Below the pieces are notes generated by a model that was not told where the DNA came from, ran no database searches, and saw only the letters and a list, made by a program, of their open reading frames with translations. A DNA stretch of 64,000 bases, from positions 1,116,001 to 1,180,000 of the forward strand of contig NZ_WHOH01000003.1 of assembly GCF_009741735.1 (NCBI RefSeq), written 5' to 3'. Positions 1 to 64,000 of this stretch are shown piece after piece. The position numbers and the translations under genes were made by a program. Numbering within the stretch: the first letter of the stretch is position 1; each line of letters opens with the position of its first letter. The DNA comes from Lentibacillus sp. JNUCC-1. GTDB taxonomy: Bacteria > Bacillota > Bacilli > Bacillales > Amphibacillaceae.

Positions 1-1
1 A

Positions 2-1132
2 CAGCAGGAACCGAAGTATTTGAACAGTCCCGAAAGTGATTTGTTTCAAAAGGGTCGTATGCTGTTTAATTTTGATTTGGCCAAGCGGGATATCCGCAAA
101 CAGAATGAAGTCGTTTTGTTTGAGGGGTATATGGATGTGCTTTCTGCATATCAGGCTAACGTTCGAAATGCACTCGCTACGCTTGGAACATCTTTGACTG
201 AACATCAAGCTCGACTGCTTAAAAGGTATACAGATACAGTCATTCTATGCTATGACCAAGATAAAGCAGGCCAAGATGGTGCTTATAGGGCAGCGACATT
301 GCTTCGGCAATCGGGTTGTGACGTGAAGGTGGCCAAGATGCCTGATAATATGGACCCCGATGATTATATCCGATCACATGGTGGAGAAGCTTTTAAAAAG
401 CATGTGATTGCTGCCAGTGATACATTCACACACTTTTATATGCAATACGCCAAAAAGGATTTTAATTTAAACATCCAAGGTGACCGCATAGAATATATTG
501 AGCATATAGTCTCATACTTGGCGACGATTGAAAGCCGTGTTGAAAGGGAATATTATTTAAAAGAGTTAAGTAGTGATTTTCATGTTTCAATGGACACACT
601 TTTGGATGAAATAAAGACAAAACGTGAAACTGCAAGAAAACATGAGGATAAGAGAGAAAATAACCGTTATACTAATAGGGCAGTACGTATACAACAAGAA
701 AAAAAATTACTACCGGCATTTCATAATGCTGAAAGACAACTTATTGCACACATGCTTTCTGATGAAACCATTGCCTTTCAAGTTCAGGAAGAATTAGGTG
801 CAGCATTTAATATTGACGCTCATAAAGTGCTTGTTACGCATTTATATGCATATTATGAGAAAGGGAACCCGGCAGAAGTCAGTCTTTTTATGGAACACAT
901 CGAAGACGACCAGTTGCGGCAATTAGTAGCAGAGATTACAATGATGCCGATTTTTGATCAAATAAGTTCAAAAGAAATTCAGGACTATATTAATATGATT
1001 AAAGCAAAAACTCATGAGCTTGAACACATCGCAGTACTTAAACAAGACCAACGCATAGCTGAGCAGCAAAACGATCCCATTAAAGCCGCGCAAATCGCTA
1101 TGCAAATCATACAAATGCAGAAACCACAGTAG
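2..1132 (+). CDS. dnaG: DNA primase DnaG, 3' part (5' end outside window)
   Basis: This is the C-terminal 376 residues of the replicative primase, which makes RNA primers at the fork with the DnaB-type helicase. The reading frame is already open at base 2, and the first visible residues ([11 protein letters not shown]) match the middle of DnaG, so the gene continues upstream. The TOPRIM core is visible: the acidic EGYMDV motif, then [12 protein letters not shown], which carries metal-binding acidic residues. The remaining roughly 200 residues form the helical helicase-interaction domain, which is less conserved. The gene sits 29 bp upstream of rpoD, the classical macromolecular-synthesis operon order. 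The N-terminal zinc-binding domain cannot be examined here. Confidence 0.97.
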
Positions 1133-1161
1133 TATTTTACAGTCTGGAAGGAGGGGGCCTC

Positions 1162-2283
1162 ATGGCAGAACAAAAACCTTCACAAATGAAGGGCAACGAA
1201 AATGAGACCACTTTAGAACAAGCAAAAGAACAATTATTGGAATTGGGCAAGAAAAGAGGCGTTCTTGCCTATGAAGAAGTCGCTGATCGGTTATCCGGGT
1301 TTGAGATGGAACCGGATCAAATGGATGAATTCTATGAGTATCTGACTGAGCAAGGTGTCGAAGTCATAGGTGATTCAGAAGAGGATCCAAGTATGCAGCA
1401 AATTGCCAAGGAAGAGGAATTCAATCTGAATAATCTGAGTGTCCCGCTTGGCATTAAAATAAATGACCCTGTCCGTATGTACCTGAAAGAAATTGGCCGT
1501 GTTGATCTGCTGTCTGCAGCGGAAGAAATTGAACTTGCCAAACGCATTGAAAAAGGCGAAGAAGAAGCTAAACGCCGTCTAGCTGAAGCAAACCTGAGAC
1601 TTGTGGTCAGTATTGCCAAACGTTATGTCGGGCGCGGCATGTTGTTTTTGGACCTTATTCAGGAAGGCAATATGGGCTTAATTAAAGCTGTTGAAAAGTT
1701 TGATTACCGTAAAGGCTATAAGTTCAGCACGTATGCAACATGGTGGATCAGACAAGCCATTACCCGTGCCATAGCTGACCAGGCAAGAACCATTCGTATT
1801 CCAGTTCATATGGTTGAAACCATTAACAAGCTGATTAGAGTCCAGCGTCAATTGCTTCAAGATCTTGGCAGAGAGCCAACCCCCGAAGAAATTGGGGAAG
1901 AGATGGAGCTGACGCCTGATAAGGTGAGAGATATTCTTAAGATTGCCCAGGAGCCAGTTTCTTTAGAGACCCCCATTGGTGAAGAAGATGATTCTCATTT
2001 GGGTGACTTTATTGAAGATCAGGAAGCTGTTTCACCTTCCGATCATGCGGCATATGAACTGCTGAAAGAACAGCTTGAAGATGTGCTTGATACGTTAACA
2101 GACCGCGAAGAAAACGTGCTGAGATTACGTTTTGGTTTGGATGATGGTCGCACACGCACACTTGAAGAAGTTGGCCGCGTATTCGGTGTGACTCGGGAAC
2201 GCATCAGACAAATTGAAGCAAAAGCACTTCGGAAACTCAGACACCCAAGCAGAAGCAAACGATTAAAAGATTTTCTTGAATAG
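1162..2283 (+). CDS. rpoD: Primary RNA polymerase sigma factor (sigma-70/SigA)
   Basis: This is the housekeeping sigma factor of 373 residues, close to the usual length for Bacillus SigA. Region 1.1 lies at the acidic N-terminus. Region 1.2/2 starts near [11 protein letters not shown] (about residue 103). The core-binding and -10 recognition segment contains [12 protein letters not shown] and [15 protein letters not shown]. Region 4 ends with the helix-turn-helix [19 protein letters not shown], which reads the -35 element. A strong ribosome binding site (ggaggggg) lies 6-8 bases before the ATG. It is co-directional with dnaG and follows it by 29 bp, so at least some transcription is shared. 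Confidence 0.99.
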
Positions 2284-2301
2284 AAAAGCATGAGCAGGGA
2301 T

Positions 2302-2352
2302 GAGTTAACATTTGTCCAAAAAGACTTATGGGCGTTTGTTAACTCTTCTCTT
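2302..2352 (+). terminator. Probable rpoD terminator
   Basis: The nine-base perfect inverted repeat gagttaaca / tgttaactc (2302-2310 and 2337-2345) flanks a 26-base interior with some further pairing. It is followed by a pyrimidine-rich ttctctt tract. The loop is long and the T-tract is imperfect, so confidence is moderate. Confidence 0.5.
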
Positions 2353-2487
2353 CCCGGTCTGCCGGGGTGAAACCTAAGTATTATGAAGTGATTTTACTCT
2401 TATTACTTTAAAGTCAGGGGCATTTCGAGTAAAATATACGTTAGCAATAAAAAGAATTCATGGGGATTACATAAGGAGGAAACAGAG

Positions 2488-2862
2488 ATGAAGAAAAATG
2501 CAGTTATCCCTTATGCAATTATAGCTTCTATCGGGATACTCATGGTCATTGTTTTGTCAACTGCAGGGGTTTTTCAGCGTGAAAACATTCAGCAAGAAGC
2601 AGAAGGCGGCGAAGAACAGAGTGCAGAAGAGGGAGAATCAATGGACCCTGAAGAAATTTTCCAAAGCAACTGTATGTCATGTCACGGAGAAGATCTCTCT
2701 GGCAGTGGCAGCGCTCCAGCCTTGACAGAAGTGGGTGCAGATCACTCTAAAGAAGATATCAAAAAAATTATTATTAACGGAACCGACGGCGGAATGCCAG
2801 GTGGTCTTGTTAACAATGAGCAAGCCGATAAATTAGCAGAATGGCTTTCTGAGAAGAAATAA
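2488..2862 (+). CDS. cccA: Membrane-anchored cytochrome c-550 (CccA type)
   Basis: A 124-residue small c-type cytochrome for electron transfer on the outer face of the cytoplasmic membrane. The N-terminus has a lysine pair then one hydrophobic segment (about residues 7-29) that serves as an uncleaved anchor. A Glu-rich linker follows, and then the haem domain with the CxxCH motif (CMSCH, about residue 61). The probable axial methionine is in the GGMPGG motif near the C-terminus. The RBS aaggagg lies 9 bases before the ATG. It follows rpoD as cccA does in B. subtilis, with its own terminator downstream. Haem attachment needs the Ccm/Res machinery encoded elsewhere. Confidence 0.95.
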   Translation: MKKNAVIPYAIIASIGILMVIVLSTAGVFQRENIQQEAEGGEEQSAEEGESMDPEEIFQSNCMSCHGEDLSGSGSAPALTEVGADHSKEDIKKIIINGTDGGMPGGLVNNEQADKLAEWLSEKK

Positions 2863-2885
2863 TTATAATTTTATATTCATGGGGG

Positions 2886-2917
2886 AGCTTTCTTGCAACA
2901 TGCAGAAAGCTTTTCTT
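2886..2917 (+). terminator. cccA intrinsic terminator
   Basis: A perfect 8-bp stem, agctttct (2886-2893) with agaaagct (2904-2911), closes a 10-base loop and is followed by tttcttatt. Confidence 0.75.
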
Positions 2918-2934
2918 ATTAAAGGAGCACTGCA

Positions 2935-3636
2935 ATGAAGCAAGCGGTAAATATATCAAATAGACTTAAATTGATAGCAGATTGGATTCCCCAAGGGGCG
3001 CAGTTTGTTGACATCGGCTCTGATCATGCGTATTTGCCCTGCTATGTATGCAGTAAGGATCTAGATGCAAGCGCCATCGCAGGAGAAGTAAAAGAGGGAC
3101 CTTTCAAATCAGCGGAACGGACCGTGAAACGTCTTGGGCTTAATCATGCAGTAACAGTCAGGCTTGGGGATGGTTTTAACGTTGTGGTTCCTGGGGAGGT
3201 TCACACAGCCGTCATTGCAGGCATGGGTGGAACGTTGATTGACGAAATTCTTCAAAACGGTCAGGAAAAGCTTAATGGTATTAAACGTATTATTGCTCAG
3301 CCGAATCTCAATACGGGTGCAGTCAGAAAAACACTGTCTGTTTTGGGATTTAAGATAATACACGAAGACATGTTAGAAGAGAATGGACACATTTATGAAA
3401 TGATTGTTGCAGACCGAACAGAAGAAGCCATTAGTCTGGATGATCAAGCAGCTATGTTCGGACCTATCTTGCTCAAACATAAACCGCCCATATTTTATCT
3501 AAAGTGGGAGCATGAAAAAAATAATCTTGAACGTGTAGTCAAACAGATGGAGCATGCAAAGAAACCGAACATAGAAAAAATAGCTCAATTTAAAAAAGAC
3601 ATAGCATGGATCGAGGAGGTGCTCCGAGATGAATAA
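2935..3636 (+). CDS. trmK: tRNA (adenine(22)-N1)-methyltransferase TrmK
   Basis: A 233-residue SAM-dependent methyltransferase that modifies A22 in the D-loop region of several tRNAs. The glycine-rich SAM motif is FVDIGSDHAYLP near residue 24. The family's NPxY-like catalytic region is represented by AQPNLNTGAVR (about residue 122). The C-terminus is a helical coiled segment (HEKNNLERVVKQMEHAKK) that contacts tRNA. The start has an aaaggag RBS 7 bases upstream. Its stop codon region overlaps the next gene by 8 bases, indicating translational coupling with the Nif3-like gene, as in B. subtilis yqfN-yqfO. Confidence 0.93.
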   Translation: MKQAVNISNRLKLIADWIPQGAQFVDIGSDHAYLPCYVCSKDLDASAIAGEVKEGPFKSAERTVKRLGLNHAVTVRLGDGFNVVVPGEVHTAVIAGMGGTLIDEILQNGQEKLNGIKRIIAQPNLNTGAVRKTLSVLGFKIIHEDMLEENGHIYEMIVADRTEEAISLDDQAAMFGPILLKHKPPIFYLKWEHEKNNLERVVKQMEHAKKPNIEKIAQFKKDIAWIEEVLRDE

Positions 3637-4743
3637 GACGCTCGTACACCAAGAGGTTATTGAACTTATGGAGAAATGGGCTCCACAGGCATATGCATAC
3701 GACTGGGACCCTGTTGGCTTGCAAGTGGGTTCTTTGAAAGCACATCTGAATCATATTTTGGTTACGCTTGATGTGACAGAAGCTGTTGTGGATGAAGCAA
3801 TCAAAAAGAACGCTAATTTGATTATCGCCCATCATCCGTTGTTGTTTCGTCCCGTCAGCCAAATTGATACGGATTCAGTCAAGGGAGGGTGTTGGAGAAA
3901 CTCCTTAAGCACGACATAACAGTCTATGCATCACATACAAACCTTGATGTGGCAGCAGGTGGAGTTAATGATATGCTCTGCAAGTGTATCGGCCTTGGCG
4001 AGACGGCTATTTTGGATGAGACAGACGAGGAGCCATTATTCAAAGTCGTTGTCTATGTGCCCGATGAGCATGCTGATGCGGTTCGCTCTGCACTTGGCAA
4101 AGCCGGCGGTGGTTTTATAGGAGACTATAGTCATTGCACTTTTAACACAACAGGCAAAGGTACATTTAAACCAACTGAAGAAGCAGACCCATTTATTGGC
4201 GAGATTAATGAACTGACTGTGGTTTCGGAAACAAAAATTGAAACGATCGTTTCAAAAACCGATTTGGACCTCCTTATTCAAGCAATGCTTCAAGCGCATC
4301 CTTATGAAGAAGCGGCTTACGATATTTATAAAATGGCCAATGAAGGTGTCAAAAGAGGTATAGGAAGAATCGGTGATCTACCCGAACAAAAAACGTTGCG
4401 AGAGCTTGCTGACCATGTTAAAACCAACCTTGATGTGCCAATGGTGCGCACCGTTGGCGATCTATCATCCCATGTAAAAACGGTTGCGATTTTAGGTGGA
4501 AGCGGTGAAAAGTTTATTTCATCAGCTTTAAAAAATAAAGCTGATGTTCTTGTTACAGGGGACTTGACCTTCCATGCAGCACAGGATGCGTTGGAAGCCG
4601 GATTGATGATCATAGACCCAGGGCATCATGTTGAAAAAGTGATGAAATCTGCAACTAAAGCGTATTTGGAGAACAACCTGGATGACGATGCTGTAAAAAT
4701 ATACGCATCAGAAGTTAATACCGAGCCTTTCCAGTTTGTCTGA
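3629..4743 (+). CDS. yqfO: Nif3-like dinuclear metal-centre protein (YqfO), frameshifted
   Basis: The Nif3/DUF34 family proteins bind two metals through His/Asp/Glu ligands; the family is sometimes annotated GTP cyclohydrolase I type 2, a role not established. The N-terminal part (metal-binding IIAHHPLLF, near residue 70) is in one frame to 3889. The rest (TVYASHTNLDVAAGG, then a PII-like insert and the C-terminal HHVEK metal motif) is in the frame one base earlier. The shift lies at aagggaggg (3881-3889); one added G or A restores a continuous protein of about 371 residues with normal family architecture. It overlaps trmK by 8 bases. The break is more likely a base-calling error than inactivation. 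Confidence 0.88.
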
Positions 4744-4786
4744 TACTCAAGTTTCCCTGAGGTATGTATAAAGGAGCAATAAGACC

Positions 4787-6099
4787 ATGACAGAAACAAC
4801 ATTTAACGCCTTTAATTTAAACAGAAATATGCTTGAAGTGATCGGAAAGTTACAATTTACGGCACCAACACCTATTCAGCAACACGTCATTCCAGCAGTT
4901 TTAAATCATCAGAGCGTGATCGGGCAGTCACATACCGGTTCTGGAAAGACACACGCGTTTTTACTGCCTTTATTCAATATGATTGACGAGGACAAGGAAG
5001 GGGTCCAATGTGTCATTACAGCCCTACACGTGAGCTGGCAAGGCAGCTTGATGAACAAATAAAACGGATCATACAGCTGGCAGAGAAAGAGGGGATCTGG
5101 ACGTCCCGGCTTCTTGTCGGGGGGACTGATAAGCAAAAAATGAGAGGGAAATTGAAACAAGTGCCTCAAATCGTTGTTGGTACCCCCGGCCGGATTTTTG
5201 ACATGGTAAATGAACAAGCACTCTCTATATACACAGCTAAAGCCTTTGTAGTGGATGAAGCTGATTTAATGGCTGAACTTGGTCTCATTAACGATATCGA
5301 TCAATTATTGAATCGAGCTCATCCCGATATTCAGCTACTCGCATTTTCAGCCACAATTCCTGTTGTGCTGGAACAGTTCTTTAAAAAGTATCTGGAAAAC
5401 CCTGTACATGTAAAATTGGATGATGAGATGGTTCCGGTCAACATGGAACATCGTTTGATTCCAAAAAAGCACCGGGATGAAGCGGATATCATTTTGGAAA
5501 TATCGCGAGCCATACATCCTTATTTAGCCATCGTATTCACAAATGGTAAAGACGAAGCAGACAAACTCGCGGCCAAACTGGTTGAACGGGGTTTGAACAC
5601 TGGGATTATTCATGGCGGTCTTGCGCCGCGAGAGCGTAAACGCCGCCTGAAAGAAATCCAAAACCTTCAATATCAATACGTGGTAGCAACGGATCTCGCT
5701 GCAAGAGGAATTGATATCAAAGGGATCAGCCATATCATTAATGCCCAAATGCCTAAAGAAGAAAGTTTTTATCTGCACAGAGTGGGGAGAACGGCTCGTG
5801 CTGGCCTGGAAGGAACAGCTGTAAGTCTATATGAGGAATCGGATATCACCTTGGTAGATAAATTGGAAGCAAAAGGGATTGAATTTACTTTTTCAGATGT
5901 GAAAAATGGTCAGTGGACTACTGCCAATCCATACAATATGCGTTCTAAACGACAAAAATCCACACAAGACATAGACAGAGAAGCATGGAAACGCGTTAAA
6001 AAGAGTAAAACGGTAAAGCCGGGCTATAAAAAGAAAGCAAAACAACAGCAAGAGCGCATAAAGAAAAATCTCAGCAAAAAAAATCAATACAAAAAGTAA
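4787..6099 (+). CDS. cshB: DEAD-box RNA helicase CshB, frameshifted
   Basis: An ATP-dependent RNA helicase linked to cold adaptation, RNA turnover and ribosome assembly. The Q motif (FTAPTPIQQHVIP), Walker A (SHTGSGKT) and, after the shift, motif Ia (PTRELARQ), motif II (DEAD inside VVDEADLM), motif III (SAT) and motif VI (HRVGRTARAG) are visible in order. The Lys/Arg-rich tail (about the last 60 residues) is typical of CshB and binds RNA. Motif I and motif Ia are in different frames: the run ccc at 5022-5024 lacks one C, after which APTRELARQLDEQ would read through. Restored length is about 438 residues. The ATG has an aaggag RBS. In B. subtilis ispH lies between yqfO and cshB; here only 43 bp separate them. 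Confidence 0.92.
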
Positions 6100-6123
6100 G
6101 TCCGATTGGGAGGAGAGAACACC

Positions 6124-7014
6124 ATGAAACTGGGATCACACGTATCAATGAGCGGTAAAAAAATGCTGCTCGGTTCAAGTGAAGAAGCAGCATCTTACGG
6201 TGCGAATGTGTTTATGATCTATACAGGCGCACCGCAAAATACACGCAGAAAGCCAATTGAAGAATTGAATATAGATAACGGACAAGCTCATATGAAAGAA
6301 CATGGCATTGAGGATATCATTGTCCATGCGCCATACATTATTAACATTGCCAATACAACAAAACCGGCTACATTTGAGCTTGGTGTTGATTTCCTTCGTA
6401 ATGAAGTTGATCGTACAGAAGCAATTGGGGCCAGACAAATCGTCCTCCATCCGGGAGCACATGTGGGCGCTGGCGTTGATAAAGGGATAGCCAAAATTGT
6501 TGAAGGTCTGAATGAAGTCCTCGTTAAAGACAGTCCAGTTCAGATTGCACTTGAAACCATGGCAGGTAAGGGCACTGAAATTGGACGTACGTTCGAGGAA
6601 TTGGCCCAGATTATAGAGGGCGTTACTCACAACGAATTGCTGTCAATTTGTCTTGATACCTGCCATATTCATGATGCCGGTTACGCTGTTCAGGATGATT
6701 TTGACAGTGTTTTAAATGACTTTGATAAAATTATCGGAATTGACCGGTTAAAAGTTGTGCATGTTAACGATAGTAAAAATGAACAAGGTGCACATAAGGA
6801 TCGTCATGAAAATATTGGTTTTGGCCATATTGGATTTGATGCGCTTTATAAGGTCGTCACACATCCTCAGCTTGAAGATCTTCCTAAGATTTTGGAAACG
6901 CCATATGTGGGTCCTGATAAAAAGAACAAAAAACCGCCTTACCAGTTTGAAATTGACATGCTTCGGGAAGGGTCTTTTGTTCCGGATTTGAAAGACAAGA
7001 TCATGGCACAATAA
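6124..7014 (+). CDS. nfo: Endonuclease IV (AP endonuclease)
   Basis: A 296-residue apurinic/apyrimidinic endonuclease with a TIM-barrel fold and three zinc ions, acting in base excision repair and during spore outgrowth. It begins [15 protein letters not shown], the standard family N-terminus, which fixes the ATG at 6124 behind gggaggaga. Zinc ligand motifs include [41 protein letters not shown] and [22 protein letters not shown]. It follows cshB by 24 bp and is likely in the same transcript, as in B. subtilis cshB-yqfS. Confidence 0.97.
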
Positions 7015-7024
7015 AGTTAATCAT

Positions 7025-7306
7025 TTAAAACATATGGTCAATGCCATATGTTTTTATGATCTCTCTGAATAAACGTTCTGCTTTTTGCGCTGTTTGCCGA
7101 TCTGTGATTGAAGCCAAATCGTTAAAAAGAATGGTGCGGCCTTGTTCACTAAATGGATCGACCTGGTTCTGTTTAATATAGGCAATCATGTCCTGCGCTT
7201 CCTGTTGCGTTAAATTGAAACCATATTGTCGGGCATACCCCATTAGTTCTTTTTCGGATAATGATTTGAGTTTACCCATCATGATGGTCTTTAAAATATC
7301 ATTCAT
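7025..7306 (-). CDS. yqfT: DUF2624 protein YqfT
   Basis: A 93-residue protein of unknown function, matching the Bacillus YqfT/DUF2624 family by size, by its position next to nfo, and by motifs such as LTQQEAQDMIAYIK and AERLFREI. It is predicted soluble and mostly helical, without a signal peptide or membrane segment. A strong RBS (ggaggg) lies 7 bases before the start on the minus strand. It is convergent with nfo, and its last codons double as one arm of the nfo terminator. No function is proposed. Confidence 0.8.
   Translation of the reverse strand: MNDILKTIMMGKLKSLSEKELMGYARQYGFNLTQQEAQDMIAYIKQNQVDPFSEQGRTILFNDLASITDRQTAQKAERLFREIIKTYGIDHMF
7027..7058 (+). terminator. nfo terminator, overlapping the yqfT 3' end
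   Basis: An 11-bp perfect stem (aaaacatatgg at 7027-7037, ccatatgtttt at 7044-7054) with a 6-base loop and T-rich flank on both strands. It could serve both convergent genes, and it lies over the last codons of yqfT. Confidence 0.75.
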
Positions 7307-7455
7307 CTTTTACCCTCCATTGGTCTTTTTAAGTGTTGTTAAAATATACTATGCGAGATGGTGCATGTGTTGACCATGTGTTGGAAGATATAAGCATCAT
7401 GAATTCTCCTGACCTCCATAAACTAGGCATGTAAAAGAGGAAGGAGGGTGAGCAA

Positions 7456-7872
7456 ATGGATGATAAAGATAAAGATCAATATTCAAATGAAACAGAAAAA
7501 GCACCGGAATATGGAAAAAATAAAAACCATTTAACGCCAGAGATGGCGCCACCACCTGGCCAAGCGGTACAAGTGGATAGCTTGAGGCAAGAAGAAATGG
7601 CTCAGGAATTAACCGCAGATGATATTTCCATGGACCAAGATACTGGGACAACCTCAGAATTGCCTGAATCACATGCAAACAGCATAATAGGCTGGGGAGC
7701 ATTGGCACTGTCTGTTTTATCGTTTTTCATGATGCCAATTATTCTGGGCGGTGGCGGGGTCATTCTCGGATTTGTAGCAAGAGCACGTCATGCTAATACA
7801 CTGGGTACTACAGCAATTGTTGCAGGAGCTGCATCGATTTTAATCACCCTGTTTATTGCGCCGTTTATTTAA
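7456..7872 (+). CDS. yqfX: Small membrane protein YqfX-like
   Basis: A 138-residue protein with a hydrophilic, Glu/Pro-rich N-terminal half (about residues 1-75) and two strongly hydrophobic segments in the C-terminal half: SIIGWGALALSVLSFFMMP with the following Gly-rich IILGGGGVILGF, and TTAIVAGAASILITLFIAPFI. This matches the Bacillus YqfX family (conserved membrane protein, function unknown). The RBS aaggagggtg is strong. In B. subtilis ispG lies immediately downstream; here only a terminator and then the divergently encoded LysM protein follow, so ispG is absent. Confidence 0.7.
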   Translation: MDDKDKDQYSNETEKAPEYGKNKNHLTPEMAPPPGQAVQVDSLRQEEMAQELTADDISMDQDTGTTSELPESHANSIIGWGALALSVLSFFMMPIILGGGGVILGFVARARHANTLGTTAIVAGAASILITLFIAPFI

Positions 7873-7874
7873 AT

Positions 7875-7924
7875 AAAGAGGCTGTTTCGTCAGAGTCACA
7901 ACTCTTATGAAACAGCCTTTTCTT
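7875..7924. terminator. Bidirectional terminator
   Basis: A 10-bp perfect stem (aggctgtttc 7879-7888 with gaaacagcct 7909-7918) flanked by A-rich sequence on the left and ttttctt on the right. It lies between two convergent genes. Confidence 0.8.
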
Positions 7925-7929
7925 ATGAA

Positions 7930-8253
7930 TTAATGTATAATGGGATCATGATACAAAGGAAATAAATAATAGTGTCCAGGTTGAAGTTTGTACGGGTCGG
8001 CTTGAGGGTTTAATCGTTTGAAATCAGACAAAATACGATTGACATCGAAGGATTGATGTAGACCATGGTTAACGTGTTCTACAACTGTGAGAACTGTATC
8101 ACCTGCCTCTACCTGAACCTCAATCCTGTTTGAATTGGACTGCTCTTGAGTGCTATTAGATGTAGGTTGGTTGTCAACGGACAGATCATGATACATACTG
8201 GAAATAAATAACCAAATACAAAGATATAGTAGCATTCGTTTAATAAATTCCAA
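7930..8253 (-). CDS. yqfZ: LysM-domain protein YqfZ-like
   Basis: A short membrane-associated protein of about 107 residues with an N-terminal hydrophobic segment (RMLLYLCIWLFISSMY), a Ser/Asn/Gln-rich linker, and a C-terminal LysM-like module (VEAGDTVLTVVEHV ... LQPGHYYLFPL). LysM domains bind peptidoglycan or spore cortex. The start is uncertain: GTG at 8262 is only one base from the RBS aaaagg, whereas the in-frame TTG at 8253 has a 10-base spacing and is preferred. It is the positional counterpart of B. subtilis yqfZ, the gene following ispG; here ispG itself is missing. Confidence 0.72.
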   Translation of the reverse strand: MEFIKRMLLYLCIWLFISSMYHDLSVDNQPTSNSTQEQSNSNRIEVQVEAGDTVLTVVEHVNHGLHQSFDVNRILSDFKRLNPQADPYKLQPGHYYLFPLYHDPIIH

Positions 8254-8321
8254 CTTGATCACGCCTTTTTTGAAACCATATTGAACACTGAACCGTACAT
8301 ATCAATAAGGAGAGGATTCAT

Positions 8322-8975
8322 ATGGATATGGCATCGGCTGAATGGATTGCATTTGTAATGACAGGGCTTGGGACCTTGTTTCTCCTTGGAGAAATAATGG
8401 TGAATACGAGGGGGATTTTTGCAATCTTGGGCATTGGTTTTATAACTGTATTCTTCACAGTGGCCCTTGATACAAGCTCCTTTATATTAATGCTTATTAT
8501 TTATTTTGCGGGAATAGTACTGATTATTATCGATGGGAAACTCTTAAACGATGGGACGCTTGGCACACTCGGCGCTGCCGGAATGTTAACTTCTGTGGCG
8601 ATTGCTGCCCCTACATTCGGCTCTGGATTATTTGCAGTGGCAGGCGTTCTAGTGGGCGGCATCAGTTCTATCTTGTTTCTCAAGGTATTTAAGCGCAGGG
8701 AAATGTGGACAAAAATAACACTTCGGGATCGTCTTACAAAAGAAGCAGGGTATAACACAATGACAGAAGAGTACAGTGCATTACTCGATCACACAGGCAT
8801 CACTTTAAATGATCTGCGTCCTGTAGGTACCGTCAAAATTGCTGGAAAAGATTATAGTGCCGTGTCTAATGGACAATGGATACCTGCTGACACGCAAATT
8901 AAAGTGGTTCAGGTGGATGGGACCGGGCTAAAAGTGGAACCGATTCAACAACATCAAAACACCTCTGACGATTAA
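8322..8975 (+). CDS. NfeD family membrane protein
   Basis: A 217-residue protein with three to four hydrophobic segments in the first 125 residues (WIAFVMTGLGTLFLLGEI, IFAILGIGFITVFFTVAL, FILMLIIYFAGIVLIII and the Gly/Ala-rich stretch ending ISSILFLKVF). A soluble C-terminal OB-fold-like domain follows (VGTVKIAGKDYSAVSNGQWIPADTQIKVVQVDGTGLKVE), typical of NfeD proteins that partner flotillin/stomatin-type proteins in membrane domains. No flotillin gene is adjacent in the window. The RBS aaggagagg is strong, and the gene is a single transcription unit closed by its own terminator. Confidence 0.82.
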   Translation: MDMASAEWIAFVMTGLGTLFLLGEIMVNTRGIFAILGIGFITVFFTVALDTSSFILMLIIYFAGIVLIIIDGKLLNDGTLGTLGAAGMLTSVAIAAPTFGSGLFAVAGVLVGGISSILFLKVFKRREMWTKITLRDRLTKEAGYNTMTEEYSALLDHTGITLNDLRPVGTVKIAGKDYSAVSNGQWIPADTQIKVVQVDGTGLKVEPIQQHQNTSDD

Positions 8976-8990
8976 GTCAGAGGTGTTTTA
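8956..8990 (+). terminator. NfeD-family gene terminator overlapping the stop codon
   Basis: A 14-bp perfect stem (8956-8969 with 8976-8989) and a 6-base loop. The TAA stop codon (8973-8975) lies inside the loop. Confidence 0.9.
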
Positions 8991-9098
8991 CATAGAATAT
9001 ATTAGGTGTGTTGCAGAGTATTGTAAAGAACATGTTAAAATTATGGATAAGCTCTTTACAAATTGTACAAATTCATACATGATTAAACACGGTACGAC

Positions 9099-10763
9099 AT
9101 GTTTTTTACAATTTATCGAAGGGATGGGTCACCTTTGGGCATTGATTTACAATCGCTATTATTTGAATTTATTGGTGGTTTGGGCATCTTTCTTTTAGGT
9201 ATTAAATATATGGGAGAGGGCCTTCAGAAATCAGCTGGCGACCGTCTACGGGATATATTGGACAGATTTACAAGCAATCCCATTCTTGGCGTCTTGGCTG
9301 GTATTGTTGTTACCGTCTTGATTCAGAGCAGTTCAGGTACAACTGTATTAACAGTAGGCTTGGTTAACGCTGGATTTATGTCATTAAGACAAGCAATCGG
9401 CGTAATCATGGGTGCCAACGTCGGAACAACGGTAACTGCATTTATTATTGGTATTGATATCGGTGCCTATGCTTTGCCAATACTGGCTGCCGGGGCAATG
9501 ATGCTATTCTTTTTCAAGCATAAAAAAATTAATGCCTTGGGTCAGACTGTATTTGGGTTCGGATCTCTATTTTATGGACTTGAATTAATGAGCAGCGGCA
9601 TGTCTCCATTAAGGAGTATGGATTTCTTCCAAGAGCTGACGCTGCGTATGAGTGATCAACCGATTCTTGGGGTCTTGATCGGTACTGTCTTTACGCTCAT
9701 CGTACAGAGTTCATCAGCCACAATTGGTATTCTCCAGGGGTTATTCTCAGAGGGTGCTATTGAACTTAAAGCAGCCATTCCTGTTTTGTTCGGGGACAAC
9801 CTTGGAACAACGATTACAGCAATATTGGCAGCTATAGGAGCGTCTGTAGCGGCTAAACGTGCAGCATTTACACATGTTGTTTTTAACCTGGTCGGTTCTA
9901 TTGTGTTTTTATTGCTACTCGGGTTTTTTACGCAATTTATTGAATTTCTGCAAGCACAGTTCAACCTTAACCCGGAAATGACAATCGCCTTTGCTCATGG
10001 CAGTTTTAACATTGCTAACACAGTGATTCAATTTCCGTTTATTGCGGGACTTGCCTGGCTTGCCACCAAAGTGATTGCAGGTAAAGATGTTATTATCGAA
10101 TATAAGCCGAAACATCTTGATCCTATTTTTATCCAGCAGTCACCTTCAGTTGCCCTCGGACAAGCTAAGGCAGAAATCATTCGAATGGGTGGGTATGCCT
10201 CAAAGGGACTCGAAGAAACACAAAGTTATTTGGCCACACATCAGCAGAAACACTCAGAAATTGCTATGCAGGTAGAAGGGGCACTTAACAACTTGGACAA
10301 AGAAATTACGAATTATCTTGTTGAGATCTCCAGCCGTTCTATGTCAGAACACGAAAGTGCTCAGCATACGAATTTAATGGATACAGTCAGAGATATTGAA
10401 CGAATGGGAGATCACTTTGAAAACATTATTGAATTGATTGATTATCAAATTTCCAACAAGGTCATTATAACGGATCATGCGATAGAGGACTTGAATAACA
10501 TGTTTGATTTAACCATTCTAACCGTTAGACAGGCCATTAATGCTTTGGACACCATGGACCGTGAAGAAGCCCTGGAAGTGATTCAAAAAGAGGATCAGAT
10601 AGACAGAATGGAACGGAAATACCGCAAACGGCATATTATACGCGTGAATGAGGGGCAATGCAGCGCCTCAGCAGGCATTGTTTTTGTGGATATTCTTAGT
10701 AATTTGGAACGTATAGGAGACCATGCAGTCAACATTGCGGAAGAAGTACTTGGAGATTCTTAA
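9099..10763 (+). CDS. Na/Pi cotransporter family protein with PhoU-like domain
   Basis: A 554-residue sodium-dependent phosphate transporter. The membrane half (about residues 15-330) contains the two inverted QSSS signature repeats, IQSSSGTTV and VQSSSATIG, each followed by a Gly-rich GANVGTT/GDNLGTT motif. The C-terminal 200 residues are helical with two PhoU-like repeats ending IERMGDHFENI and LERIGDHAVNIAEE. The start is not certain: ATG 9099 has no good RBS, while the in-frame TTG at 9135 follows gaaggga by about 10 bases and begins just before the first membrane helix. It is isolated from phosphate-regulon genes, so a Pho-box link cannot be judged. Confidence 0.9.
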   Translation: MFFTIYRRDGSPLGIDLQSLLFEFIGGLGIFLLGIKYMGEGLQKSAGDRLRDILDRFTSNPILGVLAGIVVTVLIQSSSGTTVLTVGLVNAGFMSLRQAIGVIMGANVGTTVTAFIIGIDIGAYALPILAAGAMMLFFFKHKKINALGQTVFGFGSLFYGLELMSSGMSPLRSMDFFQELTLRMSDQPILGVLIGTVFTLIVQSSSATIGILQGLFSEGAIELKAAIPVLFGDNLGTTITAILAAIGASVAAKRAAFTHVVFNLVGSIVFLLLLGFFTQFIEFLQAQFNLNPEMTIAFAHGSFNIANTVIQFPFIAGLAWLATKVIAGKDVIIEYKPKHLDPIFIQQSPSVALGQAKAEIIRMGGYASKGLEETQSYLATHQQKHSEIAMQVEGALNNLDKEITNYLVEISSRSMSEHESAQHTNLMDTVRDIERMGDHFENIIELIDYQISNKVIITDHAIEDLNNMFDLTILTVRQAINALDTMDREEALEVIQKEDQIDRMERKYRKRHIIRVNEGQCSASAGIVFVDILSNLERIGDHAVNIAEEVLGDS

Positions 10764-10794
10764 AAAAGAGGCTGATTTTTATCAGCCTTTTTTT
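10764..10794 (+). terminator. Na/Pi transporter gene terminator
   Basis: A stem ggctgat / atcagcc (10770-10776, 10781-10787) extended by flanking A and T runs, followed by seven T residues. Confidence 0.88.
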
Positions 10795-10890
10795 GCGAAA
10801 TTTATTGCTTAATGGATATGAACATGCTATAGTATGTAGTGTTGTGTTTTGGCTTACATCTGTGCGAGCTGAAAAATAAAATGAAGTATA

Positions 10891-10919
10891 TTGACATATT
10901 GTGAAGAACATGGTAAATT
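10891..10919 (+). promoter_or_regulatory. Sigma-A promoter of the tRNA cluster
   Basis: TTGACA (10891-10896), a 17-base spacer and TAAATT (10914-10919), ending 39 bases before the first tRNA. The perfect -35 element fits a strong stable-RNA promoter. Confidence 0.75.
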
Positions 10920-10958
10920 ATATTTCGTGCTCTTAATTGACATATATTTTAATTCTAT

Positions 10959-11033
10959 TCCACAGTAGCTCAGTGGTAGAGCAATCGGCTGTTAACCGAT
11001 CGGTCGCAGGTTCGAATCCTGCCTGTGGAGCCA
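10959..11033 (+). tRNA. tRNA-Asn (GUU)
   Basis: A cloverleaf with a 7-bp acceptor stem tccacag/ctgtgga, anticodon GTT in the loop ctGTTaa, T-loop ttcgaat and encoded CCA. The D-arm is agctcagtggtagagc. Confidence 0.97.
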
Positions 11034-11036
11034 TGT

Positions 11037-11113
11037 GGCGGCGTAGCTCAGCTGGCGAGAGCGTACGGTTCATACCCGTGAGGTCGTGGGTTCGATCCCC
11101 TCCGCCGCTACCA
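11037..11113 (+). tRNA. tRNA-Met (CAU), elongator type
   Basis: A 77-nt cloverleaf with acceptor ggcggcg/cgccgct, anticodon CAT in the loop ttCATac, and encoded CCA. It closely resembles the Bacillus elongator tRNA-Met. The T-stem (gtggg with ccctc) contains one T-T mismatch at its second pair, where a G-T pair is usual. It lies 3 bases after tRNA-Asn. Confidence 0.93.
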
Positions 11114-11128
11114 TTTTATTACGCTTAT

Positions 11129-11205
11129 GGCGGCCGTGGCGAAGTGGTTAACGCACCGGATTGTGGCTCCGGCACACGTGGGTTCGATCCCCACCGGTCG
11201 CCCCA
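11129..11205 (+). tRNA. tRNA-His (GUG)
   Basis: Anticodon GTG in the loop ttGTGgc and acceptor gcggccg/cggtcgc. The extra G at -1 (11129) faces C73, the tRNA-His identity feature. The 3' CCA is encoded. Confidence 0.96.
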
Positions 11206-11222
11206 TAATATATTTTTATTCA

Positions 11223-11299
11223 GGACCCTTAGCTCAGTTGGTTAGAGCTATCGGCTCATAACCGATCGGTCGCAGGTTCGAGTCCTGCAGGGTCCACCA
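11223..11299 (+). tRNA. tRNA with CAU anticodon, probably Ile2 (lysidine-modified)
   Basis: A 77-nt cloverleaf with acceptor ggaccct/agggtcc, loop ctCATaa and encoded CCA. The body matches the Bacillus CAU tRNA that reads AUA after lysidine modification by TilS, and it differs from both initiator and elongator tRNA-Met (it lacks the initiator's three G-C anticodon-stem pairs). The assignment to Ile rests on this resemblance. Confidence 0.85.
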
Positions 11300-11308
11300 T
11301 AACTAAGC

Positions 11309-11400
11309 GGAGGTATACCCAAGTTCGGCTGAAGGGATCGGTCTTGAAAACCGACAGGCGGGTCAAACCGCGCGGGGTTCGAATCCCTCTACCTCCTCCA
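11309..11400 (+). tRNA. tRNA-Ser (UGA)
   Basis: A 92-nt class II tRNA with a long variable arm (gcgg/ccgc stem around 11357-11371), anticodon TGA in the loop ctTGAaa, acceptor ggaggta/tacctcc and encoded CCA. Position 73 is T rather than the G expected in tRNA-Ser. Confidence 0.94.
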
Positions 11401-11433
11401 TACATATTGTTTTACAGTGCAACAACTGAATAA

Positions 11434-11509
11434 GGCTCGGTAGCTCAGTCGGTAGAGCAAAGGACTGAAAATCCTTGTGTCGGCGGTTCGATTCCGTCCC
11501 GAGCCACCA
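11434..11509 (+). tRNA. tRNA-Phe (GAA)
   Basis: A 76-nt cloverleaf with acceptor ggctcgg/ccgagcc, anticodon GAA in the loop ctGAAaa and encoded CCA. It is the last tRNA before the terminator. Confidence 0.97.
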
Positions 11510-11515
11510 TCTTTC

Positions 11516-11546
11516 AAACAAGCAGATCAATGGCTTGTTTTTTGTT
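11516..11546 (+). terminator. tRNA cluster terminator
   Basis: An 8-bp stem aaacaagc (11516-11523) with gcttgttt (11533-11540), continuing into a T-rich tract. Confidence 0.8.
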
Positions 11547-11551
11547 CTTGT

Positions 11552-11577
11552 GTTTAACCTTTATTGAGAAGGGGTAT
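11552..11577 (+). promoter_or_regulatory. Sigma-B-type general stress promoter upstream of sodA
   Basis: GTTTAA (11552-11557), a 14-base spacer and GGGTAT (11572-11577) match the Bacillus sigma-B consensus exactly in both hexamers and in spacing. It lies 128 bases before the sodA ATG. Confidence 0.72.
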
Positions 11578-11705
11578 TATGTATAAGTGGATAGACACTT
11601 CAGGGGTAAGAGCACTTTGTTTGCATATCCGAAAGGCCTTTGATAACCTCTAATCAAAAGGGTGAATGTTCTATCCTTTTAAAAATATGGAGGAGGAAGA
11701 TATAT

Positions 11706-12317
11706 ATGGCAAAATTTGAACTACCAGAGCTACCATACGCTTATGATGCATTGGAGCCAACAATCGACAAAGAGACAATGAATATTCATCATACGAAGCA
11801 TCATAACACATACGTTACGAAACTAAATGATGCAATTGAAGGACATGCTGATCTTCAGAACAAGTCCATTGAAGAACTTGTTTCCGATATGGATGCAGTC
11901 CCTGAAGACATTAAAACAGCTGTTCGCAACAACGGCGGCGGTCACGCCAATCACAGCTTGTTCTGGAAAGTTATGTCACCAAATGGCGGTGGCGAACCCT
12001 CCGGTGAATTAGCTGATAAAATCAACAGCAAATTTGGCAGTTTCGATAAGTTTAAGGAAGCGTTTGAAACTGCAGCAAAAGGACGTTTCGGTTCCGGTTG
12101 GGCTTGGCTTGTTGTAGATAACGGTGACATCGCCATTACAAGTACACCAAATCAAGACTCTCCATTAATGGATGGCAAGACACCAATTCTCGGTTTAGAC
12201 GTATGGGAGCATGCTTATTATCTTAAGTATCAAAACAGACGTCCTGAATATGCTTCAGCATTCTGGAACGTTGTAAACTGGGACGAAGTTGAAAAGAATT
12301 ACAATAACGCTAAATAA
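11706..12317 (+). CDS. sodA: Manganese superoxide dismutase
   Basis: A 203-residue Mn/Fe superoxide dismutase that removes superoxide in the cytoplasm. The N-terminal helix pair contains the metal ligand in [12 protein letters not shown], a second His in [10 protein letters not shown], and the C-terminal metal motif [20 protein letters not shown]-type iron signatures are replaced by the [12 protein letters not shown] form usual in MnSOD. The ATG at 11706 follows ggaggagg. A sigma-B-type promoter and a strong terminator make it a single-gene transcription unit. Its position before an MFS gene and pbpA matches B. subtilis sodA-yqgE-pbpA. Confidence 0.98.
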
Positions 12318-12332
12318 TTGTTTGAGATCAAC

Positions 12333-12358
12333 AGCGCGAGGTATTCCTCGCGCTTTTT
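12333..12358 (+). terminator. sodA terminator
   Basis: A GC-rich 9-bp perfect stem agcgcgagg (12333-12341) with cctcgcgct (12346-12354), a 4-base loop and a T-tract. Confidence 0.93.
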
Positions 12359-12416
12359 GTATATCTGCTTGCTTATTGCCCACACTATTTAACGTGTGAA
12401 AAGGAGCATGCAGCCT

Positions 12417-13688
12417 ATGCAAAAAATTATTCAAAGTATGTCTAAAAACATGACCATTACCCGTGATTTGATTTTTTTACTTTTAATTGGAGGTCTCTAT
12501 TCACTGGGTATATTTTTATCCAATACATTTGTGAATGTGTATTTATGGAAGCAGGCCGGAGATTATATGACAATAGCCGTATATAATCTGGGAATTTTTA
12601 TATTCCAGCCACTTACTTTTATTATAGCCGGGCGCATCGCCAAGCGGGTCGATCGTGTGATTGTCCTGCGGCTGGGTGTAAGCTTTTTGTCTATATTTTT
12701 TCTGAGTGTGTTATTAATTGCTGAACATGCATCAACATTTAATTTTATGCTGGGGAGTCTGCTTGGCATTGGCTACGGTTTTTATTGGCTAGCCTTTAAT
12801 GTCCTGACATTTGAAATAACCGAACCAGATACAAGGGATTTCTTTAATGGGTTTCTTGGTGTTCTGCAGTCGCTTGGCGGTATGATTGGACCAGTGCTGG
12901 CTGGAAGCATTATTGCACGTATGGCGGAGAATACGGGGTATACAACCATCTTTACGGTATCCTTTATTTTGTTTCTGTGTGCGGTGATCATGAGTTTTTT
13001 TCTTAACCGCCGGCAAGCAGAGGGGAAGTTTGAGTTTAAGCGGATCTTAAAAGAGAGAAATCACAATAAAAACTGGAAACGTATATTGAACGCCCATGTG
13101 TTTCAAGGCCTGAGAGAAGGCATATTCTTATTTGTCATCACAATTTGGGTCTTTTTAACAACTGGCAGTGAATTTTCACTTGGTATTTTTAATCTGGTGC
13201 TCTCCGGTCTCTCGTTTGTGTTTTATTTCTTGGCCACACGCTTTATCAAACCTGCCATGAGAAAAAGAGCTATTTTAACAGGAGGACTGTTATTATTTGC
13301 AGCTCTATTTACTATTTTATTCGACATCAACTACACCCTTTTAATCATTTATGCTGTATTAATTGGGGCCGCTTACCCTATATTTACTGTCCCATATGTT
13401 TCCCTCACGTATGATGTGATCGGGAAAGCACGTTTTGCCAAGGATTTGAGGATAGAGTATATTGTTGTTCGGGAACTTTTTGTTAACACTGGACGGGTCA
13501 TTTCATTGCTCACATTTATATTGACGCTGAGTGTCTTTGATCCCAAAATAATGATACCAGTACTGCTGGTTATATTTGGCATGGGGCACCTGATGATTTA
13601 TATCTTTGTTAAAGATATTCACCTTGGACCGACTGGAAAGAAAAATGTCATGGTAAAAGAACAAGTTACAGACGAAAAAAATCGATAA
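12417..13688 (+). CDS. yqgE: Major facilitator superfamily transporter (YqgE-like)
   Basis: About 423 residues with around eleven to twelve hydrophobic segments separated by short loops, and an MFS-like basic loop after helix 2 (AGRIAKRVDRVIVLRLG). The central loop (NRRQAEGKFEFKRILKERNHNKNWKR) divides two six-helix halves. The substrate is unknown. The ATG at 12417 is preferred because aaaggag (12400-12406) is 10 bases upstream; ATG 12408 and GTG 12396 are alternatives. It lies between sodA and pbpA as yqgE does in B. subtilis. Confidence 0.85.
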   Translation: MQKIIQSMSKNMTITRDLIFLLLIGGLYSLGIFLSNTFVNVYLWKQAGDYMTIAVYNLGIFIFQPLTFIIAGRIAKRVDRVIVLRLGVSFLSIFFLSVLLIAEHASTFNFMLGSLLGIGYGFYWLAFNVLTFEITEPDTRDFFNGFLGVLQSLGGMIGPVLAGSIIARMAENTGYTTIFTVSFILFLCAVIMSFFLNRRQAEGKFEFKRILKERNHNKNWKRILNAHVFQGLREGIFLFVITIWVFLTTGSEFSLGIFNLVLSGLSFVFYFLATRFIKPAMRKRAILTGGLLLFAALFTILFDINYTLLIIYAVLIGAAYPIFTVPYVSLTYDVIGKARFAKDLRIEYIVVRELFVNTGRVISLLTFILTLSVFDPKIMIPVLLVIFGMGHLMIYIFVKDIHLGPTGKKNVMVKEQVTDEKNR

Positions 13689-13693
13689 GTGAT

Positions 13694-13721
13694 TTGGAAT
13701 ATGTCCCTTGCATGTTATAAT
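13694..13721 (+). promoter_or_regulatory. Sigma-A promoter of pbpA
   Basis: TTGGAA (13694-13699), a 16-base spacer and a perfect TATAAT (13716-13721), 39 bases before the pbpA start. Confidence 0.65.
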
Positions 13722-13759
13722 AAACAAGATATGAATGAAAAGGCGGGGGACAGAAACAC

Positions 13760-15877
13760 ATGGCGAACCAGAAAAAGAAAACGAAAAAGTCACAACTCCC
13801 ATTCAGGTTAAATATATTGTTTTTTATCGTTTTTATTTTGTTTTCAGTGCTTATTATTCAACTCGGTGTCGTACAAATTCTAAATGGACAAGAATTCCAA
13901 GATGAAATTGACCGAACCATTGAAGACACAACCAAGATTCCGGTGCCGCGGGGGAAAATATATGACCGTGACCACAATGTGATCGTTGATAATAAACCTA
14001 TGTATTCCATTACGTATACACCGGCAAAAGGCGTCCAGGCCCAGGATCGGCTTGATGTAGCCGAGGAGCTTGCAAAATATATTACAATGCTGGAAGAAGA
14101 CGAGGATGCTCGGGAAAAACAGCTTAAAGCCATTACAGACCGTGACCGACGTGAATATTGGTATTTAAAGCACGAAGAAGAGGCGAGAGATCGTCTTTCA
14201 CAAGAAGAAGCCGCAGAGATGGAAACAAGTGACCAATATCAGGCCATACTGGACCGGATTACAGATGAGGAAATCAGTGGTTTCTCCGAGAAACAATTGG
14301 AAGTTATCATGATAAAAAAGGAATTGGATAAAGCCCCGTATTTAACACCTCATATTGTTAAGAATGAAAACGTCACTATCGAGGAGTATGCAAGGGTTGC
14401 TGAGCATATGAATACACTTCCGGGCGTCAATGCCACTACCGACTGGGACCGGGAATATCCTTATGATTATACTTTGAAAAGCTTTGTCGGAACGATTACC
14501 TCTCAAGAAGAAGGTATCCTTGCCGATAAAAAAGACTATTATATGACCCGTGGCTACAGCTCGAACGACCGTGTTGGACGGAGTGGGCTGGAAGATCAGT
14601 ATGAAGAAATCTTGAGAGGGAGAAAAGAGCAGCTTTTATATACCACGAACAAAGACGGAAAGGTCGTGGACTCTAAAGTTGTTGTAGAAGGTAAACGAGG
14701 AAAAGACCTCGTCCTAACAATCGATATGGCTTTTCAAAAGAAGGTAGATCAGATCGTGAAGGAAGAGTTGGAAGCAGCAGTCCGAAAGCAACCTTATGAG
14801 AACAGGACCCTTGATGACGCTCTGGCTGTTGTCTTACACCCAAAAACCGGTGAATTGCTCGCTGTTTCGGGTCAGCGTTATGACAGAGAAAAAGGTGAGG
14901 CTGTTGATGTGGGTATTAGAACAGTTATTGACCAGCATTTACCAGGGTCATCGATAAAAGGAGCTACTGTACTGGCAGGCCTTGATTCGGGTGTCATTAC
15001 ACCAGGACAGGTTTTTGTAGATAAACCCATTCGAATTCAAGGAGATCCTAAACCAAGAAGTTCGTGGAAGGACCTTGGCCCTGTTAATGACATAGGCGCA
15101 CTTAAGATGTCATCAAACGTCTATATGTTTAACATTGCTATGAGAATGCTTGGAGATTATAACCATCAATATGGAGACAAAATAGACGTTTCAAATTGGG
15201 ATGCCTTTCAGGATATTCGTAATTATTTTTGGCAGTTCGGCCTGGGAACCAAGACGGGAATTGATTTGCCTTATGAGGCTACAGGCTTGGTTGGCTCCTC
15301 AAAAAAGTCAGGCTACTTGTTAAACCAAGCAATCGGTCAACACGACACATACACGACCATGCAATTGGCTCAATATGTTGCTACAATAGCCAATGATGGG
15401 TACCGGGTGAGACCTCATTTCCTTAAAGAGGTCAGAGAGCCAATATCGCAAGACGGTGAACTCGGGCCTATTTATGAAACGGTTGATACCGATGTTTTGA
15501 ATAAAGTGGAAATGGATGACAGTTATATTGATCGTGTGCAGGAAGGATTCCGACGTGCATTTCAGGAGCGTCCTGGGACAGGGTACAGCTATTGGGGCAA
15601 CAAACCGTATAAGCCAGCAGGCAAAACCGGTACAGCCGAAAACAGGAAGTATATTGAAAAAGAGGAAAGAGTTGTAGATACAATTAATCTCGCGCTTGTC
15701 GGGTATGCCCCATATGACGATCCTGAGGTAGCCTTCGCTCTGAACGTGCCTAATCTCGGTGATGATAACGAATCAAAGATCAACCATAGTATCGGTACTC
15801 GAATCATGGATGCGTATTTCGATATGAAAGAAGGTAAGCTGTCTGAAGATGATTCATCAAGTGAGTCAGATGATTAA
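13760..15877 (+). CDS. pbpA: Class B penicillin-binding protein, PBP2/PbpA type
   Basis: A 705-residue high-molecular-weight transpeptidase for lateral-wall peptidoglycan synthesis with the elongasome. It has a short basic cytoplasmic tail and one membrane segment (about residues 17-40). The PBP dimerisation domain begins at VPRGKIYDRD. The transpeptidase domain shows SxxK in PGSSIKGA, SxN in SSNVYMFN and KTG in KTGTAE. The Ser/Asp/Glu-rich C-terminal tail is typical of Bacillus PbpA. The RBS ggcggggg precedes the ATG at 13760. It has its own promoter and terminator. Confidence 0.96.
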   Translation: MANQKKKTKKSQLPFRLNILFFIVFILFSVLIIQLGVVQILNGQEFQDEIDRTIEDTTKIPVPRGKIYDRDHNVIVDNKPMYSITYTPAKGVQAQDRLDVAEELAKYITMLEEDEDAREKQLKAITDRDRREYWYLKHEEEARDRLSQEEAAEMETSDQYQAILDRITDEEISGFSEKQLEVIMIKKELDKAPYLTPHIVKNENVTIEEYARVAEHMNTLPGVNATTDWDREYPYDYTLKSFVGTITSQEEGILADKKDYYMTRGYSSNDRVGRSGLEDQYEEILRGRKEQLLYTTNKDGKVVDSKVVVEGKRGKDLVLTIDMAFQKKVDQIVKEELEAAVRKQPYENRTLDDALAVVLHPKTGELLAVSGQRYDREKGEAVDVGIRTVIDQHLPGSSIKGATVLAGLDSGVITPGQVFVDKPIRIQGDPKPRSSWKDLGPVNDIGALKMSSNVYMFNIAMRMLGDYNHQYGDKIDVSNWDAFQDIRNYFWQFGLGTKTGIDLPYEATGLVGSSKKSGYLLNQAIGQHDTYTTMQLAQYVATIANDGYRVRPHFLKEVREPISQDGELGPIYETVDTDVLNKVEMDDSYIDRVQEGFRRAFQERPGTGYSYWGNKPYKPAGKTGTAENRKYIEKEERVVDTINLALVGYAPYDDPEVAFALNVPNLGDDNESKINHSIGTRIMDAYFDMKEGKLSEDDSSSESDD

Positions 15878-15913
15878 AAAACAGCCTGAAGCTTCGGCTT
15901 CAGGCTGTTTTTA
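15876..15913. terminator. Strong bidirectional terminator between pbpA and the MltG-like gene
   Basis: A 16-bp perfect stem (15877-15892 with 15897-15912) closed by a TTCG tetraloop, with A-runs left and T-runs right. The end of the minus-strand gene at 15914 abuts it. Confidence 0.95.
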
Positions 15914-16471
15914 TTAAGGGTTTGTTAAAGTTTCAGCGAGTTCATAGGCACTCATGGAACTTTTGACTTCAAAGGTTCCGATTTGAATGAGCATGCTGTA
16001 GTCATTTTCTTGTAAATAAGCGTTAAATGCTTCAGCATCATCGATAATGCCTTTATTTTCTAGAGTTGTGCTGATGTCTCTCGAACTCATACCAGGCTCA
16101 ATGGTAAAAGAGAAAGATTTGGATGAGGCCCTCTCTTCTTTTTCTGCATCTTCTTTGTCTTTGTTTTGCTCTGTATCGTCTGACTCTGTTTCAGAGGATT
16201 GATCCTGATCATCTGAATTCGTTTCTTCATCCTCTGTTTTGCCCGATGTGTCAGTGTCCGCCTCTTTTGTCTGACTGGACTTATCCACTGATAAGGCGAT
16301 ATATTCATCCTCTGGAATCACTCGCATGTTTTCTTTTTTCAAATGGGCAATCATTTCATCAGTGGTCAGTTCTTCTTGTACAGCTTCTGAATCGTTGAAC
16401 ATATACACCACAAGCATGATGAGACCTGCAGTGATCAAACCAATTGAAAATATACGTATAGGCTGTTTCAT
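15914..16471 (-). CDS. Membrane protein with a C-terminal MltG/YceG-like segment
   Basis: A 185-residue protein with one N-terminal membrane helix (IFSIGLITAGLIMLVVYMF), a helical stretch (TTDEMIAHLKKENMRVI), a long low-complexity acidic linker rich in Ser, Asp, Glu and Thr (about residues 64-112), and a C-terminal module (FTIEPGMSSRDISTTLENKGIIDDAEAFNAYLQENDYSMLIQIGTFEV split here only for description). This module resembles the N-terminal LysM-like part of endolytic transglycosylase MltG. The catalytic YceG core is missing, so it is not itself a transglycosylase. A good RBS (aaggag) precedes the ATG. Confidence 0.7.
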   Translation of the reverse strand: MKQPIRIFSIGLITAGLIMLVVYMFNDSEAVQEELTTDEMIAHLKKENMRVIPEDEYIALSVDKSSQTKEADTDTSGKTEDEETNSDDQDQSSETESDDTEQNKDKEDAEKEERASSKSFSFTIEPGMSSRDISTTLENKGIIDDAEAFNAYLQENDYSMLIQIGTFEVKSSMSAYELAETLTNP

Positions 16472-16501
16472 AGTCGTCTCCTTGAAAGTATGTAATAAAT
16501 G

Positions 16502-16711
16502 TTATTTAAGGGAATCCTCACCAACTGTATCAGATAAGAGTTCTTCTTCCAGAATTTTAATTTTCTTTTTCATCTGGTAGGTTTCTTGCATGGTTGTAAT
16601 CTGCAATTGGTCAATCTGGCCTTCAATATCCGACATTTTGTCATTCATGAAAAACGACACGATAAATAACACAAGGCCAACGCCAATTACAGCTCCGATA
16701 GCAATCATCAT
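16502..16711 (-). CDS. Small single-helix membrane protein with coiled-coil tail
   Basis: A 69-residue protein not recognised as a named family. It has one membrane helix at the N-terminus ([21 protein letters not shown]) and a heptad-like charged tail ([34 protein letters not shown]). The start at 16711 is set by ggaggaaag 6 bases upstream on the minus strand, and the upstream in-frame extension is not supported. It is 30 bases upstream of the MltG-like gene in the same direction and probably co-transcribed. A scaffold or partner role is speculation. Confidence 0.65.
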
Positions 16712-16824
16712 ATGACTTTCCTCCAATTTTTGACAGCTTTTGCTGTATGGTGTTGAAAAATGCACTATAATATATATAACATAGTTTGCTGAAATAGAAA
16801 ATAGCAATTTTTTCTGCACAGACC

Positions 16825-16853
16825 TTGCTGACTAAGCAAAAATCTGCTATTAT
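16825..16853 (+). promoter_or_regulatory. Sigma-A promoter of rpmG
   Basis: TTGCTG (16825-16830), a 17-base spacer and TATTAT (16848-16853), 66 bases before the rpmG start. Confidence 0.6.
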
Positions 16854-16919
16854 AGTTGAGTCGAAATGATTATAACTTGAAGCTGGTAACAGCAGTATAA
16901 ATAGTCTGGAGGGATACAC

Positions 16920-17069
16920 ATGCGCGTAAATATTACTTTGGCTTGCACTGAAACAGGCGACCGCAACTATATTACGACAAAAAACAAGCGTACAAACCCT
17001 GAGCGTCTTGAGCTCAAAAAGTACAGCCCACGTTTGAAAAAACACACATTGCACAGAGAAACAAAATAA
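16920..17069 (+). CDS. rpmG: Ribosomal protein L33, zinc-free type
   Basis: A 49-residue 50S ribosomal protein beginning [18 protein letters not shown] and ending THLHRETK-like (here TLHRETK). L33 occurs as zinc-binding forms with two CxxC pairs and zinc-free forms. Only Cys9 remains here; the partner positions are Thr and Ser, so this copy should not bind zinc. The RBS ggaggg lies 6 bases before the ATG. It is a single gene with promoter and terminator. Related Bacillaceae carry several rpmG paralogs, of which this would be one. Confidence 0.95.
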
Positions 17070-17082
17070 AGCAACACCAACA

Positions 17083-17119
17083 GCTCTTATCAAAGTAACT
17101 TGATAAGGGCTTAATTTTT
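17083..17119 (+). terminator. rpmG terminator
   Basis: A 10-bp stem gctcttatca (17083-17092) with tgataagggc (17101-17110), one G-T pair, an 8-base loop, followed by ttaattttt. Confidence 0.8.
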
Positions 17120-17186
17120 AACAGCACAAATTACATAAACTGCAGCATATACCATGAATCGATAGATATTGAAGGTGGGGATTATG

Positions 17187-17762
17187 ATGAGTGAGGATAA
17201 GCAGGAGCTTCGGAAATCGGCGATCGGACTGTTAAAAGGAATGCCAGATGATGAGAAAGATCAAATTTCAGAACAGCTCTATCAGCAGGTTTATGCATCA
17301 GATGCGTGGCAGGCGGCCAAGGTTGTTGGGCTGACTGTATCACAGGGAATGGAATGGGACACCTGGCCGCTCATCCATCAAGCCTGGAACAGCGGTAAAA
17401 TTGTGTGTGTACCCAAATGCGACCCTAAAACCAAAAGAATGACTTTCTACCAATTGGACCATTTTGATCAGCTTGAGCGTGTATATTTTAATTTACTTGA
17501 ACCGAAACCAACAGAAACAATGTCTGTTTCAAAAGAGGATATGAATGCGTTGGTTGTCCCAGGTTTGCTTTTTGATAAAAGAGGCTATCGCATTGGGTTT
17601 GGCGGTGGATTTTATGACCGGTTTTTGCAGGACTTTAACCAGCCCACGTTATCCATTTTAAGCTCAAAACAACTTGTGGATCATTTACCGGCAGAATCGT
17701 TTGATATTCCGGTCAGACAATTGCTGACAGAGAATGGATCTATTGTGACGGGAGTGAGATAA
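17187..17762 (+). CDS. yqgN: 5-formyltetrahydrofolate cyclo-ligase
   Basis: About 191 residues. It converts 5-formyl-THF to 5,10-methenyl-THF with ATP, clearing an inhibitory folate. The family signature is the Gly-rich ATP/Mg site RIGFGGGFYDRFL near the C-terminus, preceded by VVPGLLFDKRGY. The start is set at ATG 17187 (6 bases after ggtgggg); ATG 17184 is equally in frame. The stop codon directly abuts the start of the MoeB/ThiF-like gene, so the two are translationally coupled, which suggests a shared transcript rather than a shared pathway. Confidence 0.93.
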   Translation: MSEDKQELRKSAIGLLKGMPDDEKDQISEQLYQQVYASDAWQAAKVVGLTVSQGMEWDTWPLIHQAWNSGKIVCVPKCDPKTKRMTFYQLDHFDQLERVYFNLLEPKPTETMSVSKEDMNALVVPGLLFDKRGYRIGFGGGFYDRFLQDFNQPTLSILSSKQLVDHLPAESFDIPVRQLLTENGSIVTGVR

Positions 17763-18776
17763 ATGAATAAAGCTCGGTATTCCCGGCAAATGCTGTTTCC
17801 GCCTATTGGAGATAAAGGACAGCAACAGCTTGCAAATAGCCGTGTTCTCATCGTGGGAGCCGGAGCGCTAGGAACTGTGGCAGCCAATCACATGGTAAGG
17901 GCGGGTATTGGATGGGTTCGTATCGTTGATCGGGATTTTGTGGAATTGAGCAATTTGCAGCGACAGATGCTCTATGACGAAGAAGATGTCAAACAAACCT
18001 TGCCCAAAGCGATCGCTGCCAAAAACAAACTCGAACAAATGAACAGTACTGTTAAAATAGAGGCCTTCGTAAATCATGTGTCCTCAGAAAATATCATGAC
18101 TTTGATCAAAGATATGGATGTGGTCATTGATGGAACTGATAACTTTGCCACACGACACTTATTGAATGATGCCTGTTTCAAAGTGGGCATACCATTTTCC
18201 TATGGTGGCGTTGTCAGTTCAAGAGGCATGACAGCATTCTTTCGGCCGGGAGTGACATGTTGTCTGAGGTGTAGGATCAAAGAAGGAGCCCAGACAGGCG
18301 AAACATGTGATACTGCAGGTGTGATTTCACCTGTTGTTGATATGGTGGCTTCCCAGCAGTCCACCGATGTACTCAAGTATCTTACAGGCCATGATGAGCA
18401 GATTGATCAAACGCTAAGAACGTTTGATCTTTGGTATAACCAACACTTTGCTTTTAAATTTTCCAAACCTGATGATCATTGTCCGACATGTCAACAAAAG
18501 CAATATCCCGCATTGAATAGTGATCAACTTACGAAAGAAACGGCTTTGTGTGGCAGAGATACTGTACAGATTCATCACCACCGAAAAATGGATCTGGCTG
18601 ATTGGGAAAGCCGGTTAAAAGATGTTGCAGATGTGCAGCGTACCCCATTTTTATTGAAAGCGCATTTTGCAACAGGCTTGTCTTTTGCCATTTTTCCAGA
18701 TGGCAGAGTTCTTGTTCAGGGCACAGAGGACGTAGGCAGAGCGCGTTCAATGTATGACCGTTATATCGGATCTTAA
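17763..18776 (+). CDS. MoeB/ThiF/HesA-family adenylyltransferase
   Basis: A 337-residue E1-like enzyme that adenylates the C-terminal glycine of a small sulfur carrier (MoaD or ThiS). The N-terminal RYSRQMLFPPIG motif is typical. The nucleotide-binding loop is VLIVGAGALGTVAANHMVRAG, and the catalytic core has VDRDFVELSNLQRQ. Zinc is probably bound by two CxxC pairs, CLRC and CPTC. The last 80 residues form the extension common to Bacillus MoeB/ThiF proteins and do not look like a rhodanese domain. Whether it serves molybdopterin or thiamine synthesis cannot be told, because no moa or thi genes are nearby. Confidence 0.88.
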   Translation: MNKARYSRQMLFPPIGDKGQQQLANSRVLIVGAGALGTVAANHMVRAGIGWVRIVDRDFVELSNLQRQMLYDEEDVKQTLPKAIAAKNKLEQMNSTVKIEAFVNHVSSENIMTLIKDMDVVIDGTDNFATRHLLNDACFKVGIPFSYGGVVSSRGMTAFFRPGVTCCLRCRIKEGAQTGETCDTAGVISPVVDMVASQQSTDVLKYLTGHDEQIDQTLRTFDLWYNQHFAFKFSKPDDHCPTCQQKQYPALNSDQLTKETALCGRDTVQIHHHRKMDLADWESRLKDVADVQRTPFLLKAHFATGLSFAIFPDGRVLVQGTEDVGRARSMYDRYIGS

Positions 18777-18837
18777 ATGCATAAAACATTTTTTCATTAA
18801 CATACTAGGGACAGGACGTTTTTGAAAGGATGGTTGT

Positions 18838-19014
18838 ATGCGAATCATTGCGATGGCAGCCAGTGTTCTTATTCTGGCTGGCGTTATTTATAAGTGGCGT
18901 TACCGCATTATGAATATGCTGTTAGCTGTTGGTGTGTTGAGACATCTGGCTATTTCGTTTACGATGAAAATGCCTCAGATCCGCAATAAAATGCTGCCTG
19001 CTTTATTTAAATAA
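18838..19014 (+). CDS. yqgO: Small membrane protein YqgO-like
   Basis: A 58-residue protein with a hydrophobic N-terminal half (MRIIAMAASVLILAGVIY) followed by KWRYRIMN and a second moderately hydrophobic stretch, ending in a basic tail. Position (between the 5-formyl-THF cyclo-ligase region and the rhomboid gene), length and the KWRY motif fit Bacillus YqgO, which has no known function. The RBS is aaagga, 8 bases upstream of the ATG. A terminator begins 11 bases after the stop. Confidence 0.65.
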   Translation: MRIIAMAASVLILAGVIYKWRYRIMNMLLAVGVLRHLAISFTMKMPQIRNKMLPALFK

Positions 19015-19024
19015 TGCATAGAGT

Positions 19025-19056
19025 AAAAAGAAGCTGGAGGAACAGCTTCTTTTTTT
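19025..19056 (+). terminator. yqgO terminator
   Basis: A 12-bp perfect stem (19025-19036 with 19043-19054) with a 7-base loop, followed by T residues. Confidence 0.92.
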
Positions 19057-19129
19057 ATACCTTGAATGAATAGAATATCAGGTAAAGACAATTCGTTTTT
19101 GGTATGATGAGAGGGAAGGGGGAAATTTG

Positions 19130-20701
19130 ATGTATGACGATGAACAAAATGAGCAATATACGCTTTACAAAATAGCATACGAACTGGCAGCTCATCACCA
19201 GTTTGAGCCATTGTATATCAATGATGGCAAGGAAATCTGGCTTGAAATGTATCAACAGAAAACATCGTATGTGGTGCGGTTGCAGCATGGCGGTTTTGAT
19301 TGGAAAAATCATTTGAAACAGGATATTGCCAATATATTTCAAAAAGTTAAGGCGATGAAAGGTTTGTTGAGAGGAAAGTCTGTCGAAATCTATAATGTTT
19401 ATGTTTCGGCACATGAACCGTTAGATGATTGGGAGTTCCTGAAAAAACCAATGCAGCTGAAAGAAAAAACATCTGTCAAAATGCACGTTTATTATATCTC
19501 TGATATGAATGATTCTTCAGAACTACGCAGGTTTCAAGCTGACACAGGCGCTGATGATCTCGTTGTAACCAGCGAATCTCCTGTTGAAGAAAAGTCAGAA
19601 GAACAGCTGCAGGATCTGAAAACACGGCTTACCAAGATGCTTAGGGATAAAGAGGCGGAAGTGCAAAATGTATTTTCTCGTGGAAAACCATTTTGGACTT
19701 ACATACTTCTTGCCGTTAATGTTATTTTGTTTGGGTTGCTTACAATGTTTGGTGGATCTGAAAACCTCGAAACATTGGTTAAATTCGGTGCAAAGTATAA
19801 TGTGGGCATAATAGAAGATGGAGAATGGTGGCGGATCATTACTTCCATGTTTTTACATATCGGTGTGTTTCATTTGCTAATGAACATGCTCGCCGTTTAT
19901 TTTCTCGGGACAGCTGTTGAGCGGATTTTTGGCTCATGGCGGTTTATTGTTATTTACTTTTTATCCGGAATCGGCGGAGGTTTGGCAAGCTTTGCATTTA
20001 CAGCCAATATATCCGCGGGAGCCTCAGGAGCATTGTTTGGGTTATTCGGTGCACTATTATATTTCGGCACAGTGTATAAAAAGATCTTCCTCCAGACAAT
20101 GGGCCAAAATATCATGCTTGTACTGATCATCAACCTCATATTTGGTTTTAGTGTGTCACAGATCGATATGGGTGCACACTTAGGCGGACTTGTGACGGGC
20201 TTTCTGGCTTCTGCAGTTGTGGCCATACCACATAAGAGACGCGTCGGTATACAGCTTGCTGCTGGGGTGGGTTATATTGTAATCGCAGTGGCCTTGATTA
20301 TATATGGATTTCAGGCCAATCAGAATGATCCATCTTATCAGCTGTTAAAAATGGATGAATTGAGACAATCTGATCAATATGAAGCAATGATAGAAAGTGC
20401 AACAACAGGTCTGGAACATAAGCCTGACCAAGATGAGGAAGCCTTGCTTAGATTTCAGCGTTCTTATGCCTATTTATTATTAAACCAGCCTGATAAAGCC
20501 ATCCCGGATCTGGAGAAAACAATTAAGCTGGATGATTCGTTTACAGAAGCCTTTAATAATCTTGCTTCTGCTTATTACCAGACAGGGTCTCAGGAACAAG
20601 CCGAAGAGATGATCAAACGCGCTTATGAACTTAATCCTGATGACCAGGATATCCAGTCGCTTTATCGAGAAATAACAGGAGAAGCACCTGGAACATCATA
20701 A
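19130..20701 (+). CDS. yqgP: Rhomboid intramembrane serine protease with TPR repeats (YqgP)
   Basis: A 523-residue protein with three parts. An N-terminal cytosolic domain (about residues 1-185) is followed by six or more membrane helices (186-390) that form the rhomboid protease. The C-terminal region (400-520) contains tetratricopeptide repeats such as EALLRFQRSYAYLLLNQPDKA and TEAFNNLASAYYQTGSQEQAEE. The catalytic serine is in GASGALFGLFGA and the catalytic histidine in DMGAHLGGLVTG. Known YqgP helps degrade the magnesium transporter MgtE under manganese stress with FtsH; extending that role here is inference. Start: ATG 19130 behind gggaagggg. Confidence 0.95.
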   Translation: MYDDEQNEQYTLYKIAYELAAHHQFEPLYINDGKEIWLEMYQQKTSYVVRLQHGGFDWKNHLKQDIANIFQKVKAMKGLLRGKSVEIYNVYVSAHEPLDDWEFLKKPMQLKEKTSVKMHVYYISDMNDSSELRRFQADTGADDLVVTSESPVEEKSEEQLQDLKTRLTKMLRDKEAEVQNVFSRGKPFWTYILLAVNVILFGLLTMFGGSENLETLVKFGAKYNVGIIEDGEWWRIITSMFLHIGVFHLLMNMLAVYFLGTAVERIFGSWRFIVIYFLSGIGGGLASFAFTANISAGASGALFGLFGALLYFGTVYKKIFLQTMGQNIMLVLIINLIFGFSVSQIDMGAHLGGLVTGFLASAVVAIPHKRRVGIQLAAGVGYIVIAVALIIYGFQANQNDPSYQLLKMDELRQSDQYEAMIESATTGLEHKPDQDEEALLRFQRSYAYLLLNQPDKAIPDLEKTIKLDDSFTEAFNNLASAYYQTGSQEQAEEMIKRAYELNPDDQDIQSLYREITGEAPGTS

Positions 20702-20705
20702 TGAT

Positions 20706-20735
20706 GTATAAAGTCTAGCTGAGTCACCCACACTA
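20706..20735 (+). promoter_or_regulatory. Sigma-G-type (forespore) promoter of the SpoVAF-like gene
   Basis: GTATA (20706-20710), exactly 18 bases, then CACACTA (20729-20735). It matches the sigma-G/F pattern GHATR-N18-CATxHTA with one mismatch, and lies 36 bases before the start codon. Confidence 0.55.
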
Positions 20736-20770
20736 AGCCATGACATTATGAAAGTGCAGGGTGACAATAT

Positions 20771-22228
20771 ATGGCAGAATTTAAGCAGTTACTACATGAC
20801 TCCCATGAAAAAAATGTTCATTATATGCGCGAACGACTTGGCGTTGATAAAAGTTTTGATATGATTCATATCGATTTGGAATATGCGGGGCGGAAAATGG
20901 CGCTGTTCTTGATAGATGGTTTTGCCAAAGATGATATTTTACATTTTCTGATGAAGCTTCTGGCGGATATTAATGAAGAAAAATTAGCTTCAGAGCCTTT
21001 GGAGAAACTGGTTAAAACATATATTCCATATGTGGAAGTCGATCATGTAAAATACCTCGACGAAGCGGCAGAGACAGTTCTGGGCGGGCCGACCGCCTTG
21101 CTTGTCGAGGGCATTGATGAGGTCATCATGATCGACGCCCGAACATATCCGGTCAGGTCTCCTGAAGAACCGGATTTAGAAAAGGTTGTCAGAGGATCCC
21201 GGGACGGCTTTGTGGAGACGATTGTATTTAATACAGCATTGACCCGGCGGAGGGTAAGAGACAGGTCACTTCGTATGGAATATATGCAAATCGGCCGACG
21301 CTCCAAAACAGATGTCTGCCTATGTTACCTGGAAGACATTGCTGATGATGAGCGGATTACACATCTGAAACAAACCCTCGAGAAGATTGACACAGACGGT
21401 CTTCCTATGGCAGAAAAAACTGTGGAGGAATTTCTCAGTGGGCGTCACTGGAATCCTTATCCAACAGTGAGGTACACTGAGCGGCCTGATACAGCTGCAG
21501 CTCACCTCTATGAAGGGCATGTCTTACTGATCATTGATGGGTCACCGAGTGTGATGATCACGCCTGCAACCTACTGGCATCATTTACAGCATGCGGAAGA
21601 ATACCGGCAAAAGCCACTGGTAGGCGCTTATTTGCGTATCGTCCGATTTATTGCTGTGGTGGCTTCGATCTTTATCTTGCCTTTATACTATTTATTTTCT
21701 GTGGAGCAGGATCTACTCCCCGCCACTTTGTCTTTTATTGGACCATCAGAATCAGGCCAGATTCCATTGCTCGGCCAATTTTTAATTGCTGAGGTGGGAA
21801 TTGATATGCTCAGAATGGCAGCGATACACACCCCTTCTGCACTGGCAACGGCACTAGGCCTTGTTGCTACAATCTTAATTGGTCAAGTGGCGGTTGAGGT
21901 TGGGTTGTTTTCAAATGAAGTTGTTCTTTATCTGGCTGTAGCAACAATAGGCACATATACAACCCCGAGCTATGAGTTAAGTCTTGCTAACCGGCTGGTG
22001 AGGATTTATTTACTCCTGAGCACAGCGATTTTTGGTGTGCTGGGATATGTCGTTGGTGTGACATTATGGATTCTATATTTAAGTCGGATGTCCTCCTTTA
22101 AGACAGCTTATTTCTGGCCCTTTATTCCATTTTCGTATAAAGCCTTTCGTGATATCCTTATACGATCCCCGATTCCACTTAAAAATCGACGTCCCGCTTT
22201 TTTGAATCCTGAAGATCCAGACCGTTAA
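20771..22228 (+). CDS. spoVAF: GerA-family spore germination protein, SpoVAF-like
   Basis: A 485-residue GerA-family (A-subunit) protein. The N-terminal hydrophilic half includes the signature stretches EGIDEVIMIDARTYPVRSPEEPD and VRGSRDGFVETIVFNTALTRRR. The C-terminal half has about five membrane segments, including FLIAEVGIDMLRMAAIHTPSALATA. This resembles SpoVAF, which associates with germinant receptors in the spore inner membrane. It is a lone gene here, not part of a spoVA operon and without GerB/GerC partners. A sigma-G-like promoter supports forespore expression. The ATG follows a weak agggtga RBS. Confidence 0.85.
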   Translation: MAEFKQLLHDSHEKNVHYMRERLGVDKSFDMIHIDLEYAGRKMALFLIDGFAKDDILHFLMKLLADINEEKLASEPLEKLVKTYIPYVEVDHVKYLDEAAETVLGGPTALLVEGIDEVIMIDARTYPVRSPEEPDLEKVVRGSRDGFVETIVFNTALTRRRVRDRSLRMEYMQIGRRSKTDVCLCYLEDIADDERITHLKQTLEKIDTDGLPMAEKTVEEFLSGRHWNPYPTVRYTERPDTAAAHLYEGHVLLIIDGSPSVMITPATYWHHLQHAEEYRQKPLVGAYLRIVRFIAVVASIFILPLYYLFSVEQDLLPATLSFIGPSESGQIPLLGQFLIAEVGIDMLRMAAIHTPSALATALGLVATILIGQVAVEVGLFSNEVVLYLAVATIGTYTTPSYELSLANRLVRIYLLLSTAIFGVLGYVVGVTLWILYLSRMSSFKTAYFWPFIPFSYKAFRDILIRSPIPLKNRRPAFLNPEDPDR

Positions 22229-22245
22229 ATCGGTCTGGATTTTTC
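22215..22245 (+). terminator. Terminator overlapping the spoVAF-like stop codon
   Basis: A 10-bp perfect stem atccagaccg (22215-22224) with cggtctggat (22231-22240). The stop codon (22226-22228) lies in the loop, and a T-tract follows. Confidence 0.9.
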
Positions 22246-22287
22246 CAGTTAGGGCCGGTATTTGCTATAATGACAACAGGTGATGAT

Positions 22288-22518
22288 ATGAAAACAATGT
22301 ATGATGTTCAGCAGTTATTAAAACGATTTGGTACTTTTATTTATACAGGAAACAGGCTGGCTGATCTGGACTTGATGGAATCAGAACTGAAAGAAATAAA
22401 GAACATGAATATGCTGCAGGCAAATGATTACACACAGGCTTTACTTTTGGTGCGAAAAGAAAAAAGAAGATTAAAGCAAATGGAGGAGAGAAACAATGAC
22501 ATTTCTAACGGGGATTGA
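22288..22518 (+). CDS. yqgQ: YqgQ family protein
   Basis: A 76-residue helical soluble protein of the DUF910/YqgQ family, unknown function. Motifs typical of the family are YDVQQLLKRFGTFIYTGNRLADLDLME and a basic C-terminus (VRKEKRRLKQMEER). ATG 22288 is chosen because aggtgatg lies just upstream and the protein then begins MKTMYDVQQ as in homologues. Its last 23 bases overlap glcK, so the pair is translationally coupled; the same gene order (yqgP-yqgQ-glcK) is seen in B. subtilis. Confidence 0.85.
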   Translation: MKTMYDVQQLLKRFGTFIYTGNRLADLDLMESELKEIKNMNMLQANDYTQALLLVRKEKRRLKQMEERNNDISNGD

Positions 22519-23481
22519 TATTGGCGGAACATCAGTTAAGATTGGGTTTATTTCAGAAGAGGGAAACATTATACATAAATGGAATATCCCAACAAACAAA
22601 CATAAAGGGGTTGAAACCATTATTCCCAATGTATGGGACTCGATTCAAGACAATATGCTGAAACAAGGATTAAATAAGAGTGATATGACAGGAATGGGTG
22701 TGGGTGCTCCTGGATTCATAGACGTTGATAGCGGTATGATATACGAAGCTGTTAATATTGGATGGAAAAACTATCATCTTACACAGGAACTGTCTGAACT
22801 GAGCGGCCTACCTGTTTATCTTGCCAATGACGCAAACATTGCGGCTTTAGGTGAGAACTGGAAGGGAGCCGGGAATAATGCGCGCGATGTCATTGCCATT
22901 ACACTTGGAACAGGCGTCGGGGCGGCATCATATCTAATGGGGTGATCGTAGATGGGGCTAACGGTACAGCCGGAGAAATTGGCCATATGACCATTGACCC
23001 GAATGGCTATCTCTGCAACTGCGGACGTAAAGGATGTCTGGAAACCATTGCCTCAGCTACAGGAATTACCCGGCAGGCTATGGCTTATAAGACGCAACAA
23101 CCCACATCTGCCCTCAATCACTTGTTTGAGGAAAAAGGATCACTTGAGGCAAAAGACGTATTTGAATTGGCGGCCCAAGGTGACGAGCCCTCACAGCACA
23201 TACTTGACTACACAATGAATACACTTGGTTTTGCACTTGCCAATGCAGCGATTTTAATCAATCCTGAAAAGATCTTGATTGGCGGTGGCGTATCAAAAGC
23301 AGGACAGGTATTGATTGACGGTATTAATCAATCATTCGCGAGCTACGCGCTGCCCCATGTACATGACGCATGTCAAATTAAACTTGCGCAACTCGGAAAT
23401 GACGCCGGTATCATCGGAGCAGCCTTTCTTGTCCGACAAAAACGATATCATGTGACGTTTAACAAATCCGAAAATGTTTAA
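22496..23481 (+). CDS. glcK: ROK-family glucokinase, frameshifted
   Basis: Phosphorylates glucose to glucose-6-phosphate with ATP. The phosphate loop DIGGTSVKIGF is at residues 7-17, and the catalytic sugar motif is LANDANIAALGE. The second half holds the ROK zinc motif CNCGRKGCLE and the helix after GEIGHM. The reading frame breaks at the G-run 22919-22922: one extra G gives the canonical GTGVGGGIISNG and joins the halves into about 328 residues. Given the intact remainder and a conserved operon, this is most likely a missing base in the read. Confidence 0.9.
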
Positions 23482-23654
23482 GAACAAAAGCGGAAACGCC
23501 TTGGTCACCCCCGAAAATCAAAAGCAAGAAGGCGTAGTGGTGGTCTGTGCAACGTAGTGTTATTGCAAATGACTCGAGGGGGAGGGGTTGGAGCTGGATT
23601 CGGCCTTTGGCAAAGTTTATTAACAGCTCGGATACTTTATAATTTCCTAAGCAA
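23482..23654. repeat. Structured intergenic repeat, copy A (3' UTR element)
   Basis: This 173-bp stretch is roughly 80% identical by eye to 37304-37479. It starts directly after the glcK stop codon and ends directly before the terminator. Shared blocks include gaacaaaagcg, cccccgaaaatca, gactcgaggggg, ggagctgga and tttataatttcctaagcaa. The distal part keeps a gagctg / cagctc stem. No protein is encoded. Confidence 0.8.
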
Positions 23655-23655
23655 T

Positions 23656-23690
23656 AAAAAAAGCCGGTCCATGAGACCGGCTTCTCTTTT
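23656..23690. terminator. Bidirectional terminator between glcK and yqgW
   Basis: A 9-bp stem aagccggtc (23661-23669) with gaccggctt (23674-23682), A-run to the left and ttctctttt to the right, between convergent genes. Confidence 0.9.
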
Positions 23691-23695
23691 AATAG

Positions 23696-23884
23696 TTAGT
23701 TGCTGCAGAAAGGAGCATTGGTTACTTGACAAATAATCGTAGCAATTGAAAAGAATCCGAAGGCCAAAACTGTCAGCCCGGAAAAACCCAATGCGAGGTA
23801 GTTTTTTAATTTCATCTGGCGTATGACTGAAATGGCGGCAACGATTGCAACAATAAGAAATAAAATACCCAACACTAATCTCAT
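23696..23884 (-). CDS. yqgW: DUF2759 small membrane protein YqgW
   Basis: A 62-residue protein with two hydrophobic segments (LVLGILFLIVAIVAAISVI and LALGFSGLTVLAFGFFSIATIICQV) separated by the basic turn RQMKLKN. This matches the DUF2759/YqgW family, of unknown function. The RBS aggagg lies 8 bases before the ATG. It precedes the divergent yqgX, as in Bacillus. Confidence 0.8.
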   Translation of the reverse strand: MRLVLGILFLIVAIVAAISVIRQMKLKNYLALGFSGLTVLAFGFFSIATIICQVTNAPFCSN

Positions 23885-24047
23885 GCTTGTGTTCCTCCTT
23901 CTTAAATCAACCTATGTAATGTTAGAATGACGATAATACTGTATAATAGGATGTGTGAGAAATACCTACTTATACATTTTATAGTAAAACAATTGTTTTG
24001 TCGAGCGAGGACAAACGTTTTAACTATTCTCAGAGTGAGGGATCAAA

Positions 24048-24671
24048 TTGATATTGAAAAAAATGAGTCTTGGTCCACTTGGAACCAATTGTTATATCTT
24101 GATACAAGACCAAGAAACCTTAATTGTAGACCCTGGTGGTGATGCTGATCAGGTCATTGCTTATCTGGATAAGGAAAATTTGAAGCCATTGGCAATCCTC
24201 TTAACACATGCCCATTTTGACCATATTGGCGGGGTAGATGATCTGCGACAACATTATCAAATTGATGTTTATGGACATGAAGCTGAAAACGAATGGCTTA
24301 GTTCAGCAAGGTTGAATGGGTCTTATATGTTTACAGGTGAAACCATTGAAACGACACCACCGGAAAAATTGCTTGATCCGGGACACATAACGCTGGGAGG
24401 ATTTGATTTCGATGTTCTTCATACACCCGGGCATTCACCAGGAAGTGTATCTTTTGTTTTCCATGACAGAGCTTTAATAATCGGTGGAGATGTTCTGTTT
24501 AACGGTGGTATCGGAAGAACTGATCTGCCGGGAGGAGACTTTCAGACACTGGAGAGCAGCATTAAAGAGAGGTTCTATACGCTTCCGGATCATTTTGAAG
24601 TTTATCCTGGACATGGACCTAAAACAACAATTGATGCTGAAAAACGAGGCAACCCCTTCGTAATGGGGTAA
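24048..24671 (+). CDS. yqgX: Metallo-beta-lactamase fold hydrolase YqgX (glyoxalase II-like)
   Basis: A 207-residue metal-dependent hydrolase. The HxHxDH motif is THAHFDHIGG. Further ligands are HTPGHSPGS and the Asp of IIGGDVLF, and the final His is in VYPGHGP. The GRTDLPGGDFQTLESSI segment is characteristic of the glyoxalase II-like YqgX group. The substrate is unproven. The start is probably TTG 24048, behind agtgaggg, because the resulting N-terminus places the conserved Met and GP motif at the same spacing as in B. subtilis YqgX. Confidence 0.88.
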   Translation: MILKKMSLGPLGTNCYILIQDQETLIVDPGGDADQVIAYLDKENLKPLAILLTHAHFDHIGGVDDLRQHYQIDVYGHEAENEWLSSARLNGSYMFTGETIETTPPEKLLDPGHITLGGFDFDVLHTPGHSPGSVSFVFHDRALIIGGDVLFNGGIGRTDLPGGDFQTLESSIKERFYTLPDHFEVYPGHGPKTTIDAEKRGNPFVMG

Positions 24672-24690
24672 GAAAGGTTCCTTAACATAC

Positions 24691-24726
24691 AAAAAAACCC
24701 TGCGCAATAACCGGCAGGGTTTTTTG
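24691..24726. terminator. Bidirectional terminator between yqgX and yqgY
   Basis: A 7-bp core stem accctgc (24697-24703) with gcagggt (24714-24720), flanked by seven A on the left and six T on the right. Confidence 0.9.
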
Positions 24727-24727
24727 T

Positions 24728-24970
24728 TTAACCGCCGAACCCTGGTACAAGTATAAATTCGGAGTACCATGTAAAAGCGGCAAAGAAAATTGTACAGTAG
24801 GCTCCAAATAAATACATATACATGCGTTCGGATAATTTCAGATAACTGACTGCAAGGAAAAATACCGTTTGGACCAAAAATATAAGTGCCACATTAGCCA
24901 TATCCCCTATGTAGAACATGACAGTAAATATACCGGTCCAAAAGGCGAGGACTCGAAACATTCGCTCCAT
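24728..24970 (-). CDS. yqgY: DUF2626 membrane protein YqgY
   Basis: An 80-residue protein with three hydrophobic segments (VLAFWTGIFTVMFYIGDM, VALIFLVQTVFFLAVSYL and MYLFGAYCTIFFAAFTW) and a conserved C-terminal FILVPGFGG. It matches the DUF2626/YqgY family, function unknown. The RBS aaggagggg is strong. It is convergent with yqgX and shares its terminator. Confidence 0.85.
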   Translation of the reverse strand: MERMFRVLAFWTGIFTVMFYIGDMANVALIFLVQTVFFLAVSYLKLSERMYMYLFGAYCTIFFAAFTWYSEFILVPGFGG

Positions 24971-25070
24971 TATTTCCCCTCCTTAAGATGACTTATCAAG
25001 AGTATTATAACCAACTCGGGCCTGTTTGTAAATAAATGTCTTACCAACGACCGACAATTTTAAGGAACCT

Positions 25071-25769
25071 TTACACATGCACAGCATATAAACAGTTTTT
25101 GCAACCATCAAGCATATTATCCAGCTCAACCAATTCGACTTCGCCAAACATGACTTCGAACATGCCATTGAGGAAGGCATGATGCATATTACAGATCATT
25201 TTTTTATTAGGTCCGCTTTTGCTTGCTACTTCTTTGAAAGGGCAGTTGCTCACAGTCATTGTAACGTGCTGTTTTTCATCATCGTAAGAAAAGACCGGAT
25301 ACATGCCGAATAAAGTCGCTGCTTCTTCAACGATTTTAAACTTCTCCTCGTTAACCATCTGGTGAATCGGCGTATCCTTTTGGTGCTGGGCCATTAATTC
25401 GGTTCCATACTTTCTGCCTGTATCATATAAAGCCTGTCTTCCGGGCTCACCAAGGTTTACAAACGTTTCGATGGCAATCGATGAGAGGAGCTTGTAATCC
25501 CGATAAGGAAAATTAAGTTCTACCACTTCGTCTGCCAAACGGTAAAGTCTTCCAGGCCGGCCACCTTTACCTGTTTTTTTAGTGTAGGATGCAACAAGCT
25601 TAACATCTTCCAGTTTTGAAAGATGGAGTCGGGCAACATTGGGGTGAATGTCAAAAATATCGGCAATTTGTGTGACGCTTACTGATTCGTGGTTTTTAAT
25701 GATAAACTGGTAAATGTTAAAACGAGTGGGATCGCTTAATGCACTAGTTACTTTCAATGTTTGATCCAT
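25071..25769 (-). CDS. Winged-HTH transcriptional regulator with conserved C-terminal cysteines
   Basis: A 232-residue regulator. The N-terminal ArsR/DeoR-type winged helix is visible (ALSDPTRFNIYQFIIKN ... VTQIADIFDIHPNVARLHLSKLEDVKLV), followed by the wing KTGKGGRPGRLYRL. The C-terminal half carries four cysteines (NCPF, MICNMHH and DGCKNC) that could hold a metal or an iron-sulfur cluster, as in SufR-type sensors; this is inference from spacing and fold. The start at 25769 is preferred because aagggg lies 9 bases upstream and the protein then begins MDQTLKVTSALSDPTR. It lies downstream of comG in the same direction. Its targets are unknown. Confidence 0.75.
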   Translation of the reverse strand: MDQTLKVTSALSDPTRFNIYQFIIKNHESVSVTQIADIFDIHPNVARLHLSKLEDVKLVASYTKKTGKGGRPGRLYRLADEVVELNFPYRDYKLLSSIAIETFVNLGEPGRQALYDTGRKYGTELMAQHQKDTPIHQMVNEEKFKIVEEAATLFGMYPVFSYDDEKQHVTMTVSNCPFKEVASKSGPNKKMICNMHHAFLNGMFEVMFGEVELVELDNMLDGCKNCLYAVHV

Positions 25770-25862
25770 GAATGTCATCCCCTTACTTAACTTTTCTATC
25801 ATAAGTATAGGTGAAACATTCGTATCAGACGGCAAGTTTTTGTTTTTGTTAAAGATTAGTCA

Positions 25863-26258
25863 TTAATTAATGGGGATTTTGTGACAATCACGACATTTCT
25901 CTTCCGATGGCATCGAAAAGGGCCGCACAAACGTCTGACGTTGATTCTTGTTGGTGGTGGTTTTGATATTTAATATAGCTTTACTTTCAACAAATTGGAT
26001 ATGGACCCGCCCTTGAGGAAATGTGTAAAATTGTTCACCCGGCGATTCTCCTGTCTCAATGGTTTTCATATAGTTTGTATAGCCCATTTGTAAGAGGGTC
26101 TCTGTTTTGATGTTTTCCATCTCGATGTCTGTCATATAAATCTCGTTATGGTACATATGAATAGAAGCACTAAGCGCAATCAAAACCAATGCAGAGATAA
26201 AAACAACATATGGCAGTATAAAACCGGATTGGTTAATGAAAAACGATGGTTTTGGCAT
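25863..26258 (-). CDS. comGG: Competence pseudopilin ComGG
   Basis: A 131-residue minor pseudopilin of the competence pilus. The N-terminus has a short leader ending QSG followed by FILPYVVFISALVLIALSASI, so prepilin peptidase (ComC) cleavage would fall between Gly and Phe. It lacks the usual Glu at +5, as known ComGG proteins do. The C-terminus has a CxxC pair (CRDC). It overlaps comGF by 26 bases as last gene of the operon. No clear terminator is seen after it. Confidence 0.82.
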   Translation of the reverse strand: MPKPSFFINQSGFILPYVVFISALVLIALSASIHMYHNEIYMTDIEMENIKTETLLQMGYTNYMKTIETGESPGEQFYTFPQGRVHIQFVESKAILNIKTTTNKNQRQTFVRPFSMPSEEKCRDCHKIPIN

Positions 26259-26646
26259 ACTGTTTCCCTTCTAAAGTCGTAATATGGACACGCACGCCAT
26301 ATGGCAATAGATCCAATGTCATTTGCTCAGCATCATAAAGATATACTTCATACCCGCCTTTTAAACGTCTGATAATCCCCTGGTTGTTTTTTTCAAAGGT
26401 TGCGGTTTCACCGTCATGCATTTCCATGGTTAACTTTCCTTCATGGACAGACCAAGCTTGTGCTTTTGCTGCTTCTTCATGCAGGTAACTGAAAAAACGC
26501 TGAACAGAAAGTGCTTCATAATTATTTTGTGTTTGAAACGTCTGTATTAACGGCGAAATGAGTGACAGTGTCATTGCGATCACCAACAGCGCTAGAAGCG
26601 TGGAGACCAGCGTAAAACCATTTTCATTGTGGTACGTATCCATAGA
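26233..26646 (-). CDS. comGF: Competence protein ComGF
   Basis: About 137 residues. The prepilin-like N-terminus MDTYHNENG|FTLVSTLLALLVIAMTLSLI includes a hydrophobic helix. The body is mixed and ends near LLPYGVRVHITTLEGKQYAKTIVFH. Start choice is uncertain: ATG 26646 gives the best leader, while ATG 26676 would add a Lys-rich extension (MKDKKKKKSVS). It overlaps comGE by about 23 bases and comGG by 26, the compact arrangement of comG operons. It is required for the transformation pilus. Confidence 0.78.
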   Translation of the reverse strand, partial: SMDTYHNENGFTLVSTLLALLVIAMTLSLISPLIQTFQTQNNYEALSVQRFFSYLHEEAAKAQAWSVHEGKLTMEMHDGETATFEKNNQGIIRRLKGGYEVYLYDAEQMTLDLLPYGVRVHITTLEGKQYAKTIVFH

Positions 26647-26965
26647 GACAGACTTTTTCTTCTTTTTGTCTTTCATTGATCCATGTGGCACATCCTTCAA
26701 TATATTGATTTGTTGGTTTAAATGAAAATGTAATGGATTTGTTTTGCATATTGCGGTTATACGGGGTGAAGTCAGCTTCTTGCGGGATAAATATATGCTG
26801 TTGTAATTCGTCATGGAGCAAGTTGCCAACAGCGAGCCGTATATCAAGATTGCTACGTTCTCTTTTTAAAAGGCTCACCACCGGTAGGGCAGTGGTAACG
26901 AGCATTAAGACGATCGAAAAAGCAACAAGCGTTTCGGTAAAGGTAAATCCATTATATTGTTTCAA
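26624..26965 (-). CDS. comGE: Competence pseudopilin ComGE
   Basis: About 113 residues with a type IV prepilin leader, MKQYNG|FTFTETLVAFSIVLMLVTTALPVV, including the Glu at +5. The start is inferred as TTG 26965, because aaagggg lies 10 bases upstream and the resulting leader is of normal length. GTG 26974 is too near the RBS. It overlaps comGD by about 14 bases and comGF at its end. Confidence 0.78.
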   Translation of the reverse strand: MKQYNGFTFTETLVAFSIVLMLVTTALPVVSLLKRERSNLDIRLAVGNLLHDELQQHIFIPQEADFTPYNRNMQNKSITFSFKPTNQYIEGCATWINERQKEEKVCLYGYVPQ

Positions 26966-27383
26966 TACGAGCACGCCCCTTTCCAAGAGGGAATACAAAT
27001 TTGTACATTTGTCGTGGTGTTGTAATAAGAAAAGATGCAGGTTGTTTCACCACCCCGCTGCTAAAAAATACAATTTCATGCTTTTTGTCAATCCATTGAC
27101 CTGGTATTTCTCGTTCCACAATTGGAATTGTTCCGGTGAAAATGGTATAAAATTGTTCGGTGCCATTAATCCTCAGGCGAACGGAAAGTTCAGGGTGAGA
27201 GGCGGCAAGCATCTGTGTGTAAAGCAGGTCTGATTGAAGCGTTTTAAGAAAATGAACTTCCTTCTGTTCCTGTAACCTGTCGCTGTTTAATGGCGCCATA
27301 ATTAATAGGAAAGCCGAGACCACTCCGAGAATAATCAACATTTCCGTGAGAGTGAATCCTTTCTCGTTTTTCCATCTCAGCAT
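26952..27383 (-). CDS. comGD: Competence pseudopilin ComGD
   Basis: A 143-residue pseudopilin. The leader MLRWKNEKG|FTLTEMLIILGVVSAFLLIMAPL carries the Glu at +5 and the cleavage Gly. The body resembles GspH/FimT-like domains (LLYTQMLAASHPELSVRLRING, IVFFSSGVVKQP, GKGRARIETI). Its ATG overlaps the comGC stop codon by one base (TAATG), indicating coupled translation. Confidence 0.88.
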   Translation of the reverse strand: MLRWKNEKGFTLTEMLIILGVVSAFLLIMAPLNSDRLQEQKEVHFLKTLQSDLLYTQMLAASHPELSVRLRINGTEQFYTIFTGTIPIVEREIPGQWIDKKHEIVFFSSGVVKQPASFLITTPRQMYKFVFPLGKGRARIETI

Positions 27384-27691
27384 TATGACCCACCTGCAGT
27401 GACATTACCACCCGAAAGTGTTAATACTTTTCCATTTCCACACTTTCTCTGCTCTTTATTGATATAATTATGTGTAACGAGATCTTGTAAACTTCTCGGT
27501 TTTTCACTCTTTTCTATCGTATATTGATCTACCTGGGCTTGTACCACAGCAACTAGAGCTTTACATCCTTTCTCCTGTACATTTTCTCCTCTGTTTAACA
27601 GGTTCGGAACGATTAAAATTAATAACACGGAAATGACCATTAAAACAATGAGCATTTCAATTAGTGTGAATCCTTTCTCATTTTTAAGCAT
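27383..27691 (-). CDS. comGC: Major competence pseudopilin ComGC
   Basis: A 102-residue major subunit of the transformation pseudopilus. The classic type IV prepilin leader MLKNEKG|FTLIEMLIVLMVISVLLILIVPNLL is followed by a helical domain. Two cysteines (KGCKAL and RKCGNG) correspond to the disulfide pair of ComGC. The RBS is aaggaga. Cleavage requires ComC, which is not in the window. Confidence 0.95.
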   Translation of the reverse strand: MLKNEKGFTLIEMLIVLMVISVLLILIVPNLLNRGENVQEKGCKALVAVVQAQVDQYTIEKSEKPRSLQDLVTHNYINKEQRKCGNGKVLTLSGGNVTAGGS

Positions 27692-27705
27692 AAATACATC
27701 TCTCC

Positions 27706-28755
27706 TTATATGGTTTTAATTAAATCCAGCATTGGCGCCATCAATGCGACATAGGTCAAAATGATAAAACAGGCGAGCATCAAGAAGACTGCCGGTTGGA
27801 TCATAGCGATCATTCGGATGGTTTTTCTATGCATATCTTCTGTGAGAAACTCTGCATATACAGCCAGGTCCTTGACAAGTGTTTCTGAATCGACATTTTT
27901 TTGAAACAGGACGGCTAAATTATGATAAATGAACGGCATTTGTTTGAGGATTTCCGAAGGCAGCACCCCTTTCGTTAGTTCTCTGGTCATCTTGACGCTG
28001 TAATGAGACAAAATTGGAAGCTGTTTCTGAGAAGCGATGATTTGAAAAACGTCTTTAATGGGAAGGCCGCTCTCTAATAAAGAGCCGACATGGGAGGCAA
28101 AGTTAAATGATGTTTGCATGCGGACATAGTTTCGATAACCTGGAATCCGACGAATCAGATTAAGTTGCTGTTTGATGTGAAGGCGCGGAATTAATACGCG
28201 CCATACAATGAATACGCCCGATGCACATACCATGATGCCAATTAGACCGTAACTTAGTGCGTTGATCACAAAAAGAGCGTACTGAGCTGCTGAAGAATCT
28301 GAGGCTGTTTCAAATATTTGTGTGAAAGAAGGGAGCAGGAATCGTTTAATAAAAAAGAAAAGGATAAGAAAGGACACAAGTAATATAAGAGGGTATCGTG
28401 ATGTTGATCGGAGGGTTTTCTGCTGGGCGAGCTGGTGCTCGTATAAGACACTGCCTTTTTGTATGCTTTCGACCAGACGTCCGCCATTTCGTGCAAAAAA
28501 TACAAATGATGTCACGAGACCTGGAAATCTCTCGTTGACCAACGCCTGATCCAGTGTGCCGCCATTTTTTAATGTTAGTTTTATACGTATTGTCATTGAT
28601 CTGAACTGCTCGTCCGCCTGGAGCGTCTCAAGTGCCTGAATCAATGGATAACCCAATTCCATCAACCTGGCGAGACGTTTCAAAAAACGCAACTGATCTG
28701 GAGGCGACAAACGGTTTTTAGCCTTCATTAAAAACAGCTTCTGAAATAAAGCCAT
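27706..28755 (-). CDS. comGB: Competence pilus membrane platform protein ComGB
   Basis: About 349 residues of the GspF/PilC family, the inner-membrane platform for pseudopilus assembly. Two GspF domains are seen, with membrane segments ILLVSFLILFFFIKRFLLPS, ALSYGLIGIMVCASGVFIVW and FLMLACFIILTYVALMAPML. The start at 28755 (or ATG 28761) is placed after a gaagg RBS; earlier codons lie deep in comGA. It overlaps the comGA 3' end by about 40 bases. Confidence 0.9.
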   Translation of the reverse strand: MALFQKLFLMKAKNRLSPPDQLRFLKRLARLMELGYPLIQALETLQADEQFRSMTIRIKLTLKNGGTLDQALVNERFPGLVTSFVFFARNGGRLVESIQKGSVLYEHQLAQQKTLRSTSRYPLILLVSFLILFFFIKRFLLPSFTQIFETASDSSAAQYALFVINALSYGLIGIMVCASGVFIVWRVLIPRLHIKQQLNLIRRIPGYRNYVRMQTSFNFASHVGSLLESGLPIKDVFQIIASQKQLPILSHYSVKMTRELTKGVLPSEILKQMPFIYHNLAVLFQKNVDSETLVKDLAVYAEFLTEDMHRKTIRMIAMIQPAVFLMLACFIILTYVALMAPMLDLIKTI

Positions 28756-29728
28756 ATGCATACGCCTTCTTTCGTAAATGGTTAAACGTGTGATAATGTA
28801 CAGCCTGTTCTGTATCACCCTTTGTGAGCAGGGTCTTCAGCGCATGCTCGTCCAGAATTTCAAGTAAAGCTGCCCGTCTATTGATGCTGTTTTGACTCAT
28901 CACAGGCAAAAGCTTCAATGATGCTACAGCAATAAGAGATTGCATAAGATCAGATTTCGAAAGATCCATTTCCATTAATCGATGCAAAGTTCCTACAGCA
29001 TCCTTAGCATGCAGAGTGCTTAATACCAAGTGGCCTGTCAAAGCCGCTTCAAAAGCGAAGTGAGCCGTAAACTGATCCCTGATTTCACCGACCATAATAA
29101 TGTCCGGGTCGTGTCTTAAGGCCGCTTTGAGTCCGACTTGATAAGACATACCGGCCTTTTCATTAACTTGGACTTGAAGCATATCATGCATGGTTTTCTC
29201 TATTGGATCCTCAAGGGTTATGGTTTGGTAGGATTTTTGCTTCATAATGGATTGAAGGAGGGCGTAAAGTGTGGTTGTTTTTCCGCAGCCTGTCGGTCCT
29301 GTAAGTAAAATAATGCCCGAGCGGAGGTTGACCAGATTGAGCAGTCGCTCTCTTTGAAAGGGAAACAGAAATAAATCATCAAGGTCGAGGTGTCTTTCTT
29401 GAGGTAAGATACGAACAGCAAGACTTTCATAATGGTTTGCAGGAAGTGTGGACAACCTTAGAGCATATGTTTCTTCATTATTATGAAATTGAATCGTTCC
29501 GTTTTGAGGTTTTCTTGTTTCACCAATATCCATTCCTGAGGTAAACTTATAATAGGTGAGAAGTGTCTCGTACATGCTTCGGGGAATCGTGTCGTGGAGA
29601 TAACGTTCCCCTTGAATACGAAGGAAGACTTCAGCAGAGTCTGGCAGAGGATAAAAGTGAATGTCAGAAGCATCTGACTGGATTGCATGAGAAAGTAAGG
29701 TTTTTGAAAGGGTTTCAGCGGAATTCAA
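28718..29728 (-). CDS. comGA: Competence traffic ATPase ComGA
   Basis: A 336-residue GspE/PilB-type ATPase that powers pseudopilus assembly. Walker A is GPTGCGKTTTLYAL, the Asp box and Walker B are in LRHDPDIIMVGEIRD, and the His box is LVLSTLHAKD. The first ATG (29737) touches the aaaggag RBS, whereas the in-frame TTG at 29728 has a 9-base gap and yields MNSAETLSKTLLSHAI, matching the N-terminus of B. subtilis ComGA. TTG is therefore preferred. The C-terminal tetracysteine zinc motif of B. subtilis ComGA is not apparent. It is divergent from aroK with only about 50 bases between; no convincing ComK box was seen. Confidence 0.94.
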   Translation of the reverse strand: MNSAETLSKTLLSHAIQSDASDIHFYPLPDSAEVFLRIQGERYLHDTIPRSMYETLLTYYKFTSGMDIGETRKPQNGTIQFHNNEETYALRLSTLPANHYESLAVRILPQERHLDLDDLFLFPFQRERLLNLVNLRSGIILLTGPTGCGKTTTLYALLQSIMKQKSYQTITLEDPIEKTMHDMLQVQVNEKAGMSYQVGLKAALRHDPDIIMVGEIRDQFTAHFAFEAALTGHLVLSTLHAKDAVGTLHRLMEMDLSKSDLMQSLIAVASLKLLPVMSQNSINRRAALLEILDEHALKTLLTKGDTEQAVHYHTFNHLRKKAYAYGFISEAVFNEG

Positions 29729-29781
29729 GCAAATCATCTCCTTTAGCGGTGAATGAGAAATAGAAATTGGGAGGTTTAAAG

Positions 29782-30282
29782 ATGAGGTGCATATATTTAA
29801 TTGGATTTATGGGCAGCGGAAAAACAACAGTTGCAAAAGAAACAGGTCAATTACTTGGATGGCGGGTTATTGATTTGGATCAGGAAATAGAAGAAAGGTT
29901 TGGAAGAATTTCGGATATATTCAAGCGTAAGGGTGAACATGCTTTTCGATGTTTTGAATCTGAAGTCCTTGAAGCGGTTAGAGGTGACGATATCATCGTC
30001 TCTACCGGAGGCGGTATTGTAGAAAATAAGAAGAATGTTGATTACATGAATTATAATGGATATGTGATTCATTTGCAAGCATCATTTAAAGAAATTTCAA
30101 AAAGGCTGAAAAATGATACAGACCGGCCATTGTGGAATAATGGGCAAAAGAAACAACGTGAATTATACACGAAACGTCTGTCATTATATCATCAAGCAGC
30201 ACATTTTAATTTGTCAACAGACTGCCAAACACCGGAAGAGATTGCTTGTCAGATTGCGAAGTTGTCAAAGTCATTTGAATAA
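29782..30282 (+). CDS. aroK: Shikimate kinase
   Basis: A 166-residue NMP-kinase-like enzyme that phosphorylates shikimate for aromatic amino acid synthesis. Walker A is GFMGSGKTT. The shikimate-binding motifs are the Asp pair in VIDLDQEIEERFG and VSTGGGIV, and the lid contains DRPLW. ATG 29782 follows gggaggttt; the upstream in-frame TTG is not needed. The gene lies between divergent comGA and yqzE. Confidence 0.95.
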   Translation: MRCIYLIGFMGSGKTTVAKETGQLLGWRVIDLDQEIEERFGRISDIFKRKGEHAFRCFESEVLEAVRGDDIIVSTGGGIVENKKNVDYMNYNGYVIHLQASFKEISKRLKNDTDRPLWNNGQKKQRELYTKRLSLYHQAAHFNLSTDCQTPEEIACQIAKLSKSFE

Positions 30283-30339
30283 AAAGGCACTGGGAAGGTC
30301 ACATTAATATATAAGAAGTATCTGACCGGAGTGAGCTAT

Positions 30340-30513
30340 ATGTCCATTAATGATTATGTGAAATTCCTGACTGAAACATTGACGTCATACATCGATCAGC
30401 CTAAAGAAGACCGCAAACAGCATAAAAAAGATAAGGCTGAGCCGCGTTCAGCCTTATCTGATCGCTGGTTTGGAGTGCTGCCATTTGCAATGAAGCTTTT
30501 CAGGAAGAGGTGA
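30340..30513 (+). CDS. yqzE: YqzE family small protein
   Basis: A 57-residue protein matching Bacillus YqzE: MSINDYVKFLTETLTSYID, a basic middle (PKEDRKQHKKDK) and the conserved RWFGVLPFAMKLFRKR end. Function is unknown; in B. subtilis it neighbours comGG and may belong to the competence regulon. ATG 30340 is set by ccggagtgag upstream and by alignment of SINDYVK with homologues. It is convergent with yqhG, and the stops are 6 bases apart. Confidence 0.82.
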   Translation: MSINDYVKFLTETLTSYIDQPKEDRKQHKKDKAEPRSALSDRWFGVLPFAMKLFRKR

Positions 30514-30519
30514 ATAACA

Positions 30520-31326
30520 TCACTTGGATGCAAATAACGTATCTGACAAGTACATGACCCCGCCGTTGACGACTTCCATGGTGATGGTCGGACTGAGCCG
30601 CTGTTCGATTTCAAGACGCTCTTTTTCCATGAGCTCTGCTTGTTCTTCATTAGCTTTCTGTCCCTCATAGAAGTGATCTAACAGTTCAAGTTCTGCTGTT
30701 TTACTTTTTAGTGATTCCTGTGCCCAGTTATGATCCTGTCGCTGAATATAATCACTGATCACATCTTCAATGCGTTTAAATCCACTTCCTAATTTAATCA
30801 TAGGTGATAGGGTGTAACAAAAGTCCGGAATGGTTAATTGCATATCGATATGAGAGAGTGTGTCCATCATACCGGAAGTCATAATACCGTTAATCAAATT
30901 TAATCCGATTGACATCATTTCTTCTTTACGCTGTTTGCCTGTATAAGTGATTTTAAGATTAACGACCAACCATGGATATAATGGGGTTCTAGTATCGACA
31001 TTTAAAGCCTGAAATAGTTTTGTGTAGCGCTCATTTTTAGTTAAATGACTGACGATCTGTTGAAATCGGGGGCTTCCGTAATCCACATATTCTCCGCGTT
31101 CATTCTGCTCTTGACAGACTTTATCCGTGTAAAAAGTCATGTGAGCGGGCTCTCCTTTATAGCCCATTTTAGATATATAATGCCAGTAGAAGGGGCGGTT
31201 CATTAAAACCTTGTCCATGTCTTCGGTTAATTGGACAGAGAGCTTGCCTGATGTACTTTCTAAAATGGAACAATGATGGCTTTTAAAATAGTTTTCCATA
31301 AAACCATGCAAATTCTCAATTGCCAT
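30520..31326 (-). CDS. yqhG: YqhG family protein
   Basis: A 268-residue cytosolic protein of the Bacillus YqhG family, function unknown. Family-typical segments are MAIENLHGFMENYFKSHHC, DMDKVLMNRPFYWHYI, and DYGSPRFQQIVSHL. ATG 31326 lies 5 bases after aggaggtt. It overlaps the end of the SNF2 helicase gene by 11 bases, so the two are coupled, and the pairing is conserved in Bacillus (yqhG-yqhH). A shared role in nucleic acid metabolism is inference. Confidence 0.85.
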   Translation of the reverse strand: MAIENLHGFMENYFKSHHCSILESTSGKLSVQLTEDMDKVLMNRPFYWHYISKMGYKGEPAHMTFYTDKVCQEQNERGEYVDYGSPRFQQIVSHLTKNERYTKLFQALNVDTRTPLYPWLVVNLKITYTGKQRKEEMMSIGLNLINGIMTSGMMDTLSHIDMQLTIPDFCYTLSPMIKLGSGFKRIEDVISDYIQRQDHNWAQESLKSKTAELELLDHFYEGQKANEEQAELMEKERLEIEQRLSPTITMEVVNGGVMYLSDTLFASK

Positions 31327-32980
31327 AATCAACCTCCTCTGTTGTGGTTAATTTTTTCTGATGATCTGCAAGAACAGACGTTAAATTATCGAGTTTTATT
31401 TTAGCCTCTCCAGCTGAACTGGATTCTGAGTAGATCGTTTTGATTTCCTCTTCAAGATCGTTGATTTCCAAATCAGCCATAATATCATCAAGTTGACCAA
31501 TCACATCTTCAAACAAGCCAATTTTCTCGTATAGCAACGTCATAATATGTTCCTCGATTGTACGTCGGGTGCCCATATTATAAATATAGACATCTTTTTT
31601 CTGACCATATCTGTGAATGCGGCCGATGCGCTGTTCCAAACGCATTGGATTCCAAGGCAGGTCATAGTTGATCATCAGGTTGCAAAATTGCAAGTTGATT
31701 CCTTCCCCGCCAGCTTCTGTTGCAATTAACACTTGGGCATGGTTTTCAAACAACTGTTTCATCCAATCTTTCTTGCTTTTCTTAAATCCGCCTCTATAAG
31801 GTACAGAGGAGATGCCGTGCTGCTGCAAGAGCCACTGCAAATACACCTGTGTGGCACGGTATTCTGTGAACACAATGATTTTGGAATCATTATGGTTGTT
31901 GATGAGTTCAACAAGCTTTTGCCCTTTTGCATGTTGAGGCAGCTGCTGAATGTGTGAAATAATATCTTGCCCATCTTGTGAAATAACAGGATTGTCGCTG
32001 AGCATTTTTTCAAATGATAGGTAACATGCTTCACGAGAAGAGCATAATTCTCTCAGTAAGGTAATTCCCGCAAAAGTGGATATGGATGCTGACAATGATT
32101 CCAGCATGTTATAAACAGCTATTTCTTCTTCACTGAAATCCACCCACACCGTTTCAACATGCCTCTTAGAATCGAGCAAAGACTCTTGCTTTCTCGTATT
32201 GCGAATCATCACTTTTTGAATAAGGGTTTTTAAGTAAGTATCTTGATGAACCAATTTGCGGTCGTTTCCATACGTTTTCATAAATGTATCATAGTTCCCA
32301 AGGTGACCTGGTTTTAAAATAGATACCAGATTGAAGATGTCCATTAATTTATTTTGAACTGGTGTGGCTGTTAGTAACAGACAATATTTTTTTCGTATTG
32401 ATCTAGCAAAAGTATAATTCTTTGTTTGGTGATTTTTAAGCTTATGAGCTTCGTCGATCAGTACAAAGTCATATTCAATATCCAGAATCTGTTCCCGATG
32501 TGGTGATTTTTTCGCCTTGTCCATGGAAGACACAACCACATGATACTCTTGCCATGGATAGTTTTTCCGGTGAGACGCAGCAGGGATAAAGAACTTTTCG
32601 TTTAATTCACGCACCCATTGGTTAACGAGAGAAGCAGGAACCAGGATTAAAGCTTTATTAATCAGGCCTCTTACCATATATTCCTTTAAGATCAGACCCG
32701 CTTCAATGGTCTTCCCAAGTCCAACTTCATCAGCAAGCAAAGCACGTCCATTCATTTTTTCCACAACCTGGTGTGCACACCTGGTTTGATACGGCAAAAA
32801 AGTCATGTGATTAAGATGCTTAAGTGCTGTCAATCCGTCAAACTCTGACGTCATAGTTGAGAGTTGGGCATCATATGCAAGTTTAAATAAGGACCAGGAC
32901 GATAATTGTTCGTTATTTTCAAGTGCTGTTTCAAGATGGTTGATAAAATGCTGGTCTTTTTTAACATTAATTTCATTCAT
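31316..32980 (-). CDS. yqhH: SNF2-family DNA/RNA helicase-like ATPase (YqhH)
   Basis: A 554-residue SWI2/SNF2 ATPase, similar to RapA-like proteins. Motif I is LLADEVGLGKTIEAGLI, motif Ia LVPASLVNQW, motif II LIDEAHKLKN, motif III LLTATPVQN, motif V ATEAGGEGINLQ and motif VI EQRIGRIHRYGQ. No nuclease or SWIM domain is attached. The start at 32980 has gtgagtg about 10 bases upstream; GTG 32992 and ATG 32989 are also in frame. The gene diverges from the glycine riboswitch operon. Confidence 0.92.
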   Translation of the reverse strand: MNEINVKKDQHFINHLETALENNEQLSSWSLFKLAYDAQLSTMTSEFDGLTALKHLNHMTFLPYQTRCAHQVVEKMNGRALLADEVGLGKTIEAGLILKEYMVRGLINKALILVPASLVNQWVRELNEKFFIPAASHRKNYPWQEYHVVVSSMDKAKKSPHREQILDIEYDFVLIDEAHKLKNHQTKNYTFARSIRKKYCLLLTATPVQNKLMDIFNLVSILKPGHLGNYDTFMKTYGNDRKLVHQDTYLKTLIQKVMIRNTRKQESLLDSKRHVETVWVDFSEEEIAVYNMLESLSASISTFAGITLLRELCSSREACYLSFEKMLSDNPVISQDGQDIISHIQQLPQHAKGQKLVELINNHNDSKIIVFTEYRATQVYLQWLLQQHGISSVPYRGGFKKSKKDWMKQLFENHAQVLIATEAGGEGINLQFCNLMINYDLPWNPMRLEQRIGRIHRYGQKKDVYIYNMGTRRTIEEHIMTLLYEKIGLFEDVIGQLDDIMADLEINDLEEEIKTIYSESSSAGEAKIKLDNLTSVLADHQKKLTTTEEVDYGN

Positions 32981-33111
32981 GACGTACATCACTCACTTTT
33001 AGCTGGATTACTTTCAAACCTATGTTATAATAAGCTTGAAATAGATATTCTTTGTGCATGAACAGCATACATAGTGTAACCAACTGAATAATTTTTATAA
33101 GCGAATGAATG

Positions 33112-33314
33112 CAAGAGGAGAGTTTACGCCCGTATGCCGGATATAAAAAAATGGCTCGGTCGTAACGCCGAAGGAGCAAACATATTGTGAATCTCTCAGG
33201 CAAAAAGACTCTTGCAGGACGCACCTCTGGAGAGTGTTTACTGCTGTAAACCACCCACGAAGCAAGCCGCGGTCAAACGCGCGAAACTTTCTGGTTGAAG
33301 GACAGAGATTTCAT
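33112..33314 (+). ncRNA. Tandem glycine riboswitch
   Basis: Two consecutive glycine aptamers. Aptamer 1 (about 33112-33216) runs from gaggagagt through gccgaaggagcaa to aatctctcaggcaaaaagac. Aptamer 2 (about 33217-33314) runs from ggacgcacctctggagag through cacgaagcaagccgcgg to the ggttgaaggacagag end. The repeated cores GCCGAAGGAGCAA-like and tctcaggcaaa / tctggttgaa are diagnostic. It lies directly before gcvT and should activate glycine cleavage when glycine is high. Confidence 0.95.
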
Positions 33315-33339
33315 TTGAGCACTGGAATCTCTATTTTTT
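33304..33339 (+). terminator. Riboswitch-controlled terminator upstream of gcvT
   Basis: A 7-bp stem agagatt (33304-33310) with aatctct (33326-33332), followed by atttttta. The 5' arm is also the 3' strand of aptamer 2, so folding of the aptamer would compete with termination. Confidence 0.78.
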
Positions 33340-33372
33340 ATGCACACTATTTTTACAGAAGGGGTTGGGAGA

Positions 33373-34482
33373 ATGGATGCATTGAAACGCACACCCATTT
33401 ATCCGGAATACGGGGATTTGGGAGCCAAGACGATTGATTTTGGCGGCTGGGATATGCCGGTTCAGTTTGCCGGTATTAAACAGGAACATGAAGCCACACG
33501 AACAAAAGCAGGCCTGTTTGATGTCTCTCACATGGGAGAAATCATGGTGAAAGGACCTGAAAGCGAGTCATTTTTACAAAGAATCCTGACCAATGATATT
33601 TCCAAGATGACAGAGGGGAAATGTCTGTATACATTTATGTGTTATGAAAATGGCGGGGTTGTCGATGACTTCTTAGTTTATAAGTTTAAAGAGCATGAAT
33701 ACATGCTTGTCGTCAATGCAGCCAACACAGAAAAGGATGTTGAGTGGCTGACCAAACAGCAATCGGCATTTGGGGCAGACGTAACCATTAAGAATGTCAG
33801 TGATTACTATGCTCTGCTTGCACTTCAAGGACCAAATGCACAGGCGATACTGCAAACGATTACAACGACGCAGCTTGCCGATATCAAATTTTTCCGTTTT
33901 GACCAGAACGTGCATTTTGACAGTATTAATTCCGCTGCGATTGTGTCTAGGACGGGTTACACGGGCGAAGATGGCTTTGAGATCTACATCGATCAAGTTA
34001 ATGGGCGTGTGCTTTGGAATCTTATTCTGGAAGCCGGTGCTGACTACGGGCTGGAGCCAGTTGGTCTTGGTGCAAGAGACACGCTGCGTTTTGAAGCCAA
34101 TTTGCCACTATACGGTCAGGAAATATCACCAGATATCACGCCAATTGAAGCCGGTTTAAAATTTGCAGTTAAAGTAAACAAAGACGCTAATTTCATCGGT
34201 AAAGACGTGCTTCGTAAGCAAGTGGAGGAAGGCGCAAAAAGAAAGCTTGTAGGCATTGAAATGATTGATAAAGGCATCCCGCGTCACGGCTATGAAGTGC
34301 TTTCTGAAGACAAAGTGATTGGAGAAGTGACATCTGGCACCCAATCACCTACTTTGAAGAAGAATATAGGGCTGGCGCTTATTGATGCCGAATATGCTGA
34401 TATCGGTGCAGAGTTGACTGTTCAAGTTCGGAAACGTCGCTTGAAAGCAGTTGTGATTCCAACACCATTTCTTAAAAAATGA
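33373..34482 (+). CDS. gcvT: Glycine cleavage system T protein (aminomethyltransferase)
   Basis: A 369-residue enzyme that moves the methylene group of glycine from lipoyl-H-protein to tetrahydrofolate and releases ammonia. Family motifs are [43 protein letters not shown] and the C-terminal [19 protein letters not shown]. The ATG follows gttgggaga. It opens a three-gene operon with gcvPA and gcvPB; the H-protein gene is not here, as is usual in Bacillus. Confidence 0.97.
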
Positions 34483-34497
34483 GGGGGAAGATCTTCA

Positions 34498-35850
34498 ATG
34501 GAATTTCGTTATTTACCAATGACAGAAAAAGATAAAAAAGTAATGCTTGATACCATTGGCATCGATTCTACGGAAGAATTGTTTGCAGACATTCCGAAAA
34601 AAGTCCGGCTGGAACAAGAGATGAACTTGAAGAAACCAGCAAACGAGTATGCTTTGAAAACTGAGTTATCACGAATGGCAGCCAAGAATGTCAATTTGCA
34701 AACGCACGCCTCCTTTTTAGGAGCAGGCGTCTATGATCACTTTATCCCGTCTGTTGTTGACCATGTCATATCACGGTCAGAATTTTATACAGCTTATACA
34801 CCTTATCAACCAGAAATCTCTCAGGGCGAGCTTCAAGCTATATTCGAATTTCAGACCATGATCTCTGAGTTAACAGGCATGCCTGTTTCCAATTCTTCCA
34901 TGTATGATGGAGGAACAGCACTTGCCGAAGCCGTTAACTTAAGTGCTGCTCAAACAAAGCGCAGTAAAGTGCTTGTTTCAAAATCGATTCATCCAGAATC
35001 AAGAGCAGTCATCGAAACATATGCCAAAGGACCAAATGTTGAAATCATTGATATTGATTTGAAAAACGGTCAGACTGATCTGGATCACTTGGAGAAAGAA
35101 CTGAACGATGAAATTGCCGGTGTAGTCGTTCAATATCCAAACTTCTTCGGTCAAATTGAGCCGCTTGATAAAATTAACGAGCTGGTTAAAAACCAAAAGA
35201 AAACGATGCTTATTGTTTCAAGTAACCCACTTGCACTTGGTTATCTAGCACCACCAGGAGAATTTGGAGCAGACATCGTGGTTGGAGATACGCAAGTCTT
35301 CGGAATCCCAGCACAGTTTGGCGGACCGCATTGCGGTTATTTCGCAACAACGAAAAAGCTCATGCGTAAAGTTCCCGGTCGTCTGATCGGCGAGACCACA
35401 GATGAAGAGGGTGTGCGTGGGTATGTGCTGACACTACAGGCTAGAGAGCAACATATCCGCCGGGATAAAGCGACTTCCAACATTTGTTCCAACCAGGCCC
35501 TGAATGCTTTAGCCAGCTCGGTTGCCATGAGTTCAATCGGAAAGCACGGAATTAAAAAACTGGCTGTGCTGAACATGCAAAAAGCACGTTATGCTGCAAA
35601 ACAATTTGCAGATAAAGGGTTTGAAGTAGCATTTCAAGGTTCGTTTTTTAATGAATTTGTCATAAAGCTTCCAGGATCCGTTAAAGCTGCCAACAAAAAA
35701 CTGATTCACAAAGGGTTAATTGGCGGATATGATCTTGGTCAAGTTCATTCAGATATGGAAAACCATATGCTGGTGGCAGTGACAGAAGCACGTACAAAAG
35801 CTGACATTGACTCATTTGTAAAAGAATTGGGGGATATTTATGACAAATAA
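34498..35850 (+). CDS. gcvPA: Glycine dehydrogenase (decarboxylating) subunit 1
   Basis: A 450-residue N-terminal half of the split P protein. It begins [17 protein letters not shown] and has the family motifs [34 protein letters not shown] (given in parts), [11 protein letters not shown] and the C-terminal [21 protein letters not shown]. It does not carry the PLP lysine, which is in subunit 2, and forms a heterodimer or tetramer with it. It starts 16 bases after gcvT and overlaps gcvPB by 11 bases. Confidence 0.97.
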
Positions 35851-37303
35851 CAACTTTCCTTTAATTTTCGAACGCAGTAAAGAAGGGAGAACGAGTTTCA
35901 GTCTTCCGGAGTTGGATGTTCCAGAACATGACCTGGATCAAGAATTGGATCAAATGTTTATTAGAAAATCGGCACCAGATTTACCAGAAGTAAGTGAGCT
36001 GGAGATTATGCGCCACTATACAGGTTTATCCAATCGAAATTATGGTGTAGACTCAGGTTTTTATCCACTTGGTTCATGTACGATGAAATATAACCCTAAA
36101 ATAAACGAAGATGTTGCACGCCTGCCTGGATTCAGTCATATTCATCCGCATCAGGATGAAGAGAGTGTTCAGGGTGCACTGGAAATGATGTATGATCTGC
36201 AAACTTCATTATGTGAGCTTACTGGCATGCATGAAGTCTCCCTCCAGCCAGCTGCTGGAGCGCAGGGTGAATGGGCCGGCTTAATGATGATCAGAGCGTT
36301 TCATGAAGCAAATGGTGATTATAACCGTACTAAAGTGATTGTGCCGGATTCGGCTCACGGGACCAACCCAGCATCAGCAAGTGTTGCAGGCTTTGATGCT
36401 GTTACGGTTAAGTCCAATGAGCGGGGACTCGTTGATCTCGAACACCTGAAAGAAGTGGTTGGGGACGATACAGCAGCCCTTATGCTGACGAATCCTAACA
36501 CACTCGGACTATTTGAAACTGAAATTCTTGAGATGGAAAAGATTATCCATGATGCAGGCGGTAAGATTTATTATGACGGCGCCAATTTGAATGCCATTAT
36601 GGGCTATGCAAGACCAGGCGATATGGGCTTTGATGTTGTCCACTTAAACTTGCATAAGACGTTCACAGGTCCCCATGGTGGGGGTGGACCAGGCTCAGGT
36701 CCAATAGGTGTTAATGAGGAACTTGCTCCTTTTCTGCCTAAACCGTTACTCGTCAAAAAAGAAGATCAGTTTATGTTCGATTATGATCGTCCAAAATCCA
36801 TTGGTCGTATCAAACCTTATTACGGGAATTTCGGCATATATCTGCGGGCCTATACCTATATTCGCACGATGGGAGCAGAAGGCCTTAAAAAAGCAAGTGA
36901 GTATGCTGTGTTGAATGCGAATTATATGATGCGGAAATTAGAGGGTACTTATGTACTGCCATATGATCAGCATTGCATGCATGAATTTGTCCTATCGGGC
37001 AAAAATCAGAAGAAATTGGGCGTTCGGACATTGGACATTGCCAAGCGACTTCTCGATTATGGCTACCATCCGCCAACGATTTATTTCCCGCTAAATGTGG
37101 AAGAGGCATTAATGGTAGAGCCTACTGAAACTGAATCTAAAGAAACCCTGGATGGTTTCATTGACACAATGATTAAAATAGCTGAGGAAACAGAGAACGA
37201 TCCTGAATTGGTTCAGGAAGCACCTCATACAACTGTTGTTAAACGAATGGATGAAACGACAGCTGCGCGGAAGCCAATCCTTCGCTATGAAAGAGATAAT
37301 TAA
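35840..37303 (+). CDS. gcvPB: Glycine dehydrogenase (decarboxylating) subunit 2
   Basis: A 487-residue PLP-binding half of the P protein. The PLP lysine lies in [19 protein letters not shown], and [10 protein letters not shown] and [11 protein letters not shown] are further active-site motifs. Together with subunit 1 it decarboxylates glycine and transfers the aminomethyl group to H-protein lipoate. It overlaps gcvPA. The stop codon is followed immediately by a structured repeat and a terminator, which end the operon. Confidence 0.97.
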
Positions 37304-37479
37304 GGAACAAAAGCGAAAGCGCCTTGATCATCCCCGAAAATCATAAGCAAGAACGCGCAGTGGCGGTCTTGGCCACGTAGCGGTATTGCTTATGACTCGA
37401 GGGGGCAGGCGTTGGAGCTGGACATGGCCCTTGGCAATGTTTATTAACAGCTCAGATATTTTATAATTTCCTAAGCAAC
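37304..37479. repeat. Structured intergenic repeat, copy B (3' UTR element)
   Basis: This 176-bp element is homologous to 23482-23654. It begins with the base after the gcvPB stop and ends just before the terminator. Copy B folds convincingly on paper: agcgcct with aggcgtt, ccccgaaaatcataagcaa with ttgcttatgactcgagggg, and inner gtggc/gccac. A second hairpin is closed by gagctg/cagctc. No ORF is conserved between copies. Confidence 0.82.
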
Positions 37480-37485
37480 AATAAG

Positions 37486-37520
37486 AGAGATGGCCGGCAA
37501 AATGCCGGCCATCTCTTTTG
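37486..37520. terminator. Bidirectional terminator between gcvPB and yqhL
   Basis: A 14-bp perfect stem agagatggccggca (37486-37499) with tgccggccatctct (37503-37516), 3-base loop and T-tract. Confidence 0.93.
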
Positions 37521-37541
37521 AATTCAGAAGGAAAACCTGTA

Positions 37542-37907
37542 TTATTTAACTTTTCCAGTCCATTTTTTAAATCCGCCTTTAAGCTGATTAATATCCTGGT
37601 AACCCTTTTTTCTTAGCAACTGGGCTGCTCTAGCTGAACGGGAGCCGCCTTGACAATACAAATAAACAGGCTTATCTTTTCGTAGTTCAACCAAACGCTG
37701 TTTCATCTGAGTGAGCGGTATGTTTCTTGCTCCCAGAATATGTCCTTTTTCAAATTCCTGTGGTTCTCTGACATCAATCAGCTGGGCTTTACGATAACCT
37801 TCTTTAAATTGTTCTTCTGTTAACACTTTCAAATACGAGCGTTGTCTATAGTAACGGAATATGCTAAATCCGACCAATATGACAAGAATAATAACAAGTA
37901 CTTCCAT
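37542..37907 (-). CDS. yqhL: Rhodanese-like domain protein YqhL
   Basis: A 121-residue protein with an N-terminal membrane anchor (VLVIILVILVGFSIFRYY) and one rhodanese domain. The active-site loop is CQGGSRSARAA with the catalytic Cys after LYC, and the domain also shows LIDVREPQEFEKGHILGARNIP. It may carry persulfide sulfur at the membrane; the substrate is unknown. The RBS is acggggat. It is convergent with the gcv operon. Confidence 0.9.
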   Translation of the reverse strand: MEVLVIILVILVGFSIFRYYRQRSYLKVLTEEQFKEGYRKAQLIDVREPQEFEKGHILGARNIPLTQMKQRLVELRKDKPVYLYCQGGSRSARAAQLLRKKGYQDINQLKGGFKKWTGKVK

Positions 37908-38044
37908 AATATCCCCGTCTTCTTAATCATTTACTTCTCTATTATATGACCATTACAATATTTTTTCAAAGAAAATTTTTTACTGATAAAAAAGACGTAA
38001 ATCTGCTATAATGGTGTGGTGCATAAAAAAAACTTACTGTATGT

Positions 38045-38120
38045 TTGACAAGCATTGGTTTTATGGTCTAATATCTATATGTAGTATCTACGTATGAATT
38101 TTAAACACAATATATTGTTT
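38045..38120 (+). promoter_or_regulatory. nrdJ promoter with two NrdR-box-like operators
   Basis: TTGACA (38045-38050), 18-base spacer and TAATAT (38069-38074) form a sigma-A promoter. Two 16-base palindromes resembling the NrdR box lie at 38072-38087 (tatctatatgtagtat), overlapping the -10, and at 38105-38120 (acacaatatattgttt). Their starts are 33 bases apart, about three helical turns, the arrangement usual for the repressor NrdR. Confidence 0.72.
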
Positions 38121-38158
38121 TTTTAATTGATTGTTTTCAGATAAAGGGAGGGGTACCA

Positions 38159-40714
38159 TTGTCAGTTGTGACAAAGGAATTAAGCAAAATTAATATTAAT
38201 GCTTTAAATGAAGATATCGCGCATTTTCCGCAAGTATTTCCTATTACGGAGGATATGTCTTTAACACATAAAGGCGTATCCCGACTTGTAATGTTGGATC
38301 GCTATGCTTTTAAAGACACAGAAAAAAAGACTCTTAAAACAGGGGATTTTGTTGTGTTGACAGTTAAAGATGATCCAAAATTCCCTGCACGCGGGTATGG
38401 GATCATTCAGTCTGTGGACCGAAAGACACAGAAAGCTACAATTGAAGTGGATGAAGAATTCCGCTCTATTCTGGATCCGAGTGAAGGTGAAACAGGATTG
38501 ATCACACGCGGACTGGATGTTATTGATAAGCCATTGGAAATTTTTTATGAACAAATTGCTATGCGCAATGCAAAAGGTCTCTCAGAAGTGGAAGAGACTG
38601 AAGATAAACAGCACATGTGGCAGGAGCGCTTTTCTCAAGAACTAAAAGACTTGAATTTCATACCGGCAGGGCGTGTATTATACGGTGCCGGGTCTCATAC
38701 AGATGTTACTTATTTCAACTGCTATGTTATGCCTTATATTCGGGACTCCCGAGAAGGAATTTCTGATCACCGTAAGCAAGTTATGGAGATTATGTCAAGA
38801 GGGGGCGGTGTCGGCACAAATGGTTCCACTCTGCGGCCTCGAAACACACTGGCAAAGGGTGTGAATGGGAAGTCATCTGGTTCAGTTTCCTGGCTCGATG
38901 ATATTGCAAAACTGACCCATCTGGTTGAACAAGGTGGAAGCCGCAGAGGCGCGCAGATGATTATGCTTGTTGATTCCCACCCTGATATTATTGAATTTAT
39001 TATTTCTAAAATGCAAAATCCGCGGATACTTCGGTATTTGGCTGAGAACACAACTGATGATCAGATCAAACGTCTGGCTCATGAAAAACTTAAATTTACC
39101 CCATTGTCTGAGACTGAAATGGACCTTTATCAAAGCATTGTAAATTATAAGCACATCCCCGGCCAAGGCGGATTCACGCGAGAGGCAATTCAAGAAGCTG
39201 AAAGCAAACTAAGAACTGGAGGAACGTACTCTGTTCATCAACCCGAATTCTTAACGGGGGCCAATATATCTGTCTGTTTGACAAGTGATTTTATGCAGGC
39301 TGTTGAAGAAGATGCGATGTACCCACTCCGTTTTCCGGATGTGGAAAATTACACCGAAGAAGAAATGGCCATTTATAATGATCAGTGGCATGAAGTCGGT
39401 GATGTTAGAAAATGGGAAGAAAAAGGATTTGCTGTCCGCACATATCGAGAAATCAAAGCACGTGAACTGTGGAAGCTGATCAACGTTTGTGCAACTTATT
39501 CTGCTGAGCCCGGAATCTTTTTTATTGATAATGCCAATGAAAAAACGAATGCCAAAGCATACGGTCAACAAGTTGTCGCTACAAACCCGTGTGGTGAACA
39601 GCCCCTGGCTCCTTTCTCTGTCTGTAATCTGGCAGCAGTTAATCTGGCAGCAATGGCTGATAAACAAACAAAACGCGTTAATTTCAATAAGTTGAAAAAG
39701 ACCGTTGAAACAGGCGTGAGAATGCAAGATAATGTCATTGACGCGACCCCTTACTTTCTTGAGGAAAATAAAAAACAAGCCTTGGGAGAGCGGCGGATTG
39801 GTCTCGGTGTTATGGGCCTCCATGATTTACTGATTTATACAGAGACTACGTACGGCTCAACAGAAGGGAATGAACTGGTAGACCAGATTTTCGAAACGAT
39901 CGCCCTTACTGCATATCGCACATCAATCGAACTGGCGAAAGAAAAAGGCAGTTTTCCGTTCTTAACTGGAGACACGAATGAAGAAACTCAAATCTTGAGA
40001 GAAAACTTTATCAATACTGGATATATGAAACAAATGCCGGACGACATCAAAGAAAACATATTGAAACATGGCATTCGTAACTCTCACTTGCTGACTGTGG
40101 CACCCACAGGAAGTACAGGGACGATGGTCGGTGTGAGTACAGGCCTGGAACCTTACTTTTCATTCTCCTACTTTAGGAGTGGGCGATTGGGTAAGTTTAT
40201 CGAAGTTAAAGCAGAAATAGTTCAAGAATATCTGGACGCCCATCCCGAAGCAGACCCTGATCATTTGCCTGAATGGTTTGTTTCCGCAATGGAATTGTCC
40301 CCTGAAGCACATGCAGATACGCAATGTGTTATTCAGAAATGGGTGGACAGCTCTATATCCAAGACTGTTAACGCTCCTCGCGGTTACACCGTTGATGAAG
40401 TCGAGCAAGTGTATCAAAGACTTTACAAAGGCGGCGCAAAAGGCGGTACAGTGTACGTGGACGGCAGCAGAGATTCACAAGTTCTGACCCTGAAAGCAGA
40501 AGAGAATTCAGAACAGCTCACATTGGAGGGGACAGATCAGGAGAAACCCCATGTCGTGCTTATGGAGACAATTCATGAACTGGAAAACACGAATGTTACG
40601 GTTGGCTCCGAAATTGGTAATACATGCCCGGTATGTCGCAAAGGACATATTGAAGACCTTGGCGGATGCAATACATGTACCACATGTGGCGCACAGCTGA
40701 AATGCGGATTGTAA
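38159..40714 (+). CDS. nrdJ: Adenosylcobalamin-dependent ribonucleotide reductase (class II)
   Basis: An 851-residue enzyme that reduces ribonucleotides to deoxyribonucleotides using a B12-derived thiyl radical, independent of oxygen. Motifs are GRVLYGAGSH, YFNCYVMP (redox Cys), SRGGGVGTNGSTLRPR, NPCGEQPLAPFSVCNL (thiyl Cys), and VAPTGSTGTMVGVSTGLEP. The C-terminus carries a Cys-rich tail (CPVCRKGH and CNTCTTCGAQLKCGL) for redox relay. The start is TTG behind aagggagggg. There is no R2-type partner, as expected for class II. NrdR-like boxes in the promoter suggest control by dATP/ATP. Cobalamin supply must come from elsewhere. Confidence 0.93.
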   Translation: MSVVTKELSKININALNEDIAHFPQVFPITEDMSLTHKGVSRLVMLDRYAFKDTEKKTLKTGDFVVLTVKDDPKFPARGYGIIQSVDRKTQKATIEVDEEFRSILDPSEGETGLITRGLDVIDKPLEIFYEQIAMRNAKGLSEVEETEDKQHMWQERFSQELKDLNFIPAGRVLYGAGSHTDVTYFNCYVMPYIRDSREGISDHRKQVMEIMSRGGGVGTNGSTLRPRNTLAKGVNGKSSGSVSWLDDIAKLTHLVEQGGSRRGAQMIMLVDSHPDIIEFIISKMQNPRILRYLAENTTDDQIKRLAHEKLKFTPLSETEMDLYQSIVNYKHIPGQGGFTREAIQEAESKLRTGGTYSVHQPEFLTGANISVCLTSDFMQAVEEDAMYPLRFPDVENYTEEEMAIYNDQWHEVGDVRKWEEKGFAVRTYREIKARELWKLINVCATYSAEPGIFFIDNANEKTNAKAYGQQVVATNPCGEQPLAPFSVCNLAAVNLAAMADKQTKRVNFNKLKKTVETGVRMQDNVIDATPYFLEENKKQALGERRIGLGVMGLHDLLIYTETTYGSTEGNELVDQIFETIALTAYRTSIELAKEKGSFPFLTGDTNEETQILRENFINTGYMKQMPDDIKENILKHGIRNSHLLTVAPTGSTGTMVGVSTGLEPYFSFSYFRSGRLGKFIEVKAEIVQEYLDAHPEADPDHLPEWFVSAMELSPEAHADTQCVIQKWVDSSISKTVNAPRGYTVDEVEQVYQRLYKGGAKGGTVYVDGSRDSQVLTLKAEENSEQLTLEGTDQEKPHVVLMETIHELENTNVTVGSEIGNTCPVCRKGHIEDLGGCNTCTTCGAQLKCGL

Positions 40715-40732
40715 TAGGTTAGGTGTATATAG

Positions 40733-40771
40733 AGCCTCCAGTTGTTTTGACAAACAGCTGGAGGTCTATCT
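40733..40771 (+). terminator. nrdJ terminator
   Basis: A 13-base near-perfect stem (40735-40747 with 40752-40764, one G-T pair) with a 4-base loop; the following tract is only partly T (tctatct). Confidence 0.6.
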
Positions 40772-40867
40772 ATGTCTGGATAGCTTGTGTAACAGCTCAA
40801 ATTGCGTTATCATGAAAGTGAAACATTTTTGCGTGAGATAAAAATACGTTGAAATGAGGGAGATTAA

Positions 40868-41278
40868 ATGCCAACACCAAGTATGGAAGACTACATAGAA
40901 ATTATTTATAATTTAATTGATTCAAAAGGATATGCCCGGGTGTCCGATATAGCAGAAGCACTGGAAGTTCACCCATCCTCCGTAACTAAAATGGTCCAGA
41001 AACTGGATAGAGATCAGTACTTGGATTATGAAAAATACAGAGGCTTTGTATTGACTGATAAAGGCAATAAGATTGGTGAGCGTCTTGTATTTAGACATGA
41101 TTTACTGGAGCAGTTTTTAGGCATTATCGGAGTGAAAGAAGAAAATATTTACAATGATGTTGAAGGTATTGAGCATCATCTGAGCTGGGATTCTATTGAT
41201 CGTATTGGCGATCTTGTTCAGTATTTTAAAGAAGATGAGGGCCGTGTAAATAAACTGCGTGCCATGCATATGGAATAG
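40868..41278 (+). CDS. mntR: Manganese-responsive transcriptional regulator MntR
   Basis: A 136-residue DtxR-family repressor of manganese uptake genes. The winged helix is [45 protein letters not shown] in its usual place (residues 19-63). The Mn ligands expected in MntR are present: an N-terminal Asp (near residue 8), Glu in LLEQFL, and His/Glu in GIEHHLSW. The length equals that of B. subtilis MntR. The RBS gaggga lies 6 bases before the ATG. It is a single gene. Confidence 0.95.
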
Positions 41279-41367
41279 GTCGCGTTCTGTTAGCCTTTAA
41301 ACATTTATGGTTCTATCTCCATACTCACTTGCTTATGCATGTAGTATAAGGTGAGGAGGGGATAGAA

Positions 41368-42252
41368 GTGCGGATCGATGTTGTTTTTTCAGGAGGTGGA
41401 GTGAAGGCCTATGCATTTATGGGGACGCTTAACCGACTGAAGGAAGCTGATCTGGAGCCTGTTCGAGTGGCAGGTACATCCGCCGGTGCGATTATAGCTG
41501 GGCTGGTGGCAGCCGGATACGACAATAAGTCCATACAACAAATGGCATTTGACATTGATCTTAAAGAGTTTCTTGATGCCCCTCCTTTGACGCAATATCT
41601 GCCATTCACAAAGTGGGCTTTATTATACTTTAAAATGGGTCTCTATCGGGGTGTGAAACTGGAAAAATGGCTTTATGATGTTCTGAGTGAAAAAGGGGTC
41701 TATACCTTCAAAGACATTCCTGCCGGCCATTTGAAAATGGTCGTGAGTGATCTCTCAAGAGAAAAGCTGATCGTCATTCCGGATGATTTGCTCACTGTTT
41801 ATGGAATCCGGCCTGAGGAGTTTTCTGTTGCCACTGCCATTCGGATGAGTGCAGGATTTCCTTATTTTTTTATGCCTAAAAAACTGATGGGAACAGATCA
41901 TTGTGAAAGTGTGATTGTCGATGGGGGATTGCTTAGTAACTTCCCATTATGGATTTTTGGAAACGGGAAAGTGAAAAAGCTTCGGCCGGTTCTCGGGGTT
42001 CAATTGACGGATCAAGATCCACCGATGACGACCATATCAAATGCTACCCATATGCTTCGGTCGTTTTTTACAACGATGAAAGAGGCGCATGATACACGGT
42101 ACATTGATCAATCACACGTCAATAACATTATACATATTCCAGTTGAACATATTGAGGCAGTTGATATGAAAGTCAGTAAAGAAGTAAAACAGCGCTTGGT
42201 CGACAAGGGATACCAGGAAGCTGATCACTTTTTGAAACATTGGTCAACTTAA
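41368..42252 (+). CDS. yqhO: Patatin-like phospholipase YqhO
   Basis: A 294-residue patatin-family lipid acyl hydrolase. The oxyanion-hole motif is SGGGVKAYAFMGTL at residues 8-21, the nucleophile is in GTSAGAI, and the Asp of the dyad is in IVDGGLLSNFP. No signal peptide is seen, so it should act inside the cell. The start is GTG behind gaggagggg. Substrate is unknown. It follows mntR by 89 bp as in B. subtilis. Confidence 0.92.
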   Translation: MRIDVVFSGGGVKAYAFMGTLNRLKEADLEPVRVAGTSAGAIIAGLVAAGYDNKSIQQMAFDIDLKEFLDAPPLTQYLPFTKWALLYFKMGLYRGVKLEKWLYDVLSEKGVYTFKDIPAGHLKMVVSDLSREKLIVIPDDLLTVYGIRPEEFSVATAIRMSAGFPYFFMPKKLMGTDHCESVIVDGGLLSNFPLWIFGNGKVKKLRPVLGVQLTDQDPPMTTISNATHMLRSFFTTMKEAHDTRYIDQSHVNNIIHIPVEHIEAVDMKVSKEVKQRLVDKGYQEADHFLKHWST

Positions 42253-42262
42253 TACATTGAAC

Positions 42263-42299
42263 AAAAAAACGAGCCCATTAATTTGAGGCTCGTTTTTTG
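42263..42299. terminator. Bidirectional terminator between yqhO and yqhP
   Basis: A 12-bp stem (42264-42275 with 42287-42298) made of an A-run, cgagcc, and its complement with a T-run. It overlaps the 3' end of yqhP. Confidence 0.9.
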
Positions 42300-42655
42300 C
42301 TTTTGGATTTATTTCCTTCTATAACGCGCAAATGACTCGTGCGTTTTTTAGAAGGACGCTTTTGTTTTGATGATGATTGTTTGCGTACTGCTTTTTGATA
42401 ATTACTTTTTTGTTCTTGATTGTACTTCTGTCTAGATTGTTTTACGGCTTGTTTATACTTCTTTGTCTCATCCGAATTTGTCCGTTTTCGAACAAACACA
42501 AAGTAGAAAGCACCCAGAAACAATGCCCCCATACCGACCATGAAAACAATTTGAGTCAGAAAACGAGAGGTGTTGCCAACTAATTGGGTAATTAACCCGA
42601 CTGCCGCGAGTCCGATTATAAAATAGACAACTAAGGATACGCCACGGTTCTTCAT
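42278..42655 (-). CDS. yqhP: SA1362/YqhP family membrane protein
   Basis: About 125 residues. Two membrane helices at the N-terminus (LVVYFIIGLAAVGLITQLV and FLTQIVFMVGMGALFLGAFYFVFV) are followed by a very basic, Lys/Ser/Gln-rich tail that includes HLRVIEGNKSK. This is the SA1362-like family, function unknown. The ATG at 42655 is preferred to GTG 42664 because aaagggtgag lies 3-9 bases upstream. Its last codons form part of the shared terminator. Confidence 0.82.
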   Translation of the reverse strand: MKNRGVSLVVYFIIGLAAVGLITQLVGNTSRFLTQIVFMVGMGALFLGAFYFVFVRKRTNSDETKKYKQAVKQSRQKYNQEQKSNYQKAVRKQSSSKQKRPSKKRTSHLRVIEGNKSKSKKRASN

Positions 42656-42954
42656 TCTGCTCACCCTTTCCGGTTATGAGTTCGCCAAAAGTGCATTAAT
42701 AACAGTAACTATATTCATATTGTCTTAAAACCCTCTATATTATACGCATTTCTTATTTTATTCTATCATGAAAGGCCGCTTTGAATCATGTAATTGCTTT
42801 GTTTTGAAGAATCCTGAACAGAAAAAATGATTATTATATATATTTTACCCTGCAAGGAGCGTAGTAAACACGTTATTTATGTATAAACCGATGTCTGTAT
42901 ATGAACACTAATGCTGTGGCTTCATATTAAATATTTAAGCTGAGGTGTATTACT

Positions 42955-43485
42955 ATGGCTATGTCAAAACCGAACCAGCTCGAACAAAACAAACAGGAAG
43001 ATCAAATGACGCTTATGTCCCGTTCACTTTTAACTGGCTTCATTGGAGGCGTTTTATGGAGCTTATTTGGTGTTGTGTTTTATTACTTTAATTTTACGGA
43101 AGTTTCGCCTCGAGCATTTCTTCTTCGGTCCTGGCTCAGTAAAGAGTGGACAAGCACATGGCTTGGAGATCTCCTTTCTGTTTTGATGGTAGGTATCATC
43201 TCTTTGGGGACGGCACTTGTCTACTACGGGCTGTTGAGGAAAATGAATACGTTATGGGCGGGAGTCGCATATGGTGCAATCCTGTGGGGGGTTGTCTTCT
43301 ACGTACTTAACCCTATTTTCACTAATATCCCTTTATTGGCTGATATGAGCAAAGAGACCATTGTCTCCACACTATGTCTTTTCATACTTTACGGAACGTT
43401 TGTCGGATATTCTATTTCATATGATTATAAAGATACAAACCTTAGAATCATGAAAGAGAAAAAGGAAAACACTTCAACCGAATGA
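42955..43485 (+). CDS. yqhR: YqhR family membrane protein
   Basis: A 176-residue protein with four membrane segments (GFIGGVLWSLFGVVFYYF, LLSVLMVGIISLGTALVYYGLL, LWAGVAYGAILWGVVFYVL and TLCLFILYGTFVGYSISY). It matches the YqhR family of spore formers, function unknown. Upstream, GTATA (42881-42885), 18 bases and AACACTA (42904-42910) weakly resemble a sigma-G/F promoter (two mismatches in the -10). The 290-bp region before it otherwise shows no gene. The RBS is ctgaggtg. Confidence 0.82.
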   Translation: MAMSKPNQLEQNKQEDQMTLMSRSLLTGFIGGVLWSLFGVVFYYFNFTEVSPRAFLLRSWLSKEWTSTWLGDLLSVLMVGIISLGTALVYYGLLRKMNTLWAGVAYGAILWGVVFYVLNPIFTNIPLLADMSKETIVSTLCLFILYGTFVGYSISYDYKDTNLRIMKEKKENTSTE

Positions 43486-43558
43486 CTATTATTATTAAAA
43501 ACCCCTGATATATGATAAACTGAAAAAAGCCATATTTTGTCTGGGGGAATGAGTCGAA

Positions 43559-44023
43559 TTGAATCGATTACTGATGCTGAATGGGCCAAATCTGAATCTT
43601 CTCGGTGCTCGGGAAAAAGATATTTATGGAACACAGACACTTGCCGATATTGAAAGTGCTGTTAAGGAAACTGTTTTACAGGCAGGTTATGACATAGATT
43701 GTTTTCAGTCCAATCATGAAGGTGAGCTCATTGATCTACTTCATCAGGGGAACGGGGTATATGAAGGGATCATTTTTAATCCTGGTGCGTTCACCCATAC
43801 GAGTATCGCCTTACGAGATGCGATCGCTGCGATTGATGTTCCAGTCATCGAAGTTCACCTGTCAAACGTTTATGCCCGGGAAGCCTTTCGCCATACTTCT
43901 GTACTGGCGCCTGTATGTATGGGACAGATTACAGGCTTGGGACCCGAGGGGTATCATCTGGCCGCAAAGGCATTAATGCACGTAAAGGGGAGGAGAGAAT
44001 TCAATGTCAACACAAAAAATTGA
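43559..44023 (+). CDS. aroQ: 3-Dehydroquinate dehydratase, type II
   Basis: A 154-residue dodecameric enzyme of the shikimate pathway, converting 3-dehydroquinate to 3-dehydroshikimate. The active-site Tyr is in REKDIYGTQTL, the substrate Asn/His loop is FNPGAFTHTSIAL and the second His is in IEVHLSNVYAREAFRH. The start is TTG 43559, 9 bases after ctggggg; it gives MNRLLMLNGPNLNLLG, the family N-terminus. It overlaps the following aminopeptidase gene by 20 bases. Confidence 0.95.
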   Translation: MNRLLMLNGPNLNLLGAREKDIYGTQTLADIESAVKETVLQAGYDIDCFQSNHEGELIDLLHQGNGVYEGIIFNPGAFTHTSIALRDAIAAIDVPVIEVHLSNVYAREAFRHTSVLAPVCMGQITGLGPEGYHLAAKALMHVKGRREFNVNTKN

Positions 44024-45071
44024 AAAATTAAGAGAGCTTTTGGAAAAAGAGAGTCTTGATGCATTATTGATTACAAGTCCGGTGAACCGTCAGTATATGA
44101 CCGGATTTACGGGAACAGCAGGCGCAGCAATTATCGCACGGGAGGGAGCAGTATTTATAACGGATTTCCGTTATACAGCCCAAGCAACAACCCAAGCAAA
44201 AGCGTATACAGTCATCGAACATAAACAATCACTTGAAAAAGAAATTAATCAGCAGCTGGCATCATTAAAGGTTAACACTCTTGGATTTGAAAAAGATCAT
44301 GTGACTTATTCTCAATATGAACGCTACAGCCAGCTTTTAACCCCAAAGCTGAAAGCAACTTCAGGACTTGTTGAAGCGTTGCGGATCATTAAAACGGATG
44401 ATGAACTGAATGTTATGCAAGAAGCTGCAGATATCGCTGATGCTGCTTTCGAACATATAAAAAACTTTATCAAACCAGGTGTCAAAGAAATTGATGTTTC
44501 CAATGAACTGGAATTCTTCATGCGTAAACAAGGTGCAACTTCCTCCAGTTTCGACATTATCGTAGCTTCTGGAGAACGCTCTGCACTTCCGCATGGGGTT
44601 GCATCAGACAAAGAAATACAGTCCGGCGAACTTGTAACGCTGGATTTTGGTGCGCTTTATAAAGGGTATTGCTCAGACATCACGCGCACCGTGGCTGTTG
44701 GTGATATCAGTGATGAATTGCGTCGCATCTATGATATTGTTTTAGAGGCCCAATTAAGAGGGGTAAATGAATTGAAGCCCGGAATGACTGGCAAAGAAGC
44801 CGATGCTCTGACACGGGATTATATCAAGGAACAAGGTTACGGTGACTACTTTGGTCACTCCACAGGACATGGGCTTGGTATGGAAGTTCATGAAAGCCCT
44901 GGTTTGTCTTATAAAACAGAACAAAAACTCAAGCCAGGCATGGTCGTTACTGTAGAACCGGGTATTTATGTTCCCGGTGTTGGCGGCTGTCGTATTGAAG
45001 ATGATCTTGTTATGACAGAAACAGGATGCAAACGCCTGACGAATTCATCCAAGGCATATACACAGCTATAG
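44004..45071 (+). CDS. yqhT: M24-family Xaa-Pro aminopeptidase (YqhT)
   Basis: A 355-residue proline aminopeptidase. The N-terminal creatinase-like domain spans residues 1-125 (LITSPVNRQYMTGFTG). The pita-bread catalytic domain carries the five metal ligands: Asp in VTLDFGALYKGYCSDITRTV (two), His in HSTGHGLGMEVHE, Glu in VTVEPGIYVPG and Glu in RIEDDLV. The RBS is gggaggag. It is part of the aroQ-yqhT-efp cluster conserved in Bacillus. Confidence 0.94.
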   Translation: MSTQKIEKLRELLEKESLDALLITSPVNRQYMTGFTGTAGAAIIAREGAVFITDFRYTAQATTQAKAYTVIEHKQSLEKEINQQLASLKVNTLGFEKDHVTYSQYERYSQLLTPKLKATSGLVEALRIIKTDDELNVMQEAADIADAAFEHIKNFIKPGVKEIDVSNELEFFMRKQGATSSSFDIIVASGERSALPHGVASDKEIQSGELVTLDFGALYKGYCSDITRTVAVGDISDELRRIYDIVLEAQLRGVNELKPGMTGKEADALTRDYIKEQGYGDYFGHSTGHGLGMEVHESPGLSYKTEQKLKPGMVVTVEPGIYVPGVGGCRIEDDLVMTETGCKRLTNSSKAYTQL

Positions 45072-45100
45072 AGTTATTATGACTTAAAGGAGAGAAGTGC

Positions 45101-45658
45101 ATGATTTCAGTAAACGATTTTAAAACAGGATTAACCATTGAATATGATGGAAATATCTGGCAGGTCATAGAGTTTCAACATGTGAAACCTGGAAAGGGAG
45201 CCGCATTTGTCAGATCGAAACTACGTAATTTGCGCAACGGTAATATCCAGGAAAAAACGTTTCGCGCTGGCGAAAAAGTGGGCAAAGCCCATATCGAACA
45301 TCGCAAAATGCAATATTTATATGCTTCCGGTGACATGCATGCTTTTATGGATACAACAACTTTTGAACAACTTGAAATTCCGGCGACACAAATTGAACAT
45401 CAGTTACACTTCATCAAAGCAAACATGGAAGTGTCTGTTATGACATATGAAGGAGAGGTTCTTGGTGTTGACCTGCCGAAAAACGTAGAGCTTGAGGTCG
45501 TGGAAACTGATCCCGGCTTGAAAGGTGATACCGTGAGCGGCGGTTCTAAACCAGCAACACTTGAAACCGGTCATGTCGTCCAGGTGCCATTATTTATTAA
45601 CACAGGCGATACTGTAGTTGTTAACACGAGTGACGGTAAATATATGTCACGTTCCTAA
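45101..45658 (+). CDS. efp: Translation elongation factor P
   Basis: A 185-residue tRNA-shaped factor that helps ribosomes through polyproline stretches. The tip loop of domain [14 protein letters not shown], places Lys32 where EF-P is modified; in B. subtilis this lysine carries 5-aminopentanol. Domains II and III end in the signature [24 protein letters not shown]. The RBS aaggagag precedes the ATG. It is followed by a strong terminator. Confidence 0.98.
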
Positions 45659-45683
45659 TAGCCAATATCAAACGAACCAGGAT

Positions 45684-45727
45684 AAAAAAGCAGTTCTTTC
45701 CCATTTGGGGAAGAACTGCTTTTTTTA
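45684..45727 (+). terminator. efp terminator
   Basis: A long stem of aaaaaagcagttctt with aagaactgctttttt, extended by ccc/ggg around the loop, followed by a T-run. Confidence 0.93.
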
Positions 45728-45783
45728 TTCTTTAAAAAAAGAAATCAAATCGCATGTTGTGTTTAGGAAGTTGGATTGATATG

Positions 45784-45812
45784 GTCATAAATCGTTTATA
45801 CGCGCATATATT
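45784..45812 (+). promoter_or_regulatory. Sigma-E-type (mother cell) promoter of the spoIIIA operon
   Basis: GTCATAAA (45784-45791), 13-base spacer and CATATATT (45805-45812) resemble the sigma-E consensus (GTCATATT, CATACAAT). It lies 34 bases before spoIIIAA, the expected place for mother-cell transcription. Confidence 0.65.
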
Positions 45813-45845
45813 TGTTTGTAAAGTGGCCGGAAGGAGGGACATGCC

Positions 45846-46874
45846 ATGATTGAAATTCGTCGTTTATTTCCAGCATCCATAGAACAAGCGATCTCGCAGC
45901 ATGTCAATTTGAAATGGGACATATTACAAGAGATCCGTATTAGAGTTGGCCAGCCAATTGAATTGATATTTGATGATGGCTACATTTCAATTAAGAATCC
46001 GATACCGGCTGCAAACGACGCCAAACACATTATGAATAAATTGAGTGCTTTTTCGCTTTATAGAATGGAAGAGGAGCTGCGTCATGGATATGTCACCATT
46101 GAAGGCGGGCATAGAGTAGGTCTTGCTGGAAGTGTCAATACAATTGATGGTTATGTGAAAGCCATACAGCACGTCATGTTCTTTAATATTAGAATCGCCA
46201 AAGAGAAAAAGGGATGTGCGCTTCCTGTTCTCCCACATCTGTATAACCAAGGTCTTTATAAAAATACGTTGCTTATAGGACCGCCGCAAACAGGTAAAAC
46301 AACATTGCTTAGAGATCTGACCAGACTCATATCAACTGGATGGAGCGATACAGCAGCTCAAAAAGTCGCTGTTATTGATGAACGCTCTGAACTTGGCGGG
46401 GCTATTAAAGGCATTCCTCAGCATGATCTCGGCTTCCGGACAGACTTATTGGACGCTTGTCCGAAAGCAGAAGGCATGATGATGGTGATTCGTTCCATGT
46501 CTCCAGATGTCCTTGTGGTTGACGAAATCGGCTCAGATGCAGATGTGAAGGCATTAATGGAAGCCTTGAATGCCGGAGTGTCTGTCATATGCTCTATACA
46601 CGGCTACACACTAGAGGACATCAAGAAGAGGCCTTCTCTTAACACTTTATTCAACCAGAGTGTCTTTGAACGGTTTATTGTTTTGAACAGACATCATCAA
46701 CCTGGAAAGGTCGGGGCAATTCTTGACCAACAGGAGCAAAACGTCGTGGTGCAAAAGAGGTGTTCAGAACATGATGTGGATTGGCGCGATTCTTTTAATC
46801 GGCACCACAACATTGGCAGGTTTCGACGTCAGTCACCGGCTGCAAGAAAGGCCAAAACATATTCGACAACTTAA
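45846..46874 (+). CDS. spoIIIAA: Stage III sporulation protein SpoIIIAA (3' end probably frameshifted)
   Basis: An AAA+ secretion-type ATPase of the SpoIIIA-SpoIIQ channel, which links mother cell and forespore. Walker A is LLIGPPQTGKTTLLRDL, with VIDERSELGG and VLVVDEIGSDADVKALMEAL further on. Homology runs to about DQQEQNVVVQK; then the frame reads on into spoIIIAB, giving 342 residues instead of about 307. One extra A in the run 46753-46756 would instead end the protein at 46774 with an ATGA overlap to spoIIIAB, the usual arrangement. The extra C-terminal residues are therefore probably not real. Confidence 0.92.
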   Translation: MIEIRRLFPASIEQAISQHVNLKWDILQEIRIRVGQPIELIFDDGYISIKNPIPAANDAKHIMNKLSAFSLYRMEEELRHGYVTIEGGHRVGLAGSVNTIDGYVKAIQHVMFFNIRIAKEKKGCALPVLPHLYNQGLYKNTLLIGPPQTGKTTLLRDLTRLISTGWSDTAAQKVAVIDERSELGGAIKGIPQHDLGFRTDLLDACPKAEGMMMVIRSMSPDVLVVDEIGSDADVKALMEALNAGVSVICSIHGYTLEDIKKRPSLNTLFNQSVFERFIVLNRHHQPGKVGAILDQQEQNVVVQKRCSEHDVDWRDSFNRHHNIGRFRRQSPAARKAKTYSTT

Positions 46875-47283
46875 AAATGCTCTGCAGGTTCTGGAAGCAG
46901 AAATCTTATATAGCCAATTGCCTTTGCAGGACGCTTTTAATATGGTCGCCAAACAAGTTCCGAACCCAACCGGGAATTTCTTCGCATCATTAAGTAAAAG
47001 GCTTGAAACATTGCCGGATCATTTCGGAGATCTCTGGGAACAGGAATTGAGTCAATTTATGCATCACGCCTGTATAAATCGGAATGATCGGGAAATCATG
47101 ATGCAGTTTGGGCGAACACTTGGCCAGCATGACTTCGAACAACAGCAAAAACATATTTATTTAGCGAACAGCCACTTAGATCGAGAACTTGAGGAGGCAC
47201 GGGACAACCAGATTAGGTACGCGAAATTAGCCAAAAGTCTTGGTGTCTTGTTTGGATTATTTATCGTGCTGCTGCTCATTTAG
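46771..47283 (+). CDS. spoIIIAB: Stage III sporulation protein SpoIIIAB
   Basis: A 170-residue protein with a membrane helix at each end (MMWIGAILLIGTTTLAGFDV and SLGVLFGLFIVLLLI), and a helical domain related to GspF between them (RPKHIRQLKNALQVLEAEILY, IMMQFGRTLGQHD). The start at 46771 follows agaggtg and yields the length of B. subtilis SpoIIIAB (171). It overlaps the observed spoIIIAA frame by about 100 bases, most of which is likely an artefact of a lost base. Confidence 0.93.
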   Translation: MMWIGAILLIGTTTLAGFDVSHRLQERPKHIRQLKNALQVLEAEILYSQLPLQDAFNMVAKQVPNPTGNFFASLSKRLETLPDHFGDLWEQELSQFMHHACINRNDREIMMQFGRTLGQHDFEQQQKHIYLANSHLDRELEEARDNQIRYAKLAKSLGVLFGLFIVLLLI

Positions 47284-47301
47284 AAGAAAGGAGTCCATCC
47301 C

Positions 47302-47508
47302 ATGTTGTACGATGCAACCATCTTATTTCAGATTGCAGGAATTGGCATCATAGTGGCTCTCATTCATACGATTTTAAAGCAAATGGGAAAAGAGGAAATT
47401 GCTCAATTCGCCACACTGGTGGGATTCGTGATTGTGCTGCTGATTGTAGTCAACAGCTTATCTAACCTGTTTCAACAAATTAAATCAGTTTTCCTCTTTC
47501 AGGGGTAA
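47302..47508 (+). CDS. spoIIIAC: Stage III sporulation protein SpoIIIAC
   Basis: A 68-residue protein with two membrane helices (ILFQIAGIGIIVALIHTILKQ and FATLVGFVIVLLIVVNSL) and the short loop MGKEEIAQ between them. Length and sequence fit SpoIIIAC. The RBS aaaggag precedes the ATG. It is probably a small membrane partner in the SpoIIIA complex. Confidence 0.95.
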   Translation: MLYDATILFQIAGIGIIVALIHTILKQMGKEEIAQFATLVGFVIVLLIVVNSLSNLFQQIKSVFLFQG

Positions 47509-47514
47509 AGGGAT

Positions 47515-47907
47515 ATGGGTATCGTGCAAATTGTAATGCTTGGAATGATTGCCAGTCTCCTTTACTTGGTCTTGAAAGAGACTAATGGAACCTTTGCTCA
47601 CTTTCTGATCATTATAACCAGCATCATTATTTTTGTAATTGTGATCAGCCAGATTGGCTCAATTTTAGATCTGATTCATTCGTTGGGCCAGCGTGCAAAC
47701 ATCGACGTCATGTATATGAATACCATTTTAAAAATTATTGGCATCGCCTACATTGTGGAACTTGGGGCAAACATTACCAAAGATGCAGGTTTAGGATCAG
47801 TAGCAGCGAAAATAGAGTTAGCAGGGAAAGTTTTCATCATCATATTGGCCATTCCTATTATCACAGCTGTAATTGATGCAATTCTTGGTTTTTTGCCTGC
47901 CGTGTAG
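47515..47907 (+). CDS. spoIIIAD: Stage III sporulation protein SpoIIIAD
   Basis: A 130-residue, very hydrophobic protein with four membrane segments and the conserved YIVELGANITKDAGLGSVAAKIELAGK region (quoted in part). The C-terminal half is related to SpoIIIAC. It lies 6 bases after spoIIIAC, with aaaggg as RBS. Confidence 0.95.
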   Translation: MGIVQIVMLGMIASLLYLVLKETNGTFAHFLIIITSIIIFVIVISQIGSILDLIHSLGQRANIDVMYMNTILKIIGIAYIVELGANITKDAGLGSVAAKIELAGKVFIIILAIPIITAVIDAILGFLPAV

Positions 47908-47936
47908 GTAATCGTCTCAGGAGGGGATGCATCTGT

Positions 47937-49112
47937 ATGAAGTGGACAAAGTATCTAATCGCAACCTTGATAACATGCTGCATCCTGCTTATGAATTCTG
48001 TTGTAATCTTTGGTGAGACAATGCCAGATGAGAAGAAAAATGAAATGACTGAGGAGATTAATCTAGATGGTATTCAAACCTATTGGCAGAAGATCGTTCA
48101 GGATTATGGCCCTTATATTGATGGGTTAAATAAAGGACCTGTTTCTGAAATGATTAAAGGTGATGCCTCCATTTCTTTCAAGAACATTTTCTACGGCTTA
48201 CTTGAATATTTGTTTCATGAACTGATTTTAAATGGGAAATTGATGGGTTCCTTATTGCTATTGACGTTATTTTCAGCTGTTCTTCAAACAATGCATAATG
48301 CTTTTGAAGGAAGCACAGTGAGTAGGGTGGCATACTTTGTTGTTTATCTGGTTTTGATTTACTTGGCTTTGAACAGCTTTTATCTCTCTGTGACATATGC
48401 CAAGAATGCCATTGACGGAATGAGTGGATTCATGATTGCCCTGATTCCCCTTGTACTTGGACTAATGGCTACTTTTGGACAAGTTGTATCAGTTTCATTT
48501 TTCCATCCCTTCATCATATTTCTGATCCATTTGAGTGGCATTATTGTATCGCGGTTTATTATGCCTTTGTTATTTCTATCTGCATTGATGCACATCGTAA
48601 GCAGTCTGAATGATCGGTATAAAGTGACACATTTAGCTGACCTGTTCAAAAATGTTGCCCTGGGAGTGCTCGGATCATTTATGACGATTTTCATAGGTGT
48701 GATGTCTGTTCAGGGGGCAGCAAGCGCCATTCAAGATGGCGTGGCAATGAAAACGGCTAAATTTATAACAGGCAACTTCATACCCGTCGTAGGGAGAACA
48801 TTGACGGATGCAGCCGATACAATGCTGAGCGCTTCCTTGTTGTTGAAAAATGCCGTTGGAGTGGTCGGTCTCGCAATCCTCGTGATGCTGGCTTTGTTTC
48901 CTGCCGTAAAGATATTTGTAATTGCCTTTGTTTACAAACTATCTGCTGCTCTACTTCAACCGTTGGGGGACGGACCGGTTATTACCGTAATGAATACCAT
49001 GAGCAAATTTATTGTTTACATCCTGGCTTGTTTATTGATTGTCACGTTTATGTTTTTCTTGGCAATTGCCATTATTGTCATTTCCAGCAATATTACCTTG
49101 CTTTTAAGATAG
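47937..49112 (+). CDS. spoIIIAE: Stage III sporulation protein SpoIIIAE
   Basis: A 391-residue polytopic membrane protein. An N-terminal signal-like helix (YLIATLITCCILLMNSVVIF) is followed by a hydrophilic extracytoplasmic part (to about residue 95), then some seven membrane helices. It resembles permeases and is a proposed transport component of the mother cell-forespore channel. The Gly/Ala-rich GVMSVQGAASAIQDGVAMKTAKF segment is typical of the family. The RBS is caggagggg. Confidence 0.95.
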   Translation: MKWTKYLIATLITCCILLMNSVVIFGETMPDEKKNEMTEEINLDGIQTYWQKIVQDYGPYIDGLNKGPVSEMIKGDASISFKNIFYGLLEYLFHELILNGKLMGSLLLLTLFSAVLQTMHNAFEGSTVSRVAYFVVYLVLIYLALNSFYLSVTYAKNAIDGMSGFMIALIPLVLGLMATFGQVVSVSFFHPFIIFLIHLSGIIVSRFIMPLLFLSALMHIVSSLNDRYKVTHLADLFKNVALGVLGSFMTIFIGVMSVQGAASAIQDGVAMKTAKFITGNFIPVVGRTLTDAADTMLSASLLLKNAVGVVGLAILVMLALFPAVKIFVIAFVYKLSAALLQPLGDGPVITVMNTMSKFIVYILACLLIVTFMFFLAIAIIVISSNITLLLR

Positions 49113-49122
49113 GTGGTTTAAT

Positions 49123-49743
49123 ATGGATGCGATCATACAATGGGTTTCGCAAATTATTATCTTTATTTTACTAGCCACCATTATTGATTTGCTGATCCCT
49201 CAAACAGGGTTAAAAAAGTATATTAATCTCGTTGTTGGACTGATTTTAATTTTAATCTTTTTAAAGCCTGTTTTTCATATATTTAATATGGACATACAGG
49301 AGGCGTTAAGCCGCTCGTACAAACAGATCGAGCAACAAGAAATAAATCTGGTGGAATCAGAAAAAAAGATGGAATTTCAAAAAAAGGATATACAAGCCTC
49401 CCAAGATGCATATATTTTAGAACAGATGGCAAGCAGATTAAAAGAATTGGCTGATCCGCCTTTAAGAAACGGTGTTCATTATGAAGTTGCAGATATTAAG
49501 TTTGAATTCAAGGGCGGAACTGAAATGACGCTTGAAAACATGGAAACATTGATTGTTTTTGTTAAACCATCAGAAAGTCAGGAGGGGGTCGTCAAACAGG
49601 TAAATGAAATTGAGATTTCCACTAATGATGAACATATACAAGAAGAGTCACTTCCTAGTGACGAGATTAAAGATATTCTACAGTCAACCTGGGAAATTGA
49701 AACAGACCGGTTGGAAATTGTCTGGGGAGGGGGGATAAATTGA
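49123..49743 (+). CDS. spoIIIAF: Stage III sporulation protein SpoIIIAF
   Basis: A 206-residue protein with two N-terminal membrane helices (IIQWVSQIIIFILLATIIDLL and INLVVGLILILIFLKPVFHIF) and a soluble C-terminal domain with a ring-building-like fold in homologues. It is separated from spoIIIAE by 10 bases. Its last four bases overlap the start of spoIIIAG. The C-terminus IKDILQSTWEIETDRLEIVW is characteristic. Confidence 0.94.
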   Translation: MDAIIQWVSQIIIFILLATIIDLLIPQTGLKKYINLVVGLILILIFLKPVFHIFNMDIQEALSRSYKQIEQQEINLVESEKKMEFQKKDIQASQDAYILEQMASRLKELADPPLRNGVHYEVADIKFEFKGGTEMTLENMETLIVFVKPSESQEGVVKQVNEIEISTNDEHIQEESLPSDEIKDILQSTWEIETDRLEIVWGGGIN

Positions 49744-50392
49744 AGAATTTCTTTAAAGACTTTTTTTCTGGAGAACAAGGCGGGCGTGACACTGACGGAA
49801 AAACGTCTAAAAAAACACGTTATCTCATTATTATTAGCTTAGTTGGTCTGCTTTTCATCATTGTGGGAAATGCTTTTTCAAAAACCGATGACAGTTCTTC
49901 CTCAGAACCGCCGGATACTTCACCACCGGAAGAACAGAGTACACAGTCAAGCCCTCCGCAGGCGGAAAAAGGAACGTCGAATATCGGCGAACTTGAACAT
50001 AGTTATGAGGCGGATTTAAAAGGGTTGCTGGAACAAATTGATGGGGTCTCGGATGTGCGCGTAATGGTGAATCTTGATTCAACCGACGTTAAGATCTATG
50101 AACGTAACCTTGTAACCGGAAAGCAGACAACCCAGGAGGAGGATACCAATGGGGGAACACGTTTGGTGGAAGATCATACCGAGGATTCTCAGACCGTGCT
50201 TGTCAGAAAGGGAGATCAGGAAGTACCACTTTTAGTTCAAACGAAAAAACCTGAGGTAAGGGGGTTCTGGTTGTCGCGAATGGAGTTGACCACGCTACTG
50301 TTAAGCAGTGGGTAGTTGAATCCGTATCAAGGGTATTGGATGTACCCACACACCGGGTTTCAGTATTGCCTAAAAAACAAGGGGATAAGTAA
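49740..50392 (+). CDS. spoIIIAG: Stage III sporulation protein SpoIIIAG, frameshifted
   Basis: A ring-forming channel protein with one membrane helix (YLIIISLVGLLFIIVGNAF), a low-complexity Ser/Pro/Glu linker, and a ring-building domain (LKGLLEQIDGVSDVRVMVNL). The frame breaks in the G-run 50260-50264; the raw frame stops at 50315 with an alien end. One extra G restores GVLVVANGVDHATVKQWVVE, the family C-terminus, and the protein then stops at 50392, directly before the spoIIIAH ATG. Corrected length is about 217 residues. The start is TTG behind ggaggggg. Confidence 0.9.
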
Positions 50393-50968
50393 ATGTTGAA
50401 AAAACAAACTGTATGGCTGCTCACAATGCTAAGTCTGATGATCGTTTTAAGTGTATATTATATTATGGCAGATCCGGATGAATCTGCGTTTGATCCTAGT
50501 GGTGATGATATAACTGAATCAGAAACTGCGGCTCCTGGAACTGATGGAGATGATACTGAAGCAACCGATTCAGAAGATGTTGATGTGGAAAATACATCCG
50601 CTGCTGATAGCAATGAACTGTTCACCATGCTGCGGATGGAAATTCAGGACGAACGCAGTATGAAAAAAGATAGATTAAAAGACATTGTAACATCAAGTTC
50701 AGCGTCCATTGATGAAAAGAATCAAGCTTTTGAAACAATGGACCACCTCGATGAAACAAGCAAGAAAGAAGCGGTGTTGGAAAAGTTGATCGGCGCTGAA
50801 GCTGAAAATTATAAAGACGTTTTTGTTCGCTCGGACGATGATAAAGTAGATGTTCATGTAATGGGCACAGAACTTTCCAGGGAAGAAGTTATTAATATCA
50901 TGAAAATGGTTGAAGATGAATTTGGAGAAGTTACAGTCAATGTGAACCAAGGGACGTCAGAAGGATAA
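50393..50968 (+). CDS. spoIIIAH: Stage III sporulation protein SpoIIIAH
   Basis: A 191-residue protein with one membrane helix (VWLLTMLSLMIVLSVYYIM), an acidic linker rich in Asp/Glu/Thr/Ala (about residues 25-70) and a YscJ/FliF-like ring-building domain that in B. subtilis binds SpoIIQ of the forespore. RSDDDKVDVHVMGTELSREEV lies in the interface region. It abuts spoIIIAG without a gap and ends the operon. Confidence 0.94.
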   Translation: MLKKQTVWLLTMLSLMIVLSVYYIMADPDESAFDPSGDDITESETAAPGTDGDDTEATDSEDVDVENTSAADSNELFTMLRMEIQDERSMKKDRLKDIVTSSSASIDEKNQAFETMDHLDETSKKEAVLEKLIGAEAENYKDVFVRSDDDKVDVHVMGTELSREEVINIMKMVEDEFGEVTVNVNQGTSEG

Positions 50969-50972
50969 ACAC

Positions 50973-51006
50973 TTGAAAAGGTGCCTCATACCGGGCACCT
51001 TTTCAA
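50973..51006 (+). terminator. spoIIIA operon terminator
   Basis: A 13-bp perfect stem (50973-50985 with 50994-51006) with an 8-base loop, made of ttgaaaaggtgcc and its complement. The T-run lies in the 3' arm. Confidence 0.85.
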
Positions 51007-51167
51007 ATGGGGAAAAATATGAGGTTCGCATTGAAAGCGCAATATTGATATAATATGATGCAGTTGGTTAATGCACAACCGTTTTTCATAGATTGTTGTT
51101 ATGATGGTAGACATAATAAATAAGGTTTTATAACTACTAATAGGCACTTTATATCTTTAAACGAGCA

Positions 51168-51620
51168 CCGTGATTTCCGCTACGGAAATTCGCTTTAACT
51201 TTATCACAGCTCAAGTGCGACATCTGTTCAAGAAAACCACTTTCACAGTGTCTTCTAGCCGCGGGCACGGCCTCAGCCTCCTCGAGGAAGACCACCTCTG
51301 CGGGGTCTTCGGACTCGTGCTGTTCCCGCAGGAGTCGACTTTCCTCCGCTCCAATCACTCTATGTAATTCAGAGGCTTGGACGGTTCTGTACACACATTC
51401 ATCTGAGGCATTTACACGCTCCACCCAAGCTCGGGGAGAACAGGGAGACTCCAGCGGGAGGACAAGCCTCGGTGAGACCCCGGAGCGTGCAATAGGGGAA
51501 GGAAGGCTAAAACAGCGACGTCAATCGCCACTTCTTTATGACCAACATCCTGTGCCCCGAAGCTCAGCAGCGCCCGCGGAAAGCGGGGTATTTTCCCCGA
51601 GCGGTAGTTAGAAGCAGTCA
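51168..51620. repeat. GC-rich structured non-coding element upstream of accB
   Basis: A block of about 450 bp with visibly higher GC than its surroundings, inside an 838-bp gene-free region (50969-51806). Short palindromes are frequent: atttccg/cggaaat, gaagacc/ggtcttc, gactc/gagtc, and cgcggaaagcgggg with its partners. The only ORFs are under 95 codons, lack an RBS and look like read-through of structure. It resembles repeated GC-rich intergenic sequences I recall from other Bacillaceae genomes; this recall is not verified. The flanks 51007-51167 and 51621-51806 show only AT-rich sequence, presumably with the accB promoter. Confidence 0.6.
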
Positions 51621-51806
51621 TTCCAAGTTTTAGTTGATTCTGAGTTGGTGTCTATTTTTGTTTGTGTTATGACAATGATCGTTGGAAAATGGTATTTGTA
51701 AAAGCTCTTGCCGGCTCAAGGTTGATGTTTGGTTTGTTTTTATCGTAATATAGGATTAGACATTAACATCTGTTATTAATTTTTGACTATGAAAGGATGC
51801 CAAATT

Positions 51807-52316
51807 ATGCTTAAAGTCCAGGAAATCCGTGAATTGATCAAGCTGATTGATGAATCATCCATTGATGAATTTTCTTATGAAACGAATGGAACAACTATAT
51901 CCATGAAAAAATCCTCAGGTGAACAAATTGTTAAAGCTGAGCCTGTTCCTGCAGTTGAAAAACGAGAAACAGCTGTTCAGCAAACTGAAGCACCTCAAAC
52001 GGCCCCTGTTGAAAAACCAGCTGAGGTTTCACAAGAAGAACCAGTTGCAAATACACCTTCAAATGCCGTTGACTATGATCATGAAATTGTCTCACCGATG
52101 GTCGGAACATTTTATTCATCTCCTTCACCAGACAGTGACGTTTATGTCAAAGTCGGGAGCCAAGTTGAGAAGAGCTCCATTGTATGTATTGTAGAAGCCA
52201 TGAAATTATTTAATGAAATTGAGGCTGAAGCAAACGGTGAAATTGTAGAAATCCTCGTAGAAAATGGCGAGTTAGTCGAATATGGCCAACCGCTTTTCAG
52301 GGTTAAAACAAAGTAG
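51807..52316 (+). CDS. accB: Acetyl-CoA carboxylase biotin carboxyl carrier protein
   Basis: A 169-residue carrier of the fatty-acid-synthesis carboxylase. The N-terminal helix region is [22 protein letters not shown], followed by a Pro/Ala/Glu/Gln linker. The biotinyl domain starts at [12 protein letters not shown] and carries the biotin lysine in [12 protein letters not shown] 51807 follows gaaagga. accC begins 11 bases after its stop. Confidence 0.97.
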
Positions 52317-52326
52317 GGGAACTCTC

Positions 52327-53685
52327 GTGATTAAAAAAGTACTTATTGCAAATAGAGGTGAAATTGCGGTACGGGTTATTCGTGCCTGCAAAGAAATGGA
52401 TATTCAAACTGTTGCTGTATATTCAGAGGCTGACCGTGAATCGCTGCATGTGCAATTGGCAGACGAAGCTTATTGTATTGGGCCAGCCGCAAGTAAAGAC
52501 AGCTATCTTAATTTCACCAACATCATGAGCCTTGCCACATTGACAGATGTTGATGCGATCCACCCCGGTTATGGGTTTTTAGCAGAGAATGTTGATTTTG
52601 CGGAAATCTGCCGGGCTTGTAACATCACATTTATCGGCCCGTCCCCGGAAGCAATTCAGCAGATGGGCATTAAGGATGTTGCCCGCGAAACGATGAAAAA
52701 TGCCGGTGTTCCTATTGTTCCGGGCTCAGATGGTGTTGTTGCAGATGTGGAAGAAGCGAAGACAATTGCTGCTGAAATCGGATATCCAGTTATCATTAAA
52801 GCAACAGCAGGCGGCGGCGGAAAAGGCATTCGAGTCGCTAGAGATGAAAAAGAATTGATAAACGGCGTTCAAATGACACAAAATGAAGCCGAAACCGCAT
52901 TTGGGAACCCGGGTGTTTATCTTGAAAAATTTATAGAGGACTTCCGCCATGTTGAAATCCAGGTCATGGCTGATACTTACGGGAATGTTGTCCATTTGGG
53001 TGAGCGTGATTGTTCGATTCAGCGCCGGCTGCAAAAATTGATTGAAGAAACCCCATCCCCGGCCATTACACCTGAAATCAGGGAGAAAATGGGCCAGGCT
53101 GCCGTAAAAGCCGCTAAAGCAGTGGATTACGTCGGCGCCGGTACGATCGAATTTATTTTTGAACGACCGACACAATCATTTTACTTCATGGAAATGAATA
53201 CAAGAATTCAAGTTGAACATCCCGTAACCGAAATGGTTACCGGTATTGATCTGATCAAGGAACAAATCAATGTGGCTGATGAGAAGGAACTTTCTTTTAA
53301 ACAGGCAGACATTAAGTTCGATGGTTGGTCCATAGAATGCCGTATCAATGCCGAGAATCCATTTAAAAATTTCATGCCATCTGCCGGGCATATAGACATG
53401 TATTTGCCTGCAGGCGGTTTGGGTGTGCGAGTTGATTCTGCTGCATACCCCGGTTATCGTATCCCGCCCTATTATGATTCCATGGTGGCAAAATTAATTG
53501 TGCATGGCGCTACCCGTGAAGAAGCGGTGTCCCGCATGAAGCGCGCTTTGGATGAGTTTTTGGTTGAGGGAATCCACACGACCATACCTTTCCACAGGCT
53601 CATTATGGACCATGAGGTATTCGTCAGTGGAGATTTTAACACGAATTTTCTTGAATTATATCCTATTGAAGAAGAGAATGAATGA
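52327..53685 (+). CDS. accC: Acetyl-CoA carboxylase biotin carboxylase subunit
   Basis: A 452-residue ATP-grasp enzyme that carboxylates biotin on AccB. The N-terminus IKKVLIANRGEIAVRVIRAC fixes a GTG start at 52327 (RBS agggga). The glycine-rich loop is ATAGGGGKGIRV. The catalytic region is FMEMNTRIQVEHPVTEMVTG, and the C-terminal ECRINAEN motif is present. Together with the carboxyltransferase AccAD (elsewhere) it makes malonyl-CoA. Confidence 0.98.
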   Translation: MIKKVLIANRGEIAVRVIRACKEMDIQTVAVYSEADRESLHVQLADEAYCIGPAASKDSYLNFTNIMSLATLTDVDAIHPGYGFLAENVDFAEICRACNITFIGPSPEAIQQMGIKDVARETMKNAGVPIVPGSDGVVADVEEAKTIAAEIGYPVIIKATAGGGGKGIRVARDEKELINGVQMTQNEAETAFGNPGVYLEKFIEDFRHVEIQVMADTYGNVVHLGERDCSIQRRLQKLIEETPSPAITPEIREKMGQAAVKAAKAVDYVGAGTIEFIFERPTQSFYFMEMNTRIQVEHPVTEMVTGIDLIKEQINVADEKELSFKQADIKFDGWSIECRINAENPFKNFMPSAGHIDMYLPAGGLGVRVDSAAYPGYRIPPYYDSMVAKLIVHGATREEAVSRMKRALDEFLVEGIHTTIPFHRLIMDHEVFVSGDFNTNFLELYPIEEENE

Positions 53686-53720
53686 TCCAAGCATTTATCT
53701 TAGCAGAGGAGAGTGGAAAT

Positions 53721-54122
53721 ATGAGTGACCAGCCATTATTGAATGTTAGTGACAATACGGATTTGGGCAAGGTCGAAATTGCTCCCGAAGTGATTGAAAT
53801 TATAGCTGGGATTGCCGCCTCGGAAGTTGAAGGTTTGTCTTCCATGCGCGGGAATTTTGCGACCGGAGTTGTGGAGCGTTTTGGACGTAAATCACACAGT
53901 AAAGGTGTTAAAGTAGAACTTGCTGAAAATGGAATTGTCATTGACTTGTATGTTGTCATGAATTTTGGTGTTTCTATTCCGACCGTCGCACAAAGCATTC
54001 AAAACAATATCAGACAGTCACTTAAAACAATGACAGCTCTCGAAATAGAAGAAATCAACGTCCACGTGGTAGGCGTCCAAATGGAAAGCCAAAGCGATCA
54101 TGAGGCAGAAGACACCGAGTAA
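53721..54122 (+). CDS. yqhY: Asp23/Gls24 family protein YqhY
   Basis: A 133-residue Asp23/Gls24-type protein: KVEIAPEVIEIIAGIAASEVEGL, GVVERFGRKSHSKGVKVEL and YVVMNFGVSIPTVAQSIQNNI are typical (each in part). In B. subtilis yqhY is co-transcribed with accBC and its loss disturbs acetyl-CoA carboxylase control. ATG 53721 follows gaggagagtgg; the upstream in-frame ATG at 53682 overlaps accC. A terminator follows. Confidence 0.92.
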   Translation: MSDQPLLNVSDNTDLGKVEIAPEVIEIIAGIAASEVEGLSSMRGNFATGVVERFGRKSHSKGVKVELAENGIVIDLYVVMNFGVSIPTVAQSIQNNIRQSLKTMTALEIEEINVHVVGVQMESQSDHEAEDTE

Positions 54123-54133
54123 ACATAAACGAT

Positions 54134-54164
54134 GGCCAGGGGATATCCTTTGGCCTTGTTTATT
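54134..54164 (+). terminator. yqhY terminator
   Basis: A 9-bp stem ggccagggg (54134-54142) with cctttggcc (54147-54155), including two G-T pairs, with loop atat and a ttgttta tract. Confidence 0.72.
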
Positions 54165-54263
54165 TGATCATTATGGGCTTATGGCCTGTCATTGTTGATT
54201 CTAGCAATACATAGGGGATCGTGTTATGATTTGAAAAGATATGATAAAAGGAGTTAATCAACA

Positions 54264-54644
54264 ATGAATCGTCATACTGCAAGAGAAACAGCATTTCAGG
54301 TTATTTTTCAAATGGATATGAATGATATTGACCCTATAACAGCCATTCAGCAGTTTTTGGAAACAACGGATATAGATACTTTTTTGCAAACGTTGGTGGA
54401 AGGTGTTGTTTCCCATAAGGTGAATATTGATGAGACAATCTCCAGTCACCTTGAAAAGTGGACCATCGATCGTATTGCCCGTGTTGAAAAAACCATTTTG
54501 CGGATCGCTGTATATGAGATTCTGTTTATCGAGGATATTCCTGAAAGTGTTTCGGTCAATGAGGCAGTTGAACTGGCCAAAACATTCGGGGATGAAGATT
54601 CAAGCAAATTTGTCAATGGTGTATTATCTAAAATACTAGCTTAA
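54264..54644 (+). CDS. nusB: Transcription antitermination factor NusB
   Basis: A 126-residue all-helical RNA-binding factor for rRNA antitermination with S10. Conserved: RHTARETAFQVIFQMDM at the N-terminus, RIARVEKTILRIAVYEILF and VSVNEAVELAKTFGDEDSSKFVNGVL (in parts). The RBS aaaggag precedes the ATG. It begins the nusB-folD-xseA-xseB-ispA run. Confidence 0.96.
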   Translation: MNRHTARETAFQVIFQMDMNDIDPITAIQQFLETTDIDTFLQTLVEGVVSHKVNIDETISSHLEKWTIDRIARVEKTILRIAVYEILFIEDIPESVSVNEAVELAKTFGDEDSSKFVNGVLSKILA

Positions 54645-54657
54645 AGGGGAATGAGCA

Positions 54658-55506
54658 ATGGTAGCAGAGATCATCAGTGGGAAGGAATTGGCACAAAAGC
54701 TGCGAGAAGATATGAAGGTGGAGGTTGACCGGCTGCGAGAAGCGCATATTGTTCCACATTTGACGGTGGTCCTGGTGGGAGATGACCCGGCTTCCCGTTC
54801 TTATGTCCGGGGCAAGGAAAAAGCCTCCAGAGAAACCGGGATTTCATCTGATGTGATTGAACTCCCAACTTCCACTACCGAAGAGGATTTACTAAAGACA
54901 ATCCACCAGTTGAATGAGGATGAGAATGTACATGGGATCCTTGTACAATTGCCGTTGCCTGACCATATCCGGGAGCAGCTTGTCATCGAAACAATCTCGC
55001 CGGACAAAGATGTTGACGGGTTTCATCCAATCAGTATTGGCCGGATGATGACTGGTCAGGATACGTTTTTGCCATGCACACCCCATGGTATCATCCAAAT
55101 GCTTAAATCCAAGAATATTTCGATGACGGGCAAGCATGCTGTGATCATCGGAAGAAGCAATATTGTAGGTAAGCCTGTAGGACAATTATTGTTAAATGAA
55201 CATGCAACGGTAACGTATTGTCATTCGAAAACAAAGGATTTGAAAGCTCTCACCACTCAAGCTGATATTTTAATTGCAGCTGTAGGAAAGCCGAACGTTA
55301 TAAAGGCCGACCATATTAAAGAAGGGGCTGCTGTGATTGACGTAGGTGTCAACAGACTTGAGAACGGTAAACTGACCGGTGATGTAGATTTTGAAGCCGT
55401 TAAAGAAAAAGCGTCTTATATCACCCCAGTTCCAGGCGGTGTAGGACCGATGACAATTACAATGCTTCTTAAAAACACCATTAAAGCTGCTGAAGGACTG
55501 GATTAA
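54658..55506 (+). CDS. folD: Bifunctional methylenetetrahydrofolate dehydrogenase/cyclohydrolase
   Basis: A 282-residue NADP-dependent enzyme of one-carbon metabolism. The catalytic Tyr-Lys pair is in [12 protein letters not shown], and VQLPLPDHI and [12 protein letters not shown] follow. The Rossmann loop is [17 protein letters not shown], and [15 protein letters not shown] closes the domain. It starts 13 bases after nusB behind aaaggggaa. The stop codon is one base from the xseA GTG. Confidence 0.97.
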
Positions 55507-55507
55507 A

Positions 55508-56852
55508 GTGAATGACAACTATTTAACAGTTACAGCACTCACACGGTATATCAAACGTAAAATGGATTCTGACCGCCATTTACAAAATGTTTGGTTAAAA
55601 GGAGAGTTATCCAATTTCAAGCATCACAGTCGGGTCATATGTATTTTACAATTAAGGACGACCGGACTAAAATAAATTGTGTCATGTTTGCAGGACAAAA
55701 TCGTAAACTCTTATTTCGGCCCGAAAGTGGTATGAACGTGCTCATACAGGGGGCTGTCAGTGTGTTTGAACCTTATGGCCAATATCAACTGTATGTACAC
55801 CAGATGGAGCCGGATGGCCTTGGCGCACTCCATCTTCAATTTGAACAATTGAAAGAACGATTAAGCAACCAAGGGTATTTTCGGGAAGATCACAAGAAAC
55901 AGCTGCCAGCTTTTCCAAATCATATCGGCGTGATCACGTCTCCAACAGGAGCGGCAATCAGGGACATATTAACAACGCTAAAACGCAGATACCCTGTTGC
56001 GCATGTTACGGTTTATCCAGTTCTGGTGCAGGGGAAAGAAGCGGCAGATTCCATTGCTAAAGGGATCAGACAGGCTAACACAGCTATGCTTTGCGATGTC
56101 CTTATTGTGGGAAGAGGTGGGGGCTCCATTGAAGAATTATGGAGTTTTAATGAGGCAATTGTAGCAGAAGCAATTTATGAATCCCACATTCCGATTATCT
56201 CTGCTGTAGGACATGAAACAGATTTTACGATCAGTGACTTTACAGCAGACGTTCGTGCCGCAACCCCAACAGGTGCAGCTGAAATTGCTGTTCCCTCGAC
56301 CATGGAGTTGAAATCAAATCTGGCAGAGTTCAGACGAACCATGACAAGATTGATTCAGTTGAAAATAGAGGGAGAAATGCGTCACCTTCAGAGAATTAAG
56401 GCGTCACATGCACTTAATTACCCTGAGCAGTTGACTGTTCAAAAAGAGCAAGAGCTTGATAAAGTAACGGAACGATTTGATCGAGCTTTAATGAATGTAT
56501 TACAGCGGAAGCGAGAACAGAGTGAAAATGCGAGAAAACGATTGTTTATCCAACATCCCAAACGTCATATTGATCAGGCTGTAAAAGAATTGAATCAATT
56601 AACCCATCGACAGGATGCAGCCATGAATCGCTTCATTCAGCAAAAAACAATTGCCTTAGATAATATGCTTGAAAAACTGACTCTGCTCAACCCGCTTGAA
56701 ATTATGAAACGCGGCTATGCAATACCTTATGGGGAAGATGGCCATATTGTTCGCTCTGTAAGAGATATAAAAAAGATACAGCTTTATCTGTCAAGTTAGC
56801 TGATGGAAAAGCGCACTGCACAGTGCAAACATTGGAGGAGGACCCGTCATGA
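55508..56852 (+). CDS. xseA: Exodeoxyribonuclease VII large subunit, two frameshifts
   Basis: The catalytic subunit of a single-strand exonuclease. The OB-fold begins in the first frame (GTG 55508, [18 protein letters not shown] ... [13 protein letters not shown]). It continues in another frame ([10 protein letters not shown]), because the G-run at 55631-55634 lacks one G. The catalytic part carries [39 protein letters not shown] and AATPTGAAE. Near the end a second loss, in the A-run 56769-56774, makes the raw frame stop at 56799; correction gives a C-terminus ending at 56852, with ATGA overlap to xseB. Corrected length is about 448 residues, the family norm. Confidence 0.9.
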
Positions 56853-57082
56853 CGACCGAGAAAGAACTGTCTTTTGAAGAAGCGATGAAAAAACTTGAAG
56901 AGATCGTTCAAAAGCTTGAAGAAGGGGATGTTCCCTTGGAGAAAGCCATCACCTATTATCAGGAGGGCATGGCATTATCCAAGCTTTGCAGCGACAAACT
57001 TTCGAATGTACAAAGTAAAGTAACTCAAATAACGAATCAGTATGGTGAATCTGAACCTTTCGATATTCAGGAGGGTGAATAA
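56849..57082 (+). CDS. xseB: Exodeoxyribonuclease VII small subunit
   Basis: A 77-residue helical partner of Xse[36 protein letters not shown] (in parts) is the family signature. The ATG follows ggaggagg and overlaps the corrected xseA stop by four bases. ispA begins 4 bases after its stop. Confidence 0.96.
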
Positions 57083-57085
57083 ATT

Positions 57086-57970
57086 ATGACTGCCTCTCTT
57101 GAGACGTTTATGGCCCGTTACAAGAAAACAATTGAAAGCGTAATGAACGGCTATCTGAATGAACTTGACGTTCCGAAAGAGCTGAAGGATTCCATGCGGT
57201 ATTCCATAGAGGCAGGCGGCAAGCGAATCAGACCTTTGCTCTTAATGGCGAGTTATCTCGCATATAAACGCGATGTGGAAATAACATATTCCAGCGCTGC
57301 TGCTCTTGAATTTATTCATACATACTCGCTTATTCACGATGACCTCCCTGCTATGGATGATGACAATTTGCGAAGAGGGAAGCCTACTAATCATATTGTG
57401 TTCAATGAGGCGACGGCCATCTTGGCAGGCGACGCCCTTTTGACATCCAGCTTTGAGCTGATTTCCAAAGATGAATCGCTTTCGAATTCCCAAAAGCAAT
57501 ATCTTATCGGTCTTTTATCCGAGACGAGCGGCCCAAAAGGCATGGTTGCGGGACAAATACTGGATATGCAAGCTGAAGAACAACAAGTTTCTTTGGTCGA
57601 ACTTGAACAGATTCATACACTTAAAACGGGTGAGTTGTTACGGTTTGCAGTAACCGCTGGGGCATATCTTGCAGGTGCAACCAATGAGCAACTCGAAGAC
57701 CTAAAGCTATTTGCGCATTACATTGGATTGATCTTCCAAGTGCAGGATGACATTTTAGATGTAGTTGGTGACGAAACTAAGCTTGGAAAACCAATTCAAA
57801 GTGATACAGCAAACCTTAAAAGCACTTATCCACTTCTGCTCGGAATTGAAGGCGCCATAGAACAAAAGAAAGCATATGTCAAACAGGCTAAAGAAGCATT
57901 ACATCGGGCAGGAGTTGCAGACTCGTACCTTGCTGAACTAACAGATTATTTCAGTGATAGGGATCATTAA
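57086..57970 (+). CDS. ispA: Farnesyl diphosphate synthase (polyprenyl synthetase)
   Basis: A 294-residue prenyltransferase that condenses IPP with DMAPP and GPP to farnesyl diphosphate. The first Asp-rich motif is LIHDDLPAMDDDNLRRGKPTNH and the second is FQVQDDILDVVGD. The substrate-binding GGKRIRP is near residue 46. It is coupled to xseB, behind aggagggtg. In B. subtilis dxs follows; here OLE RNA and oapA follow and dxs is missing. Confidence 0.97.
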   Translation: MTASLETFMARYKKTIESVMNGYLNELDVPKELKDSMRYSIEAGGKRIRPLLLMASYLAYKRDVEITYSSAAALEFIHTYSLIHDDLPAMDDDNLRRGKPTNHIVFNEATAILAGDALLTSSFELISKDESLSNSQKQYLIGLLSETSGPKGMVAGQILDMQAEEQQVSLVELEQIHTLKTGELLRFAVTAGAYLAGATNEQLEDLKLFAHYIGLIFQVQDDILDVVGDETKLGKPIQSDTANLKSTYPLLLGIEGAIEQKKAYVKQAKEALHRAGVADSYLAELTDYFSDRDH

Positions 57971-58009
57971 TGTCTGGAAAAGCAGCAGGAAAAATGTTAT
58001 AATATAATT

Positions 58010-58625
58010 ATAAAGGAATGGTACAGTATTCTAGTCAGTCCTCCGCTCCTGAAGGCGGGCCTAAAAATCCGCCAAAGGGCACATCGATGAAGTTCCTTGT
58101 GCTGGCTTGAGGCGCCCAGCCTTGGGTCAGTGCTGGGAGTTAAGGTTTTCGGGCGATCCACAAAGGCATGTGGGCGTAGACCCGATTACCGCGGAGGCCC
58201 ATCTCTGTAGCGCAGACTAAGCCTAGGATGTGCTATGGAATGGGGTATGAACCTGTAGAATAAGGTAAGGGAAACCTTGTTTGCAGCGTAGCCTGCCTTG
58301 AGTGGTAACGAGGGGATTGGAGTTCATACGAATTGCCCGATTGGCCGTCGGTCAATTCGTTTACTCTCCATGAAATCGTTACTGCAAAAGAGGCTAGGGA
58401 GCGGCCAAAGGCTGTTGAGGAAATCTCCTAGACTGTTTCTAAGACATTTAAAAGGGATTATAGTGTGGACTAAGTGGTAATCCAGTCAAGCTTTCGGCGA
58501 CGGAGCTTAGATGAATTTAAAGGGGAACCGCCTTCATGGCAACATGAGGTATTCATCTGGGAAAACCTACTGGACCTAAGCCACAGTTTTAACCTTTTAA
58601 ATGACCATTCCTTGTTCTTACATAA
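58010..58625 (+). ncRNA. ole: OLE RNA (ornate, large, extremophilic RNA)
   Basis: About 615 nt of non-coding, highly structured sequence between ispA and oapA, the exact place where OLE RNA is known in extremophilic Firmicutes, and the length fits the family (about 600 nt). The 3' part shows clean nested helices: gcttag (about 58506) with ctaagc (about 58577), agatgaat with attcatct, and a catg-gcaa-catg hairpin with a GNRA tetraloop. The 5' part holds several short G/C-rich helices. Known OLE RNA is bound at the membrane by OapA. Ends are approximate. Confidence 0.85.
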
Positions 58626-58629
58626 TCCA

Positions 58630-59232
58630 ATGATTGAGGTATATGATGAAATCTGTGTTAAAAAATCGATCAAATTCAGTTTAACCATAGCCGTTATCAC
58701 GTTTGTGTTAGCGGCTGTTTTTTCAATTGTGTCATCCACGATTTTGAATGATGTTATTTGGATGGTTGGATTAATTATTGTATTTGTGATTGTCTTTATT
58801 GGTGTTGTTTTCGACATGCTTGGTATTGCAGCTACTGCAGCCGCTGAGTCGCCTTTTCATGCGATGGCTGCAGAAAAGGTTAATGGTGCAAAGGAATCCG
58901 TGATCATCGTCAGAAACGCGGATAAGTTTGCCAGCTTTTGTAATGATGTAATCGGGGATATATCCGGAATTGTCAGTGGAACCGCCTCATCCATCGTTGT
59001 TCTGCAGATTGCAAATTTATTAAATGGCTCACAAGGTTCAATTTACATTATACTTAATGTGTTTTTAACAAGTCTTGTAGCTGCAATGACAGTAGGAGGA
59101 AAAGCGGTTGGTAAAACAATGGCGATTCAGTCTTCAACAAAAATTATTTTTACAGCAGGTAAAATAATAGCGTTTATAGAACGTCATACCCCATTCGACT
59201 GCTCCCAAGACAATCTGATTAAAATAAACTAA
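58630..59232 (+). CDS. oapA: OLE RNA-associated membrane protein OapA
   Basis: A 200-residue membrane protein with about four hydrophobic segments (IKFSLTIAVITFVLAAVFSIV, VIWMVGLIIVFVIVFIGVVF, GIVSGTASSIVVLQIANLL and IYIILNVFLTSLVAAMTVG), similar to DUF21-type CNNM proteins, ending in a short hydrophilic tail. It directly follows OLE RNA, as OapA does, and is the proposed membrane receptor for it. The start is uncertain: ATG 58630 or TTG 58612 lack a good RBS, and the frame is open back to GTG 58474, but that part lies over the structured 3' end of the RNA. Confidence 0.82.
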   Translation: MIEVYDEICVKKSIKFSLTIAVITFVLAAVFSIVSSTILNDVIWMVGLIIVFVIVFIGVVFDMLGIAATAAAESPFHAMAAEKVNGAKESVIIVRNADKFASFCNDVIGDISGIVSGTASSIVVLQIANLLNGSQGSIYIILNVFLTSLVAAMTVGGKAVGKTMAIQSSTKIIFTAGKIIAFIERHTPFDCSQDNLIKIN

Positions 59233-59245
59233 AGGATTCGATTAC

Positions 59246-60015
59246 ATGGCAAAAGTAAGACTCGATCTTCTGCTCGTTGAGCGAGGATTAGCTGAAACTA
59301 GAGAACAAGCGAAACGATTGATCATGGCGGGACTGGTTTACACTGAACAACAACGGGTAGACAAGCCGGGCGTTAAGGTGTCTGAGGACTTGCCGTTATC
59401 AGTGAAGGGAAAAGATATCCCATACGTCGGAAGGGCGGTCTTAAGCTTGAAACAGCACTAAAAGCATTTCAATTGGATGTTAATGATAAAGTAATGGTCG
59501 ATGTAGGGTCCTCAACTGGCGGATTCACAGATTGTGCTCTCCAAAACGGGGCCCGTATGAGTTATGCAGTTGATGTGGGCTATAATCAGCTTGCCTGGTC
59601 ATTGCGTCAGGACAAGCGGGTAGAAGTCATGGAGCGAACAAATTTCAGGCACGTAACTCCTGATATGTTCACCCGTTCCCTCCCTAATTTTGCTTCAATT
59701 GATGTATCGTTTATCTCTCTCAAGCTCATTTTGCCTACACTGAGAATGATTCTCCAGGAAGACAGTGATGTCGTTGCTTTAATTAAACCTCAATTTGAGG
59801 CTGGAAAAAATCAGGTTGGCAAAAAGGGGATTGTAAAAGATAAAAAGGTTCATCTGAGTGTGCTTGAAACCATTATCCAATTTGCCATCAATGAAGGCTA
59901 CCAATTTATGGATTTGACGCATTCAGGGATAACGGGGGGTCAGGAAACATTGAATTTTTGGGTTATTTCAGATGGCCGAACCGACACGATATACAGACAA
60001 TTGATGCCCAAATGA
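59246..60015 (+). CDS. yqxC: TlyA-family rRNA methyltransferase (YqxC), frameshifted
   Basis: A 2'-O-methyltransferase of the TlyA/hemolysin-A family. The N-terminal S4 domain (MAKVRLDLLLVERGLAETREQAKRLIMAGLV, in parts) is in the first frame. The FtsJ-like domain with SAM motif MVDVGSSTGGFTDCAL, IDVSFISLKLILP and LIKPQFEAGK is in the second. The run ggg at 59433-59435 lacks one G; correction gives VGRGGLKLETALKAFQLD and a protein of about 257 residues. It lies 14 bases after oapA. In B. subtilis ahrC (argR) follows; here recN follows directly. Confidence 0.9.
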
Positions 60016-60070
60016 TTCAGTCGGTGGTGGATAATGCGCATCACCATTTTCAACAAAAGGGGTGAGTGGC

Positions 60071-61786
60071 ATGCTAACTGAATTATCGATAAAGAACTTT
60101 GCAATTATTGAACAACTTGCTATATCATTTGATGAAGGCTTAACAGTCCTTACTGGAGAAACCGGCGCAGGAAAATCCATCATTATTGATGCTGTCCAGC
60201 TGCTTGCAGGTTCCAGAGGTTCTATAGATTTTGTCAGACATGGAGCGAAAAAGGCCGAACTTGAAGGCCTTTTTACAATTGATGAAGCACATGTTGTTCA
60301 TGATCTCGGGGCCACGTATGGTATTGATACAACAGATGGAATGGTAGTTCTGAACCGTGATATTACGGCTGCTGGCAAAAGTATTTGCCGAATAAACGGG
60401 AAATTGGTAACGCTCGCAACATTAAAAGAATTTGGACATACTTTAATTGACATTCACAGCCAGCATGAAACCCAATCTCTTTTAAACCAGGATCAGCATT
60501 TGCGTTTGTTGGACCTCTATAACGAGAAGCAAATTGCACCTATTAAGTCAGCTTATCAGGAATTATATTTTGATTTGAGTCAAATGAAAATTCAGTATAG
60601 ACAGTTAAACCATAAAGAACAAGATCTTGCTCAAAAACTTGATTTACTTCAGTTTCAATCCAACGAAATTGCAAATGCAAATTTAAACGAAAATGAAGAT
60701 GATGCATTGTTGGAAGAACGAAAAAAACTGGCGAATTTCGAGAAAATTCATCAGGCACTTGAAGAAGCTTATGAGGCATTGTATGGCGATCAAAAGGGAA
60801 TGGATTGGCTCGCCCAGGCAATGCAGGCTCTGCAAAACGGACAAGATTATGATGAATATATACAAGCCAAAGCAGATGAACTTGCTAATTATTATTATGC
60901 CGCAGAAGAACTAACCTATGACTTGCGCAGTCATTTGGACACATTGCAATTTGATTCTTCGCGTTTGAATGTGATTGAAGCACGGCTGGATGAAATCAGT
61001 CGCCTGAAGCACAAATACGGCCCATCCGTCAATGAGATTATAGCCTACGAACAAGAAGTCAATGAAGAGATCCAGCAAATACAAAATAAAGATTCTTTCT
61101 TATCTGAACTTGCCATTAAAATCGAACAAGTGGAGAAAGAAGCTTATCAAAAAGCTGTTCAACTGCACGATGTCAGAGAGAAAGCTGCTCATGCATTAAC
61201 ACGGGATATTAAAAAAGAATTAAAAGGGTTATATATGGATAAGTCCGTTTTCAAAATTGTATTTGAAACGACACCTTCTGAAGAGAAAACGTCTAATTAC
61301 GTGAAGTTGAACCAAAATGGGTACGATCACGTCCATTTTGAACTTTCAACAAATCCAGGTGAACCTTTGAAGCCTCTCCATAAAATTGCTTCAGGGGGTG
61401 AAATGTCCCGAATCATGCTTGCTTTAAAAACAATATTTGCTAAGCACGAAGGTGTCACGAGTGTCATCTTTGATGAGGTAGATACAGGCGTGAGTGGGCG
61501 AGTAGCACAGGCTATGGCGGAGAAAATCCAACATATTTCAGAGGGTTCTCAGGTGCTATGTATTACACATCTGCCACAAGTAGCCGCAATGGCTGATCAC
61601 CACAAATATATTGGCAAAGATGTTTCACGAAAAAGAACAGCGACCTATATCATCGATTTAAATATTGAAGACAAAATTGAAGAACTCGGCCGGATGATTA
61701 CAGGAGCGGAAATGACCGAAACCGCTAAAGATCATGCAAAGGAACTGCTTGAGCTTGCATTTACTTATAAGGAAACCCAAAAATAA
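60071..61786 (+). CDS. recN: DNA repair protein RecN
   Basis: A 571-residue SMC-like ATPase for double-strand-break repair. The Walker A motif GETGAGKSIIIDAVQLLAG is at the N-terminus, and the C-terminal ABC signature LHKIASGGEMSRIMLALKTI and Walker B VIFDEVDTGVSG are present, with a coiled coil in between (residues 150-370). ATG 60071 gives the canonical MLTELSIKNFAIIEQL; the GTG three codons earlier is not needed. The RBS is aaaggggtg. Confidence 0.96.
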   Translation: MLTELSIKNFAIIEQLAISFDEGLTVLTGETGAGKSIIIDAVQLLAGSRGSIDFVRHGAKKAELEGLFTIDEAHVVHDLGATYGIDTTDGMVVLNRDITAAGKSICRINGKLVTLATLKEFGHTLIDIHSQHETQSLLNQDQHLRLLDLYNEKQIAPIKSAYQELYFDLSQMKIQYRQLNHKEQDLAQKLDLLQFQSNEIANANLNENEDDALLEERKKLANFEKIHQALEEAYEALYGDQKGMDWLAQAMQALQNGQDYDEYIQAKADELANYYYAAEELTYDLRSHLDTLQFDSSRLNVIEARLDEISRLKHKYGPSVNEIIAYEQEVNEEIQQIQNKDSFLSELAIKIEQVEKEAYQKAVQLHDVREKAAHALTRDIKKELKGLYMDKSVFKIVFETTPSEEKTSNYVKLNQNGYDHVHFELSTNPGEPLKPLHKIASGGEMSRIMLALKTIFAKHEGVTSVIFDEVDTGVSGRVAQAMAEKIQHISEGSQVLCITHLPQVAAMADHHKYIGKDVSRKRTATYIIDLNIEDKIEELGRMITGAEMTETAKDHAKELLELAFTYKETQK

Positions 61787-61799
61787 CGATTGTTTATCC

Positions 61800-61850
61800 A
61801 AGCTGTGTGATATTCCTTTTTATTAAAGGAAATGTTACACAGCTTTTCTT
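61800..61850 (+). terminator. recN terminator
   Basis: A nested hairpin with outer arms aagctgtgt (61800-61808) and acacagctt, inner tccttt/aaagga, followed by ttctt. Confidence 0.75.
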
Positions 61851-61942
61851 GTCTTTAACCAGTTTAAAACAAGGTCAGTTCGGTCAAATTAGAAGTACAC
61901 CATCAAAAAAGGTATGGGTTAGAAAGAGGAGAGTGGATAATA

Positions 61943-63228
61943 GTGCTGACTAAAAGATGTTTACGTTTGACCATTGGAGTTCTGCTCCTGCTGGCTTTGT
62001 TTTCGGCTCCTTTTTTAACACCCGTTCAAAATTACCTGTCGATTCCCAACGACATTGTAACCTTTAATAACCAGTCACCCATAGAAATTCCCAAAGTAAA
62101 AGGAAATATAACCGTTGAAGCATCAAAAAGTGACATGATGACCCTTCAAAAATTGACACAGAATTTTACGCAGAACAATCCGGCAGCAGTGAGCTTGTTT
62201 ATAAGCTGGCGGGGCTTCCCATTAAAAAGGTGAATGTTTCGATTCTGGATGATTTGAAAGTTGCTCCTGGTGGACAATCTATAGGAATACAACTGCAAAC
62301 ACTTGGCGTACTTGTTGTGGGCCACCATTTAGTAAATGGGGAGGAAGGAAAAGTGTCCCCTGGTGAAGAAGCTGATATTGAAGTTGGTGATGTCATCCTG
62401 GAGATAAATGGTAAAGAGGTTAAAAAAATGGATGATGTTAAACCGATTGTCAAGGAGGCTGGTAAAACCGGCGATCCCCTTGATTTGGTGATTAAGCGCG
62501 GAAAAGATAAACACGAAACAACCCTTCATCCTGTAAAAAATAACACGGATGGTGAGTATCAGATTGGTTTGTATATCAGAGATTCTGCAGCGGGTATTGG
62601 TACGATGACTTTTTATGAACCGGATTCCAAAAAATATGGTGCGCTTGGCCACGTTATTTCAGATATGGATACAAAAAAACCGATCGAGATTATGGATGGT
62701 TCAATTGTGAATTCAACGATCACATCGATTCAAAAAGGAAATAATGGGTCACCGGGTGAAAAGCAAGCTACTTTCTCAACGACCGATAAAAAACTTGGCA
62801 ATATCACAAAGAACAGCCCTTTCGGTGTGTTTGGGGTTCTTGAGGAAGCTATAGACAACGGCATACAAGATAAGGCGTTGCCGATTGCTTTATCACATGA
62901 AGTGAAAGAAGGACCAGCACAAATTTATACAGTTGTTGAAGGCGAAAAGGTCGAAGCTTTTGACGTAGAAGTGATCAACAGTGCACCACAGAAATATCCT
63001 GCTACTAAAGGTATGATTGTTCAAGTAACAGATAAAGAATTGCTGGATAAAACAGGAGGAATTGTTCAGGGTATGAGTGGTAGCCCAATTATCCAAGATG
63101 GAAAGGTAATTGGTGCGGTAACACATGTTTTTGTTAATGACTCCACATCTGGTTATGGCGTGCATATCGAGTGGATGATGCAAGAAGCAGGTATTGATAT
63201 TTATAAAACAGAGGAACAGGCAAGTTAA
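61943..63228 (+). CDS. spoIVB: SpoIVB serine peptidase, frameshifted
   Basis: A forespore-secreted protease that cleaves SpoIVFA to trigger sigma-K activation. The N-terminus is a signal/anchor helix ([20 protein letters not shown]). A PDZ domain (about [23 protein letters not shown]) and an SA-clan protease domain with [22 protein letters not shown] and the catalytic-serine motif [16 protein letters not shown] follow. The frame breaks near 62131-62140: adding one base (probably A in gacatg) joins both parts into a family-length protein of about 429 residues. The start is GTG behind agaggagag. It precedes spo0A as usual. Confidence 0.9.
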
Positions 63229-63230
63229 CA

Positions 63231-63263
63231 AAAAAGATCTGCACATGTTGCAGATCTTTTTTA
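63231..63263 (+). terminator. spoIVB terminator
   Basis: A 13-bp stem aaaaagatctgca (63231-63243) with tgcagatcttttt, 5-6-base loop, followed by T residues. Confidence 0.92.
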
Positions 63264-63275
63264 TTAGAAATTTTT

Positions 63276-63282
63276 TTCGACA
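63276..63282 (-). promoter_or_regulatory. Spo0A box upstream of spo0A
   Basis: ttcgaca is the exact complement of the 0A box core TGTCGAA, 159 bases before the spo0A start. Confidence 0.6.
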
Positions 63283-63366
63283 AAACCATCAAAAAAAGTC
63301 GAATCACATCGAATAATCGAGTAAAGTAATGAAAATGGAAGGAAATTAATTTTTTTAACAAAATAA

Positions 63367-63395
63367 AAAGGAATTGTCATGTTTGTGTCGAATAA
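63367..63395 (+). promoter_or_regulatory. Sigma-H promoter (Ps-like) of spo0A with overlapping 0A box
   Basis: AAAGGAATT (63367-63375), 11 bases, then GTCGAATAA (63387-63395) match the sigma-H consensus RnAGGAwww-N11-12-RnnGAATww without mismatch. A 0A box TGTCGAA (63386-63392) overlaps the -10. The start codon is 40 bases downstream. Confidence 0.8.
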
Positions 63396-63434
63396 TAATA
63401 AAGGGAAGCATAGTACAAAGGGGAGGAATTATTG

Positions 63435-64000
63435 ATGGAGAAAATATCTGTTTGTCTGGTTGATGATAACCGGGAATTAATTCAGTTGATGGAGGATTAT
63501 TTTGACACACAGGATGATATTCAAGTAACAGGGGTTGCCTATAATGGCAGAGAATGCCTGGATATAATAGAAGAAGCAGAGCCTGATGTTCTTGTTTTGG
63601 ATATTATTATGCCGCATGTTGATGGATTGGCCGTTATGGAAACGCTAAAGGGCATGGATTTAACCAAACACCCTAATGTCATTATGCTGACAGCTTTTGG
63701 TCAGGAAGAAGTTATGAAGAAAGCGGTCGATCTCGGTGCAGCTTACTTTATATTAAAACCATTTGACCTTGATCACTTAGGAGAACAAATTCGTCAGGTA
63801 TGCGGTTATCAATCACCATTGACAAACGGTGGACAACGCAATAAAAAAGATAAAAAACTGGACTTGGAAGCAAGCATTACAGCCATTATCCATGAAATTG
63901 GTGTCCCAGCGCATATCAAGGGCTACATGTATCTAAGAGAAGCGATTACAATGGTATATAATGACATAGAGCTTCTTGGATCCATTACAAAGGTCTTGTA
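63435..64000 (+). CDS. spo0A: Sporulation master regulator Spo0A, 5' part (continues beyond window)
   Basis: The first 188 residues of Spo0A. The receiver domain has the acidic pair Asp10-Asp11 and the phosphorylation site Asp56 in [13 protein letters not shown], with Thr in MLTAFG and Lys in ILKPFD. After the hinge, the effector domain begins ([28 protein letters not shown], in parts). The ATG follows ggggagga. The frame is open at the window end. Phosphorelay kinases are outside the window. Confidence 0.98.

What the first reader, a model, noticed from the sequence alone, without database searches (positions are those of the whole stretch)
4744..59245. Three MEP-pathway genes (ispH, ispG, dxs) are missing from all three expected loci
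Synteny with B. subtilis is otherwise close. There, ispH lies between yqfO and cshB, ispG between yqfX and yqfZ, and dxs between ispA and yqxC. Here these gaps are 43 bp, 57 bp (a terminator) and OLE RNA plus oapA. ispA, which uses the pathway's products, is retained. Independent loss at three places looks like loss of the whole methylerythritol phosphate pathway, so IPP would have to come from the mevalonate route or relocated genes. It is also notable that OLE RNA/oapA stays when its usual neighbour dxs is gone.
Basis: partly seen in the sequence, partly recalled or inferred. Interest (0 to 1): 0.75.

Follow-up and report, generated by a model that had tools for sequence, protein, structure and literature searches.

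The report
Mevalonate swap; ispE and OLE stay
This salt-loving Bacillus relative appears to have replaced the usual bacterial route to isoprenoids with the mevalonate route, yet it keeps one enzyme gene of the lost route and a large mysterious RNA that often sits beside another of its genes.

Summary
ispH, ispG and dxs are absent from all three sites (gaps of 43, 57 and 13 bp). Searches of the window's genome find no Dxr, IspF, IspG or IspH, no true IspD, and only short partial matches to the Dxs N-domain. A complete mevalonate set is present: mvaA-mvk-mvaD-pmvk in one block and mvaS elsewhere. A same-genus genome matches Lentibacillus saliphilus. In 120 genomes of the family, IspH and HMG-CoA reductase are almost exclusive: 81 mevalonate-only, 38 MEP-only, 1 with both, none with neither.

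(1) The loss is not total: an intact ispE remains, and 63 of 81 mevalonate-only genomes keep one. In 39 of these examined, the catalytic residues are invariant, and dN/dS is 0.03-0.23 in the 8 measurable pairs, so selection continues, though weaker than in MEP genomes. (2) OLE RNA is equally common with either pathway (59/81 against 29/38), and OLE and OapA evolve no faster where dxs is gone. OLE therefore probably does not need Dxs.

Mevalonate-for-MEP replacement is known. The OLE decoupling and the selected orphan ispE are the useful parts.

The parts
3629..4743 (+). yqfO (DUF34/NIF3), left neighbour of the empty ispH site; read in two frames
   Evidence: PF01784, TIGR00486
4744..4786 (.). 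empty ispH site, 43 bp
   Evidence: sequence; no IspH in the genome
4787..6099 (+). cshB-position DEAD-box helicase, right neighbour of the ispH site; read in two frames
   Evidence: CshA/DbpA-like matches in both ORFs
7456..7872 (+). ORF at the yqfX position
   Evidence: named by place only; no Pfam or NCBIfam match
7873..7929 (.). empty ispG site, 57 bp with a terminator-like inverted repeat
   Evidence: sequence; no IspG in the genome
7930..8262 (-). ORF at the yqfZ position
   Evidence: named by place only; weak DUF6672 match below its cut-off
57086..57970 (+). ispA, farnesyl diphosphate synthase
   Evidence: NF045485 396 bits, cut-off 275
58002..58624 (+). OLE RNA
   Evidence: RF01071 542 bits, model 1-616 of 616
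58630..59232 (+). OapA-like membrane protein
   Evidence: start by comparison; relatives downstream of OLE in 9 of 9 named loci tested
59233..59245 (.). empty dxs site, 13 bp
   Evidence: sequence; dxs at this place in 14 of 14 IspH-bearing OLE loci
59246..60015 (+). tlyA, right neighbour of the dxs site; read in two frames
   Evidence: TIGR00478, three-frame translation

Best explanation
This bacterium makes IPP by the classical mevalonate route; the MEP pathway has been replaced. Shown: six of seven MEP genes are not found and all five mevalonate genes are present. Shown: in the family the two pathways exclude each other in 119 of 120 genomes, and single genomes look like steps of the swap: HMG-CoA reductase and synthase beside an IspH-bearing MEP set (G030, Aquibacillus sediminis); mevalonate genes plus dxs, ispD, ispE and ispF but no ispH (G021, Paraliobacillus quinghaiensis); ispF cut down to a fragment (G061, and G078 = Paraliobacillus sp. 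PM-2); clean loss. Inferred: mevalonate genes were gained first, MEP genes then decayed in place, and this happened more than once. OLE RNA and OapA kept their place between ispA and tlyA and their rate of evolution, so whatever they do probably does not need Dxs or MEP flux (inferred, about 0.85). The leftover ispE encodes a kinase with its catalytic residues under purifying selection; it most likely has a job other than the MEP step (inferred, about 0.5), which cannot be named from sequence. The confidence below is for the pathway replacement.
For: MEP absences, with controls; mevalonate set; 81/38/1/0 split of 120 genomes; strong HMG-CoA synthase in 79 of the 81 and in G030; intermediate states; OLE presence and rate independent of pathway; dxs absent in 24 of 27 mevalonate-only OLE loci and in 33 of 80 named oapA loci; orphan IspE retained, catalytic residues invariant, dN/dS well below 1; species and HMG-CoA reductase trees, two arrangements of mevalonate genes.
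Against: The genome is 96.6% complete and the window carries frame breaks in yqfO, cshB, xseA and tlyA. Two mevalonate-only genomes (G012, G025) gave no HMG-CoA synthase match, so their pathway may be incomplete or missed. IspE evolves faster relative to neighbouring proteins in mevalonate genomes (ratio 1.06 against 0.69) with higher dN/dS (median 0.074 against 0.035): partly relaxed. ispE has no above-cut-off match in 18 of 81 mevalonate-only genomes, so it is dispensable in some. Dxr, IspG and Dxs were searched genome-wide only in the window's own genome; Idi and ThiG not at all. The fixed IspE differences between the groups may only reflect descent.
Confidence: 0.92

Rival explanations
1. 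The MEP genes are present but were missed: relocated, or in the unassembled few percent of the genome.
For: Completeness 96.6% in 3 contigs; the window shows frame breaks; three partial Dxs-domain hits exceed the loose Pfam cut-off.
Against: Six separate family searches fail while IspH, IspD and IspF are found at full score in the 39 IspH-bearing relatives. A complete mevalonate set is present. The same-genus genome G043 also lacks IspH and IspF, has no true IspD and no dxs at OLE.
Confidence: 0.02
2. The orphan ispE is a relic on its way out, kept only because too little time has passed.
For: Faster relative evolution (1.06 against 0.69) and higher dN/dS than in MEP genomes; no above-cut-off match in 18 of 81 mevalonate-only genomes; one orphan (G020) has lost both cytosine-site residues at 25 and 26.
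Against: Present in 25 of 30 mevalonate-only genera, although true IspD and IspF are gone from 61 of those 63 genomes. Lys10, Asp141 and Ser108 invariant in the 39 orphans aligned. dN/dS 0.03-0.23 in the 8 pairs with dS below 1.5.
Confidence: 0.3
3. ispE is kept for the sake of its neighbour purR (promoter or translational coupling), not for its protein.
For: A purR-like ORF follows ispE in the three ispE-bearing loci whose ORFs I listed (name recalled).
Against: In 11 of 13 ispE-less loci fetched a purR-like ORF stands intact without ispE (G008 runs off its contig; none seen in G064). Coupling would not hold catalytic residues fixed.
Confidence: 0.08
4. Mevalonate is ancestral in the family and the MEP-bearing genera regained MEP.
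For: Two mevalonate lineages sit among MEP genomes in the unrooted tree, which needs at least two changes of either kind.
Against: dxs is at its usual place in 14 of 14 IspH-bearing OLE loci, whereas the mevalonate genes come in two arrangements with HMG-CoA reductases only 46-54% identical. Half-decayed MEP sets in G021, G061 and G078 point to MEP loss.
Confidence: 0.05

Closest known systems
Staphylococcus mevalonate clade (S. aureus and others; PMC5040788, section 10 read)
   Same: Mevalonate pathway in place of MEP in one clade of a genus whose other members keep MEP; IspE (and an annotated IspD) retained without the pathway.
   Different: Here ispE is kept without true IspD or IspF in 61 of the 63 mevalonate-only genomes that have it, the swap shows at genus level across a family, and OLE RNA is involved.
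Virgibacillus halodenitrificans ASH15 mevalonate pathway (PMC10556750, passages read)
   Same: A related halophile and, by gene number, the same order reductase, mevalonate kinase, decarboxylase, phosphomevalonate kinase with mvaS apart.
   Different: The main text has no hit for ispE, dxs or MEP.
Listeria partial MEP pathway ending at MEcDP (PMC13001223, sections 17 and 18 read, passages)
   Same: G021 keeps dxs, ispD, ispE and ispF without ispH beside mevalonate genes, much as L. innocua is described (its IspG and Dxr were not searched here).
   Different: The window's genome has lost everything but ispE, so it should not make MEcDP.
OLE RNA with oapA and dxs (PMC10898510, passages read)
   Same: Same RNA and OapA position; these authors name dxs as a frequent neighbour and hint at a link to isoprenoid synthesis.
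   Different: dxs is gone here and in 33 of 80 named oapA loci; OLE was confirmed by Rfam in the 6 of those 33 that were tested.

Membership tests
Classical bacterial mevalonate pathway | HMG-CoA synthase, HMG-CoA reductase, mevalonate kinase, phosphomevalonate kinase, diphosphomevalonate decarboxylase | tested here: met
   TIGR01835 562 bits, TIGR00532 431, TIGR00549 290, TIGR01220 349, TIGR01240 352, each above its cut-off
Classical bacterial mevalonate pathway | IPP isomerase (Idi) | not tested
MEP pathway | Dxs, Dxr, IspD, IspE, IspF, IspG, IspH all present | tested here: not met
   Only IspE found at full length
IspE (CDP-ME kinase) | Whole-length match to the IspE equivalog | tested here: met
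   TIGR00154 304.8 bits, cut-off 138.7
IspE (CDP-ME kinase) | Catalytic Lys10 and Asp141, cytosine-site His26, stacking Phe185 (E. coli numbers; roles from passages of PMC2655357 and PMC11541488) | tested here: met
   All four in the window's genome; 39/39, 39/39, 38/39 and 39/39 in the orphans aligned
IspE (CDP-ME kinase) | Phosphorylates CDP-ME in the cell | not testable with these tools
   Needs biochemistry; no true IspD was found to make its substrate
OLE RNA class | Full-length match to RF01071 upstream of an OapA-like membrane protein | tested here: met
   542 bits, model 1-616 of 616; OapA-like ORF follows. Not compared with the Halalkalibacterium OapA itself
OLE RNA class | dxs as neighbour (frequent, not defining) | tested here: not met
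   13 bp between oapA and tlyA

The most novel reading that the evidence does not exclude
IspE in mevalonate-using Bacillota is not a leftover but a kinase with a second, MEP-independent substrate. Its cytosine site is largely kept, so a CDP-linked alcohol or another cytidine compound is the first guess.
Probability: 0.4. Interest if true: 0.75.

Novelty: new member of a known kind. Interest (0 to 1): 0.5.

Why it matters
OLE is a large structured bacterial RNA whose biochemical function is still unknown, and its frequent neighbour dxs has been used to hint at a link to isoprenoid synthesis. A family in which the pathway was swapped while OLE stayed is a natural experiment, and it argues against a necessary link to Dxs. 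The selected orphan ispE suggests that an enzyme pursued as a MEP-specific drug target may have another role in mevalonate users, which also include Staphylococcus.

Tried and rejected
Structure prediction of the orphan IspE without an alignment gave mean pLDDT 33.6 and was not used. The 39-bit IspD hit was set aside as GlmU by position and partial cover. IspD-family hits of 120-146 bits in some relatives were not counted as IspD (a ribitol-phosphate cytidylyltransferase is likely; not tested). HMG-CoA synthase matches of about 20-29 bits in frames of 203-350 residues were not counted as mvaS; G003, which has IspH but no HMG-CoA reductase, also has a 38-bit match in a 420-residue frame, not followed up. 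Of the 18 genomes counted as lacking ispE, 7 have GHMP-type matches of 19-33 bits below the cut-off, read as other kinases. In G061 the broken dxs is not taken as decay because recN and oapA are broken in the same locus. A search for dxs remains in positions 4901-5500 of the 33 dxs-less named loci found none. No unusual fold in window 8975-9098.

Literature: eight answered searches for IspE or mevalonate in such bacteria, or for OLE with dxs or isoprenoids, and one for IspE residues. Their listings showed no title about OLE decoupled from dxs or about a function of orphan IspE; only top hits are listed and only open-licence papers are held, so this is no proof of absence.
Full report
What is in the window. 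The window is G000:C3:1116001-1180000 of a 3.69-Mb genome in 3 contigs. Gene order follows the Bacillus subtilis trmK-yqfO ... recN region (B. subtilis order recalled). ispH is missing between yqfO and cshB (43 bp), ispG between the ORF at 7456-7872 and the opposite-strand ORF at 7930-8262 (57 bp), and dxs between oapA and tlyA (13 bp). The ORFs at the yqfX and yqfZ positions are named by place only. OLE RNA is full length at 542 bits and ispA is intact.

Whole genome. No Dxr, IspG, IspH or IspF was found. Dxs shows only as four partial N-domain matches (26 to 19 bits over at most 65 of 274 positions; three of them above the loose Pfam cut-off of 21.2). IspD shows only as a 39-bit partial match read as GlmU. 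The mevalonate set is mvaA-mvk-mvaD-pmvk in one block on contig 1, followed by ORFs that I read as rocF, sigW, rsiW and cdaA (names recalled, not tested), with mvaS on contig 3. One MEP gene is left: ispE, 284 aa, followed by a purR-like ORF (name recalled). Idi was not searched.

Relatives. In 120 genomes drawn from the family (46 genera, the window's own included), HMG-CoA reductase is in 82 and IspH in 39; one genome has both (G030), none neither. So 81 are mevalonate-only in 30 genera, 38 MEP-only in 15, and no genus in the sample mixes the two. A strong HMG-CoA synthase match (48 bits or more) is in G030 and in 79 of the 81; G012 and G025 have no match.

Stages of the swap. G030 has HMG-CoA reductase and synthase beside an IspH-bearing MEP set with dxs, ispD, ispE and ispF; its other mevalonate genes were not looked for. 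G021 has mevalonate genes plus dxs, ispD, ispE and ispF but no IspH; its Dxr and IspG were not searched. G061 keeps ispD and ispE but only a trace of ispF, and G078 a fragment of ispF. G025 keeps a dxs that is 49% identical to the reference, against 69-86% in the 13 IspH-bearing loci other than the reference itself. In a tree of five proteins from 41 genomes all 14 IspH-bearing genomes fall in one group with support 1.0; inside it two mevalonate lineages, G017+G021+G061 and G007+G008, are separated by MEP genomes (unrooted). The mevalonate genes seen in 22 loci come in two arrangements, and their HMG-CoA reductases are 46-54% identical between and 55-85% within the two types. Together this suggests more than one replacement.

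OLE and OapA. OLE is in 59 of 81 mevalonate-only and 29 of 38 MEP-only genomes, Fisher p = 0.82 (related genomes are not independent, and the search used stricter filters). dxs lies between oapA and tlyA in 14 of 14 IspH-bearing loci and in 3 of 27 mevalonate-only loci. Among the best 80 of 244 named loci with an OapA relative, 33 lack dxs there, in Lentibacillus, Virgibacillus, Oceanobacillus, Ornithinibacillus, Cerasibacillus, Halolactibacillus, Streptohalobacillus and Paraliobacillus among others; several of these are the same genomes as G handles. Rfam confirmed OLE in 9 of 9 named loci tested, 6 of them without dxs. Relative to five neighbouring proteins, OLE distance has mean ratio 0.398 in 24 dxs-less genomes and 0.435 in 14 IspH-bearing ones; OapA 0.697 and 0.712. 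Loss of dxs has not relaxed OLE or OapA. The OLE literature stresses the dxs neighbour (PMC10898510, passages); these data say the link is not required.

Orphan IspE. An IspE above the family cut-off is in 39 of 39 IspH-bearing genomes and 63 of 81 mevalonate-only ones, in 25 of 30 genera; the 18 without it are all sampled genomes of g8, g9, g10, g18 and g27 and one of two in g6. True IspD and IspF are gone from 61 of the 63. I took 41 of the 63, set G021 and G061 aside, and aligned 39 with 29 of the 39 from IspH-bearing genomes and E. coli. Lys10, Asp141, Ser108 and Phe185 are invariant in the orphans, His26 is in 38 of 39, Asn12 in 36 of 39, Tyr or Phe at 25 in 38 of 39; positions 156 and 181 vary. 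The MEP group has Tyr at 185, which E. coli has as Phe. Nine sites (eight named in passages of PMC2655357, PMC11541488 or PMC12902931, or matched to them; position 181 recalled) are together more conserved than random columns (608 of 20,000 draws as high), modest evidence that also reflects the catalytic core. dN/dS in mevalonate-only genomes: median 0.074 over the 8 pairs with dS below 1.5 (range 0.03-0.23), against 0.035 over 35 pairs in MEP genomes. Relative protein distance is 1.06 against 0.69 (22 genomes, G021 and G061 included, and 9). Constraint is weaker than in MEP genomes but far from absent. In 11 of 13 ispE-less loci a purR-like ORF stands intact, so ispE is not needed for purR.

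What is known. MEP and mevalonate are known to alternate between and within genera (PMC13001223, sections 17 and 18), Staphylococcus mevalonate users retain IspD and IspE annotations (PMC5040788, section 10), and Virgibacillus halodenitrificans has the mevalonate genes in this order (PMC10556750, passages). The swap itself is thus a new member of a known kind. The searches listed under Tried and rejected showed no report of OLE without dxs or of a role for orphan IspE.

Noticed in passing
window 3629-4743, 4787-6099, 55508-56799, 59246-60015: yqfO, cshB, xseA and tlyA each read in two frames; four breaks in housekeeping genes in one window suggest assembly indels rather than pseudogenes.
   Followed up: partly
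L108 (G025) 4741-6534: A dxs kept in a mevalonate-only genome is only 49% identical to the reference Dxs; perhaps retained for thiazole or under relaxed selection.
   Followed up: no
L178 3555-6392 minus strand, and similarly sized ORFs in L181, L184, L185: In genus g27 a large membrane-protein ORF (UPF0182 by Pfam, tested on L178 only) lies in the stretch where ispE is in other genera.
   Followed up: partly
L195, L197, L210: Second HMG-CoA reductase genes, 40-49% identical to the main types, with no mevalonate kinase match beside them.
   Followed up: partly
L143 (G020) ispE: One orphan IspE has Glu and Tyr at the cytosine-site positions 25 and 26, the only one of 39 to lose both.
   Followed up: no
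L269: A record titled Roseburia sp. 1XD42-34 carries an oapA locus like that of Virgibacillus; possibly a mislabelled genome.
   Followed up: no
window 33105-33307: Two glycine riboswitch aptamers in tandem; ordinary.
   Followed up: no
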